Shown: one piece after another, positions 1 through 52,765 of the stretch | Layout of the letters: each line of letters opens with the position of its first letter | Numbering within the stretch: the stretch's first letter is position 1 | Assembly: GCA_009692615.1 (NCBI GenBank) | Contig: SHYW01000027.1 | Span: 1-52,765, forward strand | Length of the DNA stretch: 52,765 bases | Direction of reading: 5' to 3' | From: Deltaproteobacteria bacterium | GTDB taxonomy: Bacteria > Desulfobacterota > Binatia > UBA9968 | Position numbers and translations under genes: made by a program | Notes under the pieces: generated by a model | The model's input: the letters and a program-made list of their open reading frames with translations, nothing else | Database searches by the model: none | What the model was told of the DNA's origin: nothing

Positions 1-407
<407 letters not shown>

Positions 408-479
408 TATTTATCAATTCGACTCCGTGTTAATTCGTTTTGCCCGTATTCAGTTGTGAGAGAATAGCTCTCAATAATT

Positions 480-594
480 TCCGGTGGCGATAGCGGAGGT
501 GTCACACCCGATCCCATCCCGAACTCGGCCGTTAAGCCCTCCAGCGCCGATGGTACTATGCGGTTGCCGTATGGAAGAGTAGGACGCTGCCGGA
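480..594 (+). rRNA. rrf: 5S ribosomal RNA
   Basis: Length of about 115 bases and the conserved core CCCATCCCGAACTCGG (about 513-528) identify 5S rRNA. The ends pair as helix I: TCCGG at 480-484 against CCGGA at 590-594. It lies about 70 bases downstream of 23S in the same direction and directly before a strong hairpin terminator, so it is the last gene of the rRNA operon. Exact mature ends may differ by a few bases. Confidence 0.95.
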
Positions 595-602
595 TTTTAC
601 AT

Positions 603-646
603 AAAAGCCCCAACTTCGAAAGAGGTTGGGGCTTTTGTATTTTTTT
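603..646 (+). terminator. Rho-independent terminator of the rRNA operon
   Basis: A perfect 12-bp stem (603-614 with 625-636) is extended by three inner pairs closed by a C(GAAA)G tetraloop. It is followed by a T-rich tail at 638-646. The A-rich 5' arm means the hairpin may also work on the opposite strand. Confidence 0.93.
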
Positions 647-889
647 CTATTTTGTCAATCACACTCTGCACTGCATTGTGATATTTTCCATCGTCGCGCA
701 AGCGCTCCAAAATTAAATTCATACGCTCCTATTCTTTGGCCTCCGCGATTCACGATGAATAAATTGATTCATTCAGTGTCCAATAAGATTCGCCGCGATG
801 TAAAGATGGGTCATTGCCTTCGTTCTGAAAGTTTGCGCGTTGGGTTGACCGCAAGTCCGCTACGGAATAACTTTTGTAGGAGTAACACC

Positions 890-1588
890 ATGCGCGAAGA
901 TATGGCCAAAGTCATTGTCGAGCGCCCAAGGCGCGGCGGATACAGCAGGTGCAAAGGGCGATTGGGTAAAGACCTTGAAGCGCAACCGATCAAGCAAGGA
1001 ATGAAATATCGCCTGGCCGACAACAAGTCGCTAAACGAGAACCTCGCGCCGCTGCGCCGCTACCTCGCTCGTCAGGTCGGTCGTCCGTGGGCCAGAGTTT
1101 ACTCGGAGATTAGCGCCAATCTCAAAGCGACGAACGCGGTGCAGCAACATGTGCGCGATCATCTGAAAGACTACGTTGCAGTTAAGATGAGCGTCAACAA
1201 AGCGGGCGAACCGATGGTTGCGTCTCGTTGGCGGCGCTCTTACGATTTCTATGTCGACCCACAGGATGGAATCTTAAAACGCGCGAAAGCCGATACCGAC
1301 AAAGCACGGAAACGCGCCAAGGAACAACGCCGGCAACGCATCGCGGTTGCGCAGAGCAAAGTCAACAATATCCAATTGGCACCGGGATCAGACTTGCGGC
1401 GACTCAACGGTATCTGGTTTGCGGTGAATTACTCACGGTCTCCTGACGGGAGTGAAATCATCAAGCAAAAACGTCAGCTTTCAACCAAAGAATTACGCCA
1501 ACGTAATTTGCTCAATCAAGCAGTCTGCCCCGCAATTATCTATCGAAAGAGTCCTATAGGTATTGACCTTCGCGCGCGCGCACGTTAG
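890..1588 (+). CDS. Conserved hypothetical protein, basic, 232 aa
   Basis: The reading frame is open from inside the rRNA terminator (626), but the ATG at 890 is chosen. It has a good ribosome-binding site (AGGAG, 7 bases upstream), and the sequence becomes protein-like only from here. The product is soluble and strongly basic. It has an N-terminal part containing VIVERPRRGG, a middle part with RPWARVYSEI and VQQHVRDHL, and a Lys/Arg-rich helix at about 150-165. I recall similar proteins of unknown function in environmental bacteria but cannot assign a domain or an activity. The neighbouring RNA-ligase-like gene starts 37 bases downstream, or overlaps if its TTG start is used. The two are probably co-transcribed and may work together on RNA; that is inference. 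Confidence 0.75.
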   Translation: MREDMAKVIVERPRRGGYSRCKGRLGKDLEAQPIKQGMKYRLADNKSLNENLAPLRRYLARQVGRPWARVYSEISANLKATNAVQQHVRDHLKDYVAVKMSVNKAGEPMVASRWRRSYDFYVDPQDGILKRAKADTDKARKRAKEQRRQRIAVAQSKVNNIQLAPGSDLRRLNGIWFAVNYSRSPDGSEIIKQKRQLSTKELRQRNLLNQAVCPAIIYRKSPIGIDLRARAR

Positions 1589-1625
1589 CGGTAGGCGACG
1601 ATACCAAACTCACTTTGCTCCAAAG

Positions 1626-2780
1626 ATGGACGCTGTCATAGATAGCGACGCTCTTGCTGCTGCGACCGATTTGATCGGTCTTGATGAAAAATGGCTGCAG
1701 CCGTTCGATGTCGAGGATCCCTTTAACGGTGATTTGCGCTTGCGCGGCTTTCTCTGCCCAAAAACCGATCACCGTTACGGCGCCTTGGCGATCACCCATG
1801 TCGGTGACTCGCAAGCGCCACAGCTGATTCTAGCCACGCCCAAGTTGCATTACCCATTTGGCAAAGATGGTTCGTTTCATTTTCCGCCGATCAAAACCGT
1901 TCATCTCTATGAAAAACTCGACGGTACCAACGTACTTGCGTATCGCTATCGCGATGGCGACGGTCAATGGCGTCTGACCTACAAGCTGCGTTTGTCGCCG
2001 ACGCTGCGCAACAGCCGCTGGGGACCATTTCTCGACATGTGGAAGGAATTGCTGCAAACCCACCCAGCGATTTCGCGACTCGTCGAAGTCAACGGCTGCC
2101 ACATCAGTTTCGAGATGTACGGCGCGCGTAATTTCCACCTCATCGTCTATGAAAAAGCCCTCGCGGTGGCGGTGCTTTTCGGCGTGATGCCCGACGCGAG
2201 CGTAGTGCCGCAGCATCAACTTAATTTGCTCGACGTGCCTGGCACCTTGCTGTTCGGTGAGATCGCCGCGGGTGAAGACGCGGTGGCGAAGTATGCAGAG
2301 ATTCGCGCGCAGATGGAGCAAAGAAATAAACCGACGGACGATGAAAAATTAACCGGCGTCGAGGGCACCGTCTGGTACGTTGAGGAACCGAGTGGCCGCG
2401 TCACTTTGTGGAAATGTAAGCCCGAATCCGTGGAAGCGATCCACTGGGCGCTCGGTGTCAACAAAAAAGCCGTGATCTCGACTTGTTGGAATCTTCTCGA
2501 AACCAGCGACGATCTCAGCTACGAAACGCTCCTGCCCATGCTCGCCGAAGAGTACGAGGTGCGCGACATCGAAGCGTTCCGGCCGCACATCGAAGAATGC
2601 ATCCGGCAAGTCCAGCACGAATTTGAGTTCAAAGAACTGGTGTTGAACGAGTACGCCAAGCTCGGCGTCTCGATCCATGCCGATAAGGCGGTAGTCATGC
2701 GCGCTCTGGCGCAGCGTTTCGCCAGAAACGAGATGAAGAAGGTCTACGCGTTGATCGTCGCGAGCGGTCAACCATCGTAG
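1626..2780 (+). CDS. RNA ligase-like nucleotidyltransferase
   Basis: The covalent nucleotidyltransferase motifs are in order (numbering from the ATG at 1626, 384 aa): motif I EKLDGTN with the presumed AMP-accepting lysine K97, motif III-like FEMYG at 152-156, motif IV EGTV at 236-239, and motif V LWKCK with K253 and K255. This spacing fits the Rnl2/PF09414 RNA ligase group, which seals nicked RNA through an AMP-enzyme intermediate. The C-terminal 110 residues are helical and charged. Start choice is uncertain: a TTG at 1563 preceded by TAGG would add 21 residues and overlap the upstream gene. Adjacency to that gene and to an rRNA operon suggests RNA repair, but nothing here names the substrate. 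A DNA ligase is less likely because no OB-fold or BRCT-type extension is seen. Confidence 0.85.
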   Translation: MDAVIDSDALAAATDLIGLDEKWLQPFDVEDPFNGDLRLRGFLCPKTDHRYGALAITHVGDSQAPQLILATPKLHYPFGKDGSFHFPPIKTVHLYEKLDGTNVLAYRYRDGDGQWRLTYKLRLSPTLRNSRWGPFLDMWKELLQTHPAISRLVEVNGCHISFEMYGARNFHLIVYEKALAVAVLFGVMPDASVVPQHQLNLLDVPGTLLFGEIAAGEDAVAKYAEIRAQMEQRNKPTDDEKLTGVEGTVWYVEEPSGRVTLWKCKPESVEAIHWALGVNKKAVISTCWNLLETSDDLSYETLLPMLAEEYEVRDIEAFRPHIEECIRQVQHEFEFKELVLNEYAKLGVSIHADKAVVMRALAQRFARNEMKKVYALIVASGQPS

Positions 2781-2840
2781 CGGGTTTTGGCTAATCGTTG
2801 CCCGCTCGTTTTATCATCGCGGCCGATGTGTTTCACCGCC

Positions 2841-3722
2841 TCAGGGAGTATTTCGCGCGCCGGCTGGGGCACCTTCGGGGGCGCTTTTGCCGCGCGGCGC
2901 CAACACCAACACCTGTTTGTCGTTGTCGACTGACATCTGAAAGCGACCGAGAAAGTCCATTCCCAATAATCCTTCATAATTTGGATCACGCGAAAAATCA
3001 TAAATTGCTATGCTTAAGCCCTTGACGGCTGCTTCACCGACTTTGATCGATTCGATTTGGCCAACGTCGTGCGCCACGGAACCGCCGATTCCGCTGCTTT
3101 GTTGCCAACCGACCGAATGTAGTCTGAGGTCGGAGGCGATTCGCTTTGATATTGTCGTTTGATCGGCCCCGGTGTCGACCGCCAAGTTAGCGATGACAGT
3201 GCTGTTACCGTTACTAAATGTCACAGGCACAATAACTTTGGAACGTATGATCTTGACCGGAATGGTGATCACGCCGGTAGCCGACGCTTTGGCTTCACGT
3301 TCTCCGGCAGGAGGCGTGGGGGCGAAAATCATCGTCTCTTTGGGCAGTGCGCGAAAATGATCGTCGATCTTTTTCGCCGCGTCGTTATTCGCGGTTTTGA
3401 TCCATCCTATGTTGCCGTTTCTGGTTTTCACCATGAACCATTTCTCACCGCCACCTCCTGTCATCTCGGCGATGGGCGACAATGCCGTGCCGTCGCGGAC
3501 GGTTTCAATCAACTCTGACGCCTCATCCGCCTCGGCGAAAAGCTGAGCCGCACTACTCTGCGCCGGTGCGCTCGCGCTCGACGCCGTCCGTACCACGTCG
3601 CCGAGCAAAGTGAAGGCTAGAAACGTGACGCTCAACAAAAGCCCGCGGCAAATTTGCCAGCAACGAATCCGAACGCGTTGGAAATGTATTTCAAGGAATA
3701 TACTTTCAATCGAGAATAGCAT
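2841..3722 (-). CDS. Retropepsin-like aspartic protease with SH3-like domain (copy 1)
   Basis: 293 aa from the ATG at 3722, which follows GGGAG 10 bases upstream. A hydrophobic segment at about 24-42 is a signal anchor. Residues 75-110 resemble a bacterial SH3 domain (KWFMVKTRNGNIGWIK). The C-terminal half is a single-lobe clan AA protease with the catalytic motif VDTGADQT (D183) and the closing motif GLLGMDFLGRFQMSVD. Such proteins act as homodimers in the periplasm or at the membrane; the natural substrate is unknown. The next gene on the same strand is a clear paralogue with the same domain order, so this is a tandem duplication. A frame extension upstream of 3722 is not supported by a ribosome-binding site. 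Confidence 0.85.
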   Translation of the reverse strand: MLFSIESIFLEIHFQRVRIRCWQICRGLLLSVTFLAFTLLGDVVRTASSASAPAQSSAAQLFAEADEASELIETVRDGTALSPIAEMTGGGGEKWFMVKTRNGNIGWIKTANNDAAKKIDDHFRALPKETMIFAPTPPAGEREAKASATGVITIPVKIIRSKVIVPVTFSNGNSTVIANLAVDTGADQTTISKRIASDLRLHSVGWQQSSGIGGSVAHDVGQIESIKVGEAAVKGLSIAIYDFSRDPNYEGLLGMDFLGRFQMSVDNDKQVLVLAPRGKSAPEGAPAGARNTP

Positions 3723-3817
3723 AATCGTCGATCTCCCTATTGATTGGTATAACGAGCCTGTCCCTGGCTCGCTTCCACCATCATACCACACCGGCGCCAC
3801 CAATGGTCCAGTAAGTT

Positions 3818-4615
3818 TTACTTCTTGCGCGGGGTTAAAATCATTACCTGTTTGTCGGCATCTACCGACATTTGAAAGCGGCCGAGAAAATCGAATCCCA
3901 ACAAACCTTCGGTGCGGAAGTCATAGCCACGATCATGGATACTGACGCGCATATTCTTCACTTCTGCGTCGCCGACCTTAATTGAATCCACCTGACCCAC
4001 ATCGACGACGATCTGGCCACCGATACCGATTCGAATCTGACTATCGATAGCAGGCAGCCTAATCTCCCTCGCCATCCGTTTGGATATCATCGTTTGAGAG
4101 GCCCCGGTATCGACCAAGAGATTGCCAGTGGAGCTACTGTTGCCACTCGTTAGCGTGACGGGTGCGACCACCCTGGTGCCGAAAATTTTGATCGGGATTG
4201 AAATCACCCCAGTCGTCGAAATTCTCACCGCCGGTTCCGCCTCACTACTAGCGGGTCCAACGGATATGGACTCCTTCGGCATGGTGCGAAAGTGGTCGTT
4301 AACTCTTCGCGCTTCGGAATTGTCGCTCGACTTGATCCAGCCGACGTTGCTGCTACGGGTTTTCACCATGAACCATTTTGTACCACCGCCGCCGGTCATC
4401 TCCGCGATGGGCGACAACACTGCGCCGTCTCGAACTGTTTCGATCAATTCGGAAGCTTCATCGGCTTCGGCAAAAACTTGCGTCGCGGTATTTTGCACCG
4501 GGACGCTCGCGCTCGAAGCTACCCGCGTCGAGCTACTGAGCATGGTGAAGGCTAGCAGTATCACCCTAAGCAAAAGCCTTCGATAATTTTCAAAACGTTG
4601 CTGTGAAATCATCAT
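3818..4615 (-). CDS. Retropepsin-like aspartic protease with SH3-like domain (copy 2)
   Basis: 265 aa, starting at the first of two adjacent ATGs. The upstream GGAGATCGAC is also found ahead of copy 1, so the leader region was duplicated with the gene. Signal anchor at about 13-28, SH3-like segment at about 60-95, catalytic VDTGASQT with D169, and the conserved EGLLGFDFLGRFQMSVD near the C terminus. The shared segments LFAEADEASELIETVRDG (copy 1) and VFAEADEASELIETVRDG (copy 2) show close paralogy, while the linker and the mature N terminus have diverged. It lies 95 bases upstream of copy 1 in the same direction, so co-transcription is likely. Confidence 0.85.
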   Translation of the reverse strand: MMISQQRFENYRRLLLRVILLAFTMLSSSTRVASSASVPVQNTATQVFAEADEASELIETVRDGAVLSPIAEMTGGGGTKWFMVKTRSSNVGWIKSSDNSEARRVNDHFRTMPKESISVGPASSEAEPAVRISTTGVISIPIKIFGTRVVAPVTLTSGNSSSTGNLLVDTGASQTMISKRMAREIRLPAIDSQIRIGIGGQIVVDVGQVDSIKVGDAEVKNMRVSIHDRGYDFRTEGLLGFDFLGRFQMSVDADKQVMILTPRKK

Positions 4616-4865
4616 AGTAGTCGATCTCCTGATTTGCGCCGGCAATTACTCCAGTCGATAATCCGTTACACCAACGTGATGTCTCAGGCCTACTTGATCA
4701 CTTTGCCGGGGTACGAAAGCCGTTCCGTGCACATCGAATAGCAATAATGCGGCAACGAAACTACGAAGCCGACGGAATTTAACGATCGATAGCTCTCATC
4801 GCATAGACTTCCCCCAATCCAAAATCTAAAAGCGGCCCCGCGGACGCAAATCCAAAATTCTTCAC

Positions 4866-6188
4866 TCACGCCCCGGCGAATTCCGGCTCTATGTCGATCT
4901 CCGGTTTTTCCACGTTGCGCCGGTCGACGGTCAACGCGAGGCACGCGGCGATCAGTCCCATGCAACCGCCGACGAGAAAAGCGTAGTGATAGTCGCCGAA
5001 GTGCACGCGCACCCAGCCGCCGAGGATGGCGGCGGAGGCGCCGCCGAGTTGATGGAAGACGAAGACCGTGCCGAAGATGCTGCCGACTCTTTCGGATCCG
5101 AAGGTGCGGGCGATGATCGTCGTGGTCGCTGGGCCCGACGCATACCAGTCGAGACCGTAGAGCACGGCGAACAGAAATAATCCCGTCGATTCGGTAACCA
5201 GTGTGAGTAGCAGCAACGCGGTGCCGCGTAGGGCGTAGACGACGGCGAGCACTTTGCGCGGATCGATACGGTCGACGAGATATCCGGAAAATGTCGTGCC
5301 GATGAAACTCGCGCCGCCCATGATGCCCACCGCCGCCGCCGCGGTCACTTGCGGGATGCCGCTCTCGATTGCGTGTGGGATCAGATGCGTGCCGATCAGT
5401 CCATTCGCCGTCACGCCGCAGATGAAAAAGCAGCCGGCGAGTATCCAGAACGTCGAGGTCTTCACCACCTCCGACATCGCCGCCATCGACATCGGTCGAA
5501 TCACGCCGCGAGTGTAACTGGATCGTGTTGGCGCGCCGCTTCCCTGTCCAGATCGGTATGGTTCAAGTCCAACATCGGCAGGACTGTCGCGCATCCAGAA
5601 CCAGATCGCGGGAATCAATAGCGACGCGGTCGCGACGATCATCATCAGCGCGCTGCGCCAACCAGTGGAGAGAATCACCGACATGAGTAGCGGTAGGAAA
5701 ACAATTTGTCCCGCCGCGTTGGCATTGGTCATGATGCCCACCGCCAAGCCGCGCCGGTCGACGAACCAGCGCGCCGCGATGCTCGCGCCAAGCGCGGGAG
5801 TGATTCCGGTGGCAATGCCGAGGATCACGCCCCAAAGCAAAACAAGCTGCCAAAGTTGTTGCAGGAACACCACGCCGGTGAGACCGAGCGCGATGGCTGT
5901 GAGACTGCTGAGAATCACTCGGCGCGGCCCGAAGCGGTCGATCAACCAGCCGCCCACCGGCGCGAACAATCCGAGCAACAAAAGATTGAGGCTCGCCGCC
6001 GAGGCGATCTCGGTGCGGCTCCAACCGAACTCCGCCTCGAATGGATGGATCAACACCGACGGCGCCGAGCGGATGCCGGCCGCGGTGAGGTTGGCGAGAA
6101 AACTCAATCCGACGACGAACCAGCCGTAATAAAATGGCATGGCCAGCGGCGCGCGGGGGGACGATGGCGACTCTGGATATTTGTTCAT
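4866..6188 (-). CDS. MFS transporter (monocarboxylate/OFA-like)
   Basis: 440 aa with about twelve hydrophobic segments. MFS motif A appears as GGWLIDRFGPRRV at about 79-91. The N-terminal FYYGWFVVGLSFLAN and RSAPSVLIHPFEAEFGWSRT are typical of the oxalate/formate- and monocarboxylate-transporter-like branch, so an organic anion is the likely substrate. It is a close paralogue of the transporter at 14347-15663, sharing YYGWF, RSAPSVLIHP and EFGWxRT. Direction of transport and substrate cannot be read from sequence. It stands alone, with 250 bases before the protease pair and a repeat-rich gap upstream. Confidence 0.9.
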   Translation of the reverse strand: MNKYPESPSSPRAPLAMPFYYGWFVVGLSFLANLTAAGIRSAPSVLIHPFEAEFGWSRTEIASAASLNLLLLGLFAPVGGWLIDRFGPRRVILSSLTAIALGLTGVVFLQQLWQLVLLWGVILGIATGITPALGASIAARWFVDRRGLAVGIMTNANAAGQIVFLPLLMSVILSTGWRSALMMIVATASLLIPAIWFWMRDSPADVGLEPYRSGQGSGAPTRSSYTRGVIRPMSMAAMSEVVKTSTFWILAGCFFICGVTANGLIGTHLIPHAIESGIPQVTAAAAVGIMGGASFIGTTFSGYLVDRIDPRKVLAVVYALRGTALLLLTLVTESTGLFLFAVLYGLDWYASGPATTTIIARTFGSERVGSIFGTVFVFHQLGGASAAILGGWVRVHFGDYHYAFLVGGCMGLIAACLALTVDRRNVEKPEIDIEPEFAGA

Positions 6189-6228
6189 AGGTTTTCTGTA
6201 GCACAGATTACCAATGGATAGAAAATAG

Positions 6229-6354
6229 GGTAGCGGTTCGGTTTCAATATCATCCTATGTAGGGGCGACCCTCTGTGGTCGCCTGTTCCGGAGGGCAGAC
6301 ACAGGGGTCCGCCCCTACGAAGACGATTCGTTTAAATCATAGTGAACCAGTGCC
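6229..6354. mobile_element. MITE-like element with 8-bp target duplication (copy 1)
   Basis: The 126-bp segment begins GGTAGCGGTTCGG and ends GTGAACCAGTGCC. These ends match the left end (11/13) and right end (10/13) of the element at 15704-15835. It is flanked on both sides by the exact octamer GAAAATAG (6221-6228 and 6355-6362), the signature of transposition with an 8-bp target duplication. The interior holds a GTAGGGGCG...CGCCCCTAC palindrome at 6259-6318 and no transposase. The two ends match each other at only 8/13, so this copy looks older. It lies in the 359-base gap between the MFS gene and the gene ending at 6548. Confidence 0.55.
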
Positions 6355-6429
6355 GAAAATAGCTGAGCGGGTTGACGCTGCTCTAATTACTGATGAACGG
6401 ATTTTGTCGAATCGAAGCTGCTTTCTTTT

Positions 6430-6530
6430 CGTCATTCCGGCGCAGGCCGGAATCCAGGGGCGGATGGGAAGGGCGGGTCGCGACCCGCTCTACGGAAAAA
6501 AACTGGATGCCAGCCTACGCCGGAATGACG
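6430..6530. repeat. Nested palindromic repeat (GTCATTCC type)
   Basis: Outer arms CGTCATTCCGG (6430-6440) and CCGGAATGACG (6520-6530) are perfect inverted copies, followed inward by AATCCAG and CTGGAT. A second palindrome, GGGCGGGTCGCGACCCGC, sits in the loop at 6471-6488 and is followed by TCTAC. The outer element is the common intergenic GTCATTCC repeat seen in many bacterial genomes. The inner one resembles the repeat at 31726-31754. Together with the element at 6229-6354 it accounts for most of the space between 6189 and 6547, where no gene is seen. Confidence 0.8.
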
Positions 6531-6547
6531 GAATTTAATCTTGACGA

Positions 6548-8083
6548 TTACGGCACGACTTCGATCGCTATGCGATACGCCGGCAATTTGTAGCCGAGCG
6601 CCAGGGCGGGGAAGTCGCGGGCGTAGGTGAGGAAGGGCGTTTGATAATTCCACGGCACGCGGTCTTTGCCTTTGTAGATCGCGGGATAAAGATCGATCAG
6701 GTGTGTGCCGGGTGCGCCGCTGGCGACCAGATTGATGGTGATGTCGCCGTTGCTGTTGAAACCGCAAGCGTAGCCCATCGCCGCGTTGTCGTAGGTGACC
6801 GCGACCGTATTATCGAGCTCGGTCCAGCCGCTGCCTTTGATTTGAATCGTGAAGGGCTCGCCGACTTTCACCCGCCGTGGATTTACTTTGACCAGACTCT
6901 GTTCGACGTAGAAGGGGACTTCCGCCAGCACGCGATCGTGGGCGACTAATTTAACTACGTGCCAGCCGCCGAGATCGTCGGGGATCTGAAGATTCGTCGT
7001 TAACGTGCCGTCAGCTTTTGTCGTCGCGGTTGTGAGCGCCACGTTGTCGAGATTCCAACCGCTGGGCGTCATGCGGTTGCCGCGGGCGGTGACGAAGTGC
7101 AGACCGACTTCGCTGCTGGGTGGCAATCCCTTGGCATTCATGACTGTCTTGGTATGCACAGCTCCTGACGTTGGCGACAATTGTATTGATCCGGGAGCCA
7201 CCGGTTTCATGCTCATGGTCGTGCGCGCCGCGTCGGCGGAAAGTTTTGCAACTCGAGTTGCCTCCGGCCAATCTAATTTATTGGGCGGCGGACCGGCGTC
7301 TTTGGTGACATTAAATGTGAAGCGAAACTCTTGCTGGTTGCCGAGATGAGAATAGATGTAAGCCTGCGGCGACTGTTGGGTGTTGAGATAAGCGCCCGGC
7401 GCGTAGGCGGTGCTGTTGTTGAGTTGGATGACATGCTTACCCGCCGGCCCGGCGGCGCGAATCTGAAACGTCGCGCTGCCCTTGGTCGTCACCGCGGAAA
7501 TCTCGCCGGTATATTTATTGTCGTAGCGCAGGCCCATGAATTGTTCAAAGCCGCGCCAGCCCATGCCGTGCACTGTAACGACGATCGGTGTTCCGACCGG
7601 ACCTTCGCTCGGCGTGATCGCGGCGCTGCGCAGAATACGAAAGCCGCCGCGCACTAGGTCTTGGCCGTCGATCGCGCCATGAATGTCGTGCACCTCGCCG
7701 AAATCTTCCGGCGCGGTTAATTTCAAACTCACCCGTCCTTGGCCGTCGACGGTGGCGCTGCCGAGGGACACGCGCTTCTCGTCGTAATTGCGCTCGTGAT
7801 ATTCGACGTTGTCGACCAACACTTTGGTAAGATATTGCGCGTCAACGGTGGTCCAGAAAAATTCCACTTTCTTGCCTGCGGCCAGGCCTTCGGCGCTGAT
7901 CGTAAACGATGCGCCAACGTACCCTTTGACCGGTTCGACTTTGAGAGCTTTGAGCGGTGCGCTATTGCTGGCGGACTTGGTTTGTTGGGCGGATACGAAT
8001 GACGACCCAGGCGCGAATAAAAATAATAGCGCCAAGGCGCTGAGCGGCACTGAACGACGCAAGCGAGGCAGTGGATTCATCAT
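6548..8083 (-). CDS. Secreted Ig/IPT-like multidomain protein
   Basis: 511 aa with a clear signal peptide (hydrophobic core SALALLFLFAPG, cleavage likely after VSA at about 32). The mature protein consists of repeated beta-sandwich-like segments. Each begins with a phrase of the type xxPxxGxVGxxFTIxxxG: KVEPVKGYVGASFTISAEG, ITPSEGPVGTPIVVTVHG, QLSPTSGAVHTKTVMNAKG and VNPRRVKVGEPFTIQIKG. This is the pattern of IPT/TIG or Ig-like domains in cell-surface proteins. No catalytic motif is visible. The gene begins 10 bases after the stop of the upstream lipoprotein-like gene, so both form an operon and may act together outside the cell. Confidence 0.75.
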   Translation of the reverse strand: MMNPLPRLRRSVPLSALALLFLFAPGSSFVSAQQTKSASNSAPLKALKVEPVKGYVGASFTISAEGLAAGKKVEFFWTTVDAQYLTKVLVDNVEYHERNYDEKRVSLGSATVDGQGRVSLKLTAPEDFGEVHDIHGAIDGQDLVRGGFRILRSAAITPSEGPVGTPIVVTVHGMGWRGFEQFMGLRYDNKYTGEISAVTTKGSATFQIRAAGPAGKHVIQLNNSTAYAPGAYLNTQQSPQAYIYSHLGNQQEFRFTFNVTKDAGPPPNKLDWPEATRVAKLSADAARTTMSMKPVAPGSIQLSPTSGAVHTKTVMNAKGLPPSSEVGLHFVTARGNRMTPSGWNLDNVALTTATTKADGTLTTNLQIPDDLGGWHVVKLVAHDRVLAEVPFYVEQSLVKVNPRRVKVGEPFTIQIKGSGWTELDNTVAVTYDNAAMGYACGFNSNGDITINLVASGAPGTHLIDLYPAIYKGKDRVPWNYQTPFLTYARDFPALALGYKLPAYRIAIEVVP

Positions 8084-8093
8084 GCTGAAATAT

Positions 8094-8729
8094 TCAATCG
8101 ATGATCCGCACGCGGCTGTCGGCCGTGGTGGCTTTTTGAATCGGCGGCGAGAAGGTCATCTTCCTCCCGTCTTTGGTCGCGATGTCGATGCGATAGTCGA
8201 AGGAGCCCAAAGGATAGTCCGGCGGAATGTCCCAAGAAGTGTCCCACATCCAGGCGGAGCCTGGCAGCGCCGCGCCGCCGCCGCGCATGTTCCAGCGGCC
8301 GGGAACTTCTTCGCCATGGGGCAAGACCAATTTGACCGTCGCACCGTCTTTGTCGGTGACGCGCTTGCCGGTACTGGTGTCGAGGATATCGAAGCGCACG
8401 ACGATTTTCATGCCGCGTTTGAACACGCCGCTCTGAATGCACGGTTGGGTCGGCGCATAGCCGTATTTGTTCGGCGCATTGGCTGTCAAAGTTTCGACAT
8501 AGAAAAAGAACGGCCCCACCGGCTCATAGTAAAAAGCTGGCGCCGTTTGCGCGACGCGCGACGGAGCCGTCGAGGGAGGAGGAGGTGCCATTTTTCTCGC
8601 GCCGAGGACCATCGACACCTCCTCGCCGCTTTGTGTTGTCGTCGCCGGTGCGCAATTGAACGCTAGCAGCGGTAGGAACCCGAAAAACGCGGCGAAGACG
8701 AAGCTGCGAAGATAACATTTGTTGAGCAT
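8094..8729 (-). CDS. Secreted or lipoprotein-like hypothetical protein
   Basis: 211 aa from the ATG at 8729, which has a strong GAGGAGG site five bases upstream. The N terminus is a signal peptide (SFVFAAFFGFLPLLAF) ending in a cysteine within AFNCAP. The residue pattern before this cysteine is not a textbook lipobox, so lipid anchoring is possible but unproven. The mature part is beta-rich, with VRFDILDTSTGKRVTDKDGA and a Trp-rich MWDTSWDIPPDYPLGSFDY stretch that looks like an Ig-like or carbohydrate-binding fold. No family is recognised. It is the first gene of a two-gene operon with the IPT-like secreted protein downstream. Confidence 0.7.
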   Translation of the reverse strand: MLNKCYLRSFVFAAFFGFLPLLAFNCAPATTTQSGEEVSMVLGARKMAPPPPSTAPSRVAQTAPAFYYEPVGPFFFYVETLTANAPNKYGYAPTQPCIQSGVFKRGMKIVVRFDILDTSTGKRVTDKDGATVKLVLPHGEEVPGRWNMRGGGAALPGSAWMWDTSWDIPPDYPLGSFDYRIDIATKDGRKMTFSPPIQKATTADSRVRIID

Positions 8730-8871
8730 GGTGCCTCCTCGAAACAATTCAAACATGGAATCGAATAATAAGGCGCTGGCGGTAAAATAGGGGATGGAGT
8801 GCGCCACTGTCAAGTTGAAATTTGGCGGCGGTAAAATTCTGGAGAAAGAAGAAAAGGAGGGGAGCAGAAGA

Positions 8872-8940
8872 TTCACCACAGAGCACACAGAGGGTTGGGA
8901 AATTAAATTTCTCTGTGTCCTCTGTGATCTCTGTGGTGAG
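8872..8940. repeat. Dispersed palindrome, CACAGAG type
   Basis: The arms TTCACCACAGAGCACACAGAG (8872-8892) and a matching CTCTGTGTCC...CTCTGTGGTGA (8911-8939) form an imperfect hairpin built of 9- to 10-base units. It belongs to the same class as the CACGAAG palindromes elsewhere in the window. A further GGCGGAC...GTCCGCC inverted repeat at 8970-9016 lies beside it. Together they fill most of the 335-base gap between 8730 and 9064, in which no gene is seen. Confidence 0.85.
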
Positions 8941-9064
8941 AACATCTTTATCCGATATCCGCAAAGATGGCGGACATCCTTCGACGGACTCAGGACAGGC
9001 TCCGGTCCGCCTCTACGAAGATCCTCGGATTATTACTTCATTGTTGGGTTAGTACTTTCATGAG

Positions 9065-10084
9065 TTACAGCGCTGCCAGCGCCGGCATCACCCGGTCAGT
9101 GAACAGATGGAGATTTTTGAGCGCCAGCTCTTGCGGCATGCCGCCGAAGTGGAAGGTGCCGGAGAAGGTCGTGATCCCGGCTTCTTGGTGCCAGCGTTGG
9201 ATTGTGTCGGCGCAGCGTTCGGGATCGCCGACGATGATGAAGCCGCGCGCCATGTCGGCGCCGATGTCGCGTTCGGTGAGTTTTCGCGTCGGATCGGCGG
9301 CGGTGTGGAGGTCGCTGTAGTTTTTCATGAACGGTGCGGCTTCGCGCATGCCCCGTTCGAAACTATCCGAGACGTAAATGTGAAACTTGCCGAGCACGTC
9401 GCGGCTGACGAAGTCATGGCCGGCGTCGGCCAACTCGCCGCGGTAGATTTTTACCAACTCGCGTAGCGCGTCGGTGGTCGGATGGACGAAGGGCACGGTC
9501 ATCAAATCGTAGCCATGCTTGCCGGCCCAGCGAAAAGTTTCTTCGCTGCGGGTGGCGCCGACCCAGATGCGAGGATGGGGCCGCTGCACCGGCTTCGGTA
9601 AAATATCGACGTTGTCGTAATTATAGAATTCGCCGTGAAAATTAACCGGTCCATCGGACCAAGCTTGGCGGATGATCTCGGCGCATTCGATGAAGCGCGC
9701 CGTCGCTTCGTCGCGGTTCATGCCGAACTTGCGATACTCCACCGGTTCGCTGCTCTTGCCGATACCGAAATCCAAGCGCCCGCCGGAGATCACATCGGCT
9801 ATGGCGTAAGCTTCGGCGAGTTCGATCGGGTTGTGCAGCGGCAACACCGCGACGGCGACGCCCAAACGAATGCGCGTCGTTCTGCTTGCTAGCGCGGCCA
9901 AGAACGTCGGCGGATGGGGCAAGCTGCCGCCGTAGACGCCGAAATGATGTTCGGTGATCCACGCTTGATTGAAGCCGAGCTTTTCAACTTCGATGATCTG
10001 GTCGTACATCTGCCGGTAAAAGTCCGGCAGCGGCCCTTCGACGTCCGGCATGTAGGTTGGAAGAATGTGAATGCCAAATTTCAT
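9065..10084 (-). CDS. LLM-class flavin-dependent oxidoreductase
   Basis: 339 aa with the hallmark sequences of the bacterial luciferase family (PF00296): N-terminal MKFGIHILP, AWITEHHFGVYGGSLPHPP at about 41-59, RIRLGVAVAVLPLHNPIELAE at about 72-92, and the FMN/F420-binding-type GRLDFGIGKSSEP. The C-terminal FIIVGDPERCADTI is the typical gate region. Members are cytoplasmic FMN or F420 monooxygenases acting on aliphatic or aromatic compounds; the substrate cannot be assigned. Start at 10084 is supported by GAGGT six bases upstream. It is the last gene of a leftward cluster with a Bug-type binding protein, an aldo/keto reductase and an NMT1-type binding protein, which suggests breakdown of an imported organic compound. 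Confidence 0.93.
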   Translation of the reverse strand: MKFGIHILPTYMPDVEGPLPDFYRQMYDQIIEVEKLGFNQAWITEHHFGVYGGSLPHPPTFLAALASRTTRIRLGVAVAVLPLHNPIELAEAYAIADVISGGRLDFGIGKSSEPVEYRKFGMNRDEATARFIECAEIIRQAWSDGPVNFHGEFYNYDNVDILPKPVQRPHPRIWVGATRSEETFRWAGKHGYDLMTVPFVHPTTDALRELVKIYRGELADAGHDFVSRDVLGKFHIYVSDSFERGMREAAPFMKNYSDLHTAADPTRKLTERDIGADMARGFIIVGDPERCADTIQRWHQEAGITTFSGTFHFGGMPQELALKNLHLFTDRVMPALAAL

Positions 10085-10106
10085 GTGACCTCAATCATCC
10101 GATCGG

Positions 10107-10175
10107 AAGGGCAAGGCACGCCTTGCCCCTACGCGTCCGATTTCTTGTTTGCGCTCTTTGCGTCCTTTGCGGTTA
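10107..10175. repeat. GGGGCAAGGC palindrome plus half CTTTGCG repeat
   Basis: GGGCAAGGCACGCCTTGCCC followed by CTAC at 10109-10132 is a near-perfect short palindrome of the GTAGGGGC type. The run TTGCGCTCTTTGCGTCCTTTGCGG at 10149-10172 is one arm of the GCAAAG/CTTTGCG long palindrome (compare 42664-42757). Its partner arm is missing, so the element is truncated. Confidence 0.7.
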
Positions 10176-10228
10176 AATAATCCCCGTCCGAGATCCACGG
10201 GCGCGATGAATCCCGTCACTACATTCGA

Positions 10229-11248
10229 CTAAAACAGTACGCTCTTCAACTTCGCCAACACCGCTGGGTCGAGGTTGAAAATCGCGTCGACGGTTTTCTT
10301 CATATCCTCGGCGGTGACGGGTGCTAAGCCGAGACGAGCTTTTTCCGCTTCGGCGATGAACTCGGGATCTCTGACCGTCTCTTGCAAAGCTTTTTGCAGT
10401 AGCTGGGCGCGATCGAGCGGCGTGCCCGGCGGCAGCGCGAGAGTCTTGGTGATCTTGCTCGGAAAGTGAATGCCGATTTCGATCAGCTGCTTGGCTTCCG
10501 CTGTCTTCGCTAGATCGATGGCCAAGGGAACCTTGGGCAAATCGGCGAACGGTTTGGGCACGGTTTGCAGCACGATACCGACCACGCCTGTCTCTAACGA
10601 TTTTTGCCAGGCGCCGCGCATGGTGTCCCAGCCCCAAGTGGTGCCGTCGATCTCGCCGCTCTCGGCGGCCAGCCGCATGTCGGCGGTGCCTTTGTAACCG
10701 GAAATAATTTGGATCGGCAAGTTCAACGCCGCTTTGATCACCTTGATGACGTTGTCGGTGCCGAAGGCGCCCGGCCCGGTGGTGCCCATCTTCACCGGCG
10801 TTTTCGCTGCGAACCATTTTTCCATGCTCGAAATGCCGCTCGCTTTGGTGAGCGCGATGGCGCTCTCGTCGCGCGCGGCGGCGCCGACGTAAACGAATTT
10901 CTTCATATCGAGAGCGATGCCCGGCTGTCCGGTCGCTTGGCTGAAAGCGAAGCCGCCGCTGAAGTGGCCCATGGTCAAACCGTCGGGCTTGGCGACTTTG
11001 TAAAGATGATTGGCCGCCAGCAAACTGCCGGCGCCGGCCATGTTGTCGACCAAAAACGTCGGATGGCCGGGAATGTATTTACCCATATGGCGCGACAGCA
11101 TTCTTGCCAAGGCGTCGTAACCGCCGCCGGGCGAGTAGCCGACGATGATGCGAATGGTTTTGCCCTGATAGTAGTCGGATTGCGCGTCAACGTTGCCGAC
11201 TAGAATTCCCAGCGCCAAGAGAACTTGACTGAAAATGTTTTTGCTCAT
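10229..11248 (-). CDS. Bug/TctC-family tripartite tricarboxylate binding protein
   Basis: 339 aa from the ATG at 11248 (GAGG 11 bases upstream; an in-frame TTG at 11269 is less likely). Signal peptide of about 22 residues ending VDAQ. Family features of PF03401: GKTIRIIVGYSPGGGYDALARML, the membrane-distal loop FLVDNMAGAGSLLAANHLY, KPDGLTMG, and YKGTADMRLAAESGE in the ligand-contact region. It ends with the family-typical LDPAVLAKLKSVL. Such proteins bind carboxylated compounds in the periplasm and normally deliver them to TctA/TctB; neither is present here. It lies between the LLM enzyme and the aldo/keto reductase in one leftward cluster. Confidence 0.93.
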   Translation of the reverse strand: MSKNIFSQVLLALGILVGNVDAQSDYYQGKTIRIIVGYSPGGGYDALARMLSRHMGKYIPGHPTFLVDNMAGAGSLLAANHLYKVAKPDGLTMGHFSGGFAFSQATGQPGIALDMKKFVYVGAAARDESAIALTKASGISSMEKWFAAKTPVKMGTTGPGAFGTDNVIKVIKAALNLPIQIISGYKGTADMRLAAESGEIDGTTWGWDTMRGAWQKSLETGVVGIVLQTVPKPFADLPKVPLAIDLAKTAEAKQLIEIGIHFPSKITKTLALPPGTPLDRAQLLQKALQETVRDPEFIAEAEKARLGLAPVTAEDMKKTVDAIFNLDPAVLAKLKSVLF

Positions 11249-11285
11249 GACAAATATCCTCAAGGACAATTTAGACTTGCAGCCG

Positions 11286-12233
11286 TCAATAATTTCCCGT
11301 CAGCGAATTCAAATTGCCGAACACTTCAATCAAACGCTGGCGCACCGGTGCGGGCAAGGCGGGCCGCAGCAGCGATTCGACATTAGCTTTGAGATGGGCT
11401 GGATTGCCTGTGCCGGTGAGCACGCTGTCGACTCCCGTCTCGTGACGGCAAAAGCGATAGGCGCCGTCTTGGATCGAAGTCGCGCCGCCTTCGTTGAGCA
11501 AAAAATCCAGCGGTGCGTCGGCGTTCACGGCATCGGCCGCAAGGGCGCCTTTGGCGATCAGCTCGGCGCAGAGTTTTTTCAAACGCTCCGGCTGACTCAA
11601 GGCGCGGCGCAGCGCGTAGCTGACCAGCACTCCAACGTCGTTCGCCTTGGCCAGCGGCAAGATGTTTTTGCGCGCGCAGGGATTGAGCAGGTTGAAGCCG
11701 ACCATGATCACGTCCCAGACATTGTCGCGCAGCGCCTGTTCGAGCATGGTGTGCAAAGAGTCGACGACGAAACGCTCGGTGATGCCGAGCGCGCGAATCT
11801 TGCCTTCGTCTCGCAAACGCAACATGGTTGGCAGGTGGCGCTCCACGGCGTTGCGATAATCCTTCGGCTCGGCGCCATGAACATGGTAGACATCGACATA
11901 ATCGGTGCCGAGATTTTTCAAGCTCTGTTCGAGCGAACGGCGAATCTCGCCGGCGGGATCGCCATGATCCTCAGGCACGATATTTTTCTTGGTCGAGATC
12001 ACCAGCCGGTCGCGCGCCACGCCGGCAATCGCCTTGCCGACGACGGCCTCGGTGCCGTACCACTCCGCCGTGTCGAAAAAATTAATTCCTAGATCGATGG
12101 CGCCACGCACATGGGCGACGACATCGTTTTCGCTTTTGTTTTTGTCCTTGAGCCCCAAGCGGCTCGGCCCGCCGCAGCCCAAGCCGGCGATGCTGACTTT
12201 CAACTTTGTCCGACCTAGCGTTGTGTATTCCAT
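11286..12233 (-). CDS. Aldo/keto reductase
   Basis: 315 aa TIM-barrel oxidoreductase (PF00248). The catalytic tetrad can be placed: D54 and Y59 in FFDTAEWYG, K82 in ISTKKN, and H119 in DVYHVHG. NADPH is the usual cofactor, and carbonyl groups of small organic molecules are the usual substrates. An insert with two cysteines (FNLLNPCARKN) and the C-terminal SVLTGTGNPAHLKANVESL match the dehydrogenase-like AKR branch. No ribosome-binding site stands out. The gene starts 27 bases after the stop of the NMT1-type binding protein, so they are probably one transcript. Confidence 0.92.
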   Translation of the reverse strand: MEYTTLGRTKLKVSIAGLGCGGPSRLGLKDKNKSENDVVAHVRGAIDLGINFFDTAEWYGTEAVVGKAIAGVARDRLVISTKKNIVPEDHGDPAGEIRRSLEQSLKNLGTDYVDVYHVHGAEPKDYRNAVERHLPTMLRLRDEGKIRALGITERFVVDSLHTMLEQALRDNVWDVIMVGFNLLNPCARKNILPLAKANDVGVLVSYALRRALSQPERLKKLCAELIAKGALAADAVNADAPLDFLLNEGGATSIQDGAYRFCRHETGVDSVLTGTGNPAHLKANVESLLRPALPAPVRQRLIEVFGNLNSLTGNY

Positions 12234-12260
12234 TTTGGCAATTGCTCAACCGGTAACAAT

Positions 12261-13253
12261 CTAGCGCAATCCTTCGCCGGCGTTGCGCGCCATGGTGAAG
12301 TCGAAAACCCGCTCCGGTGCGATCTGCGGCGGCGGTTTGACGCGCTGGGCTGCGGTCGCGATCATCTCGCGCTGCAATTTTTCATCGATGATGCCGGTGA
12401 GCGAGTAGCCTTGCACGGCCGCTTCGTAGGCGCGTTCGGCAAATCGTTCGCGTTCCTTGCCGAGCTCGACGTAGTTTTTTTGGATCAGCGTTTCGACGGC
12501 ATAGCGCTTGTCGTTTTTTAACAAGCGTAGGGCGCGCAGCGTGGCGCGGATGACTTTGGTCACGACTTCGGGTTTCTCGCTGAGCAGCGCTTTGGTCACG
12601 GCGAGTCCGCCTTGCACGGCGCGGTAGTAGTCGCCGCCCGAGGCGACTTTTCGAAAGCCCTCGTCCTGGGCGACGAAGGTATTCGGTATCTGCAACATCA
12701 CCGCGTCGATGACGCCAGCGCGCAACGACATATACGACACGTCGCCACCACCCAGCGATAAGAATGTAACCTGGTCGACGGGAATTTGATTCGCCAACAA
12801 GATTTGCCGGATGATTAACTCAGGTAAGCCGCCGACGCCGCCGAAGCCGATGCGCTTGCCGCGCAGTTGGGAGATACTCGCGATGCTGGCGTGGCCCATT
12901 AAATCGAAAGAGGGCCGCTCGCTCATCGCCATGACGACGCGCACGTCGGCGCCGTTGACCGCGGCGCTGAGCGCGGTGCCCGTGGCAGTGCCGAAATCAA
13001 TGCTGCCGCCGAGCGTCGCCTGTACGGTTAGACTAGCTTTGAAAAGAATGATCTCGGCGTCGATGCCTTCGTCGCGAAAAAAACCGCGCTCGCGCGCCAC
13101 CCAAAATGGCAAGTCGAGGGTGCCGCGCGAGACTACGGCGATGCGGATAGGAATGAGTTTCACCGATTTCTCCGCGGCGCATACTCGGGCAGCGACAGGG
13201 CTGGTTGCGATGATGCAAATTAATAGCAGCGACAGGCGCGCGACGCGATTCAT
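12261..13253 (-). CDS. NMT1/SsuA-type substrate-binding protein
   Basis: 330 aa with a signal peptide (LSLLLICIIATSPVAARVCAA). The mature part begins with a beta strand followed by GTLDLPFWVARERGFFRDEGIDAE-type sequence (an NMT1/THI5-like hallmark), then the hinge region LRGKRIGFGGVGG. Members are periplasmic binding proteins for ABC importers of nitrate, sulfonates, taurine, thiamine precursors or aromatic acids; the ligand is not predictable. Unlike the other nine NMT1-type proteins here, it lacks the C-terminal D-x-(S/R)-(I/F)-(V/I)-x-x-L-E signature and ends in FDFTMARNAGEGLR. No permease or ATPase gene is adjacent. It is the first gene of the leftward cluster down to 9065. Confidence 0.92.
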   Translation of the reverse strand: MNRVARLSLLLICIIATSPVAARVCAAEKSVKLIPIRIAVVSRGTLDLPFWVARERGFFRDEGIDAEIILFKASLTVQATLGGSIDFGTATGTALSAAVNGADVRVVMAMSERPSFDLMGHASIASISQLRGKRIGFGGVGGLPELIIRQILLANQIPVDQVTFLSLGGGDVSYMSLRAGVIDAVMLQIPNTFVAQDEGFRKVASGGDYYRAVQGGLAVTKALLSEKPEVVTKVIRATLRALRLLKNDKRYAVETLIQKNYVELGKERERFAERAYEAAVQGYSLTGIIDEKLQREMIATAAQRVKPPPQIAPERVFDFTMARNAGEGLR

Positions 13254-13331
13254 GGGAGTCTCCGTGCCGCGAAACTAGTGCAAAGCGATCCATCCGTCAA
13301 ATCGAAAACGCTGATCACGGCTCGTATCCGT

Positions 13332-13380
13332 AAATCTGCAATCTGCAATCTGCAATCTGGAATTTGGAATTTGTAATTCG
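13332..13380. repeat. AATCTGC tandem and AATTTG low-complexity repeat
   Basis: Four near-tandem units of the heptamer AATCTGC/G are followed by GAATTTG units. The same AT-rich motif recurs at 14304-14331 and 33857-33891, always between genes. No coding potential or stable hairpin is evident. Confidence 0.7.
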
Positions 13381-13456
13381 CGCATCGCGCCGCCATTGAC
13401 GCTTATGACGAAACTTTGTTAGAAGTTACGCAGCTGACTTAGGAAGGAGATTCGTT

Positions 13457-13957
13457 ATGGCTTACACGCTCGAATCGTTTGCCTCGGAGATACAGGGGAT
13501 ACTCAAAGCGGACCCGGGCCGCACCGGTCGCGAGCAGGTTAAAAACCTGGTCCAGGAAGCGCTCAAAGACGAAAAGTTCGTCGCCGCTTACGTCAACGAC
13601 AACACGCCCGACCGCCAGGTGATCTACGAAGACGCCGATCTCGGATTTTGCGTCTGCGCCCACGTCAACCGCGAGGCCAAAGAGGCCAATCCCCACGATC
13701 ACGGCAGCTCCTGGGCGATCTACGGCCAGGCTTGGGGCGAAACCCAAATGAGCGACTGGGAAGTTATTGAAGCCGCCGCTGAAGGTAAGCCGGGAAAAGT
13801 CCGGCGCGGCCAAGTGTACATGCTCAAACCGGGCATGGCGCATATTTATCACGAAGGCGACGTGCACTCGCCCAAACGCACCGCGGCCACGGGGTTGCTG
13901 CGCATCGAAGGCAAGAACACCACGAAGTTGAAACGGTTCCCTTACAAAGCGGTGTGA
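13457..13957 (+). CDS. Small cupin protein, possibly dioxygenase-like
   Basis: 166 aa preceded by a strong AAGGAG site. A helical N-terminal region (1-45) is followed by a jelly-roll segment with NPHDHGSSWAIYGQAWGETQ, in which H80, H82 and possibly E95 form the usual metal site. A further His-rich stretch HIYHEGDVHSPK (129-140) can supply the last ligand. The layout resembles the cysteine-dioxygenase-type cupins (PDO/ADO/CDO), which oxidise thiols or small acids with non-haem iron. The substrate is unknown. It is a single gene that reads away from the leftward cluster next door. Confidence 0.8.
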   Translation: MAYTLESFASEIQGILKADPGRTGREQVKNLVQEALKDEKFVAAYVNDNTPDRQVIYEDADLGFCVCAHVNREAKEANPHDHGSSWAIYGQAWGETQMSDWEVIEAAAEGKPGKVRRGQVYMLKPGMAHIYHEGDVHSPKRTAATGLLRIEGKNTTKLKRFPYKAV

Positions 13958-13974
13958 GCGTCAAACGCCAAGCG

Positions 13975-14000
13975 CGCGCATTCACGCTATTGAATGTGCG
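13975..14000. terminator. Hairpin after the cupin gene
   Basis: CGCGCATTCA (13975-13984) and TGAATGTGCG (13991-14000) form a 10-bp stem with one wobble pair and a six-base loop, 17 bases after the cupin stop codon. There is no T-run, so it is an atypical terminator or an mRNA end-stabilising hairpin. Confidence 0.4.
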
Positions 14001-14017
14001 AGGCTCGAATCACGCGA

Positions 14018-14218
14018 TCAATTGTACGGGTTCTTGAACAGGCCGACGAGACCGGTGGTGCCCTTGGTGCGGCCATTCAATTTTGCCAAAAGCTCGTCGC
14101 GGGTGAGACCAGCCGGCAGTTCCGTCGGTTCGAGAGCAGTGGTAAATTCTCTTCATGGACATAGCTCGCCATCAAGATAGATCTTTTTTACGATGAAAAA
14201 GCTATCGCAAACGCGGCG
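14018..14218 (-). pseudogene. Possible gene remnant of unknown family
   Basis: Read leftward, this stretch has protein-like composition in one frame: FFIVKKIYLDGELCP, then an in-frame TGA at 14153-14155, then EFTTALEPTELPAGLTRDE and a C terminus ending in GLVGLFKNPYN with a stop at 14018. No start codon with a ribosome-binding site is found, and nothing upstream continues it. I do not recognise the family. It sits in the 389-base gap between 13958 and 14346. The rest of the gap holds the cupin hairpin and an AATTTG repeat at 14304-14331. It could be the decayed 3' end of a former gene, or chance. Confidence 0.3.
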
Positions 14219-14303
14219 AGATCTGTCAGGGCGATATCGGCGTCGGCGATAATCAAGCGCGCTATCGCGAGTGACCGGAGCAAAAAACAGGCTCTGGAAA
14301 TTT

Positions 14304-14331
14304 TGCAATCTGAGATTTGTAATTTGAAATT
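14304..14331. repeat. AATTTG low-complexity repeat
   Basis: TTGCAATCTGAGATTTG followed by TAATTTGAAATT matches the repeats at 13332-13380 and 33857-33891. It lies immediately downstream of the MFS gene. Confidence 0.55.
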
Positions 14332-14346
14332 GCCAGCGCAGCGGGC

Positions 14347-15663
14347 CTACGCGCGCGCCGCTTCGGCGCTCACCGGAAGGACGGGCGCGGCATCTCGATC
14401 CCGACGAATCATCAGCGCCATGCCGGCCGCCAGTAAACCCATCACCGCGCCGGTCAAAAAAGCATAATAGTACTCGCCGAAATGGCTGTAGAGCCAGCCG
14501 GCGCCGAGGGCGGCGATGGCACTGCCGATTTGGTGCGACACGAAAACCAAGCCGAAGATCACGCCGACCCGGTCTTGGCCAAAATGTTTGGCGATCAACG
14601 CGACGGTCGACGGTCCGGTGGCGAACCAGTCGAGGCCGTACAAAACCGCGAAGACGAAAAGACCCGCGGCGTCGGTCACGTAGGGCAGAACGAAAAGCGA
14701 TAGGCCGCGAAACAAATACGCCGCCGACAATACCTTGCGCGCGTCCATGCGATCGCAGAGCCAGCCGGCGAAGGTCGTACCGATAAAACTCGCCACGCCC
14801 ATGATGCCGAGCGCGGTGGCCGCCGTCACCTCCGGGATACCGCGCTCGATGGCGTGCGGGATCATGTGCGTACCGACTAGACCGTTCGACGTCATGCCGC
14901 AGATAAAAAAACTACCGCTCAACAACCAGAACGTCGGCGTCTTAATCGCGTCGCCGAAAGTGGCAATCGAGAAAGCGCGCGGCGCGGCGCGCGCCTGAGT
15001 GCGTTGCTCGGCGGTGGTCGTGGCATCTGTGTAAGGTTCGAGACCCAGTTCGCCAGGATAATCGCGCAGCCAGAGCCATATCGCCGGGAGCAGCAACAAC
15101 GCAGTGCCGACAATCAACATCATCGCCGGCCGCCAGCCATGGGATAAAATCAGTGACATGAGGATCGGCAGAAAAATAACTTGGCCAGTGGCGTTAGCGT
15201 TGGTGAGAATGCCCAACGCCAAGCCGCGCCGGGCGATGAACCAACGGCTGGCCACGCTCGCCGACAACGCCGGCGTCACGCCGGTGGCGATGCCGAGCAC
15301 GACGCCCCAGAGGAGAATGAATTGCCAGAGCTCGCGGACGAATACCGTGCCGGTGACGCCGAGTGCGATAGTCGAGAGACAACCGATCACGACCCGCCGA
15401 GCACCGTAACGGTCGAGCAACCAACCGCCCACCGGCGCCATGAAACCATAGGTCAGAAGATTCAAACTCGCCGCCGCGGAGATCGCCGTGCGGCCCCAAC
15501 CGAATTCTTTCTCCAATGGATGGATCAGCACGGACGGCGCCGAGCGCACCGCCGACGCCGCCAGGTAGGCGAGAAAGCTGAGCGCGATGATGAACCAGCC
15601 GTAGTAAAAGGGAAACGCGAAAGGCACGCGCCGCGCCGTTGTCTTGGTGGAAACTTCCAACAT
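14347..15663 (-). CDS. MFS transporter (paralogue of 4866-6188)
   Basis: 438 aa with about twelve membrane segments and motif A as GGWLLDRYGARRV. N-terminal FPFYYGWFIIALSFLAYLAA and RSAPSVLIHPLEKEFGWGRT closely match the transporter at 4866-6188, and similarity continues over the whole length (for example FLLWGVVLGIATGVTPALSA and MIPHAIERGIPEVTAA). The two are duplicated organic-anion-type MFS carriers separated by about 8 kb. No enzyme gene is directly coupled to it. The MITE-like element at 15704-15835 lies just upstream and may separate the gene from its original promoter. Confidence 0.92.
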   Translation of the reverse strand: MLEVSTKTTARRVPFAFPFYYGWFIIALSFLAYLAASAVRSAPSVLIHPLEKEFGWGRTAISAAASLNLLTYGFMAPVGGWLLDRYGARRVVIGCLSTIALGVTGTVFVRELWQFILLWGVVLGIATGVTPALSASVASRWFIARRGLALGILTNANATGQVIFLPILMSLILSHGWRPAMMLIVGTALLLLPAIWLWLRDYPGELGLEPYTDATTTAEQRTQARAAPRAFSIATFGDAIKTPTFWLLSGSFFICGMTSNGLVGTHMIPHAIERGIPEVTAATALGIMGVASFIGTTFAGWLCDRMDARKVLSAAYLFRGLSLFVLPYVTDAAGLFVFAVLYGLDWFATGPSTVALIAKHFGQDRVGVIFGLVFVSHQIGSAIAALGAGWLYSHFGEYYYAFLTGAVMGLLAAGMALMIRRDRDAAPVLPVSAEAARA

Positions 15664-15703
15664 CGCTTGTCCTTACCACAAAGAGCCAGGATGCATAAGG
15701 CCG

Positions 15704-15835
15704 GGTAGTGGTTCAGCCTGGCGAGATCCCTCACTTCGTTCGGGATGACCACCGTTCGCAATTTGTCATTTCGAGCCCAGCGAGAAATCTTGCTCACTCC
15801 ATGTACCGACACCGTAATCTTACTGAACCATTACC
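15704..15835. mobile_element. MITE-like element with 13-bp terminal inverted repeats and 8-bp target duplication
   Basis: The left end GGTAGTGGTTCAG (15704-15716) and right end CTGAACCATTACC (15823-15835) are inverted copies with a single mismatch. The octamer TAAGGCCG is repeated exactly on both sides (15696-15703 and 15836-15843). This is what insertion with an 8-bp target duplication leaves. The interior also pairs with itself: a GAGATCCCTC...GGGATGAC segment is the inverted, diverged partner of GTCATTTCGA...GAAATCTTG. The 132-bp element is therefore one long imperfect hairpin. It encodes no protein and would need a transposase supplied elsewhere. Confidence 0.75.
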
Positions 15836-15952
15836 TAAGGCCGAGGTCGGTTTTTCGTGCCGCGCCAAGCGCCACTTTCGTTCTTGATCCAACATTGATA
15901 TGCACTCCAACAGTTCGAGTGCCGCGCCGCTCAATCTCGCTAGGGGGTGCTT

Positions 15953-16996
15953 ATGTTACCGCTTGCCACTTCGAGGAAAATTTTTTCGCTTTGGCTATTT
16001 TTGCTAGTTGCCTGCGCACTCGCCGCGCCGCTTGGCGATATTCCGTTTAGCCACGGCGCTAGCGCGCCGACGCGGGTAACCATCGCTTATCCCAGTCCGA
16101 GCCCGCGCGTCGCGCCGCTGTGGGTGGCGCAGGATTTGGATTTCTTCGGCAAGTACGGCATCCGCGCGCAGACCGTGCTGGTACGCAATAACCAAATGCT
16201 CACCGCCGGCCTCGCCGCCGGCGATCTCGATGTCGGCTACACCGGCGGCACCACCGTGCTGCAAGCCGCGCTGGCGGGCGTGGAACTTAAAATGATCGCC
16301 AACCTCGTCACCCGCGGCAGAGGCTATCTATTGGTCCGATCGGATATCAAGAAAGCCGCTGACTTGGCCGGCAAGCGGATCGGCGTGCAGAGCATTGGTG
16401 GGACCATCTGGATGTACGTCATCCTTGCCCTCGAGCAGCTCGGCGTCGACGTGGCGCGCGACAAAATTCGTCTGCTCGTCATCGGCGACCAAACCGTCAC
16501 CGTCCGCGCGCTGGAAACCCAGGTGATCGACGCGGCGGTATTCACTTCACGGACTTATATTCCGAGCCTACAGCAAAAAGGGTTTGCCATTTTGACCGAC
16601 GTCTACCCCGCCATGGCGGCCACCGGCATCGTCACGCGCAAGAGTCATTTGGAAAAAAACCCAGCGATGATCGAGAATGTCGCCAAAGCGCTGATCGAAG
16701 GGGAATTCTTTGCTCTGGCGCAGAGCAACAAAGCTTTGACCGTCAAATCGATCATGAGTCATCTAAAACTCTCCGATCCGACGTCAGCCGAGGAAGGCTA
16801 CGGTGAATTGGCCAAGGAGCTCGATACCAAACCCTATCCGTCCATCGATGGATTGAAAAACATGCAGCGGCTGATGGCGATGCAAAATCCCAAACTCAAC
16901 GACGTCAACCCAGCCAATCTGATGGACGGTTCGATCTTGCGCAAACTCGAAGACAGCGGATTTCTTGCCCAGATGGCGGCGCGCTATCGGGAGTGA
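15953..16996 (+). CDS. NMT1/SsuA-type substrate-binding protein
   Basis: 347 aa from the ATG at 15953, preceded by AGGGGG; a GTG two codons earlier is the alternative. Signal peptide core LWLFLLVACALAAP. The mature protein has the NMT1 features RVAPLWVAQDLDFFGKYGI, then LAGKRIGVQSIGGTIWMYV at the hinge, and ends with NLMDGSILRKLEDSGFLAQM, the C-terminal signature shared by most NMT1-type proteins in this window. Expected in the periplasm binding a small organic or sulfur/nitrogen compound. A VOC-type gene follows 34 bases downstream and is probably co-transcribed. No importer membrane genes are adjacent. Confidence 0.92.
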   Translation: MLPLATSRKIFSLWLFLLVACALAAPLGDIPFSHGASAPTRVTIAYPSPSPRVAPLWVAQDLDFFGKYGIRAQTVLVRNNQMLTAGLAAGDLDVGYTGGTTVLQAALAGVELKMIANLVTRGRGYLLVRSDIKKAADLAGKRIGVQSIGGTIWMYVILALEQLGVDVARDKIRLLVIGDQTVTVRALETQVIDAAVFTSRTYIPSLQQKGFAILTDVYPAMAATGIVTRKSHLEKNPAMIENVAKALIEGEFFALAQSNKALTVKSIMSHLKLSDPTSAEEGYGELAKELDTKPYPSIDGLKNMQRLMAMQNPKLNDVNPANLMDGSILRKLEDSGFLAQMAARYRE

Positions 16997-17030
16997 ATGG
17001 CGGCGCTATTTAATTTTTTTTTGGGAAACT

Positions 17031-17888
17031 ATGTTGGAATATGCGAATGAAGATGTCGGCAACATCGTGTTGTTGGAACATGTCAACTTGCAGGTTCCCG
17101 ACCAAGCGTTGGCGACGCTCTTTTACATGGTCGGCCTCGGTTTGACTCGCGATCCCTATTTCAACATCGGCGTGCGCAACATGTGGGCCAATGCCGGCGA
17201 GCAGCAGTTTCATTTGCCGATCCGGCCGACGCAGGTCCTGCATGGTCACATCGGTGTCGTCCTGCCGGACCTCGATTCTCTCAAAGAGCGCTTGGCTTCA
17301 GTGGAAGAGCCGCTGGCTCAGACGAAATTCTCTTGGTCGGCGCAGGCCGATCATATCGCCGTCACTTGCCCGTGGGGAAATCGTTTTCGTTGCCACGCCG
17401 CCAGCCCAAGCTTTGGCGACATGGCGCTGGGCATTCCCAACGTCGAGTTTCTCGTCGAGCGCGATCGCGCCGCGGCGATCGCGCGTTTTTACGATCAAGT
17501 GTTGATGGCGCCGGCAAAAGTGGAAACCAGCGATGCGGGTGCGGTCGCGCGGGTGAAAATCGGCCGCCATCAAGCGCTGGTCTTTCGAGAATCCAACGAA
17601 CCGTGGCCCGACTATGACGGCCACCACATCGCGATTTACGTATCAAAGTTTTCTCGTCCCTACGATTTTCTCAAACACCGCGGCCTAATCAGCGAAGAGG
17701 TGCGCAATCATCAATTTCGCTTCAAACAACTGGTCGACCCGACCAACGATCAGGCGATTTTTCTCGTCGAGCATGAAGTGCGCAGTTTGCATCATCCGAT
17801 GTATCGCCGCGTGATGGTCAATCGCGATCCCAACGAGTCGGCGCGCCGCTACCGGCGCGGCCGCGACGATTTGAATCCGTACAATTAA
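17031..17888 (+). CDS. VOC-family (glyoxalase/dioxygenase fold) protein
   Basis: 285 aa from the ATG at 17031. Two VOC modules are visible. The first begins VLLEHVNLQVPDQALATLFY (about 13-32). The second begins ALGIPNVEFLVERDRAAAIARFYDQVL, and contains a central GHHIAIYVSKF and a late QAIFLVEHEVRSLHHP. The family includes metal-dependent glyoxalases, extradiol dioxygenases and resistance proteins. Metal ligands are incompletely conserved in the first module, so activity is uncertain. The C-terminal RRYRRGRDDLNPYN is basic. It follows a binding protein gene by 34 bases, a pairing of transport and enzyme genes seen several times in this window. Confidence 0.75.
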   Translation: MLEYANEDVGNIVLLEHVNLQVPDQALATLFYMVGLGLTRDPYFNIGVRNMWANAGEQQFHLPIRPTQVLHGHIGVVLPDLDSLKERLASVEEPLAQTKFSWSAQADHIAVTCPWGNRFRCHAASPSFGDMALGIPNVEFLVERDRAAAIARFYDQVLMAPAKVETSDAGAVARVKIGRHQALVFRESNEPWPDYDGHHIAIYVSKFSRPYDFLKHRGLISEEVRNHQFRFKQLVDPTNDQAIFLVEHEVRSLHHPMYRRVMVNRDPNESARRYRRGRDDLNPYN

Positions 17889-17917
17889 GGTTTTTCAGGT
17901 TTTACCGTGAAGATGTT

Positions 17918-17999
17918 TTCACCACGAAGGACACGAAGAGCACGAAGTCCGGAGTCTTAATCATCCAACCCTTCGTGTCCTTCGTGCTCTTCGTGGTGA
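17918..17999. repeat. Dispersed CACGAAG palindrome
   Basis: The left arm (17918-17947) is built of CACGAAG-type units (CCACGAAGGACACGAAG), and the right arm (17971-17999) is its near-perfect reverse complement. The flank ACCGTGAAGATGTT just before the left arm recurs in similar form before the copy at 29730. Confidence 0.92.
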
Positions 18000-18072
18000 G
18001 CAAGATAAATTGAACGGCATGCATATCGATACTAAAGCCGGTAGAGCCACACTAAATTCATACGGACGCTTT

Positions 18073-19134
18073 ATGAAATCATCCATCGCATGGTTCGGTT
18101 TACTGATCGCGTTACTCAACGTTACTACCGTCGCGGCGCAATCCGCCGGCGATATTTTAAAGACCTACGAGACGCTGGGGAAATCCGACAAGCGCGCGCG
18201 GTTGATCGACGGCGCCAAGAAAGAAGGCCGTTTCGTTTTCTACGGTACCTTGGGCGTCGATGCCGCGGCGCCGATGCTGGAAAAGTTTCGCCAAGCGCAT
18301 TCGTATCTCACCATCGGCCATTACCGCGGCAACGGCTCGGGGCTGTTTAACAAAGTCGTCACCGAAGCGCGCGGCAGCAAGTTCGAAGCCGATGTCATCG
18401 AGATTTCCGCCGGGCCGTCGGCCGAGCTGATTCGCGCCGGCTACATCGATCCCTATCGCTCCACGGAGATTGAAACCGTGCGGCCGGAATTTCGCGACGG
18501 GAAAAATCTCTGGCATGCGTATCAATACCTGGTCGTTGCCCTTGCCTATAATAAAAATCGCGTCAAAGAATCCGAGCTACCGAAGAACTATCAAGACTTG
18601 TTGTCGCCGCGCTGGAAGGGCGGCAAGATGTCCCTCGACACGGATGACGCCGACATCTTCGCTGGGCTGCTCGACAGCTGGGGTGAAAAGCCGGGGCTCG
18701 AATATTTTCGCCGCCTGGCGAAGCAAGAACCGGTGCTGCGCAACGGCCACACGCTGCAAGCTCAACTGCTCGCCGCTGGCGAAGTCGATCTCCATCCCTG
18801 GTCCCACGCCCAACGTCCGCTCTTGATGGCCGACCGCGGCGCGCCGGTGGCGATCGAATTCATTCAGCCGGTGGTGTCGAAAGCCCAGGGTTTGCTACTA
18901 GCGAAAAAATCGCCCCATCCCCACGCCGCGGCATTGTTCATCGACTGGGCGCTGTCCGAGGAAGGGCAAACGTTTATCGGCATCGACCTAGTGCGCAGCC
19001 CGGTGCGCGCCGGCACCAAACAAAAATACACAGTGCTGGGAACACCCAAGACCAAAGTCCTCACGCCGGATTTCTTAGGCCGAGATTTCGAGCGGTATAG
19101 TAAACTGTATCGCGAGATATTTGGCGTGCGGTGA
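18073..19134 (+). CDS. Extracellular solute-binding protein (iron/spermidine-type)
   Basis: 353 aa if started at the ATG at 18073, which puts the signal peptide (MKSSIAWFGLLIALLNVTTVAAQ) at the N terminus. Upstream TTG (18010) and ATG (18019) starts are possible but would precede the signal peptide with an unusual tail. The mature part has the pattern of the class 2 (PBP2) iron- or polyamine-binding family: LIDGAKKEGRFVFYGTLG, then EADVIEISAGPSAELIRAGY and a central SPRWKGGKMSLDTDD. Ligands in this family include Fe(III), polyamines, thiamine and small organics. No ABC permease or ATPase gene accompanies it. It is monocistronic and convergent with the GNAT gene. Confidence 0.88.
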   Translation: MKSSIAWFGLLIALLNVTTVAAQSAGDILKTYETLGKSDKRARLIDGAKKEGRFVFYGTLGVDAAAPMLEKFRQAHSYLTIGHYRGNGSGLFNKVVTEARGSKFEADVIEISAGPSAELIRAGYIDPYRSTEIETVRPEFRDGKNLWHAYQYLVVALAYNKNRVKESELPKNYQDLLSPRWKGGKMSLDTDDADIFAGLLDSWGEKPGLEYFRRLAKQEPVLRNGHTLQAQLLAAGEVDLHPWSHAQRPLLMADRGAPVAIEFIQPVVSKAQGLLLAKKSPHPHAAALFIDWALSEEGQTFIGIDLVRSPVRAGTKQKYTVLGTPKTKVLTPDFLGRDFERYSKLYREIFGVR

Positions 19135-19177
19135 GGCACGATCAGATCCGCTTCGATGCGACATATTTAACAATTAC

Positions 19178-19765
19178 TCATTTCGTGATCGCCCGCCACA
19201 TGGTCCAGGTCGGGGTGCCGATGATTTCTTCCTCGTGCTTTACGGTGAAACCGAATGTTTTGTAGAACTGGACGTTCTCGGGTTTATCGGTCTCAAGATA
19301 GCCGGCGGTTTTTTCTTGGTCGAGATGTTCAATGTAGCGCGCCATCAAGGCGCTGCCGATGCCTTGGCGTTGTCGTTGCGGATCGACGCCGATGGGACCG
19401 AGGTGGATGTGCGGTTCGGCGGGATCGAGATGGCACCAGCGGCTGTACCAGCGGATGACTTTTGGAATCGCTTCGCCCAGCGGCCTGAGCGTGGTCGCCG
19501 CGGCGAGGGGAATCTCTTCGGGCAGCGGCAGACAATCGGGCGCGGCGTTGAAGTGCATGTAGCCGCCCACCGTGCCGTCGATCAGTGCGACGTAGGCTTG
19601 GCCGAAAAACATGTGGCGCAGGCCGATGCGAAAAAACAGACGGCCTTGATCCGTGCGCCCGGCGCCGAAGGCCGATAAGTGGAGCGGGTTGGTGACGAAG
19701 GCGTTGGCGAGCATTTCGACGCACTCGTCCAAGCGCGCGGGAGAATATGTCTTTACTTCAAGCAC
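19178..19765 (-). CDS. GNAT-family N-acetyltransferase
   Basis: 195 aa, starting at a GTG. The acetyl-CoA-binding signature QRQGIGSALM at about 131-140 follows the beta strand HIHLGPIGVDP, and the late motif FYKTFGFTVKHE is the usual GNAT C-terminal element. It transfers an acetyl group from acetyl-CoA to an amine; the substrate cannot be told. The gene begins 39 bases after the stop of the NADP-reductase-like gene and closes a leftward group that also contains three NMT1-type binding proteins. Confidence 0.9.
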   Translation of the reverse strand: MLEVKTYSPARLDECVEMLANAFVTNPLHLSAFGAGRTDQGRLFFRIGLRHMFFGQAYVALIDGTVGGYMHFNAAPDCLPLPEEIPLAAATTLRPLGEAIPKVIRWYSRWCHLDPAEPHIHLGPIGVDPQRQRQGIGSALMARYIEHLDQEKTAGYLETDKPENVQFYKTFGFTVKHEEEIIGTPTWTMWRAITK

Positions 19766-19804
19766 GCGGGCGATGGCGCTGTGGAGATTTCAACTCGCGG
19801 CTGT

Positions 19805-20539
19805 TCACTTGAATGTCTTCAACCGTTCTTGCATTTCACGGGCGGAAATTTCTTGGCCGTATAACGGTCCGCCTTGGGCGAAAAACTTCGAGCGTTCGAG
19901 GGAACCGATGACCACCGGCTCGAAGCCGGCGTCGCGCACTAGTTTCGCGGCGATTTTCAATGCCTCTTGATCGTCGCTGGCGATGGGAATCGCCATGGGC
20001 TCGCCCGGTCGTTTGGCGTTGTCGGCGAGGCGGCGCACGCCCATGGTGTTGAAGGCGCGCACTATGCGCGCGCCGGCTATATATTTTGCCGTCGTGATGC
20101 CGACGCCGACCTCTCGCGCTTCTTTGCCGGCTTCACCGTCGCGCGCCAACACGGCGTTGGAAGCGTCGACGACGATCTTACCAGCGAATTCTTTGGCGTA
20201 ATCTTTACCGAGCTGGGGAATCGCGCCGTAGGGGACGCCAATTAAAAACACATCGCCGAAGGTTAGAGCATCTTTCACCGTGCCGGCGCGTGCCAACGGT
20301 CCGAGCCCGTCGATGAGCGGCTTCAACTCTTCGGGATGGCGCGACGAGAACATCACCTGATGACCGGCCTTGACCCAAAAGCCGCCGACGGAGCCGCCGA
20401 TGTTGCCGGAACCGATGACGCCTATTTTCATCGCCGCGCTTGGCACTTGCGCGAACAGCGAGTGGGGCTGCGCGCTAAAGATGAATGTCAGCACGACGAT
20501 GACAAAGCTTGGGAAAAAAGTTTGAAAATATTTGTTCAT
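19805..20539 (-). CDS. F420-dependent NADP reductase-like protein with signal peptide
   Basis: 244 aa. From residue 37 it is a clean Rossmann domain of the NADP-oxidoreductase, coenzyme F420-dependent type (PF03807): MKIGVIGSGNIGGSVGGFW, then SSRHPEEL (arginine typical for NADP), FLIGVPYGAIPQL and IVVDASNAVLARDGEAG. The first 36 residues form a hydrophobic, cleavable-looking signal (FVIVVLTFIFSAQPHSLFAQ). This start has a good GAGGAAG site 6 bases upstream. The internal Met-37 has none, so the signal is probably translated. A cofactor-binding reductase outside the cytoplasm is unusual; it may be membrane-tethered or an exported variant. It lies 20 bases after the upstream NMT1-type gene in one operon. 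Confidence 0.85.
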   Translation of the reverse strand: MNKYFQTFFPSFVIVVLTFIFSAQPHSLFAQVPSAAMKIGVIGSGNIGGSVGGFWVKAGHQVMFSSRHPEELKPLIDGLGPLARAGTVKDALTFGDVFLIGVPYGAIPQLGKDYAKEFAGKIVVDASNAVLARDGEAGKEAREVGVGITTAKYIAGARIVRAFNTMGVRRLADNAKRPGEPMAIPIASDDQEALKIAAKLVRDAGFEPVVIGSLERSKFFAQGGPLYGQEISAREMQERLKTFK

Positions 20540-20559
20540 ATTGACTTCCTCAGGTTGAG

Positions 20560-21549
20560 CTAAAAGCGTCCTTCGAGTTCCAGTTTCTTGACAAACCGTT
20601 CGTCGACCAACTCTTCGGCTTTCAAGGCGCGAATCTTGTCGTTGCTGGCGCCGAGAAAGCGGATGGTCGAGCGAATGCCGTCGACGTTGGGGAAAATTCT
20701 TCTCTGATACATGTTGCCGAGCCGCTCGTAGCCGCCGAGCGCATCCTCGGCGCGCGTCAGACGCAGCCCTTTGGCGATGCTCTTCAGCACCAGCGCCTTG
20801 TTCTTCGGCTCGAGCACGAAATTGACCGAGTCCGACATGGCGCGCAATAATCTCTCGACCATCTCCGGTGCGCTGCTCAAATATTTCCGCTGGGCCAACA
20901 GAGCGGTGTTCTGATAGGGGATGTTGAGTTTGGCGAGATCGGCGAGGACGCGAAAGCCTTGGCGTTCGAGCACCGACGCGAACGTGTAGTTGAAATAGGC
21001 GCCGTCGATGACTTTGTTGGGCAGCGCTTGGGCCAACAACGATTCGTCGCCGACCACGCGCAGATTGATTTTATCGCGCTGGGGTTCGAGCCCCCAGTAT
21101 TCGAAGGCGAGCATGGAGCGCATCCAGACGCCGCCGCCGATGCTGGTGACGCCGATGCTTTTGCCTTTTAAATCCGCCGGCGTTTTGACTGCCGGTATGA
21201 CGACGAAGGTGCCTTCCAATTTATGAATTAAACTAGTCACGAACACCGCGTCCATACCGCTGGCGATGGCGCCGAGCGTGGAGCCGGTGGCGGCGCCCAT
21301 GTAAAATTGCGCTTCGCCGCTCGCCAGCGCGGACAACGCTACCGCGCCGTTGCGCACATGCACCGGGCGAACGTCCAAGCCATGCTTGGAAAAAATTCCG
21401 TAATCCTGGGCGACGAACAACACAGTCTCGCGCTCGCTCAGGCTGCCGAAGGTAATCAGCAGCTGGTTCGATGGCACCGCGGCACTGGACGGCGACGCGC
21501 TGGCGAAAAACAGCAAGCACAGCACGAACATTCGCATGATCATCTTCAT
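20560..21549 (-). CDS. NMT1/SsuA-type substrate-binding protein (near-duplicate of 22914-23897)
   Basis: 329 aa from the ATG at 21549, with GGGAAG five bases upstream. An ATG five codons earlier is possible but has poor spacing. Signal peptide MFVLCLLFFASASPSSA. The mature N terminus NQLLITFGSLSERETVLFVA and long shared blocks such as ASGEAQFYMGAATGSTLGAI and RQGFRVLADLAKLNIPYQNT are almost identical to the protein at 22914-23897. It ends ELVDERFVKKLELEGRF, the shared C-terminal signature. It is separated by 313 bases from the upstream gene of the same strand, so it may have its own promoter. No importer components are nearby. Confidence 0.93.
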   Translation of the reverse strand: MKMIMRMFVLCLLFFASASPSSAAVPSNQLLITFGSLSERETVLFVAQDYGIFSKHGLDVRPVHVRNGAVALSALASGEAQFYMGAATGSTLGAIASGMDAVFVTSLIHKLEGTFVVIPAVKTPADLKGKSIGVTSIGGGVWMRSMLAFEYWGLEPQRDKINLRVVGDESLLAQALPNKVIDGAYFNYTFASVLERQGFRVLADLAKLNIPYQNTALLAQRKYLSSAPEMVERLLRAMSDSVNFVLEPKNKALVLKSIAKGLRLTRAEDALGGYERLGNMYQRRIFPNVDGIRSTIRFLGASNDKIRALKAEELVDERFVKKLELEGRF

Positions 21550-21862
21550 GGGTTCTTCCCGCATCCTGAGTTAATGAGCCTGATAGCCCGGATTATTCAC
21601 CCTACGAGGCAACATGACGACACTCTGTCGATCAAGGTGTGACTCTAGAGGAACGAAGGCATCGGCGCAATTGTTTCATTTTCTGTTCGGCGCTCGGCAC
21701 GACGGTTGAACTTTTCGCCGCTAATTTCACAGCAACTCGCCCCGCTGGCATCGGCAAGGCACAACTGCCGCAAGGCAATCGTCCGCAGAACCGCGCGCCG
21801 CAACCGACCGGGCTGTTCGCTATTGCGCTGGCAAAAGCGAAGCAGAAAAAATAACCGACGGC
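21550..21862. other. Intergenic gap without a convincing gene
   Basis: This 313-base stretch separates two leftward binding-protein genes. A rightward frame at 21639-21854 ending in FAIALAKAKQKK is open but has no clear ribosome-binding site or recognisable motif and runs against its neighbours. No palindrome of the families found elsewhere is present. It may hold the promoter of the gene at 20560-21549. Confidence 0.4.
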
Positions 21863-22909
21863 TTACTGGCCGCGAAACAGCTGAGCCAGAAAACCGTCTT
21901 TGTCCAACTCGTCGATGAAGCGGTTCGAGATGTAATCGCGGGCGCGAAGATTTTTCGCGTCCGGACGGCTTCTCTTTAGAACTTCCAGCGCGTACTCCAT
22001 GCCCTCGGCGCTGGGATAAGGCCGAGCCGGGAAAATCTTGCCGTAGTAGCGAAAGGTTTCGTCAAGCTGTTCGCGGTCCTTGTCGCGGTCGAGTTTCAAA
22101 AATCTCGCCACAGCGCCGGTGATCAGTTCCTTCTTCGCCGGATCTTTCCAGTAGCTGGTACCCTCGATGAAGCCTTTCAGGAATCGAGTTACCGCGTCGG
22201 GATAGCGTTCGATGAATTCGCGCCGCGCCGCGACATGGAGATGCGGATAGGCGATGCCGGTTTCGGAAATATCGATCAGATCGCGGAAGCCCAGCCGCCG
22301 CGCCACTAGATTGAACGGCGGACTGACGATGGTCGCATCGATGGCGCCCGCCCGCAGCGCGGCAAAGCGTTCGCTCTGCCCGCCGATCTGCAGAATCGTC
22401 ACGTCTTTGTCGGGCCGCAGCTGCTCGCGCTCCAAGGTCAACCGCGTCGAAGTATCCGACGCCGAGCCGAATCGGCTGATGCCGATCTTCTTGCCCTTCA
22501 AGTCCTGGGCGCTGCGAATCTCGCTCTTGGACACGATGTTGTATGGAAACGTATTGACGTTGCCGGCGATAAACACCAGGTTGGCGCCGCCGAGATTCGC
22601 CGCCAAGATCGGCGGCCCATCGATCAACCCCAACGGCATCTCCCCCGACAACATCGCCTGCACCAACTGCGTGCCGCCCTGAAAAGCGACCAGCTCGACG
22701 TCGACGTTATGCTTGTTGAACAACCCAAGCTGCTTGCTGACAAACGGATGGGAGTTGCTGCCGCTGATGCCGGCAACACCGAAGCGAATCGTTTGAGCGG
22801 CCTTTGCGGCTTGGGCAAACAAAGGCCCTGGCAGACAAAGCAGAACCAAAGCGAACACCAGAGCGCAAGACCTGGAAGCCAAAGAAATCAATGACGGAAA
22901 CCATTTCAT
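21863..22909 (-). CDS. NMT1/SsuA-type substrate-binding protein
   Basis: 348 aa from the ATG at 22909, four bases after the stop of the upstream paralogue, so translation is probably coupled. Signal peptide CALVFALVLLCLPGPLFAQ. The mature protein shows the NMT1 hallmarks NSHPFVSKQLGLFNKHNVDVE and DLKGKKIGISRFGSASD, the ligand-domain phrase IGGQSERFAALRAGAIDAT, and the C-terminal signature RDYISNRFIDELDKDGFLAQL. It is less similar to its two flanking neighbours than they are to each other, so it sits as a different gene between the two copies of a duplication. Confidence 0.92.
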   Translation of the reverse strand: MKWFPSLISLASRSCALVFALVLLCLPGPLFAQAAKAAQTIRFGVAGISGSNSHPFVSKQLGLFNKHNVDVELVAFQGGTQLVQAMLSGEMPLGLIDGPPILAANLGGANLVFIAGNVNTFPYNIVSKSEIRSAQDLKGKKIGISRFGSASDTSTRLTLEREQLRPDKDVTILQIGGQSERFAALRAGAIDATIVSPPFNLVARRLGFRDLIDISETGIAYPHLHVAARREFIERYPDAVTRFLKGFIEGTSYWKDPAKKELITGAVARFLKLDRDKDREQLDETFRYYGKIFPARPYPSAEGMEYALEVLKRSRPDAKNLRARDYISNRFIDELDKDGFLAQLFRGQ

Positions 22910-22913
22910 GAAT

Positions 22914-23897
22914 CTAAAACCGCCCTTCCTGTTCCAGCTTCTTGACGAACCGGTCATCGACCAAATCCTCCGGATTCAAAGCGCGAATCTTTTCGTTGCT
23001 GGGACCGAGGAAGCGAATCGTCGAACGAATGCCATCGACATTGGGGAAGATGCGCCGCTGGTACATACTGCCGAGCCGTTCGTAACCACCAACGGCATCT
23101 TCAGCGCGGGGGAGACGCAGTCCCTTGACCATACTTTGCAGCACGCGTTCCTTGTTTTTCGGATCCAGGGTAAAAGCGACGGCATCGGACATCGCCCGGA
23201 TCATGCGCTCGGTCACATCGGGTGAGCCATTGACGTATTTCCGCAGTCCCAGGAGCGCGGTGTTTTGATAGGGGATATTGAGTTTGGCAAGGTCAGCGAG
23301 CACACGGAAACCCTGGCGTTCAAGCACTGACGCAAAGGTATAATTAAAATAAGCGCCGTCGATGACTTTGTTGGGCAGCGCCTGGGCTAAGAGCGACTCA
23401 TCGCCAACGACGCGAAAGTCAATCTTGTCGCGCTGGGGCTCCAATCCCCAGTGCTCGAAGGCGAGCATGGAGCGCATCCACACGCCGCCGCCAAGACTCG
23501 TGACGCCAATATTCTTACCTCTTAGTTCCGCCGTGGTTTTGATCTTCGGTTGGACCACGAACGTGCCTTCCAAGGTGTGAATCAAGCTGGTGACAAACAC
23601 CGCGTCCATGCCGCTAGCAATGGCGCCGAGCGTCGAGCCGGTGGCCGCGCCCATATAAAACTGTGCTTCGCCGCTTACCAACGCCGACAGCGCGACGGCG
23701 CCGTTGCGCACATGCACCGCGCGCACGTCCAACCCATGTTTGGCGAAGAGGCCATGATCCTTAGCAACGAAGATCGCGGTTTCGCGCTCGCTGAGGCTGC
23801 CGAAAGTGATGAGTAATTGATTAGCAGGTGTGGCGGCATTGGCTTTTGCCGCAACCGCAGTGAGTAAAATAAAAACTGAAAGTGCTCTAAGCATCAT
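22914..23897 (-). CDS. NMT1/SsuA-type substrate-binding protein (near-duplicate of 20560-21549)
   Basis: 327 aa from the first of two adjacent ATGs (23897), preceded by GAGGAGAG. Signal peptide LSVFILLTAVAAKANAA. It matches the protein at 20560-21549 almost throughout (NQLLITFGSLSERETAIFVA, GMDAVFVTSLIHTLEGTFVV, RRIFPNVDGIRSTIRFLG), with the same C terminus in the form DLVDDRFVKKLEQEGRF. It is more distantly similar to the protein at 51627-52634. As first gene of the leftward group it probably carries the promoter; the 221-base gap upstream also holds a divergent candidate promoter for the cupin gene. Confidence 0.93.
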   Translation of the reverse strand: MMLRALSVFILLTAVAAKANAATPANQLLITFGSLSERETAIFVAKDHGLFAKHGLDVRAVHVRNGAVALSALVSGEAQFYMGAATGSTLGAIASGMDAVFVTSLIHTLEGTFVVQPKIKTTAELRGKNIGVTSLGGGVWMRSMLAFEHWGLEPQRDKIDFRVVGDESLLAQALPNKVIDGAYFNYTFASVLERQGFRVLADLAKLNIPYQNTALLGLRKYVNGSPDVTERMIRAMSDAVAFTLDPKNKERVLQSMVKGLRLPRAEDAVGGYERLGSMYQRRIFPNVDGIRSTIRFLGPSNEKIRALNPEDLVDDRFVKKLEQEGRF

Positions 23898-24035
23898 CGC
23901 CGTTCTCTCCTCAAAATTGTCCCCGATGCCATGGCTGAACCTCAGCGGAAACATAACACAGAGCATAGCTTCAAGGAACAAACACCAATGATAGCGTGCT
24001 TTGACCAAGCTTCGCTTATCGCACCGTCGAAAGAT

Positions 24036-24064
24036 TTGACATCAAATTCTCAGAAATGTTAAAG
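24036..24064 (+). promoter_or_regulatory. Candidate sigma-70 promoter for the double-cupin gene
   Basis: A perfect -35 box TTGACA (24036-24041) is separated by 17 bases from TTAAAG (24059-24064), a weak -10 box. It lies 55 bases before the start at 24119, whose ribosome-binding site is GAGGAG. The poor -10 makes the call tentative. Confidence 0.35.
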
Positions 24065-24118
24065 AGTGATAGCTAGATCGGGTGGTGGTTTAGCGAAACT
24101 CTTCTATGAGGAGATACG

Positions 24119-25066
24119 ATGGCAAAATTAGAAACGATCGCAGACGTTCCCGACGCTCCTAAAAAGGACAGCCCCGGCATGTACGGGCCAATTGTCGGCG
24201 CCATGATTATTTCAGAGGATGAAGCCTCTGGCAGAACGTACACACACAGGGGAGGCGGCAGATTACCTGGGAGCCGGCGTTATGGCTTCTTCGATAATGA
24301 GAGAGGCATCGCCTTCAGTGCCAGCATGTCAGTCTTTAGCCGGGAACGCATGAACCCGCGTCATCGCCATGATTTCGACCAAGTGCGATTTTTCCCGAAG
24401 GGCGGGGAGAATTACGGCAAAGAAGTGCTAGGTCTCGGTGATTGTATATATATTCCTGAAAACTGTCGCTACGGGCCGACATTCACCGCCGAGGGTTGCG
24501 ACGAAAACGTCAGAATCAACTTGCAATTTCCCGGACCGTCGCGCCGACCGTACCAGCATTCCTACGACATCATGCGCGCCACTGAAGAATTGTCCAAGAT
24601 CGCAACCATCGAAAAAGGTGTCTACCGCTTCCCCGACGGGCGCAGACAAGATAGCTACGAGGCGATCATTAGACACTTGACCGGCAAACCGGTCGATTAC
24701 CCATCCCCCCGTTACAAGAACTACATCGTAATGCACTCAAACCATCATACCTGGCTTCCGCTCGAAGACCGGCCGGGCGTTTCAGTCAAACATCTGGGTT
24801 ATTTCAACGAAGTCGGCCCGAATATCAAGCTGGTCAAACTGGAACCCGGGGCGACGTTGCCGTCGAACACCGCACCGTTTCAACAAGTGCGCTTCGTGCT
24901 CGACGGCGAAATTATTTACGGCGAGAGGCAATATGATGCGGTCTCATGCATGTACTTCCCGGCCAATCAAAGCTATCCGGCGATTGCGAGCCCAAACGGC
25001 GCAACCCTGTTCGTGGTGCAAACGGCCTGGACCGATATGAAGCCACTGCCATTTTGCCTGATTTAA
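24119..25066 (+). CDS. Double-cupin protein with one metal site
   Basis: 315 aa preceded by GAGGAG. The first cupin half carries SRERMNPRHRHDFDQVRFF, with H82 and H84 in the usual His-x-His metal position and a following glycine-rich turn. The second half (about 220-310) repeats the fold, but the aligned stretch GATLPSNTAPFQQVRFVLDG has no histidines, so only one metal site is expected. This resembles bicupin dioxygenases or ethanolamine/anthranilate-type cupins, but no specific family is recognised. It is a single rightward gene, convergent with the binding protein ending at 25112 over a shared hairpin. Confidence 0.75.
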   Translation: MAKLETIADVPDAPKKDSPGMYGPIVGAMIISEDEASGRTYTHRGGGRLPGSRRYGFFDNERGIAFSASMSVFSRERMNPRHRHDFDQVRFFPKGGENYGKEVLGLGDCIYIPENCRYGPTFTAEGCDENVRINLQFPGPSRRPYQHSYDIMRATEELSKIATIEKGVYRFPDGRRQDSYEAIIRHLTGKPVDYPSPRYKNYIVMHSNHHTWLPLEDRPGVSVKHLGYFNEVGPNIKLVKLEPGATLPSNTAPFQQVRFVLDGEIIYGERQYDAVSCMYFPANQSYPAIASPNGATLFVVQTAWTDMKPLPFCLI

Positions 25067-25080
25067 TCCCGCACTTGGAG

Positions 25081-25109
25081 AGCGTAGCGGCGACTGAAGC
25101 CGCTGCGCT
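25081..25109. terminator. Hairpin between convergent genes
   Basis: AGCGTAGCGGC (25081-25091) and GCCGCTGCGCT (25099-25109) pair over 11 bp with one wobble and a 7-base loop. It lies between the stops of the cupin gene (25066) and the leftward binding protein (25112), and probably serves both. No T-run follows. Confidence 0.5.
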
Positions 25110-25111
25110 CG

Positions 25112-26131
25112 CTAGTCGAGCTTCATCAGCTTGCGATACAGTTTGAAGTATTCGTTGTAACGCTCACCCATCTCCGGCCGCACCGGCACGATCTTCATAC
25201 CTTGGGGAAGTTTTTTGAGCACGTAAGAATCCACATCTTTGCGCCCGATGGTGTAGCCGTAATTGGCGATTTCCTGCTGAGCTTCTTTGGAGAGCATAAA
25301 ATCAATGTAGAGCTTAGCGGCGTTAGGGTGGGGCGCGCCCTTGGCCAGCGCCAGCGCGAACTGACGGCTAATCAACGGATCGAGCGCAATCCATTCCACC
25401 GGCGCCCCTTCACGTTTCTTTTGTTCCAGGCCATGGACCAGAGAGACCACGATGATCGATGCTTCGCCCGCCGCCACCAGCGTATGCATCTGCGAGTGGC
25501 CGCCGATGACTTTAATATCTTGCTCTGCGAGCTTGCGCAGGAACTCCGCCGTTGGATCTTCCTTCCACACCGTCATCACACCGGCCATCCATTTGCTTTC
25601 ATTCTCGTCGATCAACATCTTGCCCTTCCACTTGGGTGATGTGAGATCAGCAAAACTTTTGGGCACATCCGCAGTTTTGACCAGATTGGAATTGTAGGCG
25701 AGAACCGAGAGGGTTTCACTGGCTATTGTCCAGAACCCCTTTTCATCTTTATACTCCGGTTTAAACGCCACTCGCTCCGGCGATTCGTAACGATCGATGA
25801 AACCCTTTTTAAACAGGCCGTAAAAATCCATCTCCGATTCGGAAATCACATCCGCTTGCACGCTCTTGGCTTGTGCTTCGGCTGTGACTCTAGCGGCCAG
25901 CCGCTCTGAGCCAAGGCGAATGAAATTGGTTTTGATGAACGGATACTTTTTCTCGAATAGCCCAGCGAGTTTGTTGGACAGCTGCAACTCCATGGTCGCG
26001 TAGAACGCTAACTGTCCTTCCTTCTTGGCCGCTTCGATCATCACGCTCCCCTGCGCTCCAGCGAGGGACAATGAGGCGATAAAAAACCCTGCGACAATAA
26101 GAAAATGGAGAACATTTTTATTAATGTTCAT
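25112..26131 (-). CDS. Extracellular solute-binding protein (iron/spermidine-type)
   Basis: 339 aa with a signal peptide (VLHFLIVAGFFIASLSLAGA). The mature sequence has the PBP2 pattern of iron- or small-molecule-binding proteins: MIEAAKKEGQLAFYATMELQ, VQADVISESEMDFYGLFKKG, LTSPKWKGKMLIDENESKW and GAPHPNAAKLYIDFMLSKEA. It resembles the binding proteins at 18073 and 44973 in domain order. It starts 51 bases after the stop of the TcuA-like flavoprotein gene, so both are likely on one transcript, which would fit uptake of an organic acid linked to its oxidation. No permease genes are present. Confidence 0.9.
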   Translation of the reverse strand: MNINKNVLHFLIVAGFFIASLSLAGAQGSVMIEAAKKEGQLAFYATMELQLSNKLAGLFEKKYPFIKTNFIRLGSERLAARVTAEAQAKSVQADVISESEMDFYGLFKKGFIDRYESPERVAFKPEYKDEKGFWTIASETLSVLAYNSNLVKTADVPKSFADLTSPKWKGKMLIDENESKWMAGVMTVWKEDPTAEFLRKLAEQDIKVIGGHSQMHTLVAAGEASIIVVSLVHGLEQKKREGAPVEWIALDPLISRQFALALAKGAPHPNAAKLYIDFMLSKEAQQEIANYGYTIGRKDVDSYVLKKLPQGMKIVPVRPEMGERYNEYFKLYRKLMKLD

Positions 26132-26182
26132 AGTTAACTCTCCTTGATCGATTCATATCCCCCAGGCGAGAGCGCAGCACAT

Positions 26183-27652
26183 CTACAATCCCTGCGCCGC
26201 GGCGTGCCTGCCGGCCAAGCGCGAAAACACCACATTGCGGGTCTGCCCGGTGCAGGATGGATAGTTATGGAAGAACAAACCGATGATATCGCCTGAAGCG
26301 AACAAGCCACGGATCGGATTGCCGCTGGCATTAACCACCTGGGCGTCGCCGTTGATCTCGATGCCGCCGAAAGTAAAAGTGATACCGCCGGTCACTGGGA
26401 ACGCTTGAAAAGGCGGCTCATCGATGCGCTCGGCCCAATTGGATTTTCGCGGCGCGATGCCCTCGGTGCAGCGGCCATCGGTTTTCGAGGCATCGAACGG
26501 AATATCGTCACGCACCGCTTTATTGAATTCGCTGACCGTGTGGCGCAGCACCGCCGGTTCGATGCCGATCTTGCACGCAAGCTCTTCAATGGTCGGCGCT
26601 TCCAGCGGCGCGGCGAATTGATAATAGCTGGCATCTTGCAACGCTGCGCCGCGCTGGTCGAAAATCTGATAGGCAACGCCGCCCGGCTCCATCAATACAG
26701 CCCAGCCGGTCTTGGCGTAGGTGTAGGAGATATGCGCTTCGCCTTCGTCGAAGAAACGCTGGCCGAGTGAATTCACCGTGATGCCGAAAGTATAGCCGTA
26801 GCGGTTGGCTTTGTTGCTCAACTCGACGTCGCCGAAAGTTGCGTCGATGGGAGTCGCGTGGGCGCCCTGCCAGTGGCCCGAAGCTTTGCAGCCCAGTGCC
26901 AGGGCCATTTGCAGCACTTCACCGGTATCGTGACGGCTGCCGCGCACCTTCATCAAGTCGGCGTTGGCGCCGAGATAACGCGCGCGCATTTCCGGATTGG
27001 CTTGAAAACCACCGGCGCAGAGAATCGTCGCGCCAGCGCGAATCTCATATTCTTCTCTGGGGTCGGAGACACGCACGCCTTCGACATGGCGATCGTTGCC
27101 GAGCAGCTCGCGCACCCGCGACTCGTAGCGAATCGCCACCCCCATGCGCGTGGCGATATCGCGCCATTGATTGAGCTGGCTGATGCCGCCGCCGATGCCG
27201 CCGGTGGGATGGATGACGATACCAGGCTCAAAATAATGTTTGCCGGCGATCTCCACATGGCCGGCAGGTTCCCACTGCATGCCGAGTTCATCCATCCAGT
27301 GGACGGCGACGTTGGATTCGTTAACCAAGACTTCAGCGAGTTTTTTGTCGATCCGCCCGCGCGTCACACGCATGAGATCGGCGGTGAAATCCGCCGGCGT
27401 ATAGCCGGGCAAGTGCAATCGGTCGATCTCGCCAGCGCTCATGTTGGGCATAAAGCCGCGAATTTCCGCTGCGCCGGAATAGGCAAAGCGAAATCCGGTG
27501 TGCGAGAAACGCGCGTTGCCACCGAACTCCGGCTCGGGCGCTTTTTCCAATATGACGACTTGGCGCGCACCGCTTTGCTTTGCTGCCACCGCCGCTTCAA
27601 AGGCGGCGCTGCCGCCGCCGACAACTACGACTGCGCTATTCTCGACTCTCAT
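26183..27652 (-). CDS. FAD-dependent dehydrogenase, TcuA/fumarate-reductase-like
   Basis: 489 aa with the N-terminal dinucleotide motif VVVVGGGSAAFEAAVAA (about 8-24), a conserved FGGNARFSHTGFRFAY, the substrate-domain sequence HPTGGIGGGISQLNQW, and the C-terminal FAD-contact FTFGGIEINGDAQV and GLFASGDIIG. This is the fumarate reductase/succinate dehydrogenase flavoprotein fold (PF00890). The closest named match from memory is tricarballylate dehydrogenase (TcuA); 3-ketosteroid dehydrogenases are an alternative. It would oxidise a CH-CH bond of an organic acid and reduce FAD. The start at 27652 is the first Met of the frame and immediately precedes the FAD motif. Confidence 0.88.
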   Translation of the reverse strand: MRVENSAVVVVGGGSAAFEAAVAAKQSGARQVVILEKAPEPEFGGNARFSHTGFRFAYSGAAEIRGFMPNMSAGEIDRLHLPGYTPADFTADLMRVTRGRIDKKLAEVLVNESNVAVHWMDELGMQWEPAGHVEIAGKHYFEPGIVIHPTGGIGGGISQLNQWRDIATRMGVAIRYESRVRELLGNDRHVEGVRVSDPREEYEIRAGATILCAGGFQANPEMRARYLGANADLMKVRGSRHDTGEVLQMALALGCKASGHWQGAHATPIDATFGDVELSNKANRYGYTFGITVNSLGQRFFDEGEAHISYTYAKTGWAVLMEPGGVAYQIFDQRGAALQDASYYQFAAPLEAPTIEELACKIGIEPAVLRHTVSEFNKAVRDDIPFDASKTDGRCTEGIAPRKSNWAERIDEPPFQAFPVTGGITFTFGGIEINGDAQVVNASGNPIRGLFASGDIIGLFFHNYPSCTGQTRNVVFSRLAGRHAAAQGL

Positions 27653-27691
27653 AATTCTCCGCGCGCAACCCTGGGTTGAAATTTTTAAGAG

Positions 27692-27761
27692 TTCACCACG
27701 AAGGACACGAAGGTTCGGAGGTTAAGTCTCCTAGCTTCGTGGTCTTCGTGCCTTCGTGGTA
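27692..27761. repeat. Dispersed CACGAAG palindrome
   Basis: Left arm TTCACCACGAAGGACACGAAG from 27692; right arm from 27734, made of CTTCGTGG, TCTTCGTG and CCTTCGTGGTAA. It lies between the flavoprotein gene and the binding protein gene ending at 27774. Confidence 0.9.
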
Positions 27762-27773
27762 ACAGTTCTAGGG

Positions 27774-28769
27774 TTAGCGCTTTTTCGTCACGCTCTGGAC
27801 GAAACCGGAAGTTTCGAGTTTGTGAACAAAGCCGTCGTCGATCAAAGTTTCGACTTTGACCTCGCCCAGTTTTGGGTTGATCGCCAGGAGCAAGCCATGC
27901 AGTCGCTTCATGCCGTCGACCGTCGGTGTCGGCACGCGTTCATAGGATTGAGTCACCGCCCGATAAGCTTCGTCAGCCTCGCTCGGATTGGACAGACGTA
28001 AGTTCGTCGCCATGATGCGCGTTACGTTTTCCTTGTTGCCGGAATCGAGCATGTAACCGATCGCCTCGACAAGTCCTTTCAAGTACCCTTCGATAACCTG
28101 TGGCTTGGCTGCGGCAATACGGCGGGTCGTGACCAGCATGGTCTGGGGCATAGTCACCCCAGAACCCTTAAAATTGTAAAGCACGGGATAACCCTTGTTG
28201 GCGTAAGTATCGCCGACTGAACCGTTCAACGTGGTAGCGTCGATGCTGCCGCTCTCCAGCGCTAGACGGCGGGTGATCTCGGTGCCGGAAATCGTCAGAA
28301 ACGTAATCTTCGCTTGGTTCGGATCGATGGCTAAGTTTTGTAACGCCAACAGCGAAACCAGATGGGAGGTCGCGCCGGGGCCGCTGATGGCGATCGTTTT
28401 GCCGCGCAGATCTTCTTTCTTTTTAATGTCCGGCCGCACGTTAAGCCGGTAGTCTAGTTTCTGAACGAAATTGGCAACACCAATCACATCGGCGCCGCTA
28501 GCGCCAGCGTTAACCAGGTGGCCCGGCCCAATCACCGCCACATCGATTTCGTTGGCCAGCAACGCGGCCACGGCAAGCGGCGAGCGCGGCATGAGGATAT
28601 ACTGGGACTCAAGGCCATATTTCTTGAACAAGCCTAACTGCCGCGCAACCCAGACCGAGGCCATGCTCTCACTGGTAATGCTGGAGGCGAAGTTGGAACG
28701 AATCTGAGCACACAGCTCGGCTGGTAACAGCGCAAACGCTACGAGCAGAAAAAGCAATCCACGGCGCAT
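27774..28769 (-). CDS. NMT1/SsuA-type substrate-binding protein
   Basis: 331 aa from the ATG at 28769 (a GTG codon directly before it is possible). Signal peptide LLFLLVAFALLPAELCAQ. Features: MASVWVARQLGLFKKYGLE, LRGKTIAISGPGATSHLVSL at the hinge, and the C-terminal signature TLIDDGFVHKLETSGFVQSV. Periplasmic binding of a small ligand is expected. The gene lies upstream of the flavoprotein/binding-protein pair but is separated from it by a palindrome, so co-transcription is uncertain. Confidence 0.92.
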   Translation of the reverse strand: MRRGLLFLLVAFALLPAELCAQIRSNFASSITSESMASVWVARQLGLFKKYGLESQYILMPRSPLAVAALLANEIDVAVIGPGHLVNAGASGADVIGVANFVQKLDYRLNVRPDIKKKEDLRGKTIAISGPGATSHLVSLLALQNLAIDPNQAKITFLTISGTEITRRLALESGSIDATTLNGSVGDTYANKGYPVLYNFKGSGVTMPQTMLVTTRRIAAAKPQVIEGYLKGLVEAIGYMLDSGNKENVTRIMATNLRLSNPSEADEAYRAVTQSYERVPTPTVDGMKRLHGLLLAINPKLGEVKVETLIDDGFVHKLETSGFVQSVTKKR

Positions 28770-28835
28770 CACTAGTTTCTCTAGTCACGAATAAAGTTCA
28801 AACCGTTTGAACTTGCGAACACGGTTTGAACGGGT

Positions 28836-29228
28836 TTATTGTTTCTTCTTGTCGCCGACCAGCTCGACGTTGAGAAAGCCATGCTCGGAGATATCGAAAA
28901 AGTTGCCGTCAATATCGGAGCAACGGGTTTCCGCGTAGGGACGGTCGTTTGGGCGCTGTTTGGGCAACTTATTGGGGTTGATCTTTTTCAATCGCTCAAC
29001 GATCTTCTCGCCGTTTTCGACCTCGAAGCCAAAGTGATAAAGCCCGTTGGGCGAGTTCTGCTCTTTATTGGGCAGAATAGCGAGATTGAAATAACCGTCG
29101 GTCAAATAAATCACGCCGCCTTCGTCTCGCTCCTTGTGCAGTATCTGCATCTCAAATACATCCATGTAAAACGCCGCTAACTTCCCGGTATCTTCTGTTC
29201 GAATCGCCAAATGGCGTAGCTTGGGCAT
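28836..29228 (-). CDS. Single-domain VOC protein
   Basis: 130 aa, one VOC module. It opens with KLRHLAIRTEDTGKLAAFYM, has GLYHFGFEVENGEKIVERLK in the middle, and ends with DIDGNFFDISEHGF. Conserved His and Glu positions (LRHLAI, LYHFGF, DISEHGF) could form the metal site once the protein dimerises. The N-terminal half resembles the two-domain VOC protein at 29890-30657, so the two are related. A glyoxalase-, isomerase- or dioxygenase-type reaction on a small organic molecule is possible; nothing more specific can be said. The start at 29228 has AAGGAGG nearby. Confidence 0.88.
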   Translation of the reverse strand: MPKLRHLAIRTEDTGKLAAFYMDVFEMQILHKERDEGGVIYLTDGYFNLAILPNKEQNSPNGLYHFGFEVENGEKIVERLKKINPNKLPKQRPNDRPYAETRCSDIDGNFFDISEHGFLNVELVGDKKKQ

Positions 29229-29377
29229 AGGAACCTCCTTAGAATCGATTTAGCTTCAGCATTAATGCGGCGGACCCGGCGCTGTCAAGCCAAGGCGTTT
29301 TGCTCGTTAGCGTAACCTTCCCCAGCAGGACGATAGTGGGTAAAATCATGGGTTCGATGAAATCGATCTTTTTGCCG

Positions 29378-29680
29378 TTAATTTCCTGCGTGCTGAATCA
29401 CTTCGTGCATCTCGAACACATTCGGCCCGGCGAAGATCTCCGCCGGCGGGCGCTTGTTATGAGCTTCTTTAAACTCCGCGCTGTCGGTCCAGGCGCGAAA
29501 CGAAGCTTCGTTGTCCCAGTGAGTCAGGACGATGTAGTAATCGCTTTTCACCGGCCGGAGAATTTCCAGGCGCACGAAGCCCGGCATGTTTTCGACCAGC
29601 CGCGCGCGCCCTTCGAAACGTTTTTCGAAATCGGCTTCGTGACCTTTGGCTACCTGGAGCCGGTTTGAAACGACGATCAT
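29378..29680 (-). CDS. ABM-fold monooxygenase, IsdG/HmoB-like
   Basis: 100 aa from the ATG at 29680, preceded by AAGGAAA; a TTG two codons earlier is less likely. It has the ferredoxin-like antibiotic-biosynthesis-monooxygenase fold (PF03992): MIVVSNRLQV, a central YYIVLTHWDNEASFRAW, and FKEAHNK. Asn6, Trp64 and His74 have the order and spacing of the catalytic Asn-Trp-His triad of IsdG-type haem-degrading enzymes. A haem oxygenase-like or quinol monooxygenase-like role is therefore plausible, but haem uptake genes are not seen nearby. It sits between two VOC genes in the leftward group. Confidence 0.82.
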   Translation of the reverse strand: MIVVSNRLQVAKGHEADFEKRFEGRARLVENMPGFVRLEILRPVKSDYYIVLTHWDNEASFRAWTDSAEFKEAHNKRPPAEIFAGPNVFEMHEVIQHAGN

Positions 29681-29729
29681 TATCAATTTCCTTTTGATGG
29701 ACGTTTATTGGATTTACCGTAAAGATGTT

Positions 29730-29810
29730 TTCACCACGAAGGACACGAAGATCACGAAGTTCGGAGGATAAATTATCCGAACCTTCGTGTCCTTCGTGCC
29801 TTCGTGGTGA
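29730..29810. repeat. Dispersed CACGAAG palindrome
   Basis: Left arm TTCACCACGAAGGACACGAAG with an added ATCACGAAG; right arm from 29782 built of CCTTCGTGTCC, TTCGTGCC and TTCGTGGTGA. The loop GTTCGGAGGATAAATTATCC resembles the loops of other copies. Confidence 0.92.
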
Positions 29811-29889
29811 ACAAAATGAATGGCAGACGACAGAGTCCCGACACGACAATTTAAAGAACTCATAATTGCTTCTGCTTCGAGCGCCGGGG

Positions 29890-30657
29890 TTAATTCGCCC
29901 AGCCGCATTCCGACACGACAACGCGATTGTCTTCCGGGTCGTTCAACTGGATTTCCGCGGCGGACTTCTCGGAGAACTCCACGCCGGCTTCGCGCAGGCT
30001 CGCGCGCACGGCGGCGAGGTTGGGGACTTCGATGCCGAAGTATTGAATGCCGCTCTTCGTGCGGGTTTGTTCTTGAGTTAGCTTCAAAGTGATAGTGCCG
30101 TCGCTCAAGCGAATCGATCCATCGGCGTCGCGGCCGAGCAGGGTCAAGTCGAATTGACCTTGATAGAACTCCCTCGCCTTTTCCACATCTGGGACGTGGA
30201 TCACCGCCAAGCGCACGGCGGGAAGTTTTTTTTCTTCCCGGCCGAGAAAGCCCTTCGCCGACAAATCGACGTTGTTGCCCCAGGGATCGATGAAGCGCAT
30301 CTCCGCCGGCCGCGCCCCTTCGGCTCCGCCGACGCCGTCCGAGGCTTGCGGACTGTTGGCGCGATTGAGCGATGGCGGCAGTTTCGCCACGGCTTGATCG
30401 AGGTTGTCGACCATGAAGCCGTAGTGATGGAGGCCGGGCTCACGCTCCAACTCGGCGCCGTCGGCGCGATGGGTGCCGATCACCTCGGCGACTTTGTCGC
30501 GCCGCTTCAAAAACGCCAGGTTAAAAAGTCCGTCGATGACCATGCGCGAGCCGCTGGGAAATACTTTGATTTCCTCCAGCGAAAAATGTTTTTGGTAAAA
30601 ATCGCTGAGCTTTTTCGGCTCAGGGGAAATAAACGCGATATGTCTAAGTTTCGCCAT
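29890..30657 (-). CDS. Two-domain VOC protein
   Basis: 255 aa with two VOC modules in tandem. Module 1 runs from KLRHIAFISPEPKKLSDFYQ to RFIDPWGNNVDLSAKG. Module 2 runs from RLAVIHVPDVEKAREFYQG to EIQLNDPEDNRVVVSECGW. The conserved His near LRHIAF and LHHYGFM, and the Asp/Asn-rich late loops, fit a metal-dependent member such as an extradiol dioxygenase or glyoxalase, but not all ligands are obvious. Module 1 is similar to the single-domain protein at 28836-29228, suggesting shared ancestry. It is 35 bases downstream of the amidohydrolase stop, in one leftward transcript. Confidence 0.88.
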   Translation of the reverse strand: MAKLRHIAFISPEPKKLSDFYQKHFSLEEIKVFPSGSRMVIDGLFNLAFLKRRDKVAEVIGTHRADGAELEREPGLHHYGFMVDNLDQAVAKLPPSLNRANSPQASDGVGGAEGARPAEMRFIDPWGNNVDLSAKGFLGREEKKLPAVRLAVIHVPDVEKAREFYQGQFDLTLLGRDADGSIRLSDGTITLKLTQEQTRTKSGIQYFGIEVPNLAAVRASLREAGVEFSEKSAAEIQLNDPEDNRVVVSECGWAN

Positions 30658-30692
30658 GGTCTTCTCCTTCGCGATCTTGGTAGTGAAAAAAA

Positions 30693-31706
30693 TTATGCCA
30701 ATTTGTAAAAGCGCGCGACGTTATCATGTAGCATCTTTTGCTTGACGCCGTCGGACAAGTCTTGGCGCGCGCGGACGCCTTTCACGGTGCGCGGCCAATC
30801 GCCGTCCCAGTGCGGGTAGTCGGAGGAGTAGAGAATCGTATCTTCCAAACCCCAGCGCATGGCGTCGGGAATGGTTTTCTCTTCGCACTCGACGCCGAAG
30901 TAAATCCGCCCGCTCTTGACGTACTCGCTCGGCAGTTTCGTCAGATAGGGCGCTTCGACCGCGCCGCGCTTTTCCACTTCTTCGTCGAGGCGGTCGATCA
31001 TGTAGGGCACCCAGCCGATGCCGGATTCGAGATAGCCAATGCTTAGTTTGGGAAAGCGCTCGAACACGCCGCCGATAATCGTCGCGATCAACGCCATCAT
31101 CTGTTCGGCGGGATGATCGATGGTGTGGGCCGAGAGAAACTTGCGAAAGCGTTGGCCACCCAGAGAGTCGCCGGAAGTGCCGGTGTGAAAGCCGATGCCG
31201 ACGCCGAGCTGTTCCGCCGCGGCGTAAATCGGATCGTAAAAGCTGTCGCCAAAGTCCGGCATCTGCGGCAAATAGGTCGGCAGCACGCCGGCCAAAGCGC
31301 CGCGTTCGTTGACGGCGCGCTTCAGCTCTTGCGCCGCCGCTACTGGATCTTGCGGCGCAAGTAAGGCGACGAATTTTAACCGTCTCGAATCCTTATTGCA
31401 AAAATGAAACAGCCAGTCGTTGTACGCGCGGGTGATGCCCGTGGCGTAATCTCTTTCGTGCAGCGCGGAGACGTGCAATCCAGCGGTCGGATAAAGCACC
31501 ATGACGTCGATGCCCTCTTCATCCATGGCCCCCAGTTGGTCTTCCGGTCCCTCCGGCTTTTGTCCTAATTTGCCATGCAGGTCACGATCCCACTCATCGT
31601 TGGGAAACAAATTGCGCCGCTGCCAGCGCGGCTCCAAAAATTCGCGCATGCCAGAAATAGACTCACGCACATGCCCATCGGCATCGATCACTGTGTAGCT
31701 CGCCAT
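30693..31706 (-). CDS. Amidohydrolase-family (ACMSD/decarboxylase-like) enzyme
   Basis: 337 aa from the ATG at 31706, which follows a perfect AAGGAGG; upstream in-frame codons are not needed. TIM-barrel metalloenzyme of PF04909. N-terminal VIDADGHV supplies the first ligands (D10, H12). A central GIGFHTGTSGD gives the next histidine, and ILYSSDYPHWDGDWP near the C terminus gives the catalytic aspartate. Relatives decarboxylate or hydrolyse aromatic acids such as 2-amino-3-carboxymuconate semialdehyde or gamma-resorcylate. It is one of three related enzymes in the window (also 35297 and 38132) and probably acts with the VOC and ABM genes downstream. Confidence 0.92.
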   Translation of the reverse strand: MASYTVIDADGHVRESISGMREFLEPRWQRRNLFPNDEWDRDLHGKLGQKPEGPEDQLGAMDEEGIDVMVLYPTAGLHVSALHERDYATGITRAYNDWLFHFCNKDSRRLKFVALLAPQDPVAAAQELKRAVNERGALAGVLPTYLPQMPDFGDSFYDPIYAAAEQLGVGIGFHTGTSGDSLGGQRFRKFLSAHTIDHPAEQMMALIATIIGGVFERFPKLSIGYLESGIGWVPYMIDRLDEEVEKRGAVEAPYLTKLPSEYVKSGRIYFGVECEEKTIPDAMRWGLEDTILYSSDYPHWDGDWPRTVKGVRARQDLSDGVKQKMLHDNVARFYKLA

Positions 31707-31725
31707 TGTTCCTCCTTTCGCACAT

Positions 31726-31754
31726 GTAAGGGCGGGTTTCAAACCCGCTCCTAC
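31726..31754. repeat. Short GGGCGGGT palindrome
   Basis: GTAAGGGCGGGTTT and AAACCCGCTCCTAC form a 14-base near-perfect palindrome of the GTAGGGGC class, just upstream of the amidohydrolase gene. Confidence 0.8.
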
Positions 31755-31762
31755 TCTATAGT

Positions 31763-32617
31763 CTACCGGTCTTCCAGATAATTCTGCCAGACATGCTGTG
31801 GTTTGAATCCTAGCATGCGGCGCGCTTTTGTCGAATCGACGCAGCTCCAGTGCGTGCCGGCGACTTTTTTTATTTTTGCGCCGCTCGGCAGAAACTCTTT
31901 TACCAGCGTCTTGGTCGGTTGAATCATGCAGTTGAGCGGTGCCGAGGCGATGAATACTTCATGGCCGGTGAACTTCGCTTCCAGCGCGAGGCGGCAAGCG
32001 GCGGCCGCGTCGCGGGCATCGATGTAAGTCCAAAAGCCGCTGGCCCGCGTTTGCGGGTTTTTCCAGCGGTCGCGGAAGCTTTCGTAACCGAGATCGAAGT
32101 TGACGCCGGGGAAGCGCATGCTGCTGACGGTCATCTGTTTGTGCACCGAGACGATGGAGTCGGCGATCTGCTCGCCGAGAACTTTCGATAGGCCGTAGGA
32201 ATCCTGCGGCTTGGACGGATGGGCTTCGTCCAACGGCAAATATTCCGGCGCCCACAGTTTGTGCGCGTAGATAAATCCGAAGGCCGCCGTGCTCGACGCC
32301 ATCACGACTTTCTTTACACCCATGTCGGCGGCGGCGCGCAGCACGTTGTAGCTTGCCGACACGTTGTTGCTGAGGGTCTCGGCATCGGGCGCCAGATTGG
32401 GCGCCTGATAAGCGCCGAGATGAATGATGCCGTAGGCGTCGCGCAGCGCTTCGAATAGATCCCCTGATTGGCGCAGATCGACCAGCCAGCTCATGCAAAG
32501 TTTTTCCCGCGGCGGCACGCGGTCGAGACTCAGCACCTGATAACGATGCGCCAGCAGTTCGCCAATGACAAACTGACCCAATCTGCCGCTGCCGCCGGTG
32601 ACTACAACTTTTTTCAT
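31763..32617 (-). CDS. NAD-dependent epimerase/dehydratase (extended SDR)
   Basis: 284 aa Rossmann protein. The NAD(P)-binding motif GGSGRLGQF is at about 8-16, the conserved SST is in MASSTAAFGF, and the catalytic tyrosine and lysine are in DSYGLSKVLGEQ. The late domain has YIDARDAAAACRLAL, typical for the extended SDR class. Relatives act on nucleotide sugars, but several are carbonyl reductases. The lack of a sugar-metabolism neighbourhood makes a catabolic or unknown carbonyl substrate equally likely. It lies upstream of the amidohydrolase, separated by a short palindrome. Confidence 0.9.
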   Translation of the reverse strand: MKKVVVTGGSGRLGQFVIGELLAHRYQVLSLDRVPPREKLCMSWLVDLRQSGDLFEALRDAYGIIHLGAYQAPNLAPDAETLSNNVSASYNVLRAAADMGVKKVVMASSTAAFGFIYAHKLWAPEYLPLDEAHPSKPQDSYGLSKVLGEQIADSIVSVHKQMTVSSMRFPGVNFDLGYESFRDRWKNPQTRASGFWTYIDARDAAAACRLALEAKFTGHEVFIASAPLNCMIQPTKTLVKEFLPSGAKIKKVAGTHWSCVDSTKARRMLGFKPQHVWQNYLEDR

Positions 32618-32671
32618 TGGTGGAGAAGCTCCGTCCGCGCCTTCTTGTTATCGCTGCGCCAACGCGCGCAC

Positions 32672-32695
32672 GGGCGACCGGCCGGTCGCCCCTAC
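32672..32695. repeat. Short GGGCGACC palindrome
   Basis: GGGCGACCGGCCGGTCGCCC is a perfect 20-base palindrome followed by CTAC. It belongs to the same short class as those at 6259, 10109, 36386 and 38085. Confidence 0.85.
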
Positions 32696-32738
32696 ATCGA
32701 AACGCGCTGAACCCGCCTTACCCTTCACGACTCACCGC

Positions 32739-33770
32739 TTAGCGCTTCGGTATCAATATATCTTTCAACTTAGCGATCAGCGTCGGACTGAGATCGTACA
32801 AGCTGGCGAAAGTCTTCGCCGTGGTCGGGCCGTCGATGGGCGCGACTTCCAACTGCGATTTGTCCGCCTCGGCGATCAGTTCGCGGTCTTTGAAAGTTTT
32901 CATGAATGCCTGTTGCAGCGCCGCTAAGCGCTCGGGCGGCGTGCCCGGCGCGACGGAAAAAGGGAATTGATAGACATGGACGTTGTCGGCGACGCGTAGC
33001 AAGGTTTTCGCTTCCTCGGTCTTGGCGTAAGCGATCGCCAGCGGCACCTTCTTCAATTCCGGATGGGATTTGAAAGTCGCTTGCAGGACGACGTTGATCT
33101 TTCCCGCTTCCATTTGGCTGCGCCAGGAAACTTTGGTCGCCTGCCATGAAGCGCACAGCCCGTCGACTTCGCCGCTTTCGACGGCGATGCGCGCTTCGGC
33201 GCCGCCCTTGTAGCCTTCGACCATTTCCAGCGGCAGATTGAGCGCGGCTTTCAAGAGTTTCGGCACATCGGACAAACTCGTGCCTGGTCCGATGGAAGCG
33301 ATCTTCACGGGCCGCTTGGCGTTGACCCAGTCGTCCATGGTTTTGATGCCGCTCTGACTGTTGAAATGACAGGCGGTGTCGTAGGGACCGGGAATGCCGA
33401 CCCAGCCGACTTTACGACCGTCGAATTTGATCGCGTCGTTGCCCATCACATGTTGGAGAATCAGCGGCGACGCCCAGGCGGCGATGGTCAAGCCATCCGG
33501 CTTGACGCGATTGTAGAGGTGATTGGCAGCGATGATGCCGCCGGCGCCGGGCATGTTTTCGACGATACGCGTCGGAGTGCCGGGTAAATATTTGCTGATG
33601 TGCCGCGCCATCAATCGCGTGTACTGGTCGTAGGTGCCGCCCGGCGAATAGCCGACGATGAAAGTCAGCGTCTTGTCTTTGAACGCGTCCTGGGCAAATG
33701 CCGCCGATGCGAAAGCGGCCGCTATCGAAACCATCAAGCCAGTGAGAATAGCGCGAGTCCTGTCAGCCAT
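32739..33770 (-). CDS. Bug/TctC-family tripartite tricarboxylate binding protein
   Basis: 343 aa from the ATG at 33770, preceded by GGGGG; earlier ATG and TTG codons are possible. Signal peptide ILTGLMVSIAAAFASAAFAQ. Family features: KTLTFIVGYSPGGTYDQYTR, TRIVENMPGAGGIIAANHLY, KPDGLTIAAW, and MVEGYKGGAEARIAVESGEV. The C-terminal LSPTLIAKLKDIL matches the other two Bug proteins. It would bind a carboxylic acid in the periplasm. A second Bug protein lies directly upstream on the same strand, and no TctA/TctB gene is seen. An unusual CHFNSQ cysteine is found near residue 140, where relatives often have another residue. Confidence 0.92.
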   Translation of the reverse strand: MADRTRAILTGLMVSIAAAFASAAFAQDAFKDKTLTFIVGYSPGGTYDQYTRLMARHISKYLPGTPTRIVENMPGAGGIIAANHLYNRVKPDGLTIAAWASPLILQHVMGNDAIKFDGRKVGWVGIPGPYDTACHFNSQSGIKTMDDWVNAKRPVKIASIGPGTSLSDVPKLLKAALNLPLEMVEGYKGGAEARIAVESGEVDGLCASWQATKVSWRSQMEAGKINVVLQATFKSHPELKKVPLAIAYAKTEEAKTLLRVADNVHVYQFPFSVAPGTPPERLAALQQAFMKTFKDRELIAEADKSQLEVAPIDGPTTAKTFASLYDLSPTLIAKLKDILIPKR

Positions 33771-33856
33771 GTTGTCCCCCATCAATTCACTGAAAACCTA
33801 CTACAACTTCCCGCCGTGTTCCACCGCCATCCGTATAGCCGCAAGGTGAAATGAGC

Positions 33857-33891
33857 GGCAATTTGAAATTTGGAAATCTGTAATTTGAAAT
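33857..33891. repeat. AATTTGAAATTTG low-complexity repeat
   Basis: GCAATTTGAAATTTGGAAATC followed by TGTAATTTGAAAT resembles the AT-rich repeats at 13332-13380 and 14304-14331. It separates the two Bug genes. Confidence 0.6.
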
Positions 33892-33908
33892 GCGCCGCGC
33901 CAGCGGCA

Positions 33909-34937
33909 CTACTTGAGCGCGTCGCGCAACTTAGCGATCAGCTTCGGTGACAGCTTGAACATATCGCCGACCATTTTTTGCACTTCTTGGCCGTCGATGG
34001 GTTCGAGATCGATGCGCGATTTTTTCGCGTCGGCGACGAACTCGGGATCTTTCATGGTCGCGTTAAACGCATTGCGCAACAGCTGCACGCGCTCCTTGGG
34101 CGTTCCCGGCGGGACCACGTAAGGACGGTTGGTGATGGCGGGGATCGTCACGCCGTACTCGATCAGTTGGCGCGCCTCTTCAGTCTTGGCATAGCTGATT
34201 GCCAGCGGCACCTTGGGCAAATCGGGATGCGGCTTGGAAACCATTTGCGTGACCATGACGGCGTCGCCGCTGTCGAGGGCGCGCGCCCAGGTCGACTTGA
34301 TCGAATCCCAGCCCCAACAGCCACCGGCCAATTCGCCGGCTTCGGCGGCGAGACGAATGTCGGCGGTGCCTTTGTAGCCGGAGACTAAATGGATCGGCAG
34401 GCCGAGCGCCGCTTGCAAAATTTTCGGTCCGTCGTGGACCAGATCGCCGGGGGCGGTGGCGCCGACTTTGACCGGCGTCTTCGCCGCCATCCAGCGTTCC
34501 ATGCTGGTGATACCGCTCGCTTTGGTGAAGACGCAGGAGCGATTGTCCTGCACCGGCACGCCGAGAAACTCGAACTTGAGCGCGTCGAACTCGATGCCGA
34601 CGCCGCCCTTGAGTTGCTGCATGAACAAGCCGCCGCCGAAGTTGCCGATGGTCAAGCCGTCGGGGCGCGCCGCTTTGTAAACATGATTGGCCGCAATCAA
34701 GCTTCCCGCGCCGCCCATGTTCTCGACGATGATCGAAGGATTGCCGGGAATATGGCGGCCCCAGTAGCGTGCGATGGCCCGCGAATAGGTGTCGAAGCCG
34801 CCGCCGGCGGCGAAGCCAACGACGATGCGCACTGTCTTGCCGCGAAAAAATGGTTCCTGGGCGGAAGATGCGAGGGGCGGGAAAGAAAGCAATGCGGTCA
34901 GAATCGCGAAAATGCTTCGAGAGAATTTATTTTGCAC
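33909..34937 (-). CDS. Bug/TctC-family tripartite tricarboxylate binding protein
   Basis: 342 aa starting at a GTG (34937) with GGAGGG upstream. Signal peptide IFAILTALLSFPPLASSAQ. Features: KTVRIVVGFAAGGGFDTYSR, SIIVENMGGAGSLIAANHVY, RPDGLTIGNF, and LVSGYKGTADIRLAAEAGE. The last phrase is nearly the same as in the protein at 10229-11248, to which this one is closer than to its direct neighbour. The C terminus is LSPKLIAKLRDALK. It likely binds an organic acid in the periplasm; no cognate membrane proteins are present. Confidence 0.93.
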   Translation of the reverse strand: MQNKFSRSIFAILTALLSFPPLASSAQEPFFRGKTVRIVVGFAAGGGFDTYSRAIARYWGRHIPGNPSIIVENMGGAGSLIAANHVYKAARPDGLTIGNFGGGLFMQQLKGGVGIEFDALKFEFLGVPVQDNRSCVFTKASGITSMERWMAAKTPVKVGATAPGDLVHDGPKILQAALGLPIHLVSGYKGTADIRLAAEAGELAGGCWGWDSIKSTWARALDSGDAVMVTQMVSKPHPDLPKVPLAISYAKTEEARQLIEYGVTIPAITNRPYVVPPGTPKERVQLLRNAFNATMKDPEFVADAKKSRIDLEPIDGQEVQKMVGDMFKLSPKLIAKLRDALK

Positions 34938-35017
34938 CGTGAAACCCTCCTAGCCGCTGGGTTAGTTTTGCAGCCTAGTCAGCTTGGGCATGCGCGTCAA
35001 GGCGCACGATTCTTCTC

Positions 35018-35156
35018 TTACCCCTCTTTGGAAAAGAGGGGTAAGGGGAGATTTTCTTTGCGCTCGCATGGCGCTGGCGTCTCGGAGAATTACCGAACAG
35101 AAGACCGCACCACCTCCCAACCAAATCCCCCTTCGATCCCCCTTTTCCAAAGGGGG
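35018..35156. repeat. Two CCCCTTT palindromes in one intergenic gap
   Basis: TTACCCCTCTTTGG and AAAAGAGGGGTAA form a palindrome at 35018-35044, and CCCCCTTTTCCAAAGGGGG forms a second at 35138-35156, preceded by AAATCCCCCTTCGAT. These are known kinds of dispersed intergenic repeats, and open frames through them are not genes. They occupy the middle of the 359-base gap between 34938 and 35296, where no gene is seen. Confidence 0.8.
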
Positions 35157-35296
35157 TAAAGATAGGAACCGATGCTCGATTCACGGTCACTGCCGATTTC
35201 GATTCTCAGCTCTGGTGCAACGTGATCGCGGCGTGATACAAGGCGGGCGAAACGAATTTTGCTGAACGATCCAATTCGCACTGAAGGAGTAAAGCC

Positions 35297-36340
35297 ATGG
35301 CCAGTATCATTGCAATCGATGCCGACGGGCATGTCATCGAGAAGGAAAGCGACATCCGCAAATATTTATCCGAGCCGTGGAATCGCCGCTCGACCGGGTT
35401 GCGGCCGGGCGATCAACCTTGGGATAACTACATGTTCGATCACTTCGTTACCGAGCGGACCTGGAGCCGGCTTTCGGCCAGCGAGCAGGTCAAGCGTTGG
35501 GACGACATCATGGACGAGCACGGGATGGAGTACGCGGTTTGTTTTCCCACCGGCTCAGGCAGCGTCGTCCGCTTGCAAGAGCAGAAGTTTCAGATCGCCG
35601 TGGCCAGCGCGTGCAACGATATGTTCGCGGCGGAATATAACGCGCTGTCCAAGCGCGTTAAATGCGTCGGCGTGTTGCCGATGCGTTCGCCGCAAGCGGC
35701 GGCGGAAGAGTTGGAGCGGGCGGTGAAAGAAAAGGGTCTCATCGGTTTTGAAATTTTACCGGTGGGTTTGTCGCACGCGTTGGGCGATAGTTTTTACGAT
35801 CCGATTTACGCCGCGGCGGAGAGGTGCGGCGCGGTGCTCGGCATCCACGGCACGCGCAGTTGGTCGCGGGAGCTTGGCGCCGAAGGATTGAATACGTTTG
35901 CCGAAGTTCACGCTTACGCGTTTACCGCCGGCATTTTGCTCCAGTTCACCAGCATGATCTGCCAGGGCGTGCCGGTGCGTTTCCCCAAGCTGCGTTTTTC
36001 TTTCTTGGAAATCGGCGCGACTTGGCTGCCGTATTACTTGGACCGCCTCGACGAGCACTGGGAAAAGCGCGCCGAGATTGAAATGCCCTTGCTCAAACAA
36101 AAGCCCAGCGAGTTGGTGCGCCAGTCGGAAGTTTATTTCAGCATCGAGTCCGGCGAATCGCAGTTGCCGGCGGCCATCGATTACGTCGGCGCCGACCATT
36201 TTCTCTACGCCTCCGACATTCCCCACTGGGACTGCGAGTTTCCGGGGAACTTGCAGCAGCTGCGCGAGCATCCGCAGTTATCGGCTGAGGTCAAAGAAAA
36301 GATTCTCTACAAGAACGCCAAGCGGCTTTACAACTTGTAA
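35297..36340 (+). CDS. Amidohydrolase-family (ACMSD/decarboxylase-like) enzyme
   Basis: 347 aa, start supported by AAGGAG nine bases upstream. PF04909-type TIM barrel: N-terminal IIAIDADGHVIEKES (D10, H12), a central VLGIHGTRSW with a ligand histidine, and C-terminal HFLYASDIPHWDCEF with the catalytic aspartate. It is similar in layout to the enzymes at 30693 and 38132. The substrate is probably a carboxylated or hydroxylated ring compound, but this cannot be settled here. A long palindrome follows the stop, and then the gene for an alpha/beta-hydrolase-fold protein in the same direction. Confidence 0.92.
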   Translation: MASIIAIDADGHVIEKESDIRKYLSEPWNRRSTGLRPGDQPWDNYMFDHFVTERTWSRLSASEQVKRWDDIMDEHGMEYAVCFPTGSGSVVRLQEQKFQIAVASACNDMFAAEYNALSKRVKCVGVLPMRSPQAAAEELERAVKEKGLIGFEILPVGLSHALGDSFYDPIYAAAERCGAVLGIHGTRSWSRELGAEGLNTFAEVHAYAFTAGILLQFTSMICQGVPVRFPKLRFSFLEIGATWLPYYLDRLDEHWEKRAEIEMPLLKQKPSELVRQSEVYFSIESGESQLPAAIDYVGADHFLYASDIPHWDCEFPGNLQQLREHPQLSAEVKEKILYKNAKRLYNL

Positions 36341-36352
36341 TTGAGAAACAAG

Positions 36353-36446
36353 TTTTCACCACGAAGACGCGAAGAGCACGAAGTTGTAGGGGCAAGGCGT
36401 GCCTTGCCCTTTCGACTTCGTGTCCTTCGTGTCTTCGTGGTGAAAA
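36353..36446. repeat. CACGAAG palindrome with a GGGGCAAGGC palindrome in its loop
   Basis: The outer arms begin TTTTCACCACGAAGACGCG at 36353 and end CGTGTCTTCGTGGTGAAAA at 36446. Inside, 36386-36410 is GTAGGGGCAAGGC followed by GTGCCTTGCCCT, a complete short palindrome of the second class. It replaces the usual GC-poor loop. Confidence 0.92.
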
Positions 36447-36475
36447 TGTGAACCCTACCTAACGGAGAACAAAAC

Positions 36476-37330
36476 ATGAGCCCGACTCACTCTGCGATTC
36501 AACTCGACGATCCGCTGATCCCCGTGGCGATTCCGGAACAGGTTGCGGCCAAGGAGGGATTGGCCGAACTTCCCGGCACGCGGCTTTGGTATTGGGATAC
36601 TGGCGGCGACGGTGTGCCGGTGATTTTTCTTCATCCGACCACTGGCAGTACGTTGATCTGGTTGTATCAGCAACCGGTGTTCGCCAAAGCCGGCCATCGT
36701 GTCATCGCCTACTCTCGGCGCAATCATTACAATTCGGATCTCGCCAGCGAAGACAATCCTGGCTGCGCTTCGGAGGATTTGAATAATCTCGCTGGCTATC
36801 TCGGTGTGAAAAAATTTCATGCGGTGAGCTCTGCCGCCGGTGGCAGCGTGGCGACGGATTACGCGCTGTCTCATCCTGAACGTTTGTTGAGTCTGACGGT
36901 GTCGAGCAATAACTTGGCTGCGCGCAATGGCTACATCGAACAAACCGCGGCGCGGATTCGTCCCAAAGAAGAAAAAGATTTGCCGCGTTGGTTTTGGGAG
37001 CTTGGGCCATCCTATCGCGCGGCCAACCCCGCCGGCGTGGACAAGTGGAACGAACTGACGCGCCGCTCGGTGAGCGGCAAAGGGGCGCGGCAAAAATTAG
37101 CCAACGAAGTCACGCCGGCGAAGTTAGAAACGATAAGAGTTCCGACGCTGCTCATCACCGGCGCCGCCGATCTGGTCACGCCGCCGTCGATCATGCGCAT
37201 GATCGCGCGCCATGTTCCCGATAATGAGCTGGCGATCGTTTCGGAGTCGGGCCACTCGCCCTGTTGGGAGCAGCCGGAGGTTTTCAACCGCACGGTGCTG
37301 CATTTCATTTCACGCCATGGCGTGAAATGA
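36476..37330 (+). CDS. Alpha/beta-hydrolase-fold protein lacking the nucleophilic serine
   Basis: 284 aa. The fold is clear: WYWDTGGDGVPVIFLHPTTG (oxyanion-hole region), HRVIAYSRRNHYNSD, TLLITGAADLVTPP with the acid D232, and SESGHSPCWEQPEVFN with H260. At the nucleophile elbow, where relatives have GHSMGG, the sequence is SSAAGG (118-123), so the serine position is Ala120 and the GxSxG motif is lost. The Asp-His pair remains. Cofactor-less dioxygenases of this fold rely on His/Asp rather than on the serine, so a non-hydrolytic activity is possible; a pseudo-enzyme is another option. It follows the amidohydrolase gene downstream of a palindrome. Confidence 0.88.
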   Translation: MSPTHSAIQLDDPLIPVAIPEQVAAKEGLAELPGTRLWYWDTGGDGVPVIFLHPTTGSTLIWLYQQPVFAKAGHRVIAYSRRNHYNSDLASEDNPGCASEDLNNLAGYLGVKKFHAVSSAAGGSVATDYALSHPERLLSLTVSSNNLAARNGYIEQTAARIRPKEEKDLPRWFWELGPSYRAANPAGVDKWNELTRRSVSGKGARQKLANEVTPAKLETIRVPTLLITGAADLVTPPSIMRMIARHVPDNELAIVSESGHSPCWEQPEVFNRTVLHFISRHGVK

Positions 37331-37401
37331 AACTGTGATCGTGTTCGTGCTCGGGGGGTAATTCCTATCACGTCCACCAACACGATCACGATTCCGCCAC
37401 G

Positions 37402-38064
37402 TTAGTTAATCGCGAAACAGTAGAACAATCCGTTGCCGCCGGAGCTGCGTAACGCTTCTTGGCTGCAACCGCGGGAGGGGTGGGATGCGTTCCACGACCT
37501 CGACGCCTCGTCGTCGTTCAAGCCTTGGCGGTTATGGTGGCCGAGCATCGCCGCGCCGATGGTGCTGCTGGTCCAGTTGCTGCACGTCATGTCGGCGTTG
37601 CCTAAAAACGCCCGACCGTCGGCTTGGGAGCCGGTGAGTATATCGTGCATGTTCGGTTTGTCGCCGCTGCCGTTGATCGTTGCGCCTTTTTCACTGAGCG
37701 CGGTTTCTTTATTGAGATTATTTTTGCCGTGCAGTTCGTCGACGTTGTGGGCGATGATTATTCTATTGGCATTGTGCCATGGGCCGTTGCCGATGCGATC
37801 GCGGGCATTGACCGACGGCTGACTGCCGGCGGGACTGACGCTTAAGTAGGAGCGCCAAGTGCGGTCGCCGGCGCCGACGGATTGCGCCAGCGCTTGGCAG
37901 CGCCGGTCGGCGCCCGCCAAGCCGCCCAAGTCGGCGCCTTTGCCGGAGCCTTCGCTGGTGACGAAAAAAGTCATCGGCGGCGGCTGGCTCTGCATGGCGG
38001 CGCAGGAAGCCGAGAAGAATAACGCCAGCGACAAAATAAATTTTCTTTGCGCGAAACGATTCAT
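37402..38064 (-). CDS. Lectin-like secreted lipoprotein
   Basis: 220 aa from the ATG at 38064, with GGAGGG upstream. A signal peptide (ILSLALFFSASC) ends in a lipobox-like SASC, so the protein is probably lipid-anchored. The mature domain begins TFFVTSEGSGKGADLGGLAG and contains ADRRCQALAQSVGAGDRTWR, DILTGSQADGRAF, MTCSNWTSS and GNGLFYCFAIN. This resembles the C-type-lectin/endostatin-like folds that bacteria use as secreted binding domains. Four cysteines could form two disulfides. No enzyme activity is suggested. It stands alone, convergent with the hydrolase-fold gene. Confidence 0.8.
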   Translation of the reverse strand: MNRFAQRKFILSLALFFSASCAAMQSQPPPMTFFVTSEGSGKGADLGGLAGADRRCQALAQSVGAGDRTWRSYLSVSPAGSQPSVNARDRIGNGPWHNANRIIIAHNVDELHGKNNLNKETALSEKGATINGSGDKPNMHDILTGSQADGRAFLGNADMTCSNWTSSTIGAAMLGHHNRQGLNDDEASRSWNASHPSRGCSQEALRSSGGNGLFYCFAIN

Positions 38065-38084
38065 GGCAACCCTCCTATTAGGGA

Positions 38085-38110
38085 GGGCGGACACACCGGT
38101 CCGCCCCTAC
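38085..38110. repeat. Short GGGCGGAC palindrome
   Basis: GGGCGGAC (38085-38092) and GTCCGCCC (38099-38106) form a short palindrome followed by CTAC. It lies between the lectin-like gene and the amidohydrolase gene. Confidence 0.8.
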
Positions 38111-38131
38111 GATAATGCCGGGATTGACAAT

Positions 38132-39280
38132 CTAAATCCCAAACAGCCGGCGTGCGTTGGCGCCGAGAATATTTTGCCGGACCTGGTCGGGCAGCGGCAG
38201 CATTTGTTCTTCGATTACCGTTTGCGAATTGGGCCAAGTGCTTGCCGGATGCGGATAGTCGGAGCCGAACATGACTTTGTCGGCGTCGAGCACGGTGCCG
38301 ACCATTTTCACGCCGAGGGGATCGTCGACGAAGCTGATCCAAATTTGCCGGTGAAAATATTCGCTCGGCAAAAGTTTCGGCAATGCGATCGGCGCGTTGC
38401 CGGTGAGCCGGCGGCCGTCGCGGGTGCGCTGATACCAAATGTCGAGGCCCTGGATCATGCTCGGCACCCAGGCGAGTCCGGCTTCGGCCATGACGATTTT
38501 TACCCGCGGATGACGGTCGAGGACGCCGGTGAAAATCAATCCGGTGAGCGGTTCGAGCAGCTGCATGCCGGGCGGCTCTTGGGCGTAGCGCGACGCGGTG
38601 GAGACGACGAGATTGGTAATTTCTTGACTGGAATCGGTGAGCCGAGTTTTTTTGACTAACACGGCGAGATGAAATCCGATGGGCACGTTCACCTCTTCGG
38701 CCAACGACCAGAACGGCTCCCAAGCTTTGTCATAAACCGGCGGCGTTGCCCGCGAGGCAAGAATGTTGACGTGGCGCAAGTCGCCGCGTTTGGCGAGCCG
38801 TTCGAGTTCGTCGCGCGCGGCCAATGGATCGTCGAGGGAAAGTTGCGGCACGCCGATTAGCCGCTCGGGCTTCGCTGCGCAGAATTCCGCCAACCAGTCG
38901 TTGTAGGCTTCGTTGCAGCACCGTCTGAGTTCCGCGTCGGCGACCGGCATCGGATCGGTGGGGCCATACATCACCGACATGTCGGCGCCGTCGCGGTCCA
39001 TGTCGGTCAAGCGTAGTTCCGCCGTGGTTGGACGGATCTCGCCTTGACGCATCACGCCGCCGCGCTCGATGGCCCACATGGCGCCGCTGCCCTGGGCCGC
39101 GGTGTAATAGCCGTGGGGGCTAAAAATGTTACCTTCCCAAGTCCAGTAGAATCCATTGTCCTTTTCGACCACCCGCGGGCCGCGCTCGCGCAGGCGCGCC
39201 GGCAATCGTTCGCTCCATAATTCCTTCGGCAGCCAGCGCAGATCGATGTGATCGTCGGCGGAGATAAATCGGTGCATCAT
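38132..39280 (-). CDS. Amidohydrolase-family enzyme (third copy)
   Basis: 382 aa, longer than the other two family members here. N-terminal FISADDHIDL carries the first metal ligands, the middle has VNVPIGFHLAVLVKK with the conserved histidine, and the end has VMFGSDYPHPASTWP with the catalytic aspartate. An additional segment around EKDNGFYWTWEGNIFSPHG is typical of a distinct subgroup often annotated as amidohydrolase 2. Decarboxylation or hydrolysis of an aromatic acid is the likely role. It is leftward and separated by a CACGAAG palindrome from the binding protein gene behind it. Confidence 0.92.
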   Translation of the reverse strand: MMHRFISADDHIDLRWLPKELWSERLPARLRERGPRVVEKDNGFYWTWEGNIFSPHGYYTAAQGSGAMWAIERGGVMRQGEIRPTTAELRLTDMDRDGADMSVMYGPTDPMPVADAELRRCCNEAYNDWLAEFCAAKPERLIGVPQLSLDDPLAARDELERLAKRGDLRHVNILASRATPPVYDKAWEPFWSLAEEVNVPIGFHLAVLVKKTRLTDSSQEITNLVVSTASRYAQEPPGMQLLEPLTGLIFTGVLDRHPRVKIVMAEAGLAWVPSMIQGLDIWYQRTRDGRRLTGNAPIALPKLLPSEYFHRQIWISFVDDPLGVKMVGTVLDADKVMFGSDYPHPASTWPNSQTVIEEQMLPLPDQVRQNILGANARRLFGI

Positions 39281-39368
39281 GTCCTACTATAGTTCACAGT
39301 TTACACAGCCTGTGCAAATGTTCCGGGCCCCTGTTCTTAAGCCGCCTGCTTAACTACAAAATACTCCC

Positions 39369-39443
39369 TCACCACGAAGGACACGAAGGTTTCGGAACCA
39401 TAATTTTCCGAACTTCGTGATCTTCGTGTCCTTCGTGGTGAAA
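39369..39443. repeat. Dispersed CACGAAG palindrome
   Basis: Left arm CTCACCACGAAGGACACGAAG from 39369; right arm from 39412 built of ACTTCGTGATC, TTCGTGTCC and TTCGTGGTGAAA. It lies between two leftward genes. Confidence 0.92.
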
Positions 39444-39481
39444 AACTCTTTCCCAATTGGTTGCGGCTGTGACGTGCTAGG

Positions 39482-40477
39482 CTATCTGCCATAGACAGCC
39501 TCGATAAAACCGCTCGCTTCGATTTCTTTGACGATGGAGTGGTCGATGAAATCGCGCGGATCGGCGTCCTTGGCTTTCGGTAAATCTTTCGCCAAGGCGT
39601 CTAGGGTATCCTTGATCGCGCGCACGGAAGGATAGGGCACCTTCAAATAATACGGGCGCTGATAATTGTAGCTCTGCTTCAACACTTCGCGATCGCTGAG
39701 CCGGGTGTGCTTGGCCAGCGCGCGCAGGGAAAACTCTTCATCGCTGGCGAGAATTTTCGTGCCTTCGATCATGCCCATGACGAACTGCCGTGCTTGCAAG
39801 CGATCGGCGGCCAGGAAAGATTTTTTCACGCCGAGGCCGGAAGAAACGTAATCGACGCCGAGCGTCGTCATGTCGAAAAGAATTTTGAAACCGGCTTTGA
39901 GCGCGACGAAAGACGAAGGCGGCGACAGCGTGCCGGCATGAATGATTTTCGCGCGCAGGGCCGCGACTGTTTCCGGCGCACCGCCGACGCCGCGGATGGC
40001 CACGTCCTTGTCCGGTATCAGGCCGGCTTCACGAAGCGCCAAGCGGCTGGCGAAATCAGTGGTGCCGCCGATGCCCGAGACGCCGACCACTTTGCCTTTC
40101 AAGTCGAGGATCGAAGCGATCTCCGGCGCGCCGAGCATGGTGAACAAGAGTTTATCGGTGAAGTTGGCGATCAACACCGCGTCGGCGCCGCCGAGGACCG
40201 CCGCCGGCACGGTGCGGCTAGAAACGCCTTGGGCGAAGTGCACCGAACCGCCGACCAACGCCTGAATCGTCCGCGCGCCGGTGACGATGTAGCGCACCTC
40301 CATGCCGTATTTTTTGAAAACGCCGGCGTCAATGGCGACGAACAACGGCGCTTGCAACAAAGACACGGCCGGCACCGCGACGTTGATGATTTTCAACGGC
40401 GCGTCCGCCGCGAAGAGCGGCGGTGCGTGGAAAAAAATGCAAAAGGTGAAAAACAGTCCTATCAGCCGTCGGTTCAT
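39482..40477 (-). CDS. NMT1/SsuA-type substrate-binding protein
   Basis: 331 aa from the ATG at 40477 (AGGA six bases upstream; an ATG two codons earlier is too close to it). Signal peptide LIGLFFTFCIFFHAPPLFAA. Features: LLQAPLFVAIDAGVFKKYGM, ILDLKGKVVGVSGIGGTTD at the hinge, and the ligand-domain phrase GVGGAPETVAALRAKIIHAG. The C terminus DFIDHSIVKEIEASGFIEAV is the shared signature. It is followed upstream by another NMT1-type gene on the same strand (40611-41585), 133 bases away. No importer genes accompany the pair. Confidence 0.92.
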   Translation of the reverse strand: MNRRLIGLFFTFCIFFHAPPLFAADAPLKIINVAVPAVSLLQAPLFVAIDAGVFKKYGMEVRYIVTGARTIQALVGGSVHFAQGVSSRTVPAAVLGGADAVLIANFTDKLLFTMLGAPEIASILDLKGKVVGVSGIGGTTDFASRLALREAGLIPDKDVAIRGVGGAPETVAALRAKIIHAGTLSPPSSFVALKAGFKILFDMTTLGVDYVSSGLGVKKSFLAADRLQARQFVMGMIEGTKILASDEEFSLRALAKHTRLSDREVLKQSYNYQRPYYLKVPYPSVRAIKDTLDALAKDLPKAKDADPRDFIDHSIVKEIEASGFIEAVYGR

Positions 40478-40610
40478 CGTCATTCCTGTGGCAATCGACG
40501 TATGTCCCGATTACTGCAAGCCAGGGCAAATGTCTAGGTCGAATTCTGGTTTGAAGGTTAACCGAGGTGATTTCGAGAAGTAGGAGCGAAAAAATTTACG
40601 CCCTCCGGCT

Positions 40611-41585
40611 TCAGCGCTTCTTGTAAAGCTTGTCGACAAATCCTTCGCGCACCAGTCGGTCGACGATGGAATTATCGGCGACGGTTTCCACGGCGATAGG
40701 TTTTTTACCCATGAACTCGACGATCGGCGCGATCGCTTCCGCTTCGAGGCGCGGCACGCGATCGAGGAACTTCACTGAGTCGCTGTACAGCTCTTCGATC
40801 AATTTTTGATCTTTGAGGCGGGTATATTTTTGAATCACCTTGAGGGCTTTGTCTTTCTGCTCGTGGGCGGCGGCGACGCCTTCGAGGTAGCCGCGCACGA
40901 AGGCGTCGAGGGTTTCCGGGTTGCGCTTTTGAAAGTCGCGCGACACGGTGATCACCACGTTGGAGTAGAGAAAGTCGAGCTCGGACAGGTCAAGCAGCAT
41001 ACGCATGGGCGCGTTGACGCGTAGCGCCGAGATCACCGCGCCGGCGATCTGCCGGTGCAGAAACGCCGCCGCTGTCTCCGTGGTGCCGCCGAACTGGCGC
41101 ACAATGACCGTGCCTTCGAGGTTTTTCTTGCGCAGCAAGATGCGCGTCATGTTGTCGTTCACCGAGCCGAAGCGCGACACGCCCAAAGTTTTGGCGCGCA
41201 ATTCTTCGACGCGGGTAATTTCCGGCTGCACCCACAGACGATAGTAAGGCCGGTTGATCAAACTCATAATCGACACCAGCGGCGCGCCGCCCAACACCGC
41301 CGCGATCACCGCATTGGTGGCGGCGAAGCCGCCTTGCAGATCGCCGCCGAGCAGCGCCTGCACCACCACCGGCCCGGAAGAAATAAAAATCAGATCGGCG
41401 TCGATGCCATATTTTTCAAAGGCGCCGATCTCCTTGGCCATCCACAAGCCGGTGCCCGCCGGGCCAACGGTGGAATAGCCGAGGCGAAACTTCTTTAGCT
41501 CGGCTGCGTCGGCGGTGATCGCGAAGAATAAAATCGCCAGCGTGTTCAGTAGCGCGCGGGCAACCTGGTGTTGTCGATGTTTCAT
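40611..41585 (-). CDS. NMT1/SsuA-type substrate-binding protein
   Basis: 324 aa from the ATG at 41585; the frame is open further upstream but without a signal peptide at its start. Signal peptide ALLNTLAILFFAITADAA. Features: FRLGYSTVGPAGTGLWMAKE, VEELRAKTLGVSRFGSVND, RQFGGTTETAAAFLHRQIAG, and the C-terminal NSIVDRLVREGFVDKLYKKR, a shifted form of the shared signature. It diverges from the ABC ATPase gene at 41717, so the 131-base gap probably holds two promoters. Confidence 0.9.
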   Translation of the reverse strand: MKHRQHQVARALLNTLAILFFAITADAAELKKFRLGYSTVGPAGTGLWMAKEIGAFEKYGIDADLIFISSGPVVVQALLGGDLQGGFAATNAVIAAVLGGAPLVSIMSLINRPYYRLWVQPEITRVEELRAKTLGVSRFGSVNDNMTRILLRKKNLEGTVIVRQFGGTTETAAAFLHRQIAGAVISALRVNAPMRMLLDLSELDFLYSNVVITVSRDFQKRNPETLDAFVRGYLEGVAAAHEQKDKALKVIQKYTRLKDQKLIEELYSDSVKFLDRVPRLEAEAIAPIVEFMGKKPIAVETVADNSIVDRLVREGFVDKLYKKR

Positions 41586-41716
41586 AGTTTTTATTGCCGG
41601 TCGATTGCTTGATCGGCATCCTAGCAAACATCCAATGGCTGTACCAAGGGAGCGCGATGGTGGTTTTTTGCTGCGGAAGCTTACAGCGGTCATGCGATTG
41701 CGTTAAGATCGCCGCG

Positions 41717-42640
41717 ATGGCGCCGATCATTTCTATTTCCAACTTGACCAAGACCTATGCGTCGGGGCATCAGGCGCTCAAAGGTGTTGACCTGCAAATC
41801 GACAAAGGCGAAATCTTCGCGCTCCTAGGTCCCAACGGTGCCGGGAAAACTACGTTGATCAGTATTGTCTGCGGCATCGTCACGGCCACCGAGGGTGCGG
41901 TGGTCGCCGATGGCCACGATATTACCGGCGATTATCGTGCGGCGCGTGGGATGATCGGTTTGGTGCCGCAAGAGCTCAGTACGGATGCCTTTGAGTCGGT
42001 GTGGGCGACGGTGAGTTTTAGCCGCGGTTTGTTCGGTCTCGCGCCGAATGCCGGTTACATCGAACGGGTGCTGTGCGATCTATCTTTGTGGGATAAGCGG
42101 CAGAATAAAATTATGACGCTTTCGGGCGGCATGAAGCGGCGCGTGATGATCGCCAAGGCGCTGGCGCACGAACCGCAGATCTTATTTCTCGACGAGCCGA
42201 CGGCGGGCGTCGATGTCGAACTGCGCCGCGATATGTGGGCGCTGGTGCGCCGGCTGCGCGACAGCGGCGTGACGATCATCTTGACCACCCACTACATTGA
42301 CGAGGCGGAGGAGATGGCCGACCGCATCGGCGTGATCAATAAGGGCGAGCTGATCCTGGTCGAGGAAAAAACCCGGCTGATGAAGAAGCTCGGCAAAAAA
42401 CAATTGACGCTCAATCTAGTTGCGCCGCTGGCGGCGGTCCCGGCGGCATTGAATGATTGGCATTTGGCACTTAACGCCGGCGGCACAGAATTGGATTACA
42501 CCTTCGACGCCACCGAAGAACGCGCCGGCATTCCAGCGCTCTTGCAGCGGCTGAGCGATCTCGGCATCCGCTTCAAGGATTTGAACACACGCCAAAGTTC
42601 GCTGGAAGATATTTTTGTTAGCTTGGTCAGCGACCGATGA
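41717..42640 (+). CDS. ABC transporter ATP-binding protein (ABC-2 exporter)
   Basis: 307 aa from the ATG at 41717. Walker A GPNGAGKT (38-45), Q-loop in GLVPQE, signature LSGGM (135-139), Walker B ILFLDEP (155-161) and switch histidine in TTHY (H192). The C-terminal extension after residue 230 is the usual accessory domain of DrrA/CcmA-like exporters. It energises efflux of a drug, lipid or polysaccharide and pairs with the permease at 42790. The two genes are 149 bases apart, separated by a palindrome, instead of being contiguous. This is the only ABC ATPase in the window and belongs to an exporter, so it does not serve the binding proteins. Confidence 0.94.
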
Positions 42641-42663
42641 GAAAAATTCGGATTCGGATTGAT

Positions 42664-42757
42664 CAACCGCAAAGTACGCAGAGTACGCAAAGGAAGCCCA
42701 ATGAGTTGTATTTGGAATTCTAATCCGAACTTTGCGTTCTCTGCGTACCTTGCGGTG
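42664..42757. repeat. Long palindrome, GCAAAG/CTTTGCG type
   Basis: Left arm CAACCGCAAAGTACGCAGAG continues to 42693; right arm from 42729 is built of ACTTTGCGTTC, TCTGCGTACC and TTGCGGTG. The architecture equals that of the CACGAAG palindromes with a different unit. It lies between the ATPase and the permease gene of one transporter. Confidence 0.9.
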
Positions 42758-42789
42758 AAATATCCTATTCTGAATGGCCGAATGAGAAA

Positions 42790-43566
42790 ATGAGCAACCT
42801 AGCCTTCAACCGGTACAGCGTCTGGGCGATTTATAGATTCGAGATGGCGCGGGCGTTGCGCACGCTGTTTCAGAGCGTGATCGCTCCGGTGATCACCACT
42901 TCGCTTTATTTCGTCGTCTTCGGTTCCGCCATCGGTTCGCGCATGACCCAAGTCGACGGCGTCGACTACGGCGCGTTCATCGTGCCGGGGTTGATCATGC
43001 TTTCACTGCTCACCCAGAGCATTTCCAACGCTTCGTTCGGGATTTACTTCCCCAAATTCACCGGCACGATCTACGAACTTCTGTCGGCGCCGGTCTCGTA
43101 CTTGGAAATCGTCATCGCCTACGTCGGCGCCGCGGCCTCCAAGTCGATTGCGCTGGGATTGATCATCCTCGCCACCGCCGCGCTGTTCGTGCCGGTACGT
43201 ATCCAACATCCATTCTGGATGATCGCTTTTCTCGTCCTCACCGCGGCCACTTTCAGCCTGTTCGGTTTCATCATTGGAATCTGGGCTAAAAACTTCGAGC
43301 AGTTGCAATTCATTCCGATGCTGGTCATCACGCCGCTGACTTTTCTCGGCGGCGCTTTCTATTCCATCGACATGCTGCCGCCGGTCTGGCGCACCGTCAC
43401 CTTGTTCAACCCGGTGGTCTATTTGATCAGCGGCTTTCGCTGGAGCTTCCACGAATCGGCCGACGTGAGTGTCGAGCTGAGTTTGGCGATGACGCTGGGA
43501 TTCTTCGCGCTCTGCCTTTGTGTGGTTGGCTGGATGTTCAAGACCGGCTTTCGGTTGAAAAGCTGA
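42790..43566 (+). CDS. ABC-2 type transporter permease
   Basis: 258 aa with six hydrophobic segments, cytoplasmic N terminus, and the ABC-2 signature region [20 protein letters not shown] followed by [20 protein letters not shown] (PF01061). It forms the membrane part of the exporter whose ATPase is encoded upstream. Substrates of this group include drugs, O-antigen-type polysaccharides and haem; none can be chosen. The end GFRLKS is typical for DrrB-type permeases. It is the last gene before the Fic gene, which has its own control region. Confidence 0.93.
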
Positions 43567-43619
43567 GTTATTAGAAGCCCATTCCTGCCTCCAAGTGTGG
43601 TGGACCACTGCACTATACT

Positions 43620-43693
43620 CCGCATGATATGCGGTGGATATATTGCCAATGCGGTGATTAATCGTTATATTCACCGAATAAGGTGCGGTGAAT
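43620..43693 (+). promoter_or_regulatory. Repeated TGCGGTGAAT motif upstream of fic (possible operator)
   Basis: Four versions of one motif precede the start: ATGCGGTGGAT at 43629, ATGCGGTGATT at 43649, the inverted ATTCACCGAAT at 43669, and TGCGGTGAAT at 43684, which overlaps the start codon. The first three begin exactly 20 bases apart, two helical turns. CCGCATGATATGCGG (43620-43634) is also a small palindrome. The Fic protein ends in a winged-helix-like domain, so self-repression is plausible. Confidence 0.5.
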
Positions 43694-44819
43694 GAGCGAG
43701 TTTATTCATGAATTGCCGGATTGGCCGAACTTTCGTTGGGATTCGACCCTGATATCGAGCCCACTTGCGGCACTACGCCACCGGCAAGGGCGGCTGGTTG
43801 GACGAATGGAAGCGCTCGGGGTTTCCCTACGCGCCGAAACGACGCTCCAGGCGTTGACCCTAGAAGTTGTAAAATCATCCGAGATCGAAGGGGAGATTCT
43901 CAACGGCGATCAGGTGCGCTCTTCGATTGCCCGTCGGTTGGGTATGGATATCGGCGCCCTCGCTCCCGTCGATCGCAATATCGAAGGTGTGGTCGAAATG
44001 ATGCTCAATGCCACACAGAATTTTGCCGCGCCACTGACTGCGGAGCGATTGTGCGGCTGGCATGCCGCGCTTTTTCCGACCGGCCACAGCGCTATGCGCA
44101 AGATCGCGGTGGGCCGCTGGCGCGACGATTCCACCGGACCTATGCGGGTGGTTTCCGGTCCATTGGGGCAGGAGCGGGTGCACTTTACAGCGCCGGCGGC
44201 TGAGCGCCTCGAAAAAGAAATGTCGATATTTCTTCAATGGTTCGACGGCGCAACGACGACCGATCCAGTCCTACGAGCCGCGCTTGCCCATTTGTGGTTC
44301 GTCACCATTCATCCATTCGAAGACGGCAACGGGCGCATTGCGCGAACGCTCGCCGATATGGCGTTGGCACGCTCTGAACAAAGCGCGCAACGATTTTATA
44401 GCATGTCGGCGCAAGTCAGGATCGAACGAAGCGGTTATTACGACGTACTCGATAAAACTCAGAAGTCGGACCTCGACATCACGCCTTGGCTGGAGTGGTT
44501 TCTCAGCTGTCTCAACCGCGCCTTTGACGAAACCGAAAACCGTCTCGGCGGCGTGCTCGGCAAAGCGCGGTTTTGGGAAACCCATGGGCAAAAGTCTTTC
44601 AATGACCGCCAGCGTTTGATGCTGAACAAATTGTTGGACGGCTTCGAAGGTAAATTGAATACATCCAAATGGGCGACCATCGCGAAATGTTCTCAAGACA
44701 CCGCCCTGCGCGACATCTTTGACCTGGTTGCGCGCGGCGTGCTTGCCAAAGATCAAGGCGGTGGGCGTAGCACAAGCTATTCGTTGGCTCCGGCGACAGC
44801 ACAGCCGAATATTGAATAG
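43692..44819 (+). CDS. Fic-family protein with N-terminal DUF4172-like domain and C-terminal winged helix
   Basis: 375 aa. The Fic core motif HPFEDGNGRIAR is complete, with the catalytic H207. The inhibitory helix motif S-x-x-x-E-G is present as SSEIEGE, with S62, E66 and G67, so this is a class II (internally inhibited) Fic enzyme. The N-terminal about 100 residues resemble DUF4172, and the C-terminal about 60 residues (LNTSKWATIAKCSQDTALRD onward) resemble a winged helix. Fic enzymes transfer AMP to hydroxyl groups of target proteins. Here the target is unknown and no antitoxin gene is needed because inhibition is internal. The upstream repeated motif may be its own operator. Confidence 0.93.
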   Translation: MSEFIHELPDWPNFRWDSTLISSPLAALRHRQGRLVGRMEALGVSLRAETTLQALTLEVVKSSEIEGEILNGDQVRSSIARRLGMDIGALAPVDRNIEGVVEMMLNATQNFAAPLTAERLCGWHAALFPTGHSAMRKIAVGRWRDDSTGPMRVVSGPLGQERVHFTAPAAERLEKEMSIFLQWFDGATTTDPVLRAALAHLWFVTIHPFEDGNGRIARTLADMALARSEQSAQRFYSMSAQVRIERSGYYDVLDKTQKSDLDITPWLEWFLSCLNRAFDETENRLGGVLGKARFWETHGQKSFNDRQRLMLNKLLDGFEGKLNTSKWATIAKCSQDTALRDIFDLVARGVLAKDQGGGRSTSYSLAPATAQPNIE

Positions 44820-44972
44820 CCGATAGCGCGCATCTTCTTTATGGTCATACCTCGCGCGACCCTCCTTGACATAGAACCGATTCTAATAAAAGCATGATTG
44901 ATTCATCCACCGAAAGCTTCGAAAAAGGATTTTTCAACACCCAATTCTTGTCGGTGTAGTGGAGAGAGAAGC

Positions 44973-46103
44973 ATGCCAGCGCAGACTCATATCGCCAGAA
45001 CCATTTTGTCAGTTGCGCTCATTGGCCTGCTGCTATTCGCGACCGCCGCTTACAGCCAACAAGGTAAGGCCGCGAGCTCGGCGGAATGGGACAAGTTAGT
45101 CGAGGCGGCGCGCAAGGAAGGCAAGATCGCGATTTCACTGCCGGCCAGCGCCGAATTGAAAAAACAGATCGAAGAGCAATTTAGAAAACGTTTCGCCATC
45201 GAAGTGGAAGTTTTTACTTCGCGCGGCGCCACCGGCGTGCGCCGCATGGCGGACGAATTCAAAGCCGGCGTGCGCTATTTCGATCTGCACATCGGCGGTT
45301 CGTCGTCGATCCTCTCCGGCATGTACGACGAGGGGATTATCGATGCCATCGATCCCTGGCTGGTGCTGTCCGAAGTGCGCGATCCGAAACAATGGTGGGG
45401 CGGTCATCTATGGGTCGATAGCGCCAAACGTTTCATTTACATGTTTCAAGCCTATTTGCCGGAAAGCATTTGGTACAACAGCGATCTGGTCAAACCGAGC
45501 GAGCTACGCTCCTTCGAAGATCTTCTCAATCCCAAGTGGAAAGGCAAGATCGGCTTTCTCGATCCACGCACACCCGGCGGCGGTGACAGCCATTGGTCGT
45601 ATATGTGGCAGGTCAAGGGCGAGGACTACTTGAAGAACTTGGCGGCGCAGGATTTATTTCTCGGCCGCGATCAACGGGTGCTGTCGGAGAGTTTGGCCAA
45701 GGGACGCATCGCCGTGTTGGTCGGCAATACTTTCTATTCATTCCAGCCGTTCGTGAAAGCCGGACTGCCGGTGAAGCCGCTGCCGACTCCGAAAGAGGGA
45801 ACCTTCGGCACCGGCGGCAGCGGCAACTTAGCGATCATCAAAGCGCCGGCGCATCCCAATGCGACCAAAGTGTTCGTGAACTGGCTGCTCAGCCACGAGG
45901 GGCAGGAAGTGTTTTCCCACGGCCTAGCGCAAGCGACGAGACGTAACGACGTTGACACCAAGTGGCTGCGCGAAACCGGCACGATCGCGGCGAAGGATAC
46001 GATGTCGGTGGAAGAATTTTGGAAAGTGGAAAATCAGTCGGAAGAAAAATTTGAGAAAGTACGCAAGCCGGCGGCCAAGGCGGCGCAGACACTGTTGAAA
46101 TAG
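44973..46103 (+). CDS. Extracellular solute-binding protein (iron/spermidine-type)
   Basis: 376 aa from the ATG at 44973, preceded by GGAGAGAG. Signal peptide ILSVALIGLLLFATAAYSQ. The PBP2 pattern: EWDKLVEAARKEGKIAISLP, RYFDLHIGGSSSILSGMYDE, LNPKWKGKIGFLDPRTPGGG and APAHPNATKVFVNWLLSHEG. It is longest among the three proteins of this type. A radical SAM gene begins 56 bases downstream in the same direction, so the binding protein may supply the substrate of that pathway; this is inference. No permease is adjacent. Confidence 0.9.
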   Translation: MPAQTHIARTILSVALIGLLLFATAAYSQQGKAASSAEWDKLVEAARKEGKIAISLPASAELKKQIEEQFRKRFAIEVEVFTSRGATGVRRMADEFKAGVRYFDLHIGGSSSILSGMYDEGIIDAIDPWLVLSEVRDPKQWWGGHLWVDSAKRFIYMFQAYLPESIWYNSDLVKPSELRSFEDLLNPKWKGKIGFLDPRTPGGGDSHWSYMWQVKGEDYLKNLAAQDLFLGRDQRVLSESLAKGRIAVLVGNTFYSFQPFVKAGLPVKPLPTPKEGTFGTGGSGNLAIIKAPAHPNATKVFVNWLLSHEGQEVFSHGLAQATRRNDVDTKWLRETGTIAAKDTMSVEEFWKVENQSEEKFEKVRKPAAKAAQTLLK

Positions 46104-46159
46104 CGCGCTTGGTTTAGAATAGAATGAATAAGGCGCGGCCGCCAATGAAAGGATTGTCA

Positions 46160-47566
46160 ATGGCGACGAACGGAACAAATAAAACTAACTTGGATATCTT
46201 GGAGGGATATTTCAAAAGATATCCTGACGTTCACAAGGAAACGATTCTCAAACAACACATGTTGAGCCTGGGCCACTGGTTCAGCGACTCGGCGCTCGAA
46301 GCCTGCGAGGGCGCGCTGGTGAAATCTTACCGGCTGTTCTCCTACGATCTGGTGCCGATGTCCTATTTTAAAAGGAACGAGCATCGGCGCGTGCCGGAGC
46401 ATTTCGTTCTGATCAACGGGCCGCACGACATGCGCCCGGTGGCGATCCAAACTTCATTGTCGCCCGATTCGCCTTATCTCGTCGACATCGTCGAGGGCCG
46501 GATGGTTTTGACCGTCGATGGTCAAGAGGTGTCCGAGGTGCGCGTGCCCAAGACGCCGGATTATTATTCTAAGAGCTTGCCCGACGGTACGCCCTATCAT
46601 GAGATCGTCGCCTTTGCTTCGTTCATCACGATCTTTCGCAACTGCCAATACTGGGGTGCGAAGGAGGAATGTAAATTTTGCGACATCAATGAAAATGCTC
46701 GCCAGATGAAGCTGTCGCGCGACTTTACGCTGTCGGCGCCCGTGAAATCGGTTGAAGATGTCCTGGCCGTTTGTAAATACGTCGCCGAAGACGCCAAAAA
46801 AATTGGCGCGGGCCAGGGCTTCGTGCTGAGCGGCGGCACGATTACGAAAACGCTGCACGGCAAGAGCGAAGCGGATTTCTACGTGCCCTATATCGAGGCG
46901 ATCAAGAATCTCGACAGCCATCCACGCATTACCTTCGAGGTCAACGCGCGGCCGCGCGAGGAAGTGAAGCGTTACAAGGACGCCGGCGCCGACAACATTC
47001 ACTTCAACATGGAGACCTGGGACAAAGAGCTATTCGCCTGGATCAATCCCGGCAAGGCCGAGCGCGTCGGCTGGGACAACTGGGTGCGCTGGATGGAAGA
47101 CGCCGTGGAGGTCTTCGGTCCTGGCCAGGTGCAGCCGAGTTTTGTTTCCGGTATCGAGATGGCGCGGCCGCATGGCTTCAAGACCGTCGAGGAAGCGGTC
47201 AAGTCGACCACCGGCTGCTTCGAATATCTGATGTCGCGGGCGATCATGCCTCGGCCGCAGCAGTGGCGTCGCGAACCGTCCACCGCGCTGTGCAAAGAAG
47301 CCGAGCAACCGCCGGTGCCTTTGGACTATTATATTCAGATGACCCGCAATTGGTACGAAACCTATCAGAAGTATCGCGACAAGCTGCCCAAGTTCGGCAC
47401 TCGCAAGGCCGGTTTGTTGGCCGAGCGCAACCTATTGGGACCGGTGCACGGCGCCTACGGCGATTTCGCTATGTTGAAAGAAAATTTATTTCCGGCCGAC
47501 GTCGAAGAACAGATCAATCGGCGCAGCGTGCCGTGGGAAAGTATCGAGGTGACCGCCCATGTTTAG
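46160..47566 (+). CDS. Radical SAM protein with unusual CX8CX2C cluster motif
   Basis: 468 aa from the ATG at 46160 (AGGA eight bases upstream; two earlier in-frame ATGs lack a site). Three cysteines in NCQYWGAKEECKFCDIN, at C162, C171 and C174, form the [4Fe-4S] cluster site with spacing CX8CX2C instead of the standard CX3CX2C. Other TIM-barrel elements follow: GQGFVLSGGTITKTLHG as the SAM glycine motif, RITFEVNARPREEVKRYKDA, and ADNIHFNMETWD. The N-terminal about 150 residues are an additional domain. I cannot assign the reaction. It overlaps the methyltransferase gene by 8 bases, so the two are translated together and probably act on the same molecule. Confidence 0.88.
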   Translation: MATNGTNKTNLDILEGYFKRYPDVHKETILKQHMLSLGHWFSDSALEACEGALVKSYRLFSYDLVPMSYFKRNEHRRVPEHFVLINGPHDMRPVAIQTSLSPDSPYLVDIVEGRMVLTVDGQEVSEVRVPKTPDYYSKSLPDGTPYHEIVAFASFITIFRNCQYWGAKEECKFCDINENARQMKLSRDFTLSAPVKSVEDVLAVCKYVAEDAKKIGAGQGFVLSGGTITKTLHGKSEADFYVPYIEAIKNLDSHPRITFEVNARPREEVKRYKDAGADNIHFNMETWDKELFAWINPGKAERVGWDNWVRWMEDAVEVFGPGQVQPSFVSGIEMARPHGFKTVEEAVKSTTGCFEYLMSRAIMPRPQQWRREPSTALCKEAEQPPVPLDYYIQMTRNWYETYQKYRDKLPKFGTRKAGLLAERNLLGPVHGAYGDFAMLKENLFPADVEEQINRRSVPWESIEVTAHV

Positions 47567-48128
47567 TAATATTTCCCCGGCAATGCAGCAAGTGATGCGC
47601 GCCATGGAAGAACAACTGGCGCGCGATCAAGCGTCGCTGCGCAGCGTCGACACCGACATGGGACGGCTGTTAACTCTGCTCGCCATGTCGGCGCCGGCGG
47701 GGGCATTTCTCGAACTCGGCAGCAGCGGCGGCTACTCGAGTATCTGGCTGTCCCTGGCCGCCCGCGCCCGGGGCGTGAAGCTGACCACGGTCGATCTGAA
47801 TGAAAAAAAAGTCGCTCTGGCGAAAGATAATATTTCCCGCGCCGGCGCCGCCGATGTCGTCGAAGTGCATCACGGCGACGCTTTTGATTTCGCGGGCCGC
47901 AACGAACCCTTGGCGTTCTGCTTCTCCGACATCGAGCCGCCGGAGCTAAACGCCAAGATCTACGAACTCGTCGTGCCGCGCCTGGTGCCCGGCGGCTGGC
48001 TGGTCGTCGACAACGTCACCTCGCCGCGCCACCAAAAAGATTTTATCGCACGCGCCTACAGCGACCCACGCGTCGACTGCGTGCTCCTGCCGTTTCCCAA
48101 GGGCGATATGATTTGCCGCAAGTGCTGA
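47559..48128 (+). CDS. SAM-dependent O-methyltransferase (COMT family)
   Basis: 189 aa. It starts within the last codons of the radical SAM gene (ATGTTTAG contains both signals). It has the family 3 O-methyltransferase pattern (PF01596): SAM-binding AFLELGSSGGYSSIWLSLAA, acidic VKLTTVDLNEKK, VVEVHHGDAFDFA, and late RLVPGGWLVVDNVTSPRH. Metal-dependent members methylate catechol-type hydroxyls. The usual length is 210-230, so this is a compact version with a short N terminus. The overlap with a radical SAM gene suggests that it modifies the same product. Confidence 0.92.
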   Translation: MFSNISPAMQQVMRAMEEQLARDQASLRSVDTDMGRLLTLLAMSAPAGAFLELGSSGGYSSIWLSLAARARGVKLTTVDLNEKKVALAKDNISRAGAADVVEVHHGDAFDFAGRNEPLAFCFSDIEPPELNAKIYELVVPRLVPGGWLVVDNVTSPRHQKDFIARAYSDPRVDCVLLPFPKGDMICRKC

Positions 48129-48189
48129 AGTTTAGCAGTGGGATTGAACGGGAATATATCGGCGAGAACATTCACAGACAAAACCAACC

Positions 48190-49182
48190 TTAGCGGTAAA
48201 CACTTGCGACAAATCCACTTTGATCGAGTTGCCGGATGATACTGGCATCGACGAAGTCTTCCGGCTTGTAGTTCTTCGCCTTCGGGATTTGGCCGGAGAT
48301 CTCGTCCAATATCGGCTGAAGTCCTTCTAAGGCCGGATAAGGAGTCTTTTCATACAGCACCGAAAAAACTCTGTAGGTTTCCTCGAGTATCTCGCGATCG
48401 TTGGACCGCAACATTCTCCCCAACACTTTGATGGCAAATTCTCGATCCGTCTTGACCCGATGAATACCCTCGATGACTGCCTTGGCAAATTGCCCGAATG
48501 TTTCACGCTCCCTGCGCAATTGGCTTTCCCGCGCAACGATAACCGTCGTGGCGTATTTGAACTCCTGGCCGAGATTGGCCAGTTCGGTAAAACCGAAATT
48601 CTTCCTGCCGATGTATGCCCGCGGTGGATCGAGCACGGCCGCGTGGACGCGCCGTTTTTCTAAAGCGGCGACACTTTAGACATAGCCGCCGGTGCCGAGA
48701 AATTTGACGTCTGATTCGATGCCCCATTTTTTCAGCAACCGTTGGGTCAACAGTGTCGGTGAGCCGCCCAGGCTGCCGACACCGATCAGCTTGCCTTTGA
48801 GATCGCTCGGCCGTTTGATTTCCGGCACCGTCATGACCGAGAGCGTGAATGAGTTCAGCAGTGCCATCATGATGATGGTATCGGCGCCTTCGATGCGCGC
48901 TCTGACGGGAGTTGTTCCGGATAGGCTCGCTGCCAAGGTATCTCCGGCGTAAAGCAGCTGCACCTGGCGGGCCGCGGACTGTAGGCCGAGCAGCTCGACA
49001 TTTAGGCCGTGCTTGGCAAACAATCCGGCGTCGCGCGCCGCCCAAAGCGGCAGCTGCACCGATCCGAGACTCAATGAGATGCGCATGGGTTTTAGTTCTT
49101 GAGCCTGTATGGCGGGCAAAAATCCGCACGAGATCGCGCAGACAATCGCTAAACACATTTGTCTTGTCTTGCCCATGAACAC
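48190..49182 (-). pseudogene. NMT1/SsuA-type binding protein interrupted by one TAA codon
   Basis: From the GTG at 49182 (AGGAG upstream) a signal peptide and mature domain read to GTGGYV. A TAA at 48676-48678 then interrupts the frame, after which the same frame continues SVAALEKRRVHAAVLDPP to the C-terminal signature DFVDASIIRQLDQSGFVASV. Aligned to the intact protein at 21863-22909 (IGGQSERFAALRAGAIDAT), the stop stands where an ordinary residue is found, so a single base change such as GAA or CAA to TAA explains it. The rest is well preserved, so the loss is recent or a sequencing error. The gene lies 17 bases after the TAXI gene, in one transcript. Confidence 0.85.
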
Positions 49183-49199
49183 TGCGGCTCCTAAAGCAA

Positions 49200-50147
49200 C
49201 TACTTGATAACGCCGGCCTCGGCGAAGAATTTCTCCGCCCCCGTGTGTAAGGGAATCGCCAGCCCGCGCAAGCCCGTTGCCGGCGACTCGCCGCGAAAAC
49301 CGTCGTTCATCTTTTGCAATTCAGCCATGCGCGAGTAGACGATCTTCAAGATTTGATAAACCACGTTAGGGTTGACGTCGTCACGCGCCACCAGCGGCCC
49401 GGGCAGTCCCACGGCTCGCGCGGAATAGGGGTAAGCGGGATAGTAAGTCTTGATATCGACGTCGAGATAAAGCGGCGAGCGCTTTTGCAGCGCTTGAATA
49501 CGCGCGCCATCGAGCGGAATGATCTTTAGCGTTTTTTGCTTGACCATCTCGTCGTAAGCCGGCACTGGCAGACGGGCGATGCTGAAGACGGCGTCGATTT
49601 CTTTTTTCTCGAGAGCTTGGCGCGCCTTATCGGTGTCTCCCCTGGTTGCCGTCACCTCCGCGGCGATACCGTAGACATCGAGTATCTGTTTGCCCAGCAG
49701 CGCCGAGCCGGTGCCGCCACCGTAGACGATCTTTCGCCCCGTTAAATCGGCGATGGATTGAATGTTCGAGTCGGGATGGGTGTAGATGAACAGGAGACTG
49801 AAACCGAAACTCGCGACGTGGCGGATGCGCTTTTGCGCCCGTCCCTGAAACTCTCCCGTCCCGTCGTAGGCTTCCTTGACCGATTCCGCGGTACTGGTGC
49901 CAAAAGAAGCGCGTCCTTCATTGACCGAAATCATGTTGCTCGGTCCGCCCTCGGACGGCAACGTGACCAACGTAAAATCGCTGGCGTATTGGTTCACCAA
50001 GTTGGCGAAGTAGAGCATATTCACGTAGACGCTGCTGTTGAGACCCGAAGTGTGAATTGAATATCGACCATCGGCTCCGTGCGCGGCCACGGCGCAAAGC
50101 GCTTGCAATAGAAAGCCGCACAGCGAAATATTTTTTATTGCGAGCAT
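49200..50147 (-). CDS. TAXI-family TRAP transporter solute-binding protein
   Basis: 315 aa with a signal peptide (LCGFLLQALCAVAAHGA). TAXI family (PF16868) features: YSIHTSGLNSSVYVNMLYFA, TLPSEGGPSNMISVNEGRAS with the ligand loop, DLTGRKIVYGGGTGSALLGK at the hinge, and TRGDTDKARQALEKKEIDAV. These proteins bind glutamate, 2-oxo acids or other organic acids and normally work with a fused DctQM membrane protein; none is present. The N terminus is slightly shorter than usual. It is the first gene of a leftward pair with the disrupted NMT1-type gene. Confidence 0.88.
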   Translation of the reverse strand: MLAIKNISLCGFLLQALCAVAAHGADGRYSIHTSGLNSSVYVNMLYFANLVNQYASDFTLVTLPSEGGPSNMISVNEGRASFGTSTAESVKEAYDGTGEFQGRAQKRIRHVASFGFSLLFIYTHPDSNIQSIADLTGRKIVYGGGTGSALLGKQILDVYGIAAEVTATRGDTDKARQALEKKEIDAVFSIARLPVPAYDEMVKQKTLKIIPLDGARIQALQKRSPLYLDVDIKTYYPAYPYSARAVGLPGPLVARDDVNPNVVYQILKIVYSRMAELQKMNDGFRGESPATGLRGLAIPLHTGAEKFFAEAGVIK

Positions 50148-50321
50148 CGAAGTTTACGGACCGGCAATTCAAAGTTAATAGAGATACCCCGGTCGTAAGT
50201 CAAGGTAATATTGCGCTCACCGGTTGACAGGCTCCACGTCGCTGATCTACCTGTATTATTCATTCATGAGTCGAAGATTATTTGTTGCACCGCGTCGCAC
50301 GTTGAAGGGAGAACAGTGACC

Positions 50322-51431
50322 ATGGCAGCTAACTTTTTACAGTCGATGGCGGTATTAGAGGGCGCGCGCGCTGCTTTGAAAGTGGGCGCGGTCAGCAAGG
50401 GCGAACGGGTCGGTTTTATTTGCGATCTGCGCGTCGAGCCCGATGTCATTTACGCTTTTTTCGCCGCCGCCAGCGAGCTTGGTGCCACGGCTTTTTTATG
50501 CATGGTCGAGCGCGGCCGCGGCTACGGTCCGCCGGACGAGTTTGTCGAAACGATTAAAACCGCCAACGTGCTCTATTTTTCCTGGGAGATGGCCAACTCT
50601 TTAGTCATCAAAGCGCTACGCCAAGAGCGCGGCATTCGCTGCGTCGGTTTTCCTCATTGCCGCACGGCGGCGTTGCTCTCGGACGACGCGGTGCGCTTCC
50701 CGCTCGATGTGCTCTCCGCTTTATACCCAAAAACCTGGGATGTATTTCGCAGCGGCAAAGATGTCGATGTGCAAATTACGGACCCCAAGGGAACCGACTT
50801 TCGCGTCACTCTCACGAAAGAGAATATCGAGGAGAAATTTGCCCAAGACCCGCGTTACTCCGGGCAGATCGTCGCCAACAAGCCGGGTTATGTCAGCCAC
50901 CTGCCGGTAGGCCACGGGCCAAACGTTTTAAGCCCGTCTGAGCCGCATAACGCAACCAGCGAAGGAATCATTCGTCTCGACGCCTTGACGCTCGCACCGG
51001 GGGTTTATCGCGGCTGGGCCGGCGATTCCGCCTATCAGGAACCGGTGACTTGCCACATGAAGCAAGGCCGCATCGTTTCAATTGACGGCGGCAAAGAAGC
51101 CGACATGTTTCGCCGCGTCATTGCCGAAGATCTCGATAACGTTTGTCAGCTCCGTGAAATCGGCGTCGGCCACAATCCCAAAGTGCCGACCTTTCGCGGC
51201 GAACGCGGCTATCACGGCGCCAATCACGCCGGCGCCGTCCATTGGGGTTTTGGCGGCGGCCATCAGAAAAAACGCATTCACGTCGATGCGATTATTTTTC
51301 AAACTACCGTGAAAGCCAATGGCACAGTGATCATCGATCGCGGTCGCCTCAAGGCTCTCGACGATCCTGAGATCCGCCAAATGGCAAGCCAATACGGCGA
51401 TCCAGATCGCGTTTTGGCGGAAGCGCTATAA
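50322..51431 (+). CDS. NicX/M29-like metalloenzyme
   Basis: 369 aa from the ATG at 50322; a GTG at 50316 with better spacing to AAGGGAG is the alternative. The two-domain layout matches the M29-aminopeptidase-like group that includes 2,5-dihydroxypyridine dioxygenase NicX. Features: ALKVGAVSKGERVGFICDLR in the N-terminal domain; ELREIGVGHNPKV-type sequence with H284; and HWGFGGGHQKKRIHVDAI. In the last of these, H320 and D322 match the HxD iron ligands of NicX. It could open the ring of a hydroxylated pyridine with iron and oxygen, or be a peptidase. Exact ligand identity needs a structure comparison. Confidence 0.78.
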   Translation: MAANFLQSMAVLEGARAALKVGAVSKGERVGFICDLRVEPDVIYAFFAAASELGATAFLCMVERGRGYGPPDEFVETIKTANVLYFSWEMANSLVIKALRQERGIRCVGFPHCRTAALLSDDAVRFPLDVLSALYPKTWDVFRSGKDVDVQITDPKGTDFRVTLTKENIEEKFAQDPRYSGQIVANKPGYVSHLPVGHGPNVLSPSEPHNATSEGIIRLDALTLAPGVYRGWAGDSAYQEPVTCHMKQGRIVSIDGGKEADMFRRVIAEDLDNVCQLREIGVGHNPKVPTFRGERGYHGANHAGAVHWGFGGGHQKKRIHVDAIIFQTTVKANGTVIIDRGRLKALDDPEIRQMASQYGDPDRVLAEAL

Positions 51432-51626
51432 CGGTCTGGTCGCACTCGGCCTACCAGGCGGGTTTCCTGCGCCCAGCGCTGATGACATCGCGAGACGAAC
51501 CCGCGAGGCAAACAGACGGCGCGACAACGAGTCAGATGAGGAGCGGAGTCGGCCAAGACATGGCAACTCCACAACGAACATTAGCCAACCGATCGGCCTT
51601 CGCCTGCGCCCGGCAACCTGCCCCGC

Positions 51627-52634
51627 TCATTTGAAAACCCCGTCTCGTTCGAGCTTGCGCACGATGCGCTCGTCGACGAGTGACTCGGCTTTCATGCGGC
51701 CGAACTTGGGATCGACGCGGTCGAGGATGCGCAGCGCGTTGCGCACGCCGTCAGTGGTGGGAAAGATCCGGCGGGTGTAGAGATTACGCACGGCGTCGTA
51801 GCCGGCGGCGGCATCTTCGATTTTTTGCAGTCGCAACCATTTGGCTAGGATCGCCACCACTGTCTGTTTATTGGCCGGGTCCTGGTAGTAGGCGATGGTG
51901 CGGCTCAGCGCTTTGAGCGTGCGCTCGGCGACATCGGGGGATTGATCGAGAAAAGCCTTGCGCGCGACGATGCCGATACCTTGGTAGGAAAGCTCGACGT
52001 TGGCGAAATCTTGCAGCACGCGAAAGCCTTGGCGCTGGACCAACTTGCTAAAGGTATAGCCGAGAAAAGCTGCGTCGGCGGCGCCGCTGATCAGTCCTTG
52101 AGCGATCACCGATTGATCGCCGAGGATGCGAAACTGAATCTTGTCGCGCTCAGGGTTCAATCCCCAGTGATCCAGCGCCAGCATGGAAAATGTCCAGATG
52201 CCACCGCCGATACTCTGGACGCCGAGATTTTTTCCCTTGAGATCGGCCGGCGACAAAATCTTCGGCGACGCCACGAAGTCGCCGTCCAACTTGTTGATGA
52301 TGCCGGCGATGAAAACCAGATCGAGGCCGCCGGCCATCGATCCCAGCGTCGAGCCGGTGGCCGAGGTCGTGTAGAACTGCGCTTCGTTTGCCGCCATGGC
52401 GGCCACAGCGACGGGACCATTGCGCACCTGAACAATCTGCAAGTCCAAGCCCTGCTCTTCGAAAAAATGGCGATCCTTGGCGACAAAGATAAAGCTGGTG
52501 CGCTCGTTGAAGCCGGAAAAGACGAAGACTACTTTTTGCAGCGCCGCGGCAGCGTCCACCGCATTCGCTTGAAACAAAGCGATCGCCAACGCGATGACGC
52601 CGGCCCACCGGTATAAAAAGCGCTCTTGCCGCAT
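51627..52634 (-). CDS. NMT1/SsuA-type substrate-binding protein
   Basis: 335 aa from the ATG at 52634, which follows AGGAGGG. Signal peptide YRWAGVIALAIALFQANAVDA. Features: FNERTSFIFVAKDRHFFEEQ, LKGKNLGVQSIGGGIWTFSM, RQGFRVLQDFANVELSYQGI and RRIFPTTDGVRNALRILDR. It is a third, more distant member of the subgroup formed by the proteins at 20560 and 22914, and ends SLVDERIVRKLERDGVFK with the shared signature. The upstream region runs off the window, so an operon cannot be judged. Confidence 0.93.
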   Translation of the reverse strand: MRQERFLYRWAGVIALAIALFQANAVDAAAALQKVVFVFSGFNERTSFIFVAKDRHFFEEQGLDLQIVQVRNGPVAVAAMAANEAQFYTTSATGSTLGSMAGGLDLVFIAGIINKLDGDFVASPKILSPADLKGKNLGVQSIGGGIWTFSMLALDHWGLNPERDKIQFRILGDQSVIAQGLISGAADAAFLGYTFSKLVQRQGFRVLQDFANVELSYQGIGIVARKAFLDQSPDVAERTLKALSRTIAYYQDPANKQTVVAILAKWLRLQKIEDAAAGYDAVRNLYTRRIFPTTDGVRNALRILDRVDPKFGRMKAESLVDERIVRKLERDGVFK

Positions 52635-52765
52635 GGCAGCCCTCCTGGCCAAAGTAGATTTCAACCGACCCATACCCATGTCCTTGAATCTAGCTACACG
52701 AGTGCGGTCAGTGCAGTCAATGACGGGGGAGAACAAGTCAATAAGACCTCAAGCCAATGAACCTA

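Follow-up and report, generated by a model that had tools for sequence, protein, structure and literature searches.

An estimated several hundred NMT1-type binding proteins and few matching permeases in a Binatia genome

A single contig of a Binatia draft genome carries seventeen genes for extracytoplasmic binding proteins and no recognisable importer membrane gene. The stretch analysed here (the window) is the entire contig C27 of 52,765 bases, genes past either end being out of view. The Pfam scan covered 50 of its 96 open reading frames (ORFs) of at least 120 aa, those omitted being mainly opposite-strand or nested ORFs. It returned ten NMT1/SsuA-type genes (one of them broken), three iron/spermidine-type, three TctC-type and one TAXI-type gene, the same total of 17 as in the preliminary description of this DNA. 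The PF09084 cut-off was passed by nine intact genes and one half gene.

On the minus strand, intact NMT1-type genes were found at 12261..13253 (PF09084, E 9.5e-23), 20560..21564 (E 3e-17; 84% identical to a relative on L044, part of another assembly), 21863..22957 (E 2.5e-22; L044 match of 90%), 22914..24008 (E 5.2e-14; 79% identity with 20560-21564 by alignment), 27774..28772 (E 2.2e-17; 80% match on L044), 39482..40483 (PF13379 and PF09084; 74% match on L044 and 59% in a relative of another genus), 40611..41693 (E 6.5e-18; 90% match on L052) and 51627..52736 (E 8.1e-22; 92% match on L052). The plus-strand gene at 15947..16996 (E 1.6e-17) has a partial match of 64% at the end of L044. It overlaps a downstream plus-strand gene (16965..17888), which was labelled as a VOC/extradiol-like enzyme by reading the sequence; the protein had no Pfam or NCBIfam match, and a single-sequence structure model of the 16998-17885 product was of low confidence (pLDDT 35.9). 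The broken gene (48190..49182, minus strand) consists of two ORFs, 48676-49182 and 48190-48636, which correspond to positions 9-173 and 199-337 of the 338 positions of a home-made NMT1 profile, the PF09084 match lying on the first half.

The three TctC/Bug-type genes are all on the minus strand, at 10229..11269 (PF03401, E 1.5e-6; an N-terminal hydrophobic segment is visible in the translation), 32739..33785 (E 5.5e-14) and 33909..34937 (E 1.3e-9). The SBP_bac_1/6/8/11 families account for three genes. Two SBP_bac_6/8-type (iron/spermidine-like) proteins are encoded at 18010..19134 on the plus strand (PF13343, E 2.8e-14) and at 25112..26131 on the minus strand (E 8.9e-17), and an SBP_bac_1/PhnS-like protein at 44898..46103 on the plus strand (PF01547, E 7.7e-13; under the PhnS cut-off). 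The TAXI-type TRAP binding protein lies at 49200..50147 on the minus strand (PF16868, E 6.6e-41; TIGR02122, TRAP_TAXI, above cut-off). Among the minus-strand genes between these receptors are a TcuA-like FAD dehydrogenase (26183..27652; NF006130 above cut-off, L044 match of 90%) and two Amidohydrolase_2 enzymes with PF04909 (30693..31742 and 38132..39280; L044 matches of 86% and 77%). The TcuA-like gene and the second amidohydrolase gene each have the same NMT1 neighbour in L044, so that these pairings are conserved.

The window contained none of the 80 PF00528, 8 TctA and 5 DctM matches found in the genome, these being the importer families searched genome-wide (LivH/M-type PF02653, FecCD, TctB and DctQ lie outside that search), and the Pfam scan likewise met no import permease. 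This rules out cognate permeases of these families elsewhere on the contig and bears out the reported lack of importer membrane genes. An SsuABC/TauABC-type importer beside the NMT1 genes and a tripartite TctABC-type transporter (TTT) are thus both absent; the TctC proteins are orphans, and the TAXI protein stands without a DctM. Of ABC genes, the scans met an ABC-2 exporter pair and no others, as had been described, and the window also contains two MFS genes. With 17 of about 50 genes, the density of binding-protein genes exceeded that in an unbiased sample drawn from this genome (146/1026; binomial p = 0.00035). Nine such genes each were present in 4 of 40 sampled 20-kb stretches, so the window is rich, yet not unique.

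The sample comprised 1,078,943 bases with 1026 genes, called by a greedy procedure that took the longest frames first and used no trained gene finder. It contained 105 NMT1 ORFs (96 of at least 250 aa), 99 of which matched PF09084 at E <=0.001, in addition to 34 iron/spermidine-type and 7 TctC ORFs called by home-made profiles only. Extrapolation gave 449 NMT1 genes per genome (95% bootstrap interval 323-589), about 10% of called genes; this total is an estimate from the sample because only 150 of the 479 first-look candidates in the genome were scored. Within the quarter of the genome that was read, the set is widely divergent: the median identity to the best paralogue was 37.6%, and none of 130 proteins exceeded 80%. 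TctC genes were found in 56 places, 52 of them above cut-off. NMT1 proteins are the bulk of the expansion of binding proteins.

Matching permeases were far fewer. We counted 17 TauC/SsuC-type genes in 13 loci, with profile scores dropping from 99.8 to 28.7 bits; the count covers 35 of the 38 single-domain PF00528 places and, of the 42 long-frame places, those that lie in fetched loci. TctA was present in 8 places, 5 of them full-length. The genome-wide count that the preliminary description had called for thus sets about 450 NMT1 genes against 17 permeases, and 56 TctC genes against 8 TctA places. Importers of the SsuABC, TauABC and ThiXYZ kinds share the Pfam family and fold of these receptors, and TauC-type loci do exist here; however, such a permease lay within 5 kb of only 1 of 98 sampled NMT1 genes (at least 200 aa), the other 97 being farther from any that was found. 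Cognate permeases beside the proteins, the finding that was to have overturned the earlier account, did not appear.

Since the receptors greatly exceed the matching permeases, most of the estimated several hundred NMT1 proteins probably depend in common on a few transporters whose genes lie elsewhere in the genome, and of the explanations considered this shared capture has the best support. Inferring the sharing from these numbers, we lean modestly towards an account in which the NMT1 receptors radiated to several hundred, the permeases did not, and the orphans feed a few shared importers. Each orphan would be exported to the periplasm, would bind small organic ligands of a single class there and would pass them to one of the few TauBC/SsuBC-type ABC importers; the enzyme encoded beside the receptor gene would then begin to break the ligand down. 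By analogy, the TctC-type orphans may be served by the few TctA-containing systems.

Several properties of the NMT1 proteins bear on this account. An N-terminal hydrophobic segment was present in 93 of 103 NMT1 proteins and in 115 of 293 control genes by a hydrophobicity heuristic, so that most sampled NMT1 proteins apparently carry an export signal. The product of the 20560..21564 gene, the one member modelled, adopts a two-lobed periplasmic-binding-protein fold (pLDDT 92.6) near TauA, SsuA and CmpA, with structural matches including 3qsl (Z 29.4), TauA (Z 27.3) and AioX (Z 16.5). Catabolic enzymes are the commonest neighbour families of NMT1 genes: the 129 neighbours included 9 Amidohydro_2, 5 OCD, 5 TPP enzyme, 5 Rieske and 4 luciferase-like proteins. 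Amidohydrolases also topped the control genes, with 5/129 against 9/129 near NMT1 as bare counts; 140 controls had been drawn and 129 scanned, the 11 others being four long proteins and the seven at the end of the list.

The receptor-rich state extends across the family. All 11 sampled family genomes were rich in NMT1 (97-479 first-look candidates), and their PF00528 matches ranged from 63 to 123. The two numbers were not correlated (Spearman -0.23, p 0.50), the input being all PF00528 matches with TauC-type permeases not singled out. In L044, 9 of 19 genes, five of them NMT1, had their best match in the window, among the parts of the window's genome that were read, and their order was partly the same. 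Between the window's genome and the relative, dN/dS was 0.087-0.246 in seven NMT1 pairs and 0.088-0.188 in four genes other than binding proteins. Purifying selection acts on the NMT1 pairs tested.

The leading candidate for a shared importer is a cassette on contig C86, comprising an apparently exported protein of 835 aa, two TauC-type permeases, an ATPase and NMT1 genes. Cassettes of this type occur in 7 of the 11 family genomes, its own included, the first TauC-type permease being matched at 71-83% in 6 of the 10 others. The gene for the 835-aa protein, both permeases and the ATPase were present in all six fetched cassettes, four of which have NMT1 genes of their own downstream, as does C86 itself. 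Beside the importer core in the genome G303 (425 NMT1 candidates; rated 9% contaminated), no NMT1 gene was found within the 15 kb fetched, which suggests a partner in trans. In 4 of the 11 genomes the best match to the C86-type permease was at most 38%, though these too are rich in NMT1, so it cannot be the sole shared importer; NMT1 counts with and without the cassette did not differ (Mann-Whitney p 0.41), and its presence is not predictive. Searches with the 835-aa protein gave nothing convincing (best E 0.091 in the PDB sequence search and 0.081 in Pfam at a lax threshold). In a tree with cassette-linked genes labelled, the deep branches were weak and the program flagged long-branch joins; the label means a distance of at most 2.5 kb, so that some labelled genes may be orphans merely near a cassette. 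A bolder form of the shared-importer account, possible though doubtful, is that the hundreds of divergent ABC-type receptors are interchangeable plug-ins for conserved hub importers like that of C86, one or a few in number; the 835-aa protein could then serve as a scaffold for docking in the periplasm.

The preliminary description had offered sensing beside shared capture. As sensors, the orphans would bind, when liganded, to the periplasmic part of a histidine kinase or of some other receptor. AioX likewise docks, when liganded, on the periplasmic domain of a sensor, and it is among the structural relatives noted above. Signalling has also been described for a TctC protein, BctC of Bordetella, which is reported to dock in this way (PMC5812351), and in Rhodoplanes TctC genes lie near 14 of 22 kinase genes (PMC5994714). 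The genome examined here, however, has no MCP chemoreceptor match and only 29 HATPase_c matches, a number to which gyrase, MutL and similar proteins may contribute, against an estimated several hundred receptors. Furthermore, no regulator or kinase family appears among the 25 commonest families of the 129 neighbours, a list that ends at two-member families and leaves rarer ones outside. Chemotaxis and one-to-one kinase sensing are both weakened by these counts; sensing is less likely than shared capture, and we regard it as improbable. Of the two earlier suggestions, capture is the better supported.

It is similarly improbable that the orphans are periplasmic scavengers or buffers that retain scarce or toxic organic ligands close to the cell, with uptake by secondary transporters (MFS) or diffusion and no dedicated docking partner. 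The two MFS genes of the window and the excess of binding proteins over permeases of the families searched are compatible with such a role. The closeness of the modelled member to TauA, SsuA and CmpA, a purifying selection as strong as that on the enzymes, and the G303 importer core with its suggested partner in trans argue against it.

A third alternative, that the orphans are enzymes with a binding-protein fold, appears very unlikely. The modelled member has Thi5, DszB and MqnD among its structural relatives, and catabolic enzyme genes often adjoin NMT1 genes. These three enzymes are cytosolic, however, and most NMT1 proteins have an export-like N-terminus by the simple hydrophobicity test; the cysteine-rich motif that Thi5 carries was absent from all 105 proteins inspected (96 sampled and 9 from the window), and a Thi5-type enzyme was rejected on this ground. 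Finally, the joining of unrelated fragments in the window, which the earlier account had named as a danger, or the decay of former transporters is scarcely credible and as a general explanation is contradicted, since one broken gene in 17 and a draft genome of 186 contigs stand against the gene order shared with L044, the low dN/dS values, an internal stop in only 1 of 150 scored PF09084 places and the family-wide occurrence of the receptor-rich state.

Expansions of the TctC/Bug family are already known, and the new element is an orphan expansion in an ABC-type family. The 8.2-Mb genome of Rhodoplanes sp. Z2-YC6860 carries 434 TctC genes, 6.2% of its coding sequences, and 9 TctA genes (PMC5994714). 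Hundreds of paralogues with few permeases are found here too, our total being the sample estimate. As described in PMC5994714 and PMC5812351, the orphan TctC/Bug proteins of Bordetella, Cupriavidus and Rhodoplanes are alike in being an expanded exported family with few membrane partners, their genes dispersed and in short arrays as in the present genome. The Rhodoplanes family, however, belongs to a secondary transporter, whereas the present one is of the ABC-type NMT1/SsuA kind, makes up about a tenth of genes called by a simple caller and is widely divergent. A transcription factor adjoins 16% of the Rhodoplanes TctC genes (PMC5994714), in contrast to the neighbour families listed here. Bug27 and Bug69 of B. 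pertussis, quinolinate binders, resemble our set as orphan receptors: roles specific to their ligands have been proposed, their genes are linked to metabolic ones, and a membrane partner in common has been suggested (PMC11452294); they are TctC proteins with measured ligands, whereas the present NMT1 set is known from sequence. We found no NMT1-type expansion this large in searches of one open-access library (subscription journals and preprints lie outside it), and the accessible portion of a paper on an MBNT15 bacterium (PMC9386147) contains neither 'substrate-binding' nor 'solute-binding'.

An expansion of ABC-type receptors, with a larger share of called genes, suggests that orphan expansions of this sort are not confined to TctC. 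The conserved C86 cassette offers a specific importer with which the idea of many receptors for one transporter can be tested. If the plug-in reading is true, the substrate range would grow by receptor-plus-enzyme pairs without new transporters, and transporter counts would not reveal how wide a range of substrates such uncultured bacteria have.

Pfam searches covering 50 of the 96 ORFs of the window bore out the 17 binding-protein genes of four kinds where the preliminary description had placed them, including the one broken NMT1 gene, whose two ORFs correspond to positions 9-173 and 199-337 of the 338-position profile. The window is contig C27 in its entirety and, as the description had also claimed, no importer membrane subunit was recognised on it: the 80 matches of the genome to the ABC import permease family (PF00528), its 8 to TctA and its 5 to DctM all lie elsewhere, and a TauC/SsuC-type permease profile gave no match in the window or in nine named relative loci. 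The ABC-2 exporter, luciferase-like gene, amidohydrolases and VOC proteins were correctly labelled and the TcuA-like protein exceeds the NF006130 cut-off, while the NicX-like label at 50211 found no support from Pfam or NCBIfam.

Several other genes of the window deserve mention. The gene at 19805-20539, next to an NMT1 gene, encodes an F420/NADP-oxidoreductase-like protein that, judged by eye, appears to bear an export signal; a Rossmann enzyme would be unusual if exported. Two adjoining aspartyl-protease-like genes (2841-4645) are alike in build, the first with a weak, sub-cut-off SH3_3 match. A Fic protein (43692-44819) carries a DUF4172 domain at its N-terminus, and a variant radical SAM gene (NF045502, above cut-off) is followed by an overlapping O-methyltransferase-like gene (46124-48128).

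The draft genome (5,048,122 bases in 186 contigs; completeness 98.7%, contamination 1.7%) holds 479 first-look candidates for PF09084, the NMT1 family, and all 150 that were scored passed. For an unbiased sample, we picked 60 stretches by position alone (1,078,943 bases, 1026 called genes). A profile built from the nine intact NMT1 proteins of the window detected 105 NMT1 ORFs, of which 99 matched PF09084 at 0.001 or better; similar profiles detected 34 iron/spermidine-type and 7 TctC ORFs, the Pfam check covering only the NMT1 set. All kinds together make up 146 of the 1026 genes. The 96 sampled NMT1 ORFs of at least 250 aa give a genome estimate of 449 (bootstrap over stretches 323-589), with the density dropping from 102.5 per Mb across the first 40 stretches to 50.2 across the remaining 20, taken from shorter contigs. 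The spread is patchy, with no binding-protein gene in 11 of 40 twenty-kb stretches and nine in 4 of 40. Tandem arrays of seven NMT1 genes (contig C10, L062; the stretch ends within the last) and of six iron/spermidine-type genes (C56, L111) were seen, and a TctA contig (C68, L107) carries eight TctC genes, seven in a tandem row. An additional binding-protein family outside these totals, PF04392 (ABC_sub_bind), had 7 matches in the sample and 6 in the named relatives, some in tandem (for example L070:11705-12721, L101:3222-4223 and L045:1092-6502).

Importers are far fewer. The genome has 56 TctC places (52 above cut-off) versus 8 TctA places, five of them full length. For the ABC type, 38 PF00528 places have an open frame below 450 aa, and we examined 35 of them; a TauC/SsuC-type profile made from six of these picked out 17 genes at 13 loci, with a drop from 99.8 to 28.7 bits to the rest. 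Among 98 sampled NMT1 genes of at least 200 aa, one lies within 5 kb of a TauC/SsuC-type permease; when every PF00528 match is considered, nine are that close.

In the quarter of the genome that was sampled, the median identity of an NMT1 protein to its best paralogue was 37.6% and none of 130 exceeded 80%, which suggests that the radiation is old. In a FastTree tree of these 130 proteins, with modest support for deep branches and long-branch warnings from the program, eight that sit with TauC-type permeases (on C49, C17, C84, C121, C20, C7, C33 and C95) fall outside or basal, and 107 of the 115 orphan-labelled proteins fall within two clades of 85 and 28. Six proteins labelled permease-linked lie inside these clades: five in the larger (two close to the C84 cassette and one each from C122, C87 and C86) and one, from C20, in the smaller; another C86 protein falls in a group of five. 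The orphan/permease-linked label changes 11 times on the tree versus a shuffled mean of 14.4, and none of 500 shuffles was as low.

We compared the 129 other genes within 400 bases of a binding-protein gene with 129 controls. Amidohydro_2 was the top family in both sets (9 versus 5, as raw counts). It was followed among the neighbours by OCD/mu-crystallin, TPP enzymes and Rieske proteins (5 each) and by luciferase-like, LigXa_C, cupin, alpha/beta hydrolase and VOC proteins (4 each), while every other control family had at most 2 members. The neighbours also included three PF00528 proteins, three ABC ATPases and members of the further binding-protein families PF00496 (3) and PF04392 (2). No regulator or kinase family was found among the 25 of 104 neighbour families listed; genome-wide, there are no MCP matches and 29 HATPase_c matches.

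Some of these arrangements are kept in relatives. The nine loci of the named-genome scan are all on MAGs that carry the label Deltaproteobacteria bacterium or Syntrophobacter sp. SbD2. In one, L044, 9 of 19 called genes, five of them NMT1, match the window best (64-90% identity) when compared with the parts of the own genome read, and two pairs persist: the NMT1 gene at 39482 with the amidohydrolase at 38132, and the NMT1 gene at 27774 with the TcuA-like gene. The dN/dS values were 0.087-0.246 for seven NMT1 pairs (one partial, 222 codons) and 0.088-0.188 for four non-binding-protein genes. An Amidohydro_2 gene lies downstream of the NMT1 match in four of the nine loci, with no called gene in between in L046, L047 and L048 and about 3 kb off in L045. 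Querying with the window protein from 39482 gave 11 further loci from family genomes; comparison with the window proteins showed an amidohydrolase-like gene adjoining in L132, L136 (from the own genome) and L137. Close relatives of this protein are rare: of the 10 other family genomes, a single one had a 59% match, five had matches at 35 to 40%, and four, including the other member of the genus, had no match at E 1e-60.

Among 297 genomes of the phylum, first-look NMT1 counts were 471 for the own genome, 221 for G035 and 96 for one same-family member, with the others listed at 32 or fewer and 31 genomes without a match absent from the listing. G035 belongs to another family, and its expansion is possibly independent. 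All 11 sampled family genomes were NMT1-rich (97 to 479 candidates) and had 63 to 123 PF00528 matches, with no significant correlation between the two (Spearman -0.23, p 0.50). The expansion is thus a trait common to the family, with permease numbers not in step.

A candidate shared importer lies on contig C86, in the order 835-aa protein, TauC1, TauC2, ATPase and three NMT1 proteins. The 835-aa protein (L102:2953-5457), directly 5' of TauC1-TauC2-ATPase, has an export-like N-terminus by eye and no convincing Pfam family; five of its relatives in L154-L159 show 47-62% conservation along the full length, and L154, where the contig ends, retains a 48-residue piece. Of the 10 other family genomes, six contain a counterpart of TauC1 at 71-83% identity and four have at most a 38% match; three of the six matches contain one TAG codon, the match there being carried by ORFs of 253-306 aa. 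The four-gene core is kept in all six fetched stretches, counting the partial 835-aa match of L154. NMT1 genes follow in L154, L155, L156 and L159, and in L157 the contig ends soon after the core. In L158 (G303:C200:23001-38000), the core is present and no NMT1 gene was found in the 15 kb examined; the first-look count of G303 is 425. This is the most direct hint that such a core may have NMT1 partners in trans, to be read with caution given the 9% contamination rating of G303, the absence of the cassette from four family genomes and the fact that its presence does not predict NMT1 count across the family.

The structure predicted from 31 sequences for the NMT1-type product of 20563 (pLDDT 92.6) matched best the solved structure 3qsl, a Bordetella bronchiseptica protein (Z 29.4), followed by CmpA, NrtA, TauA and SsuA (Z 27-29), Thi5 (25) and AioX (16.5). 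A like phenomenon is described for orphan TctC proteins in Bordetella and in Rhodoplanes sp. Z2-YC6860, the latter with 434 TctC genes, 6.2% of coding sequences, and 9 TctA (PMC5994714; PMC5812351); here, by comparison, the ABC-type NMT1 genes reach about 10% of sampled called genes. Searches of one library of open-access papers turned up no report of an NMT1 expansion of this kind. The observation made on one contig holds and widens to the genome and to the family. Capture shared by few importers, as proposed in the preliminary description, stands as the best explanation, one towards which we lean modestly; that the binding proteins would physically share importers is what we infer from these numbers.
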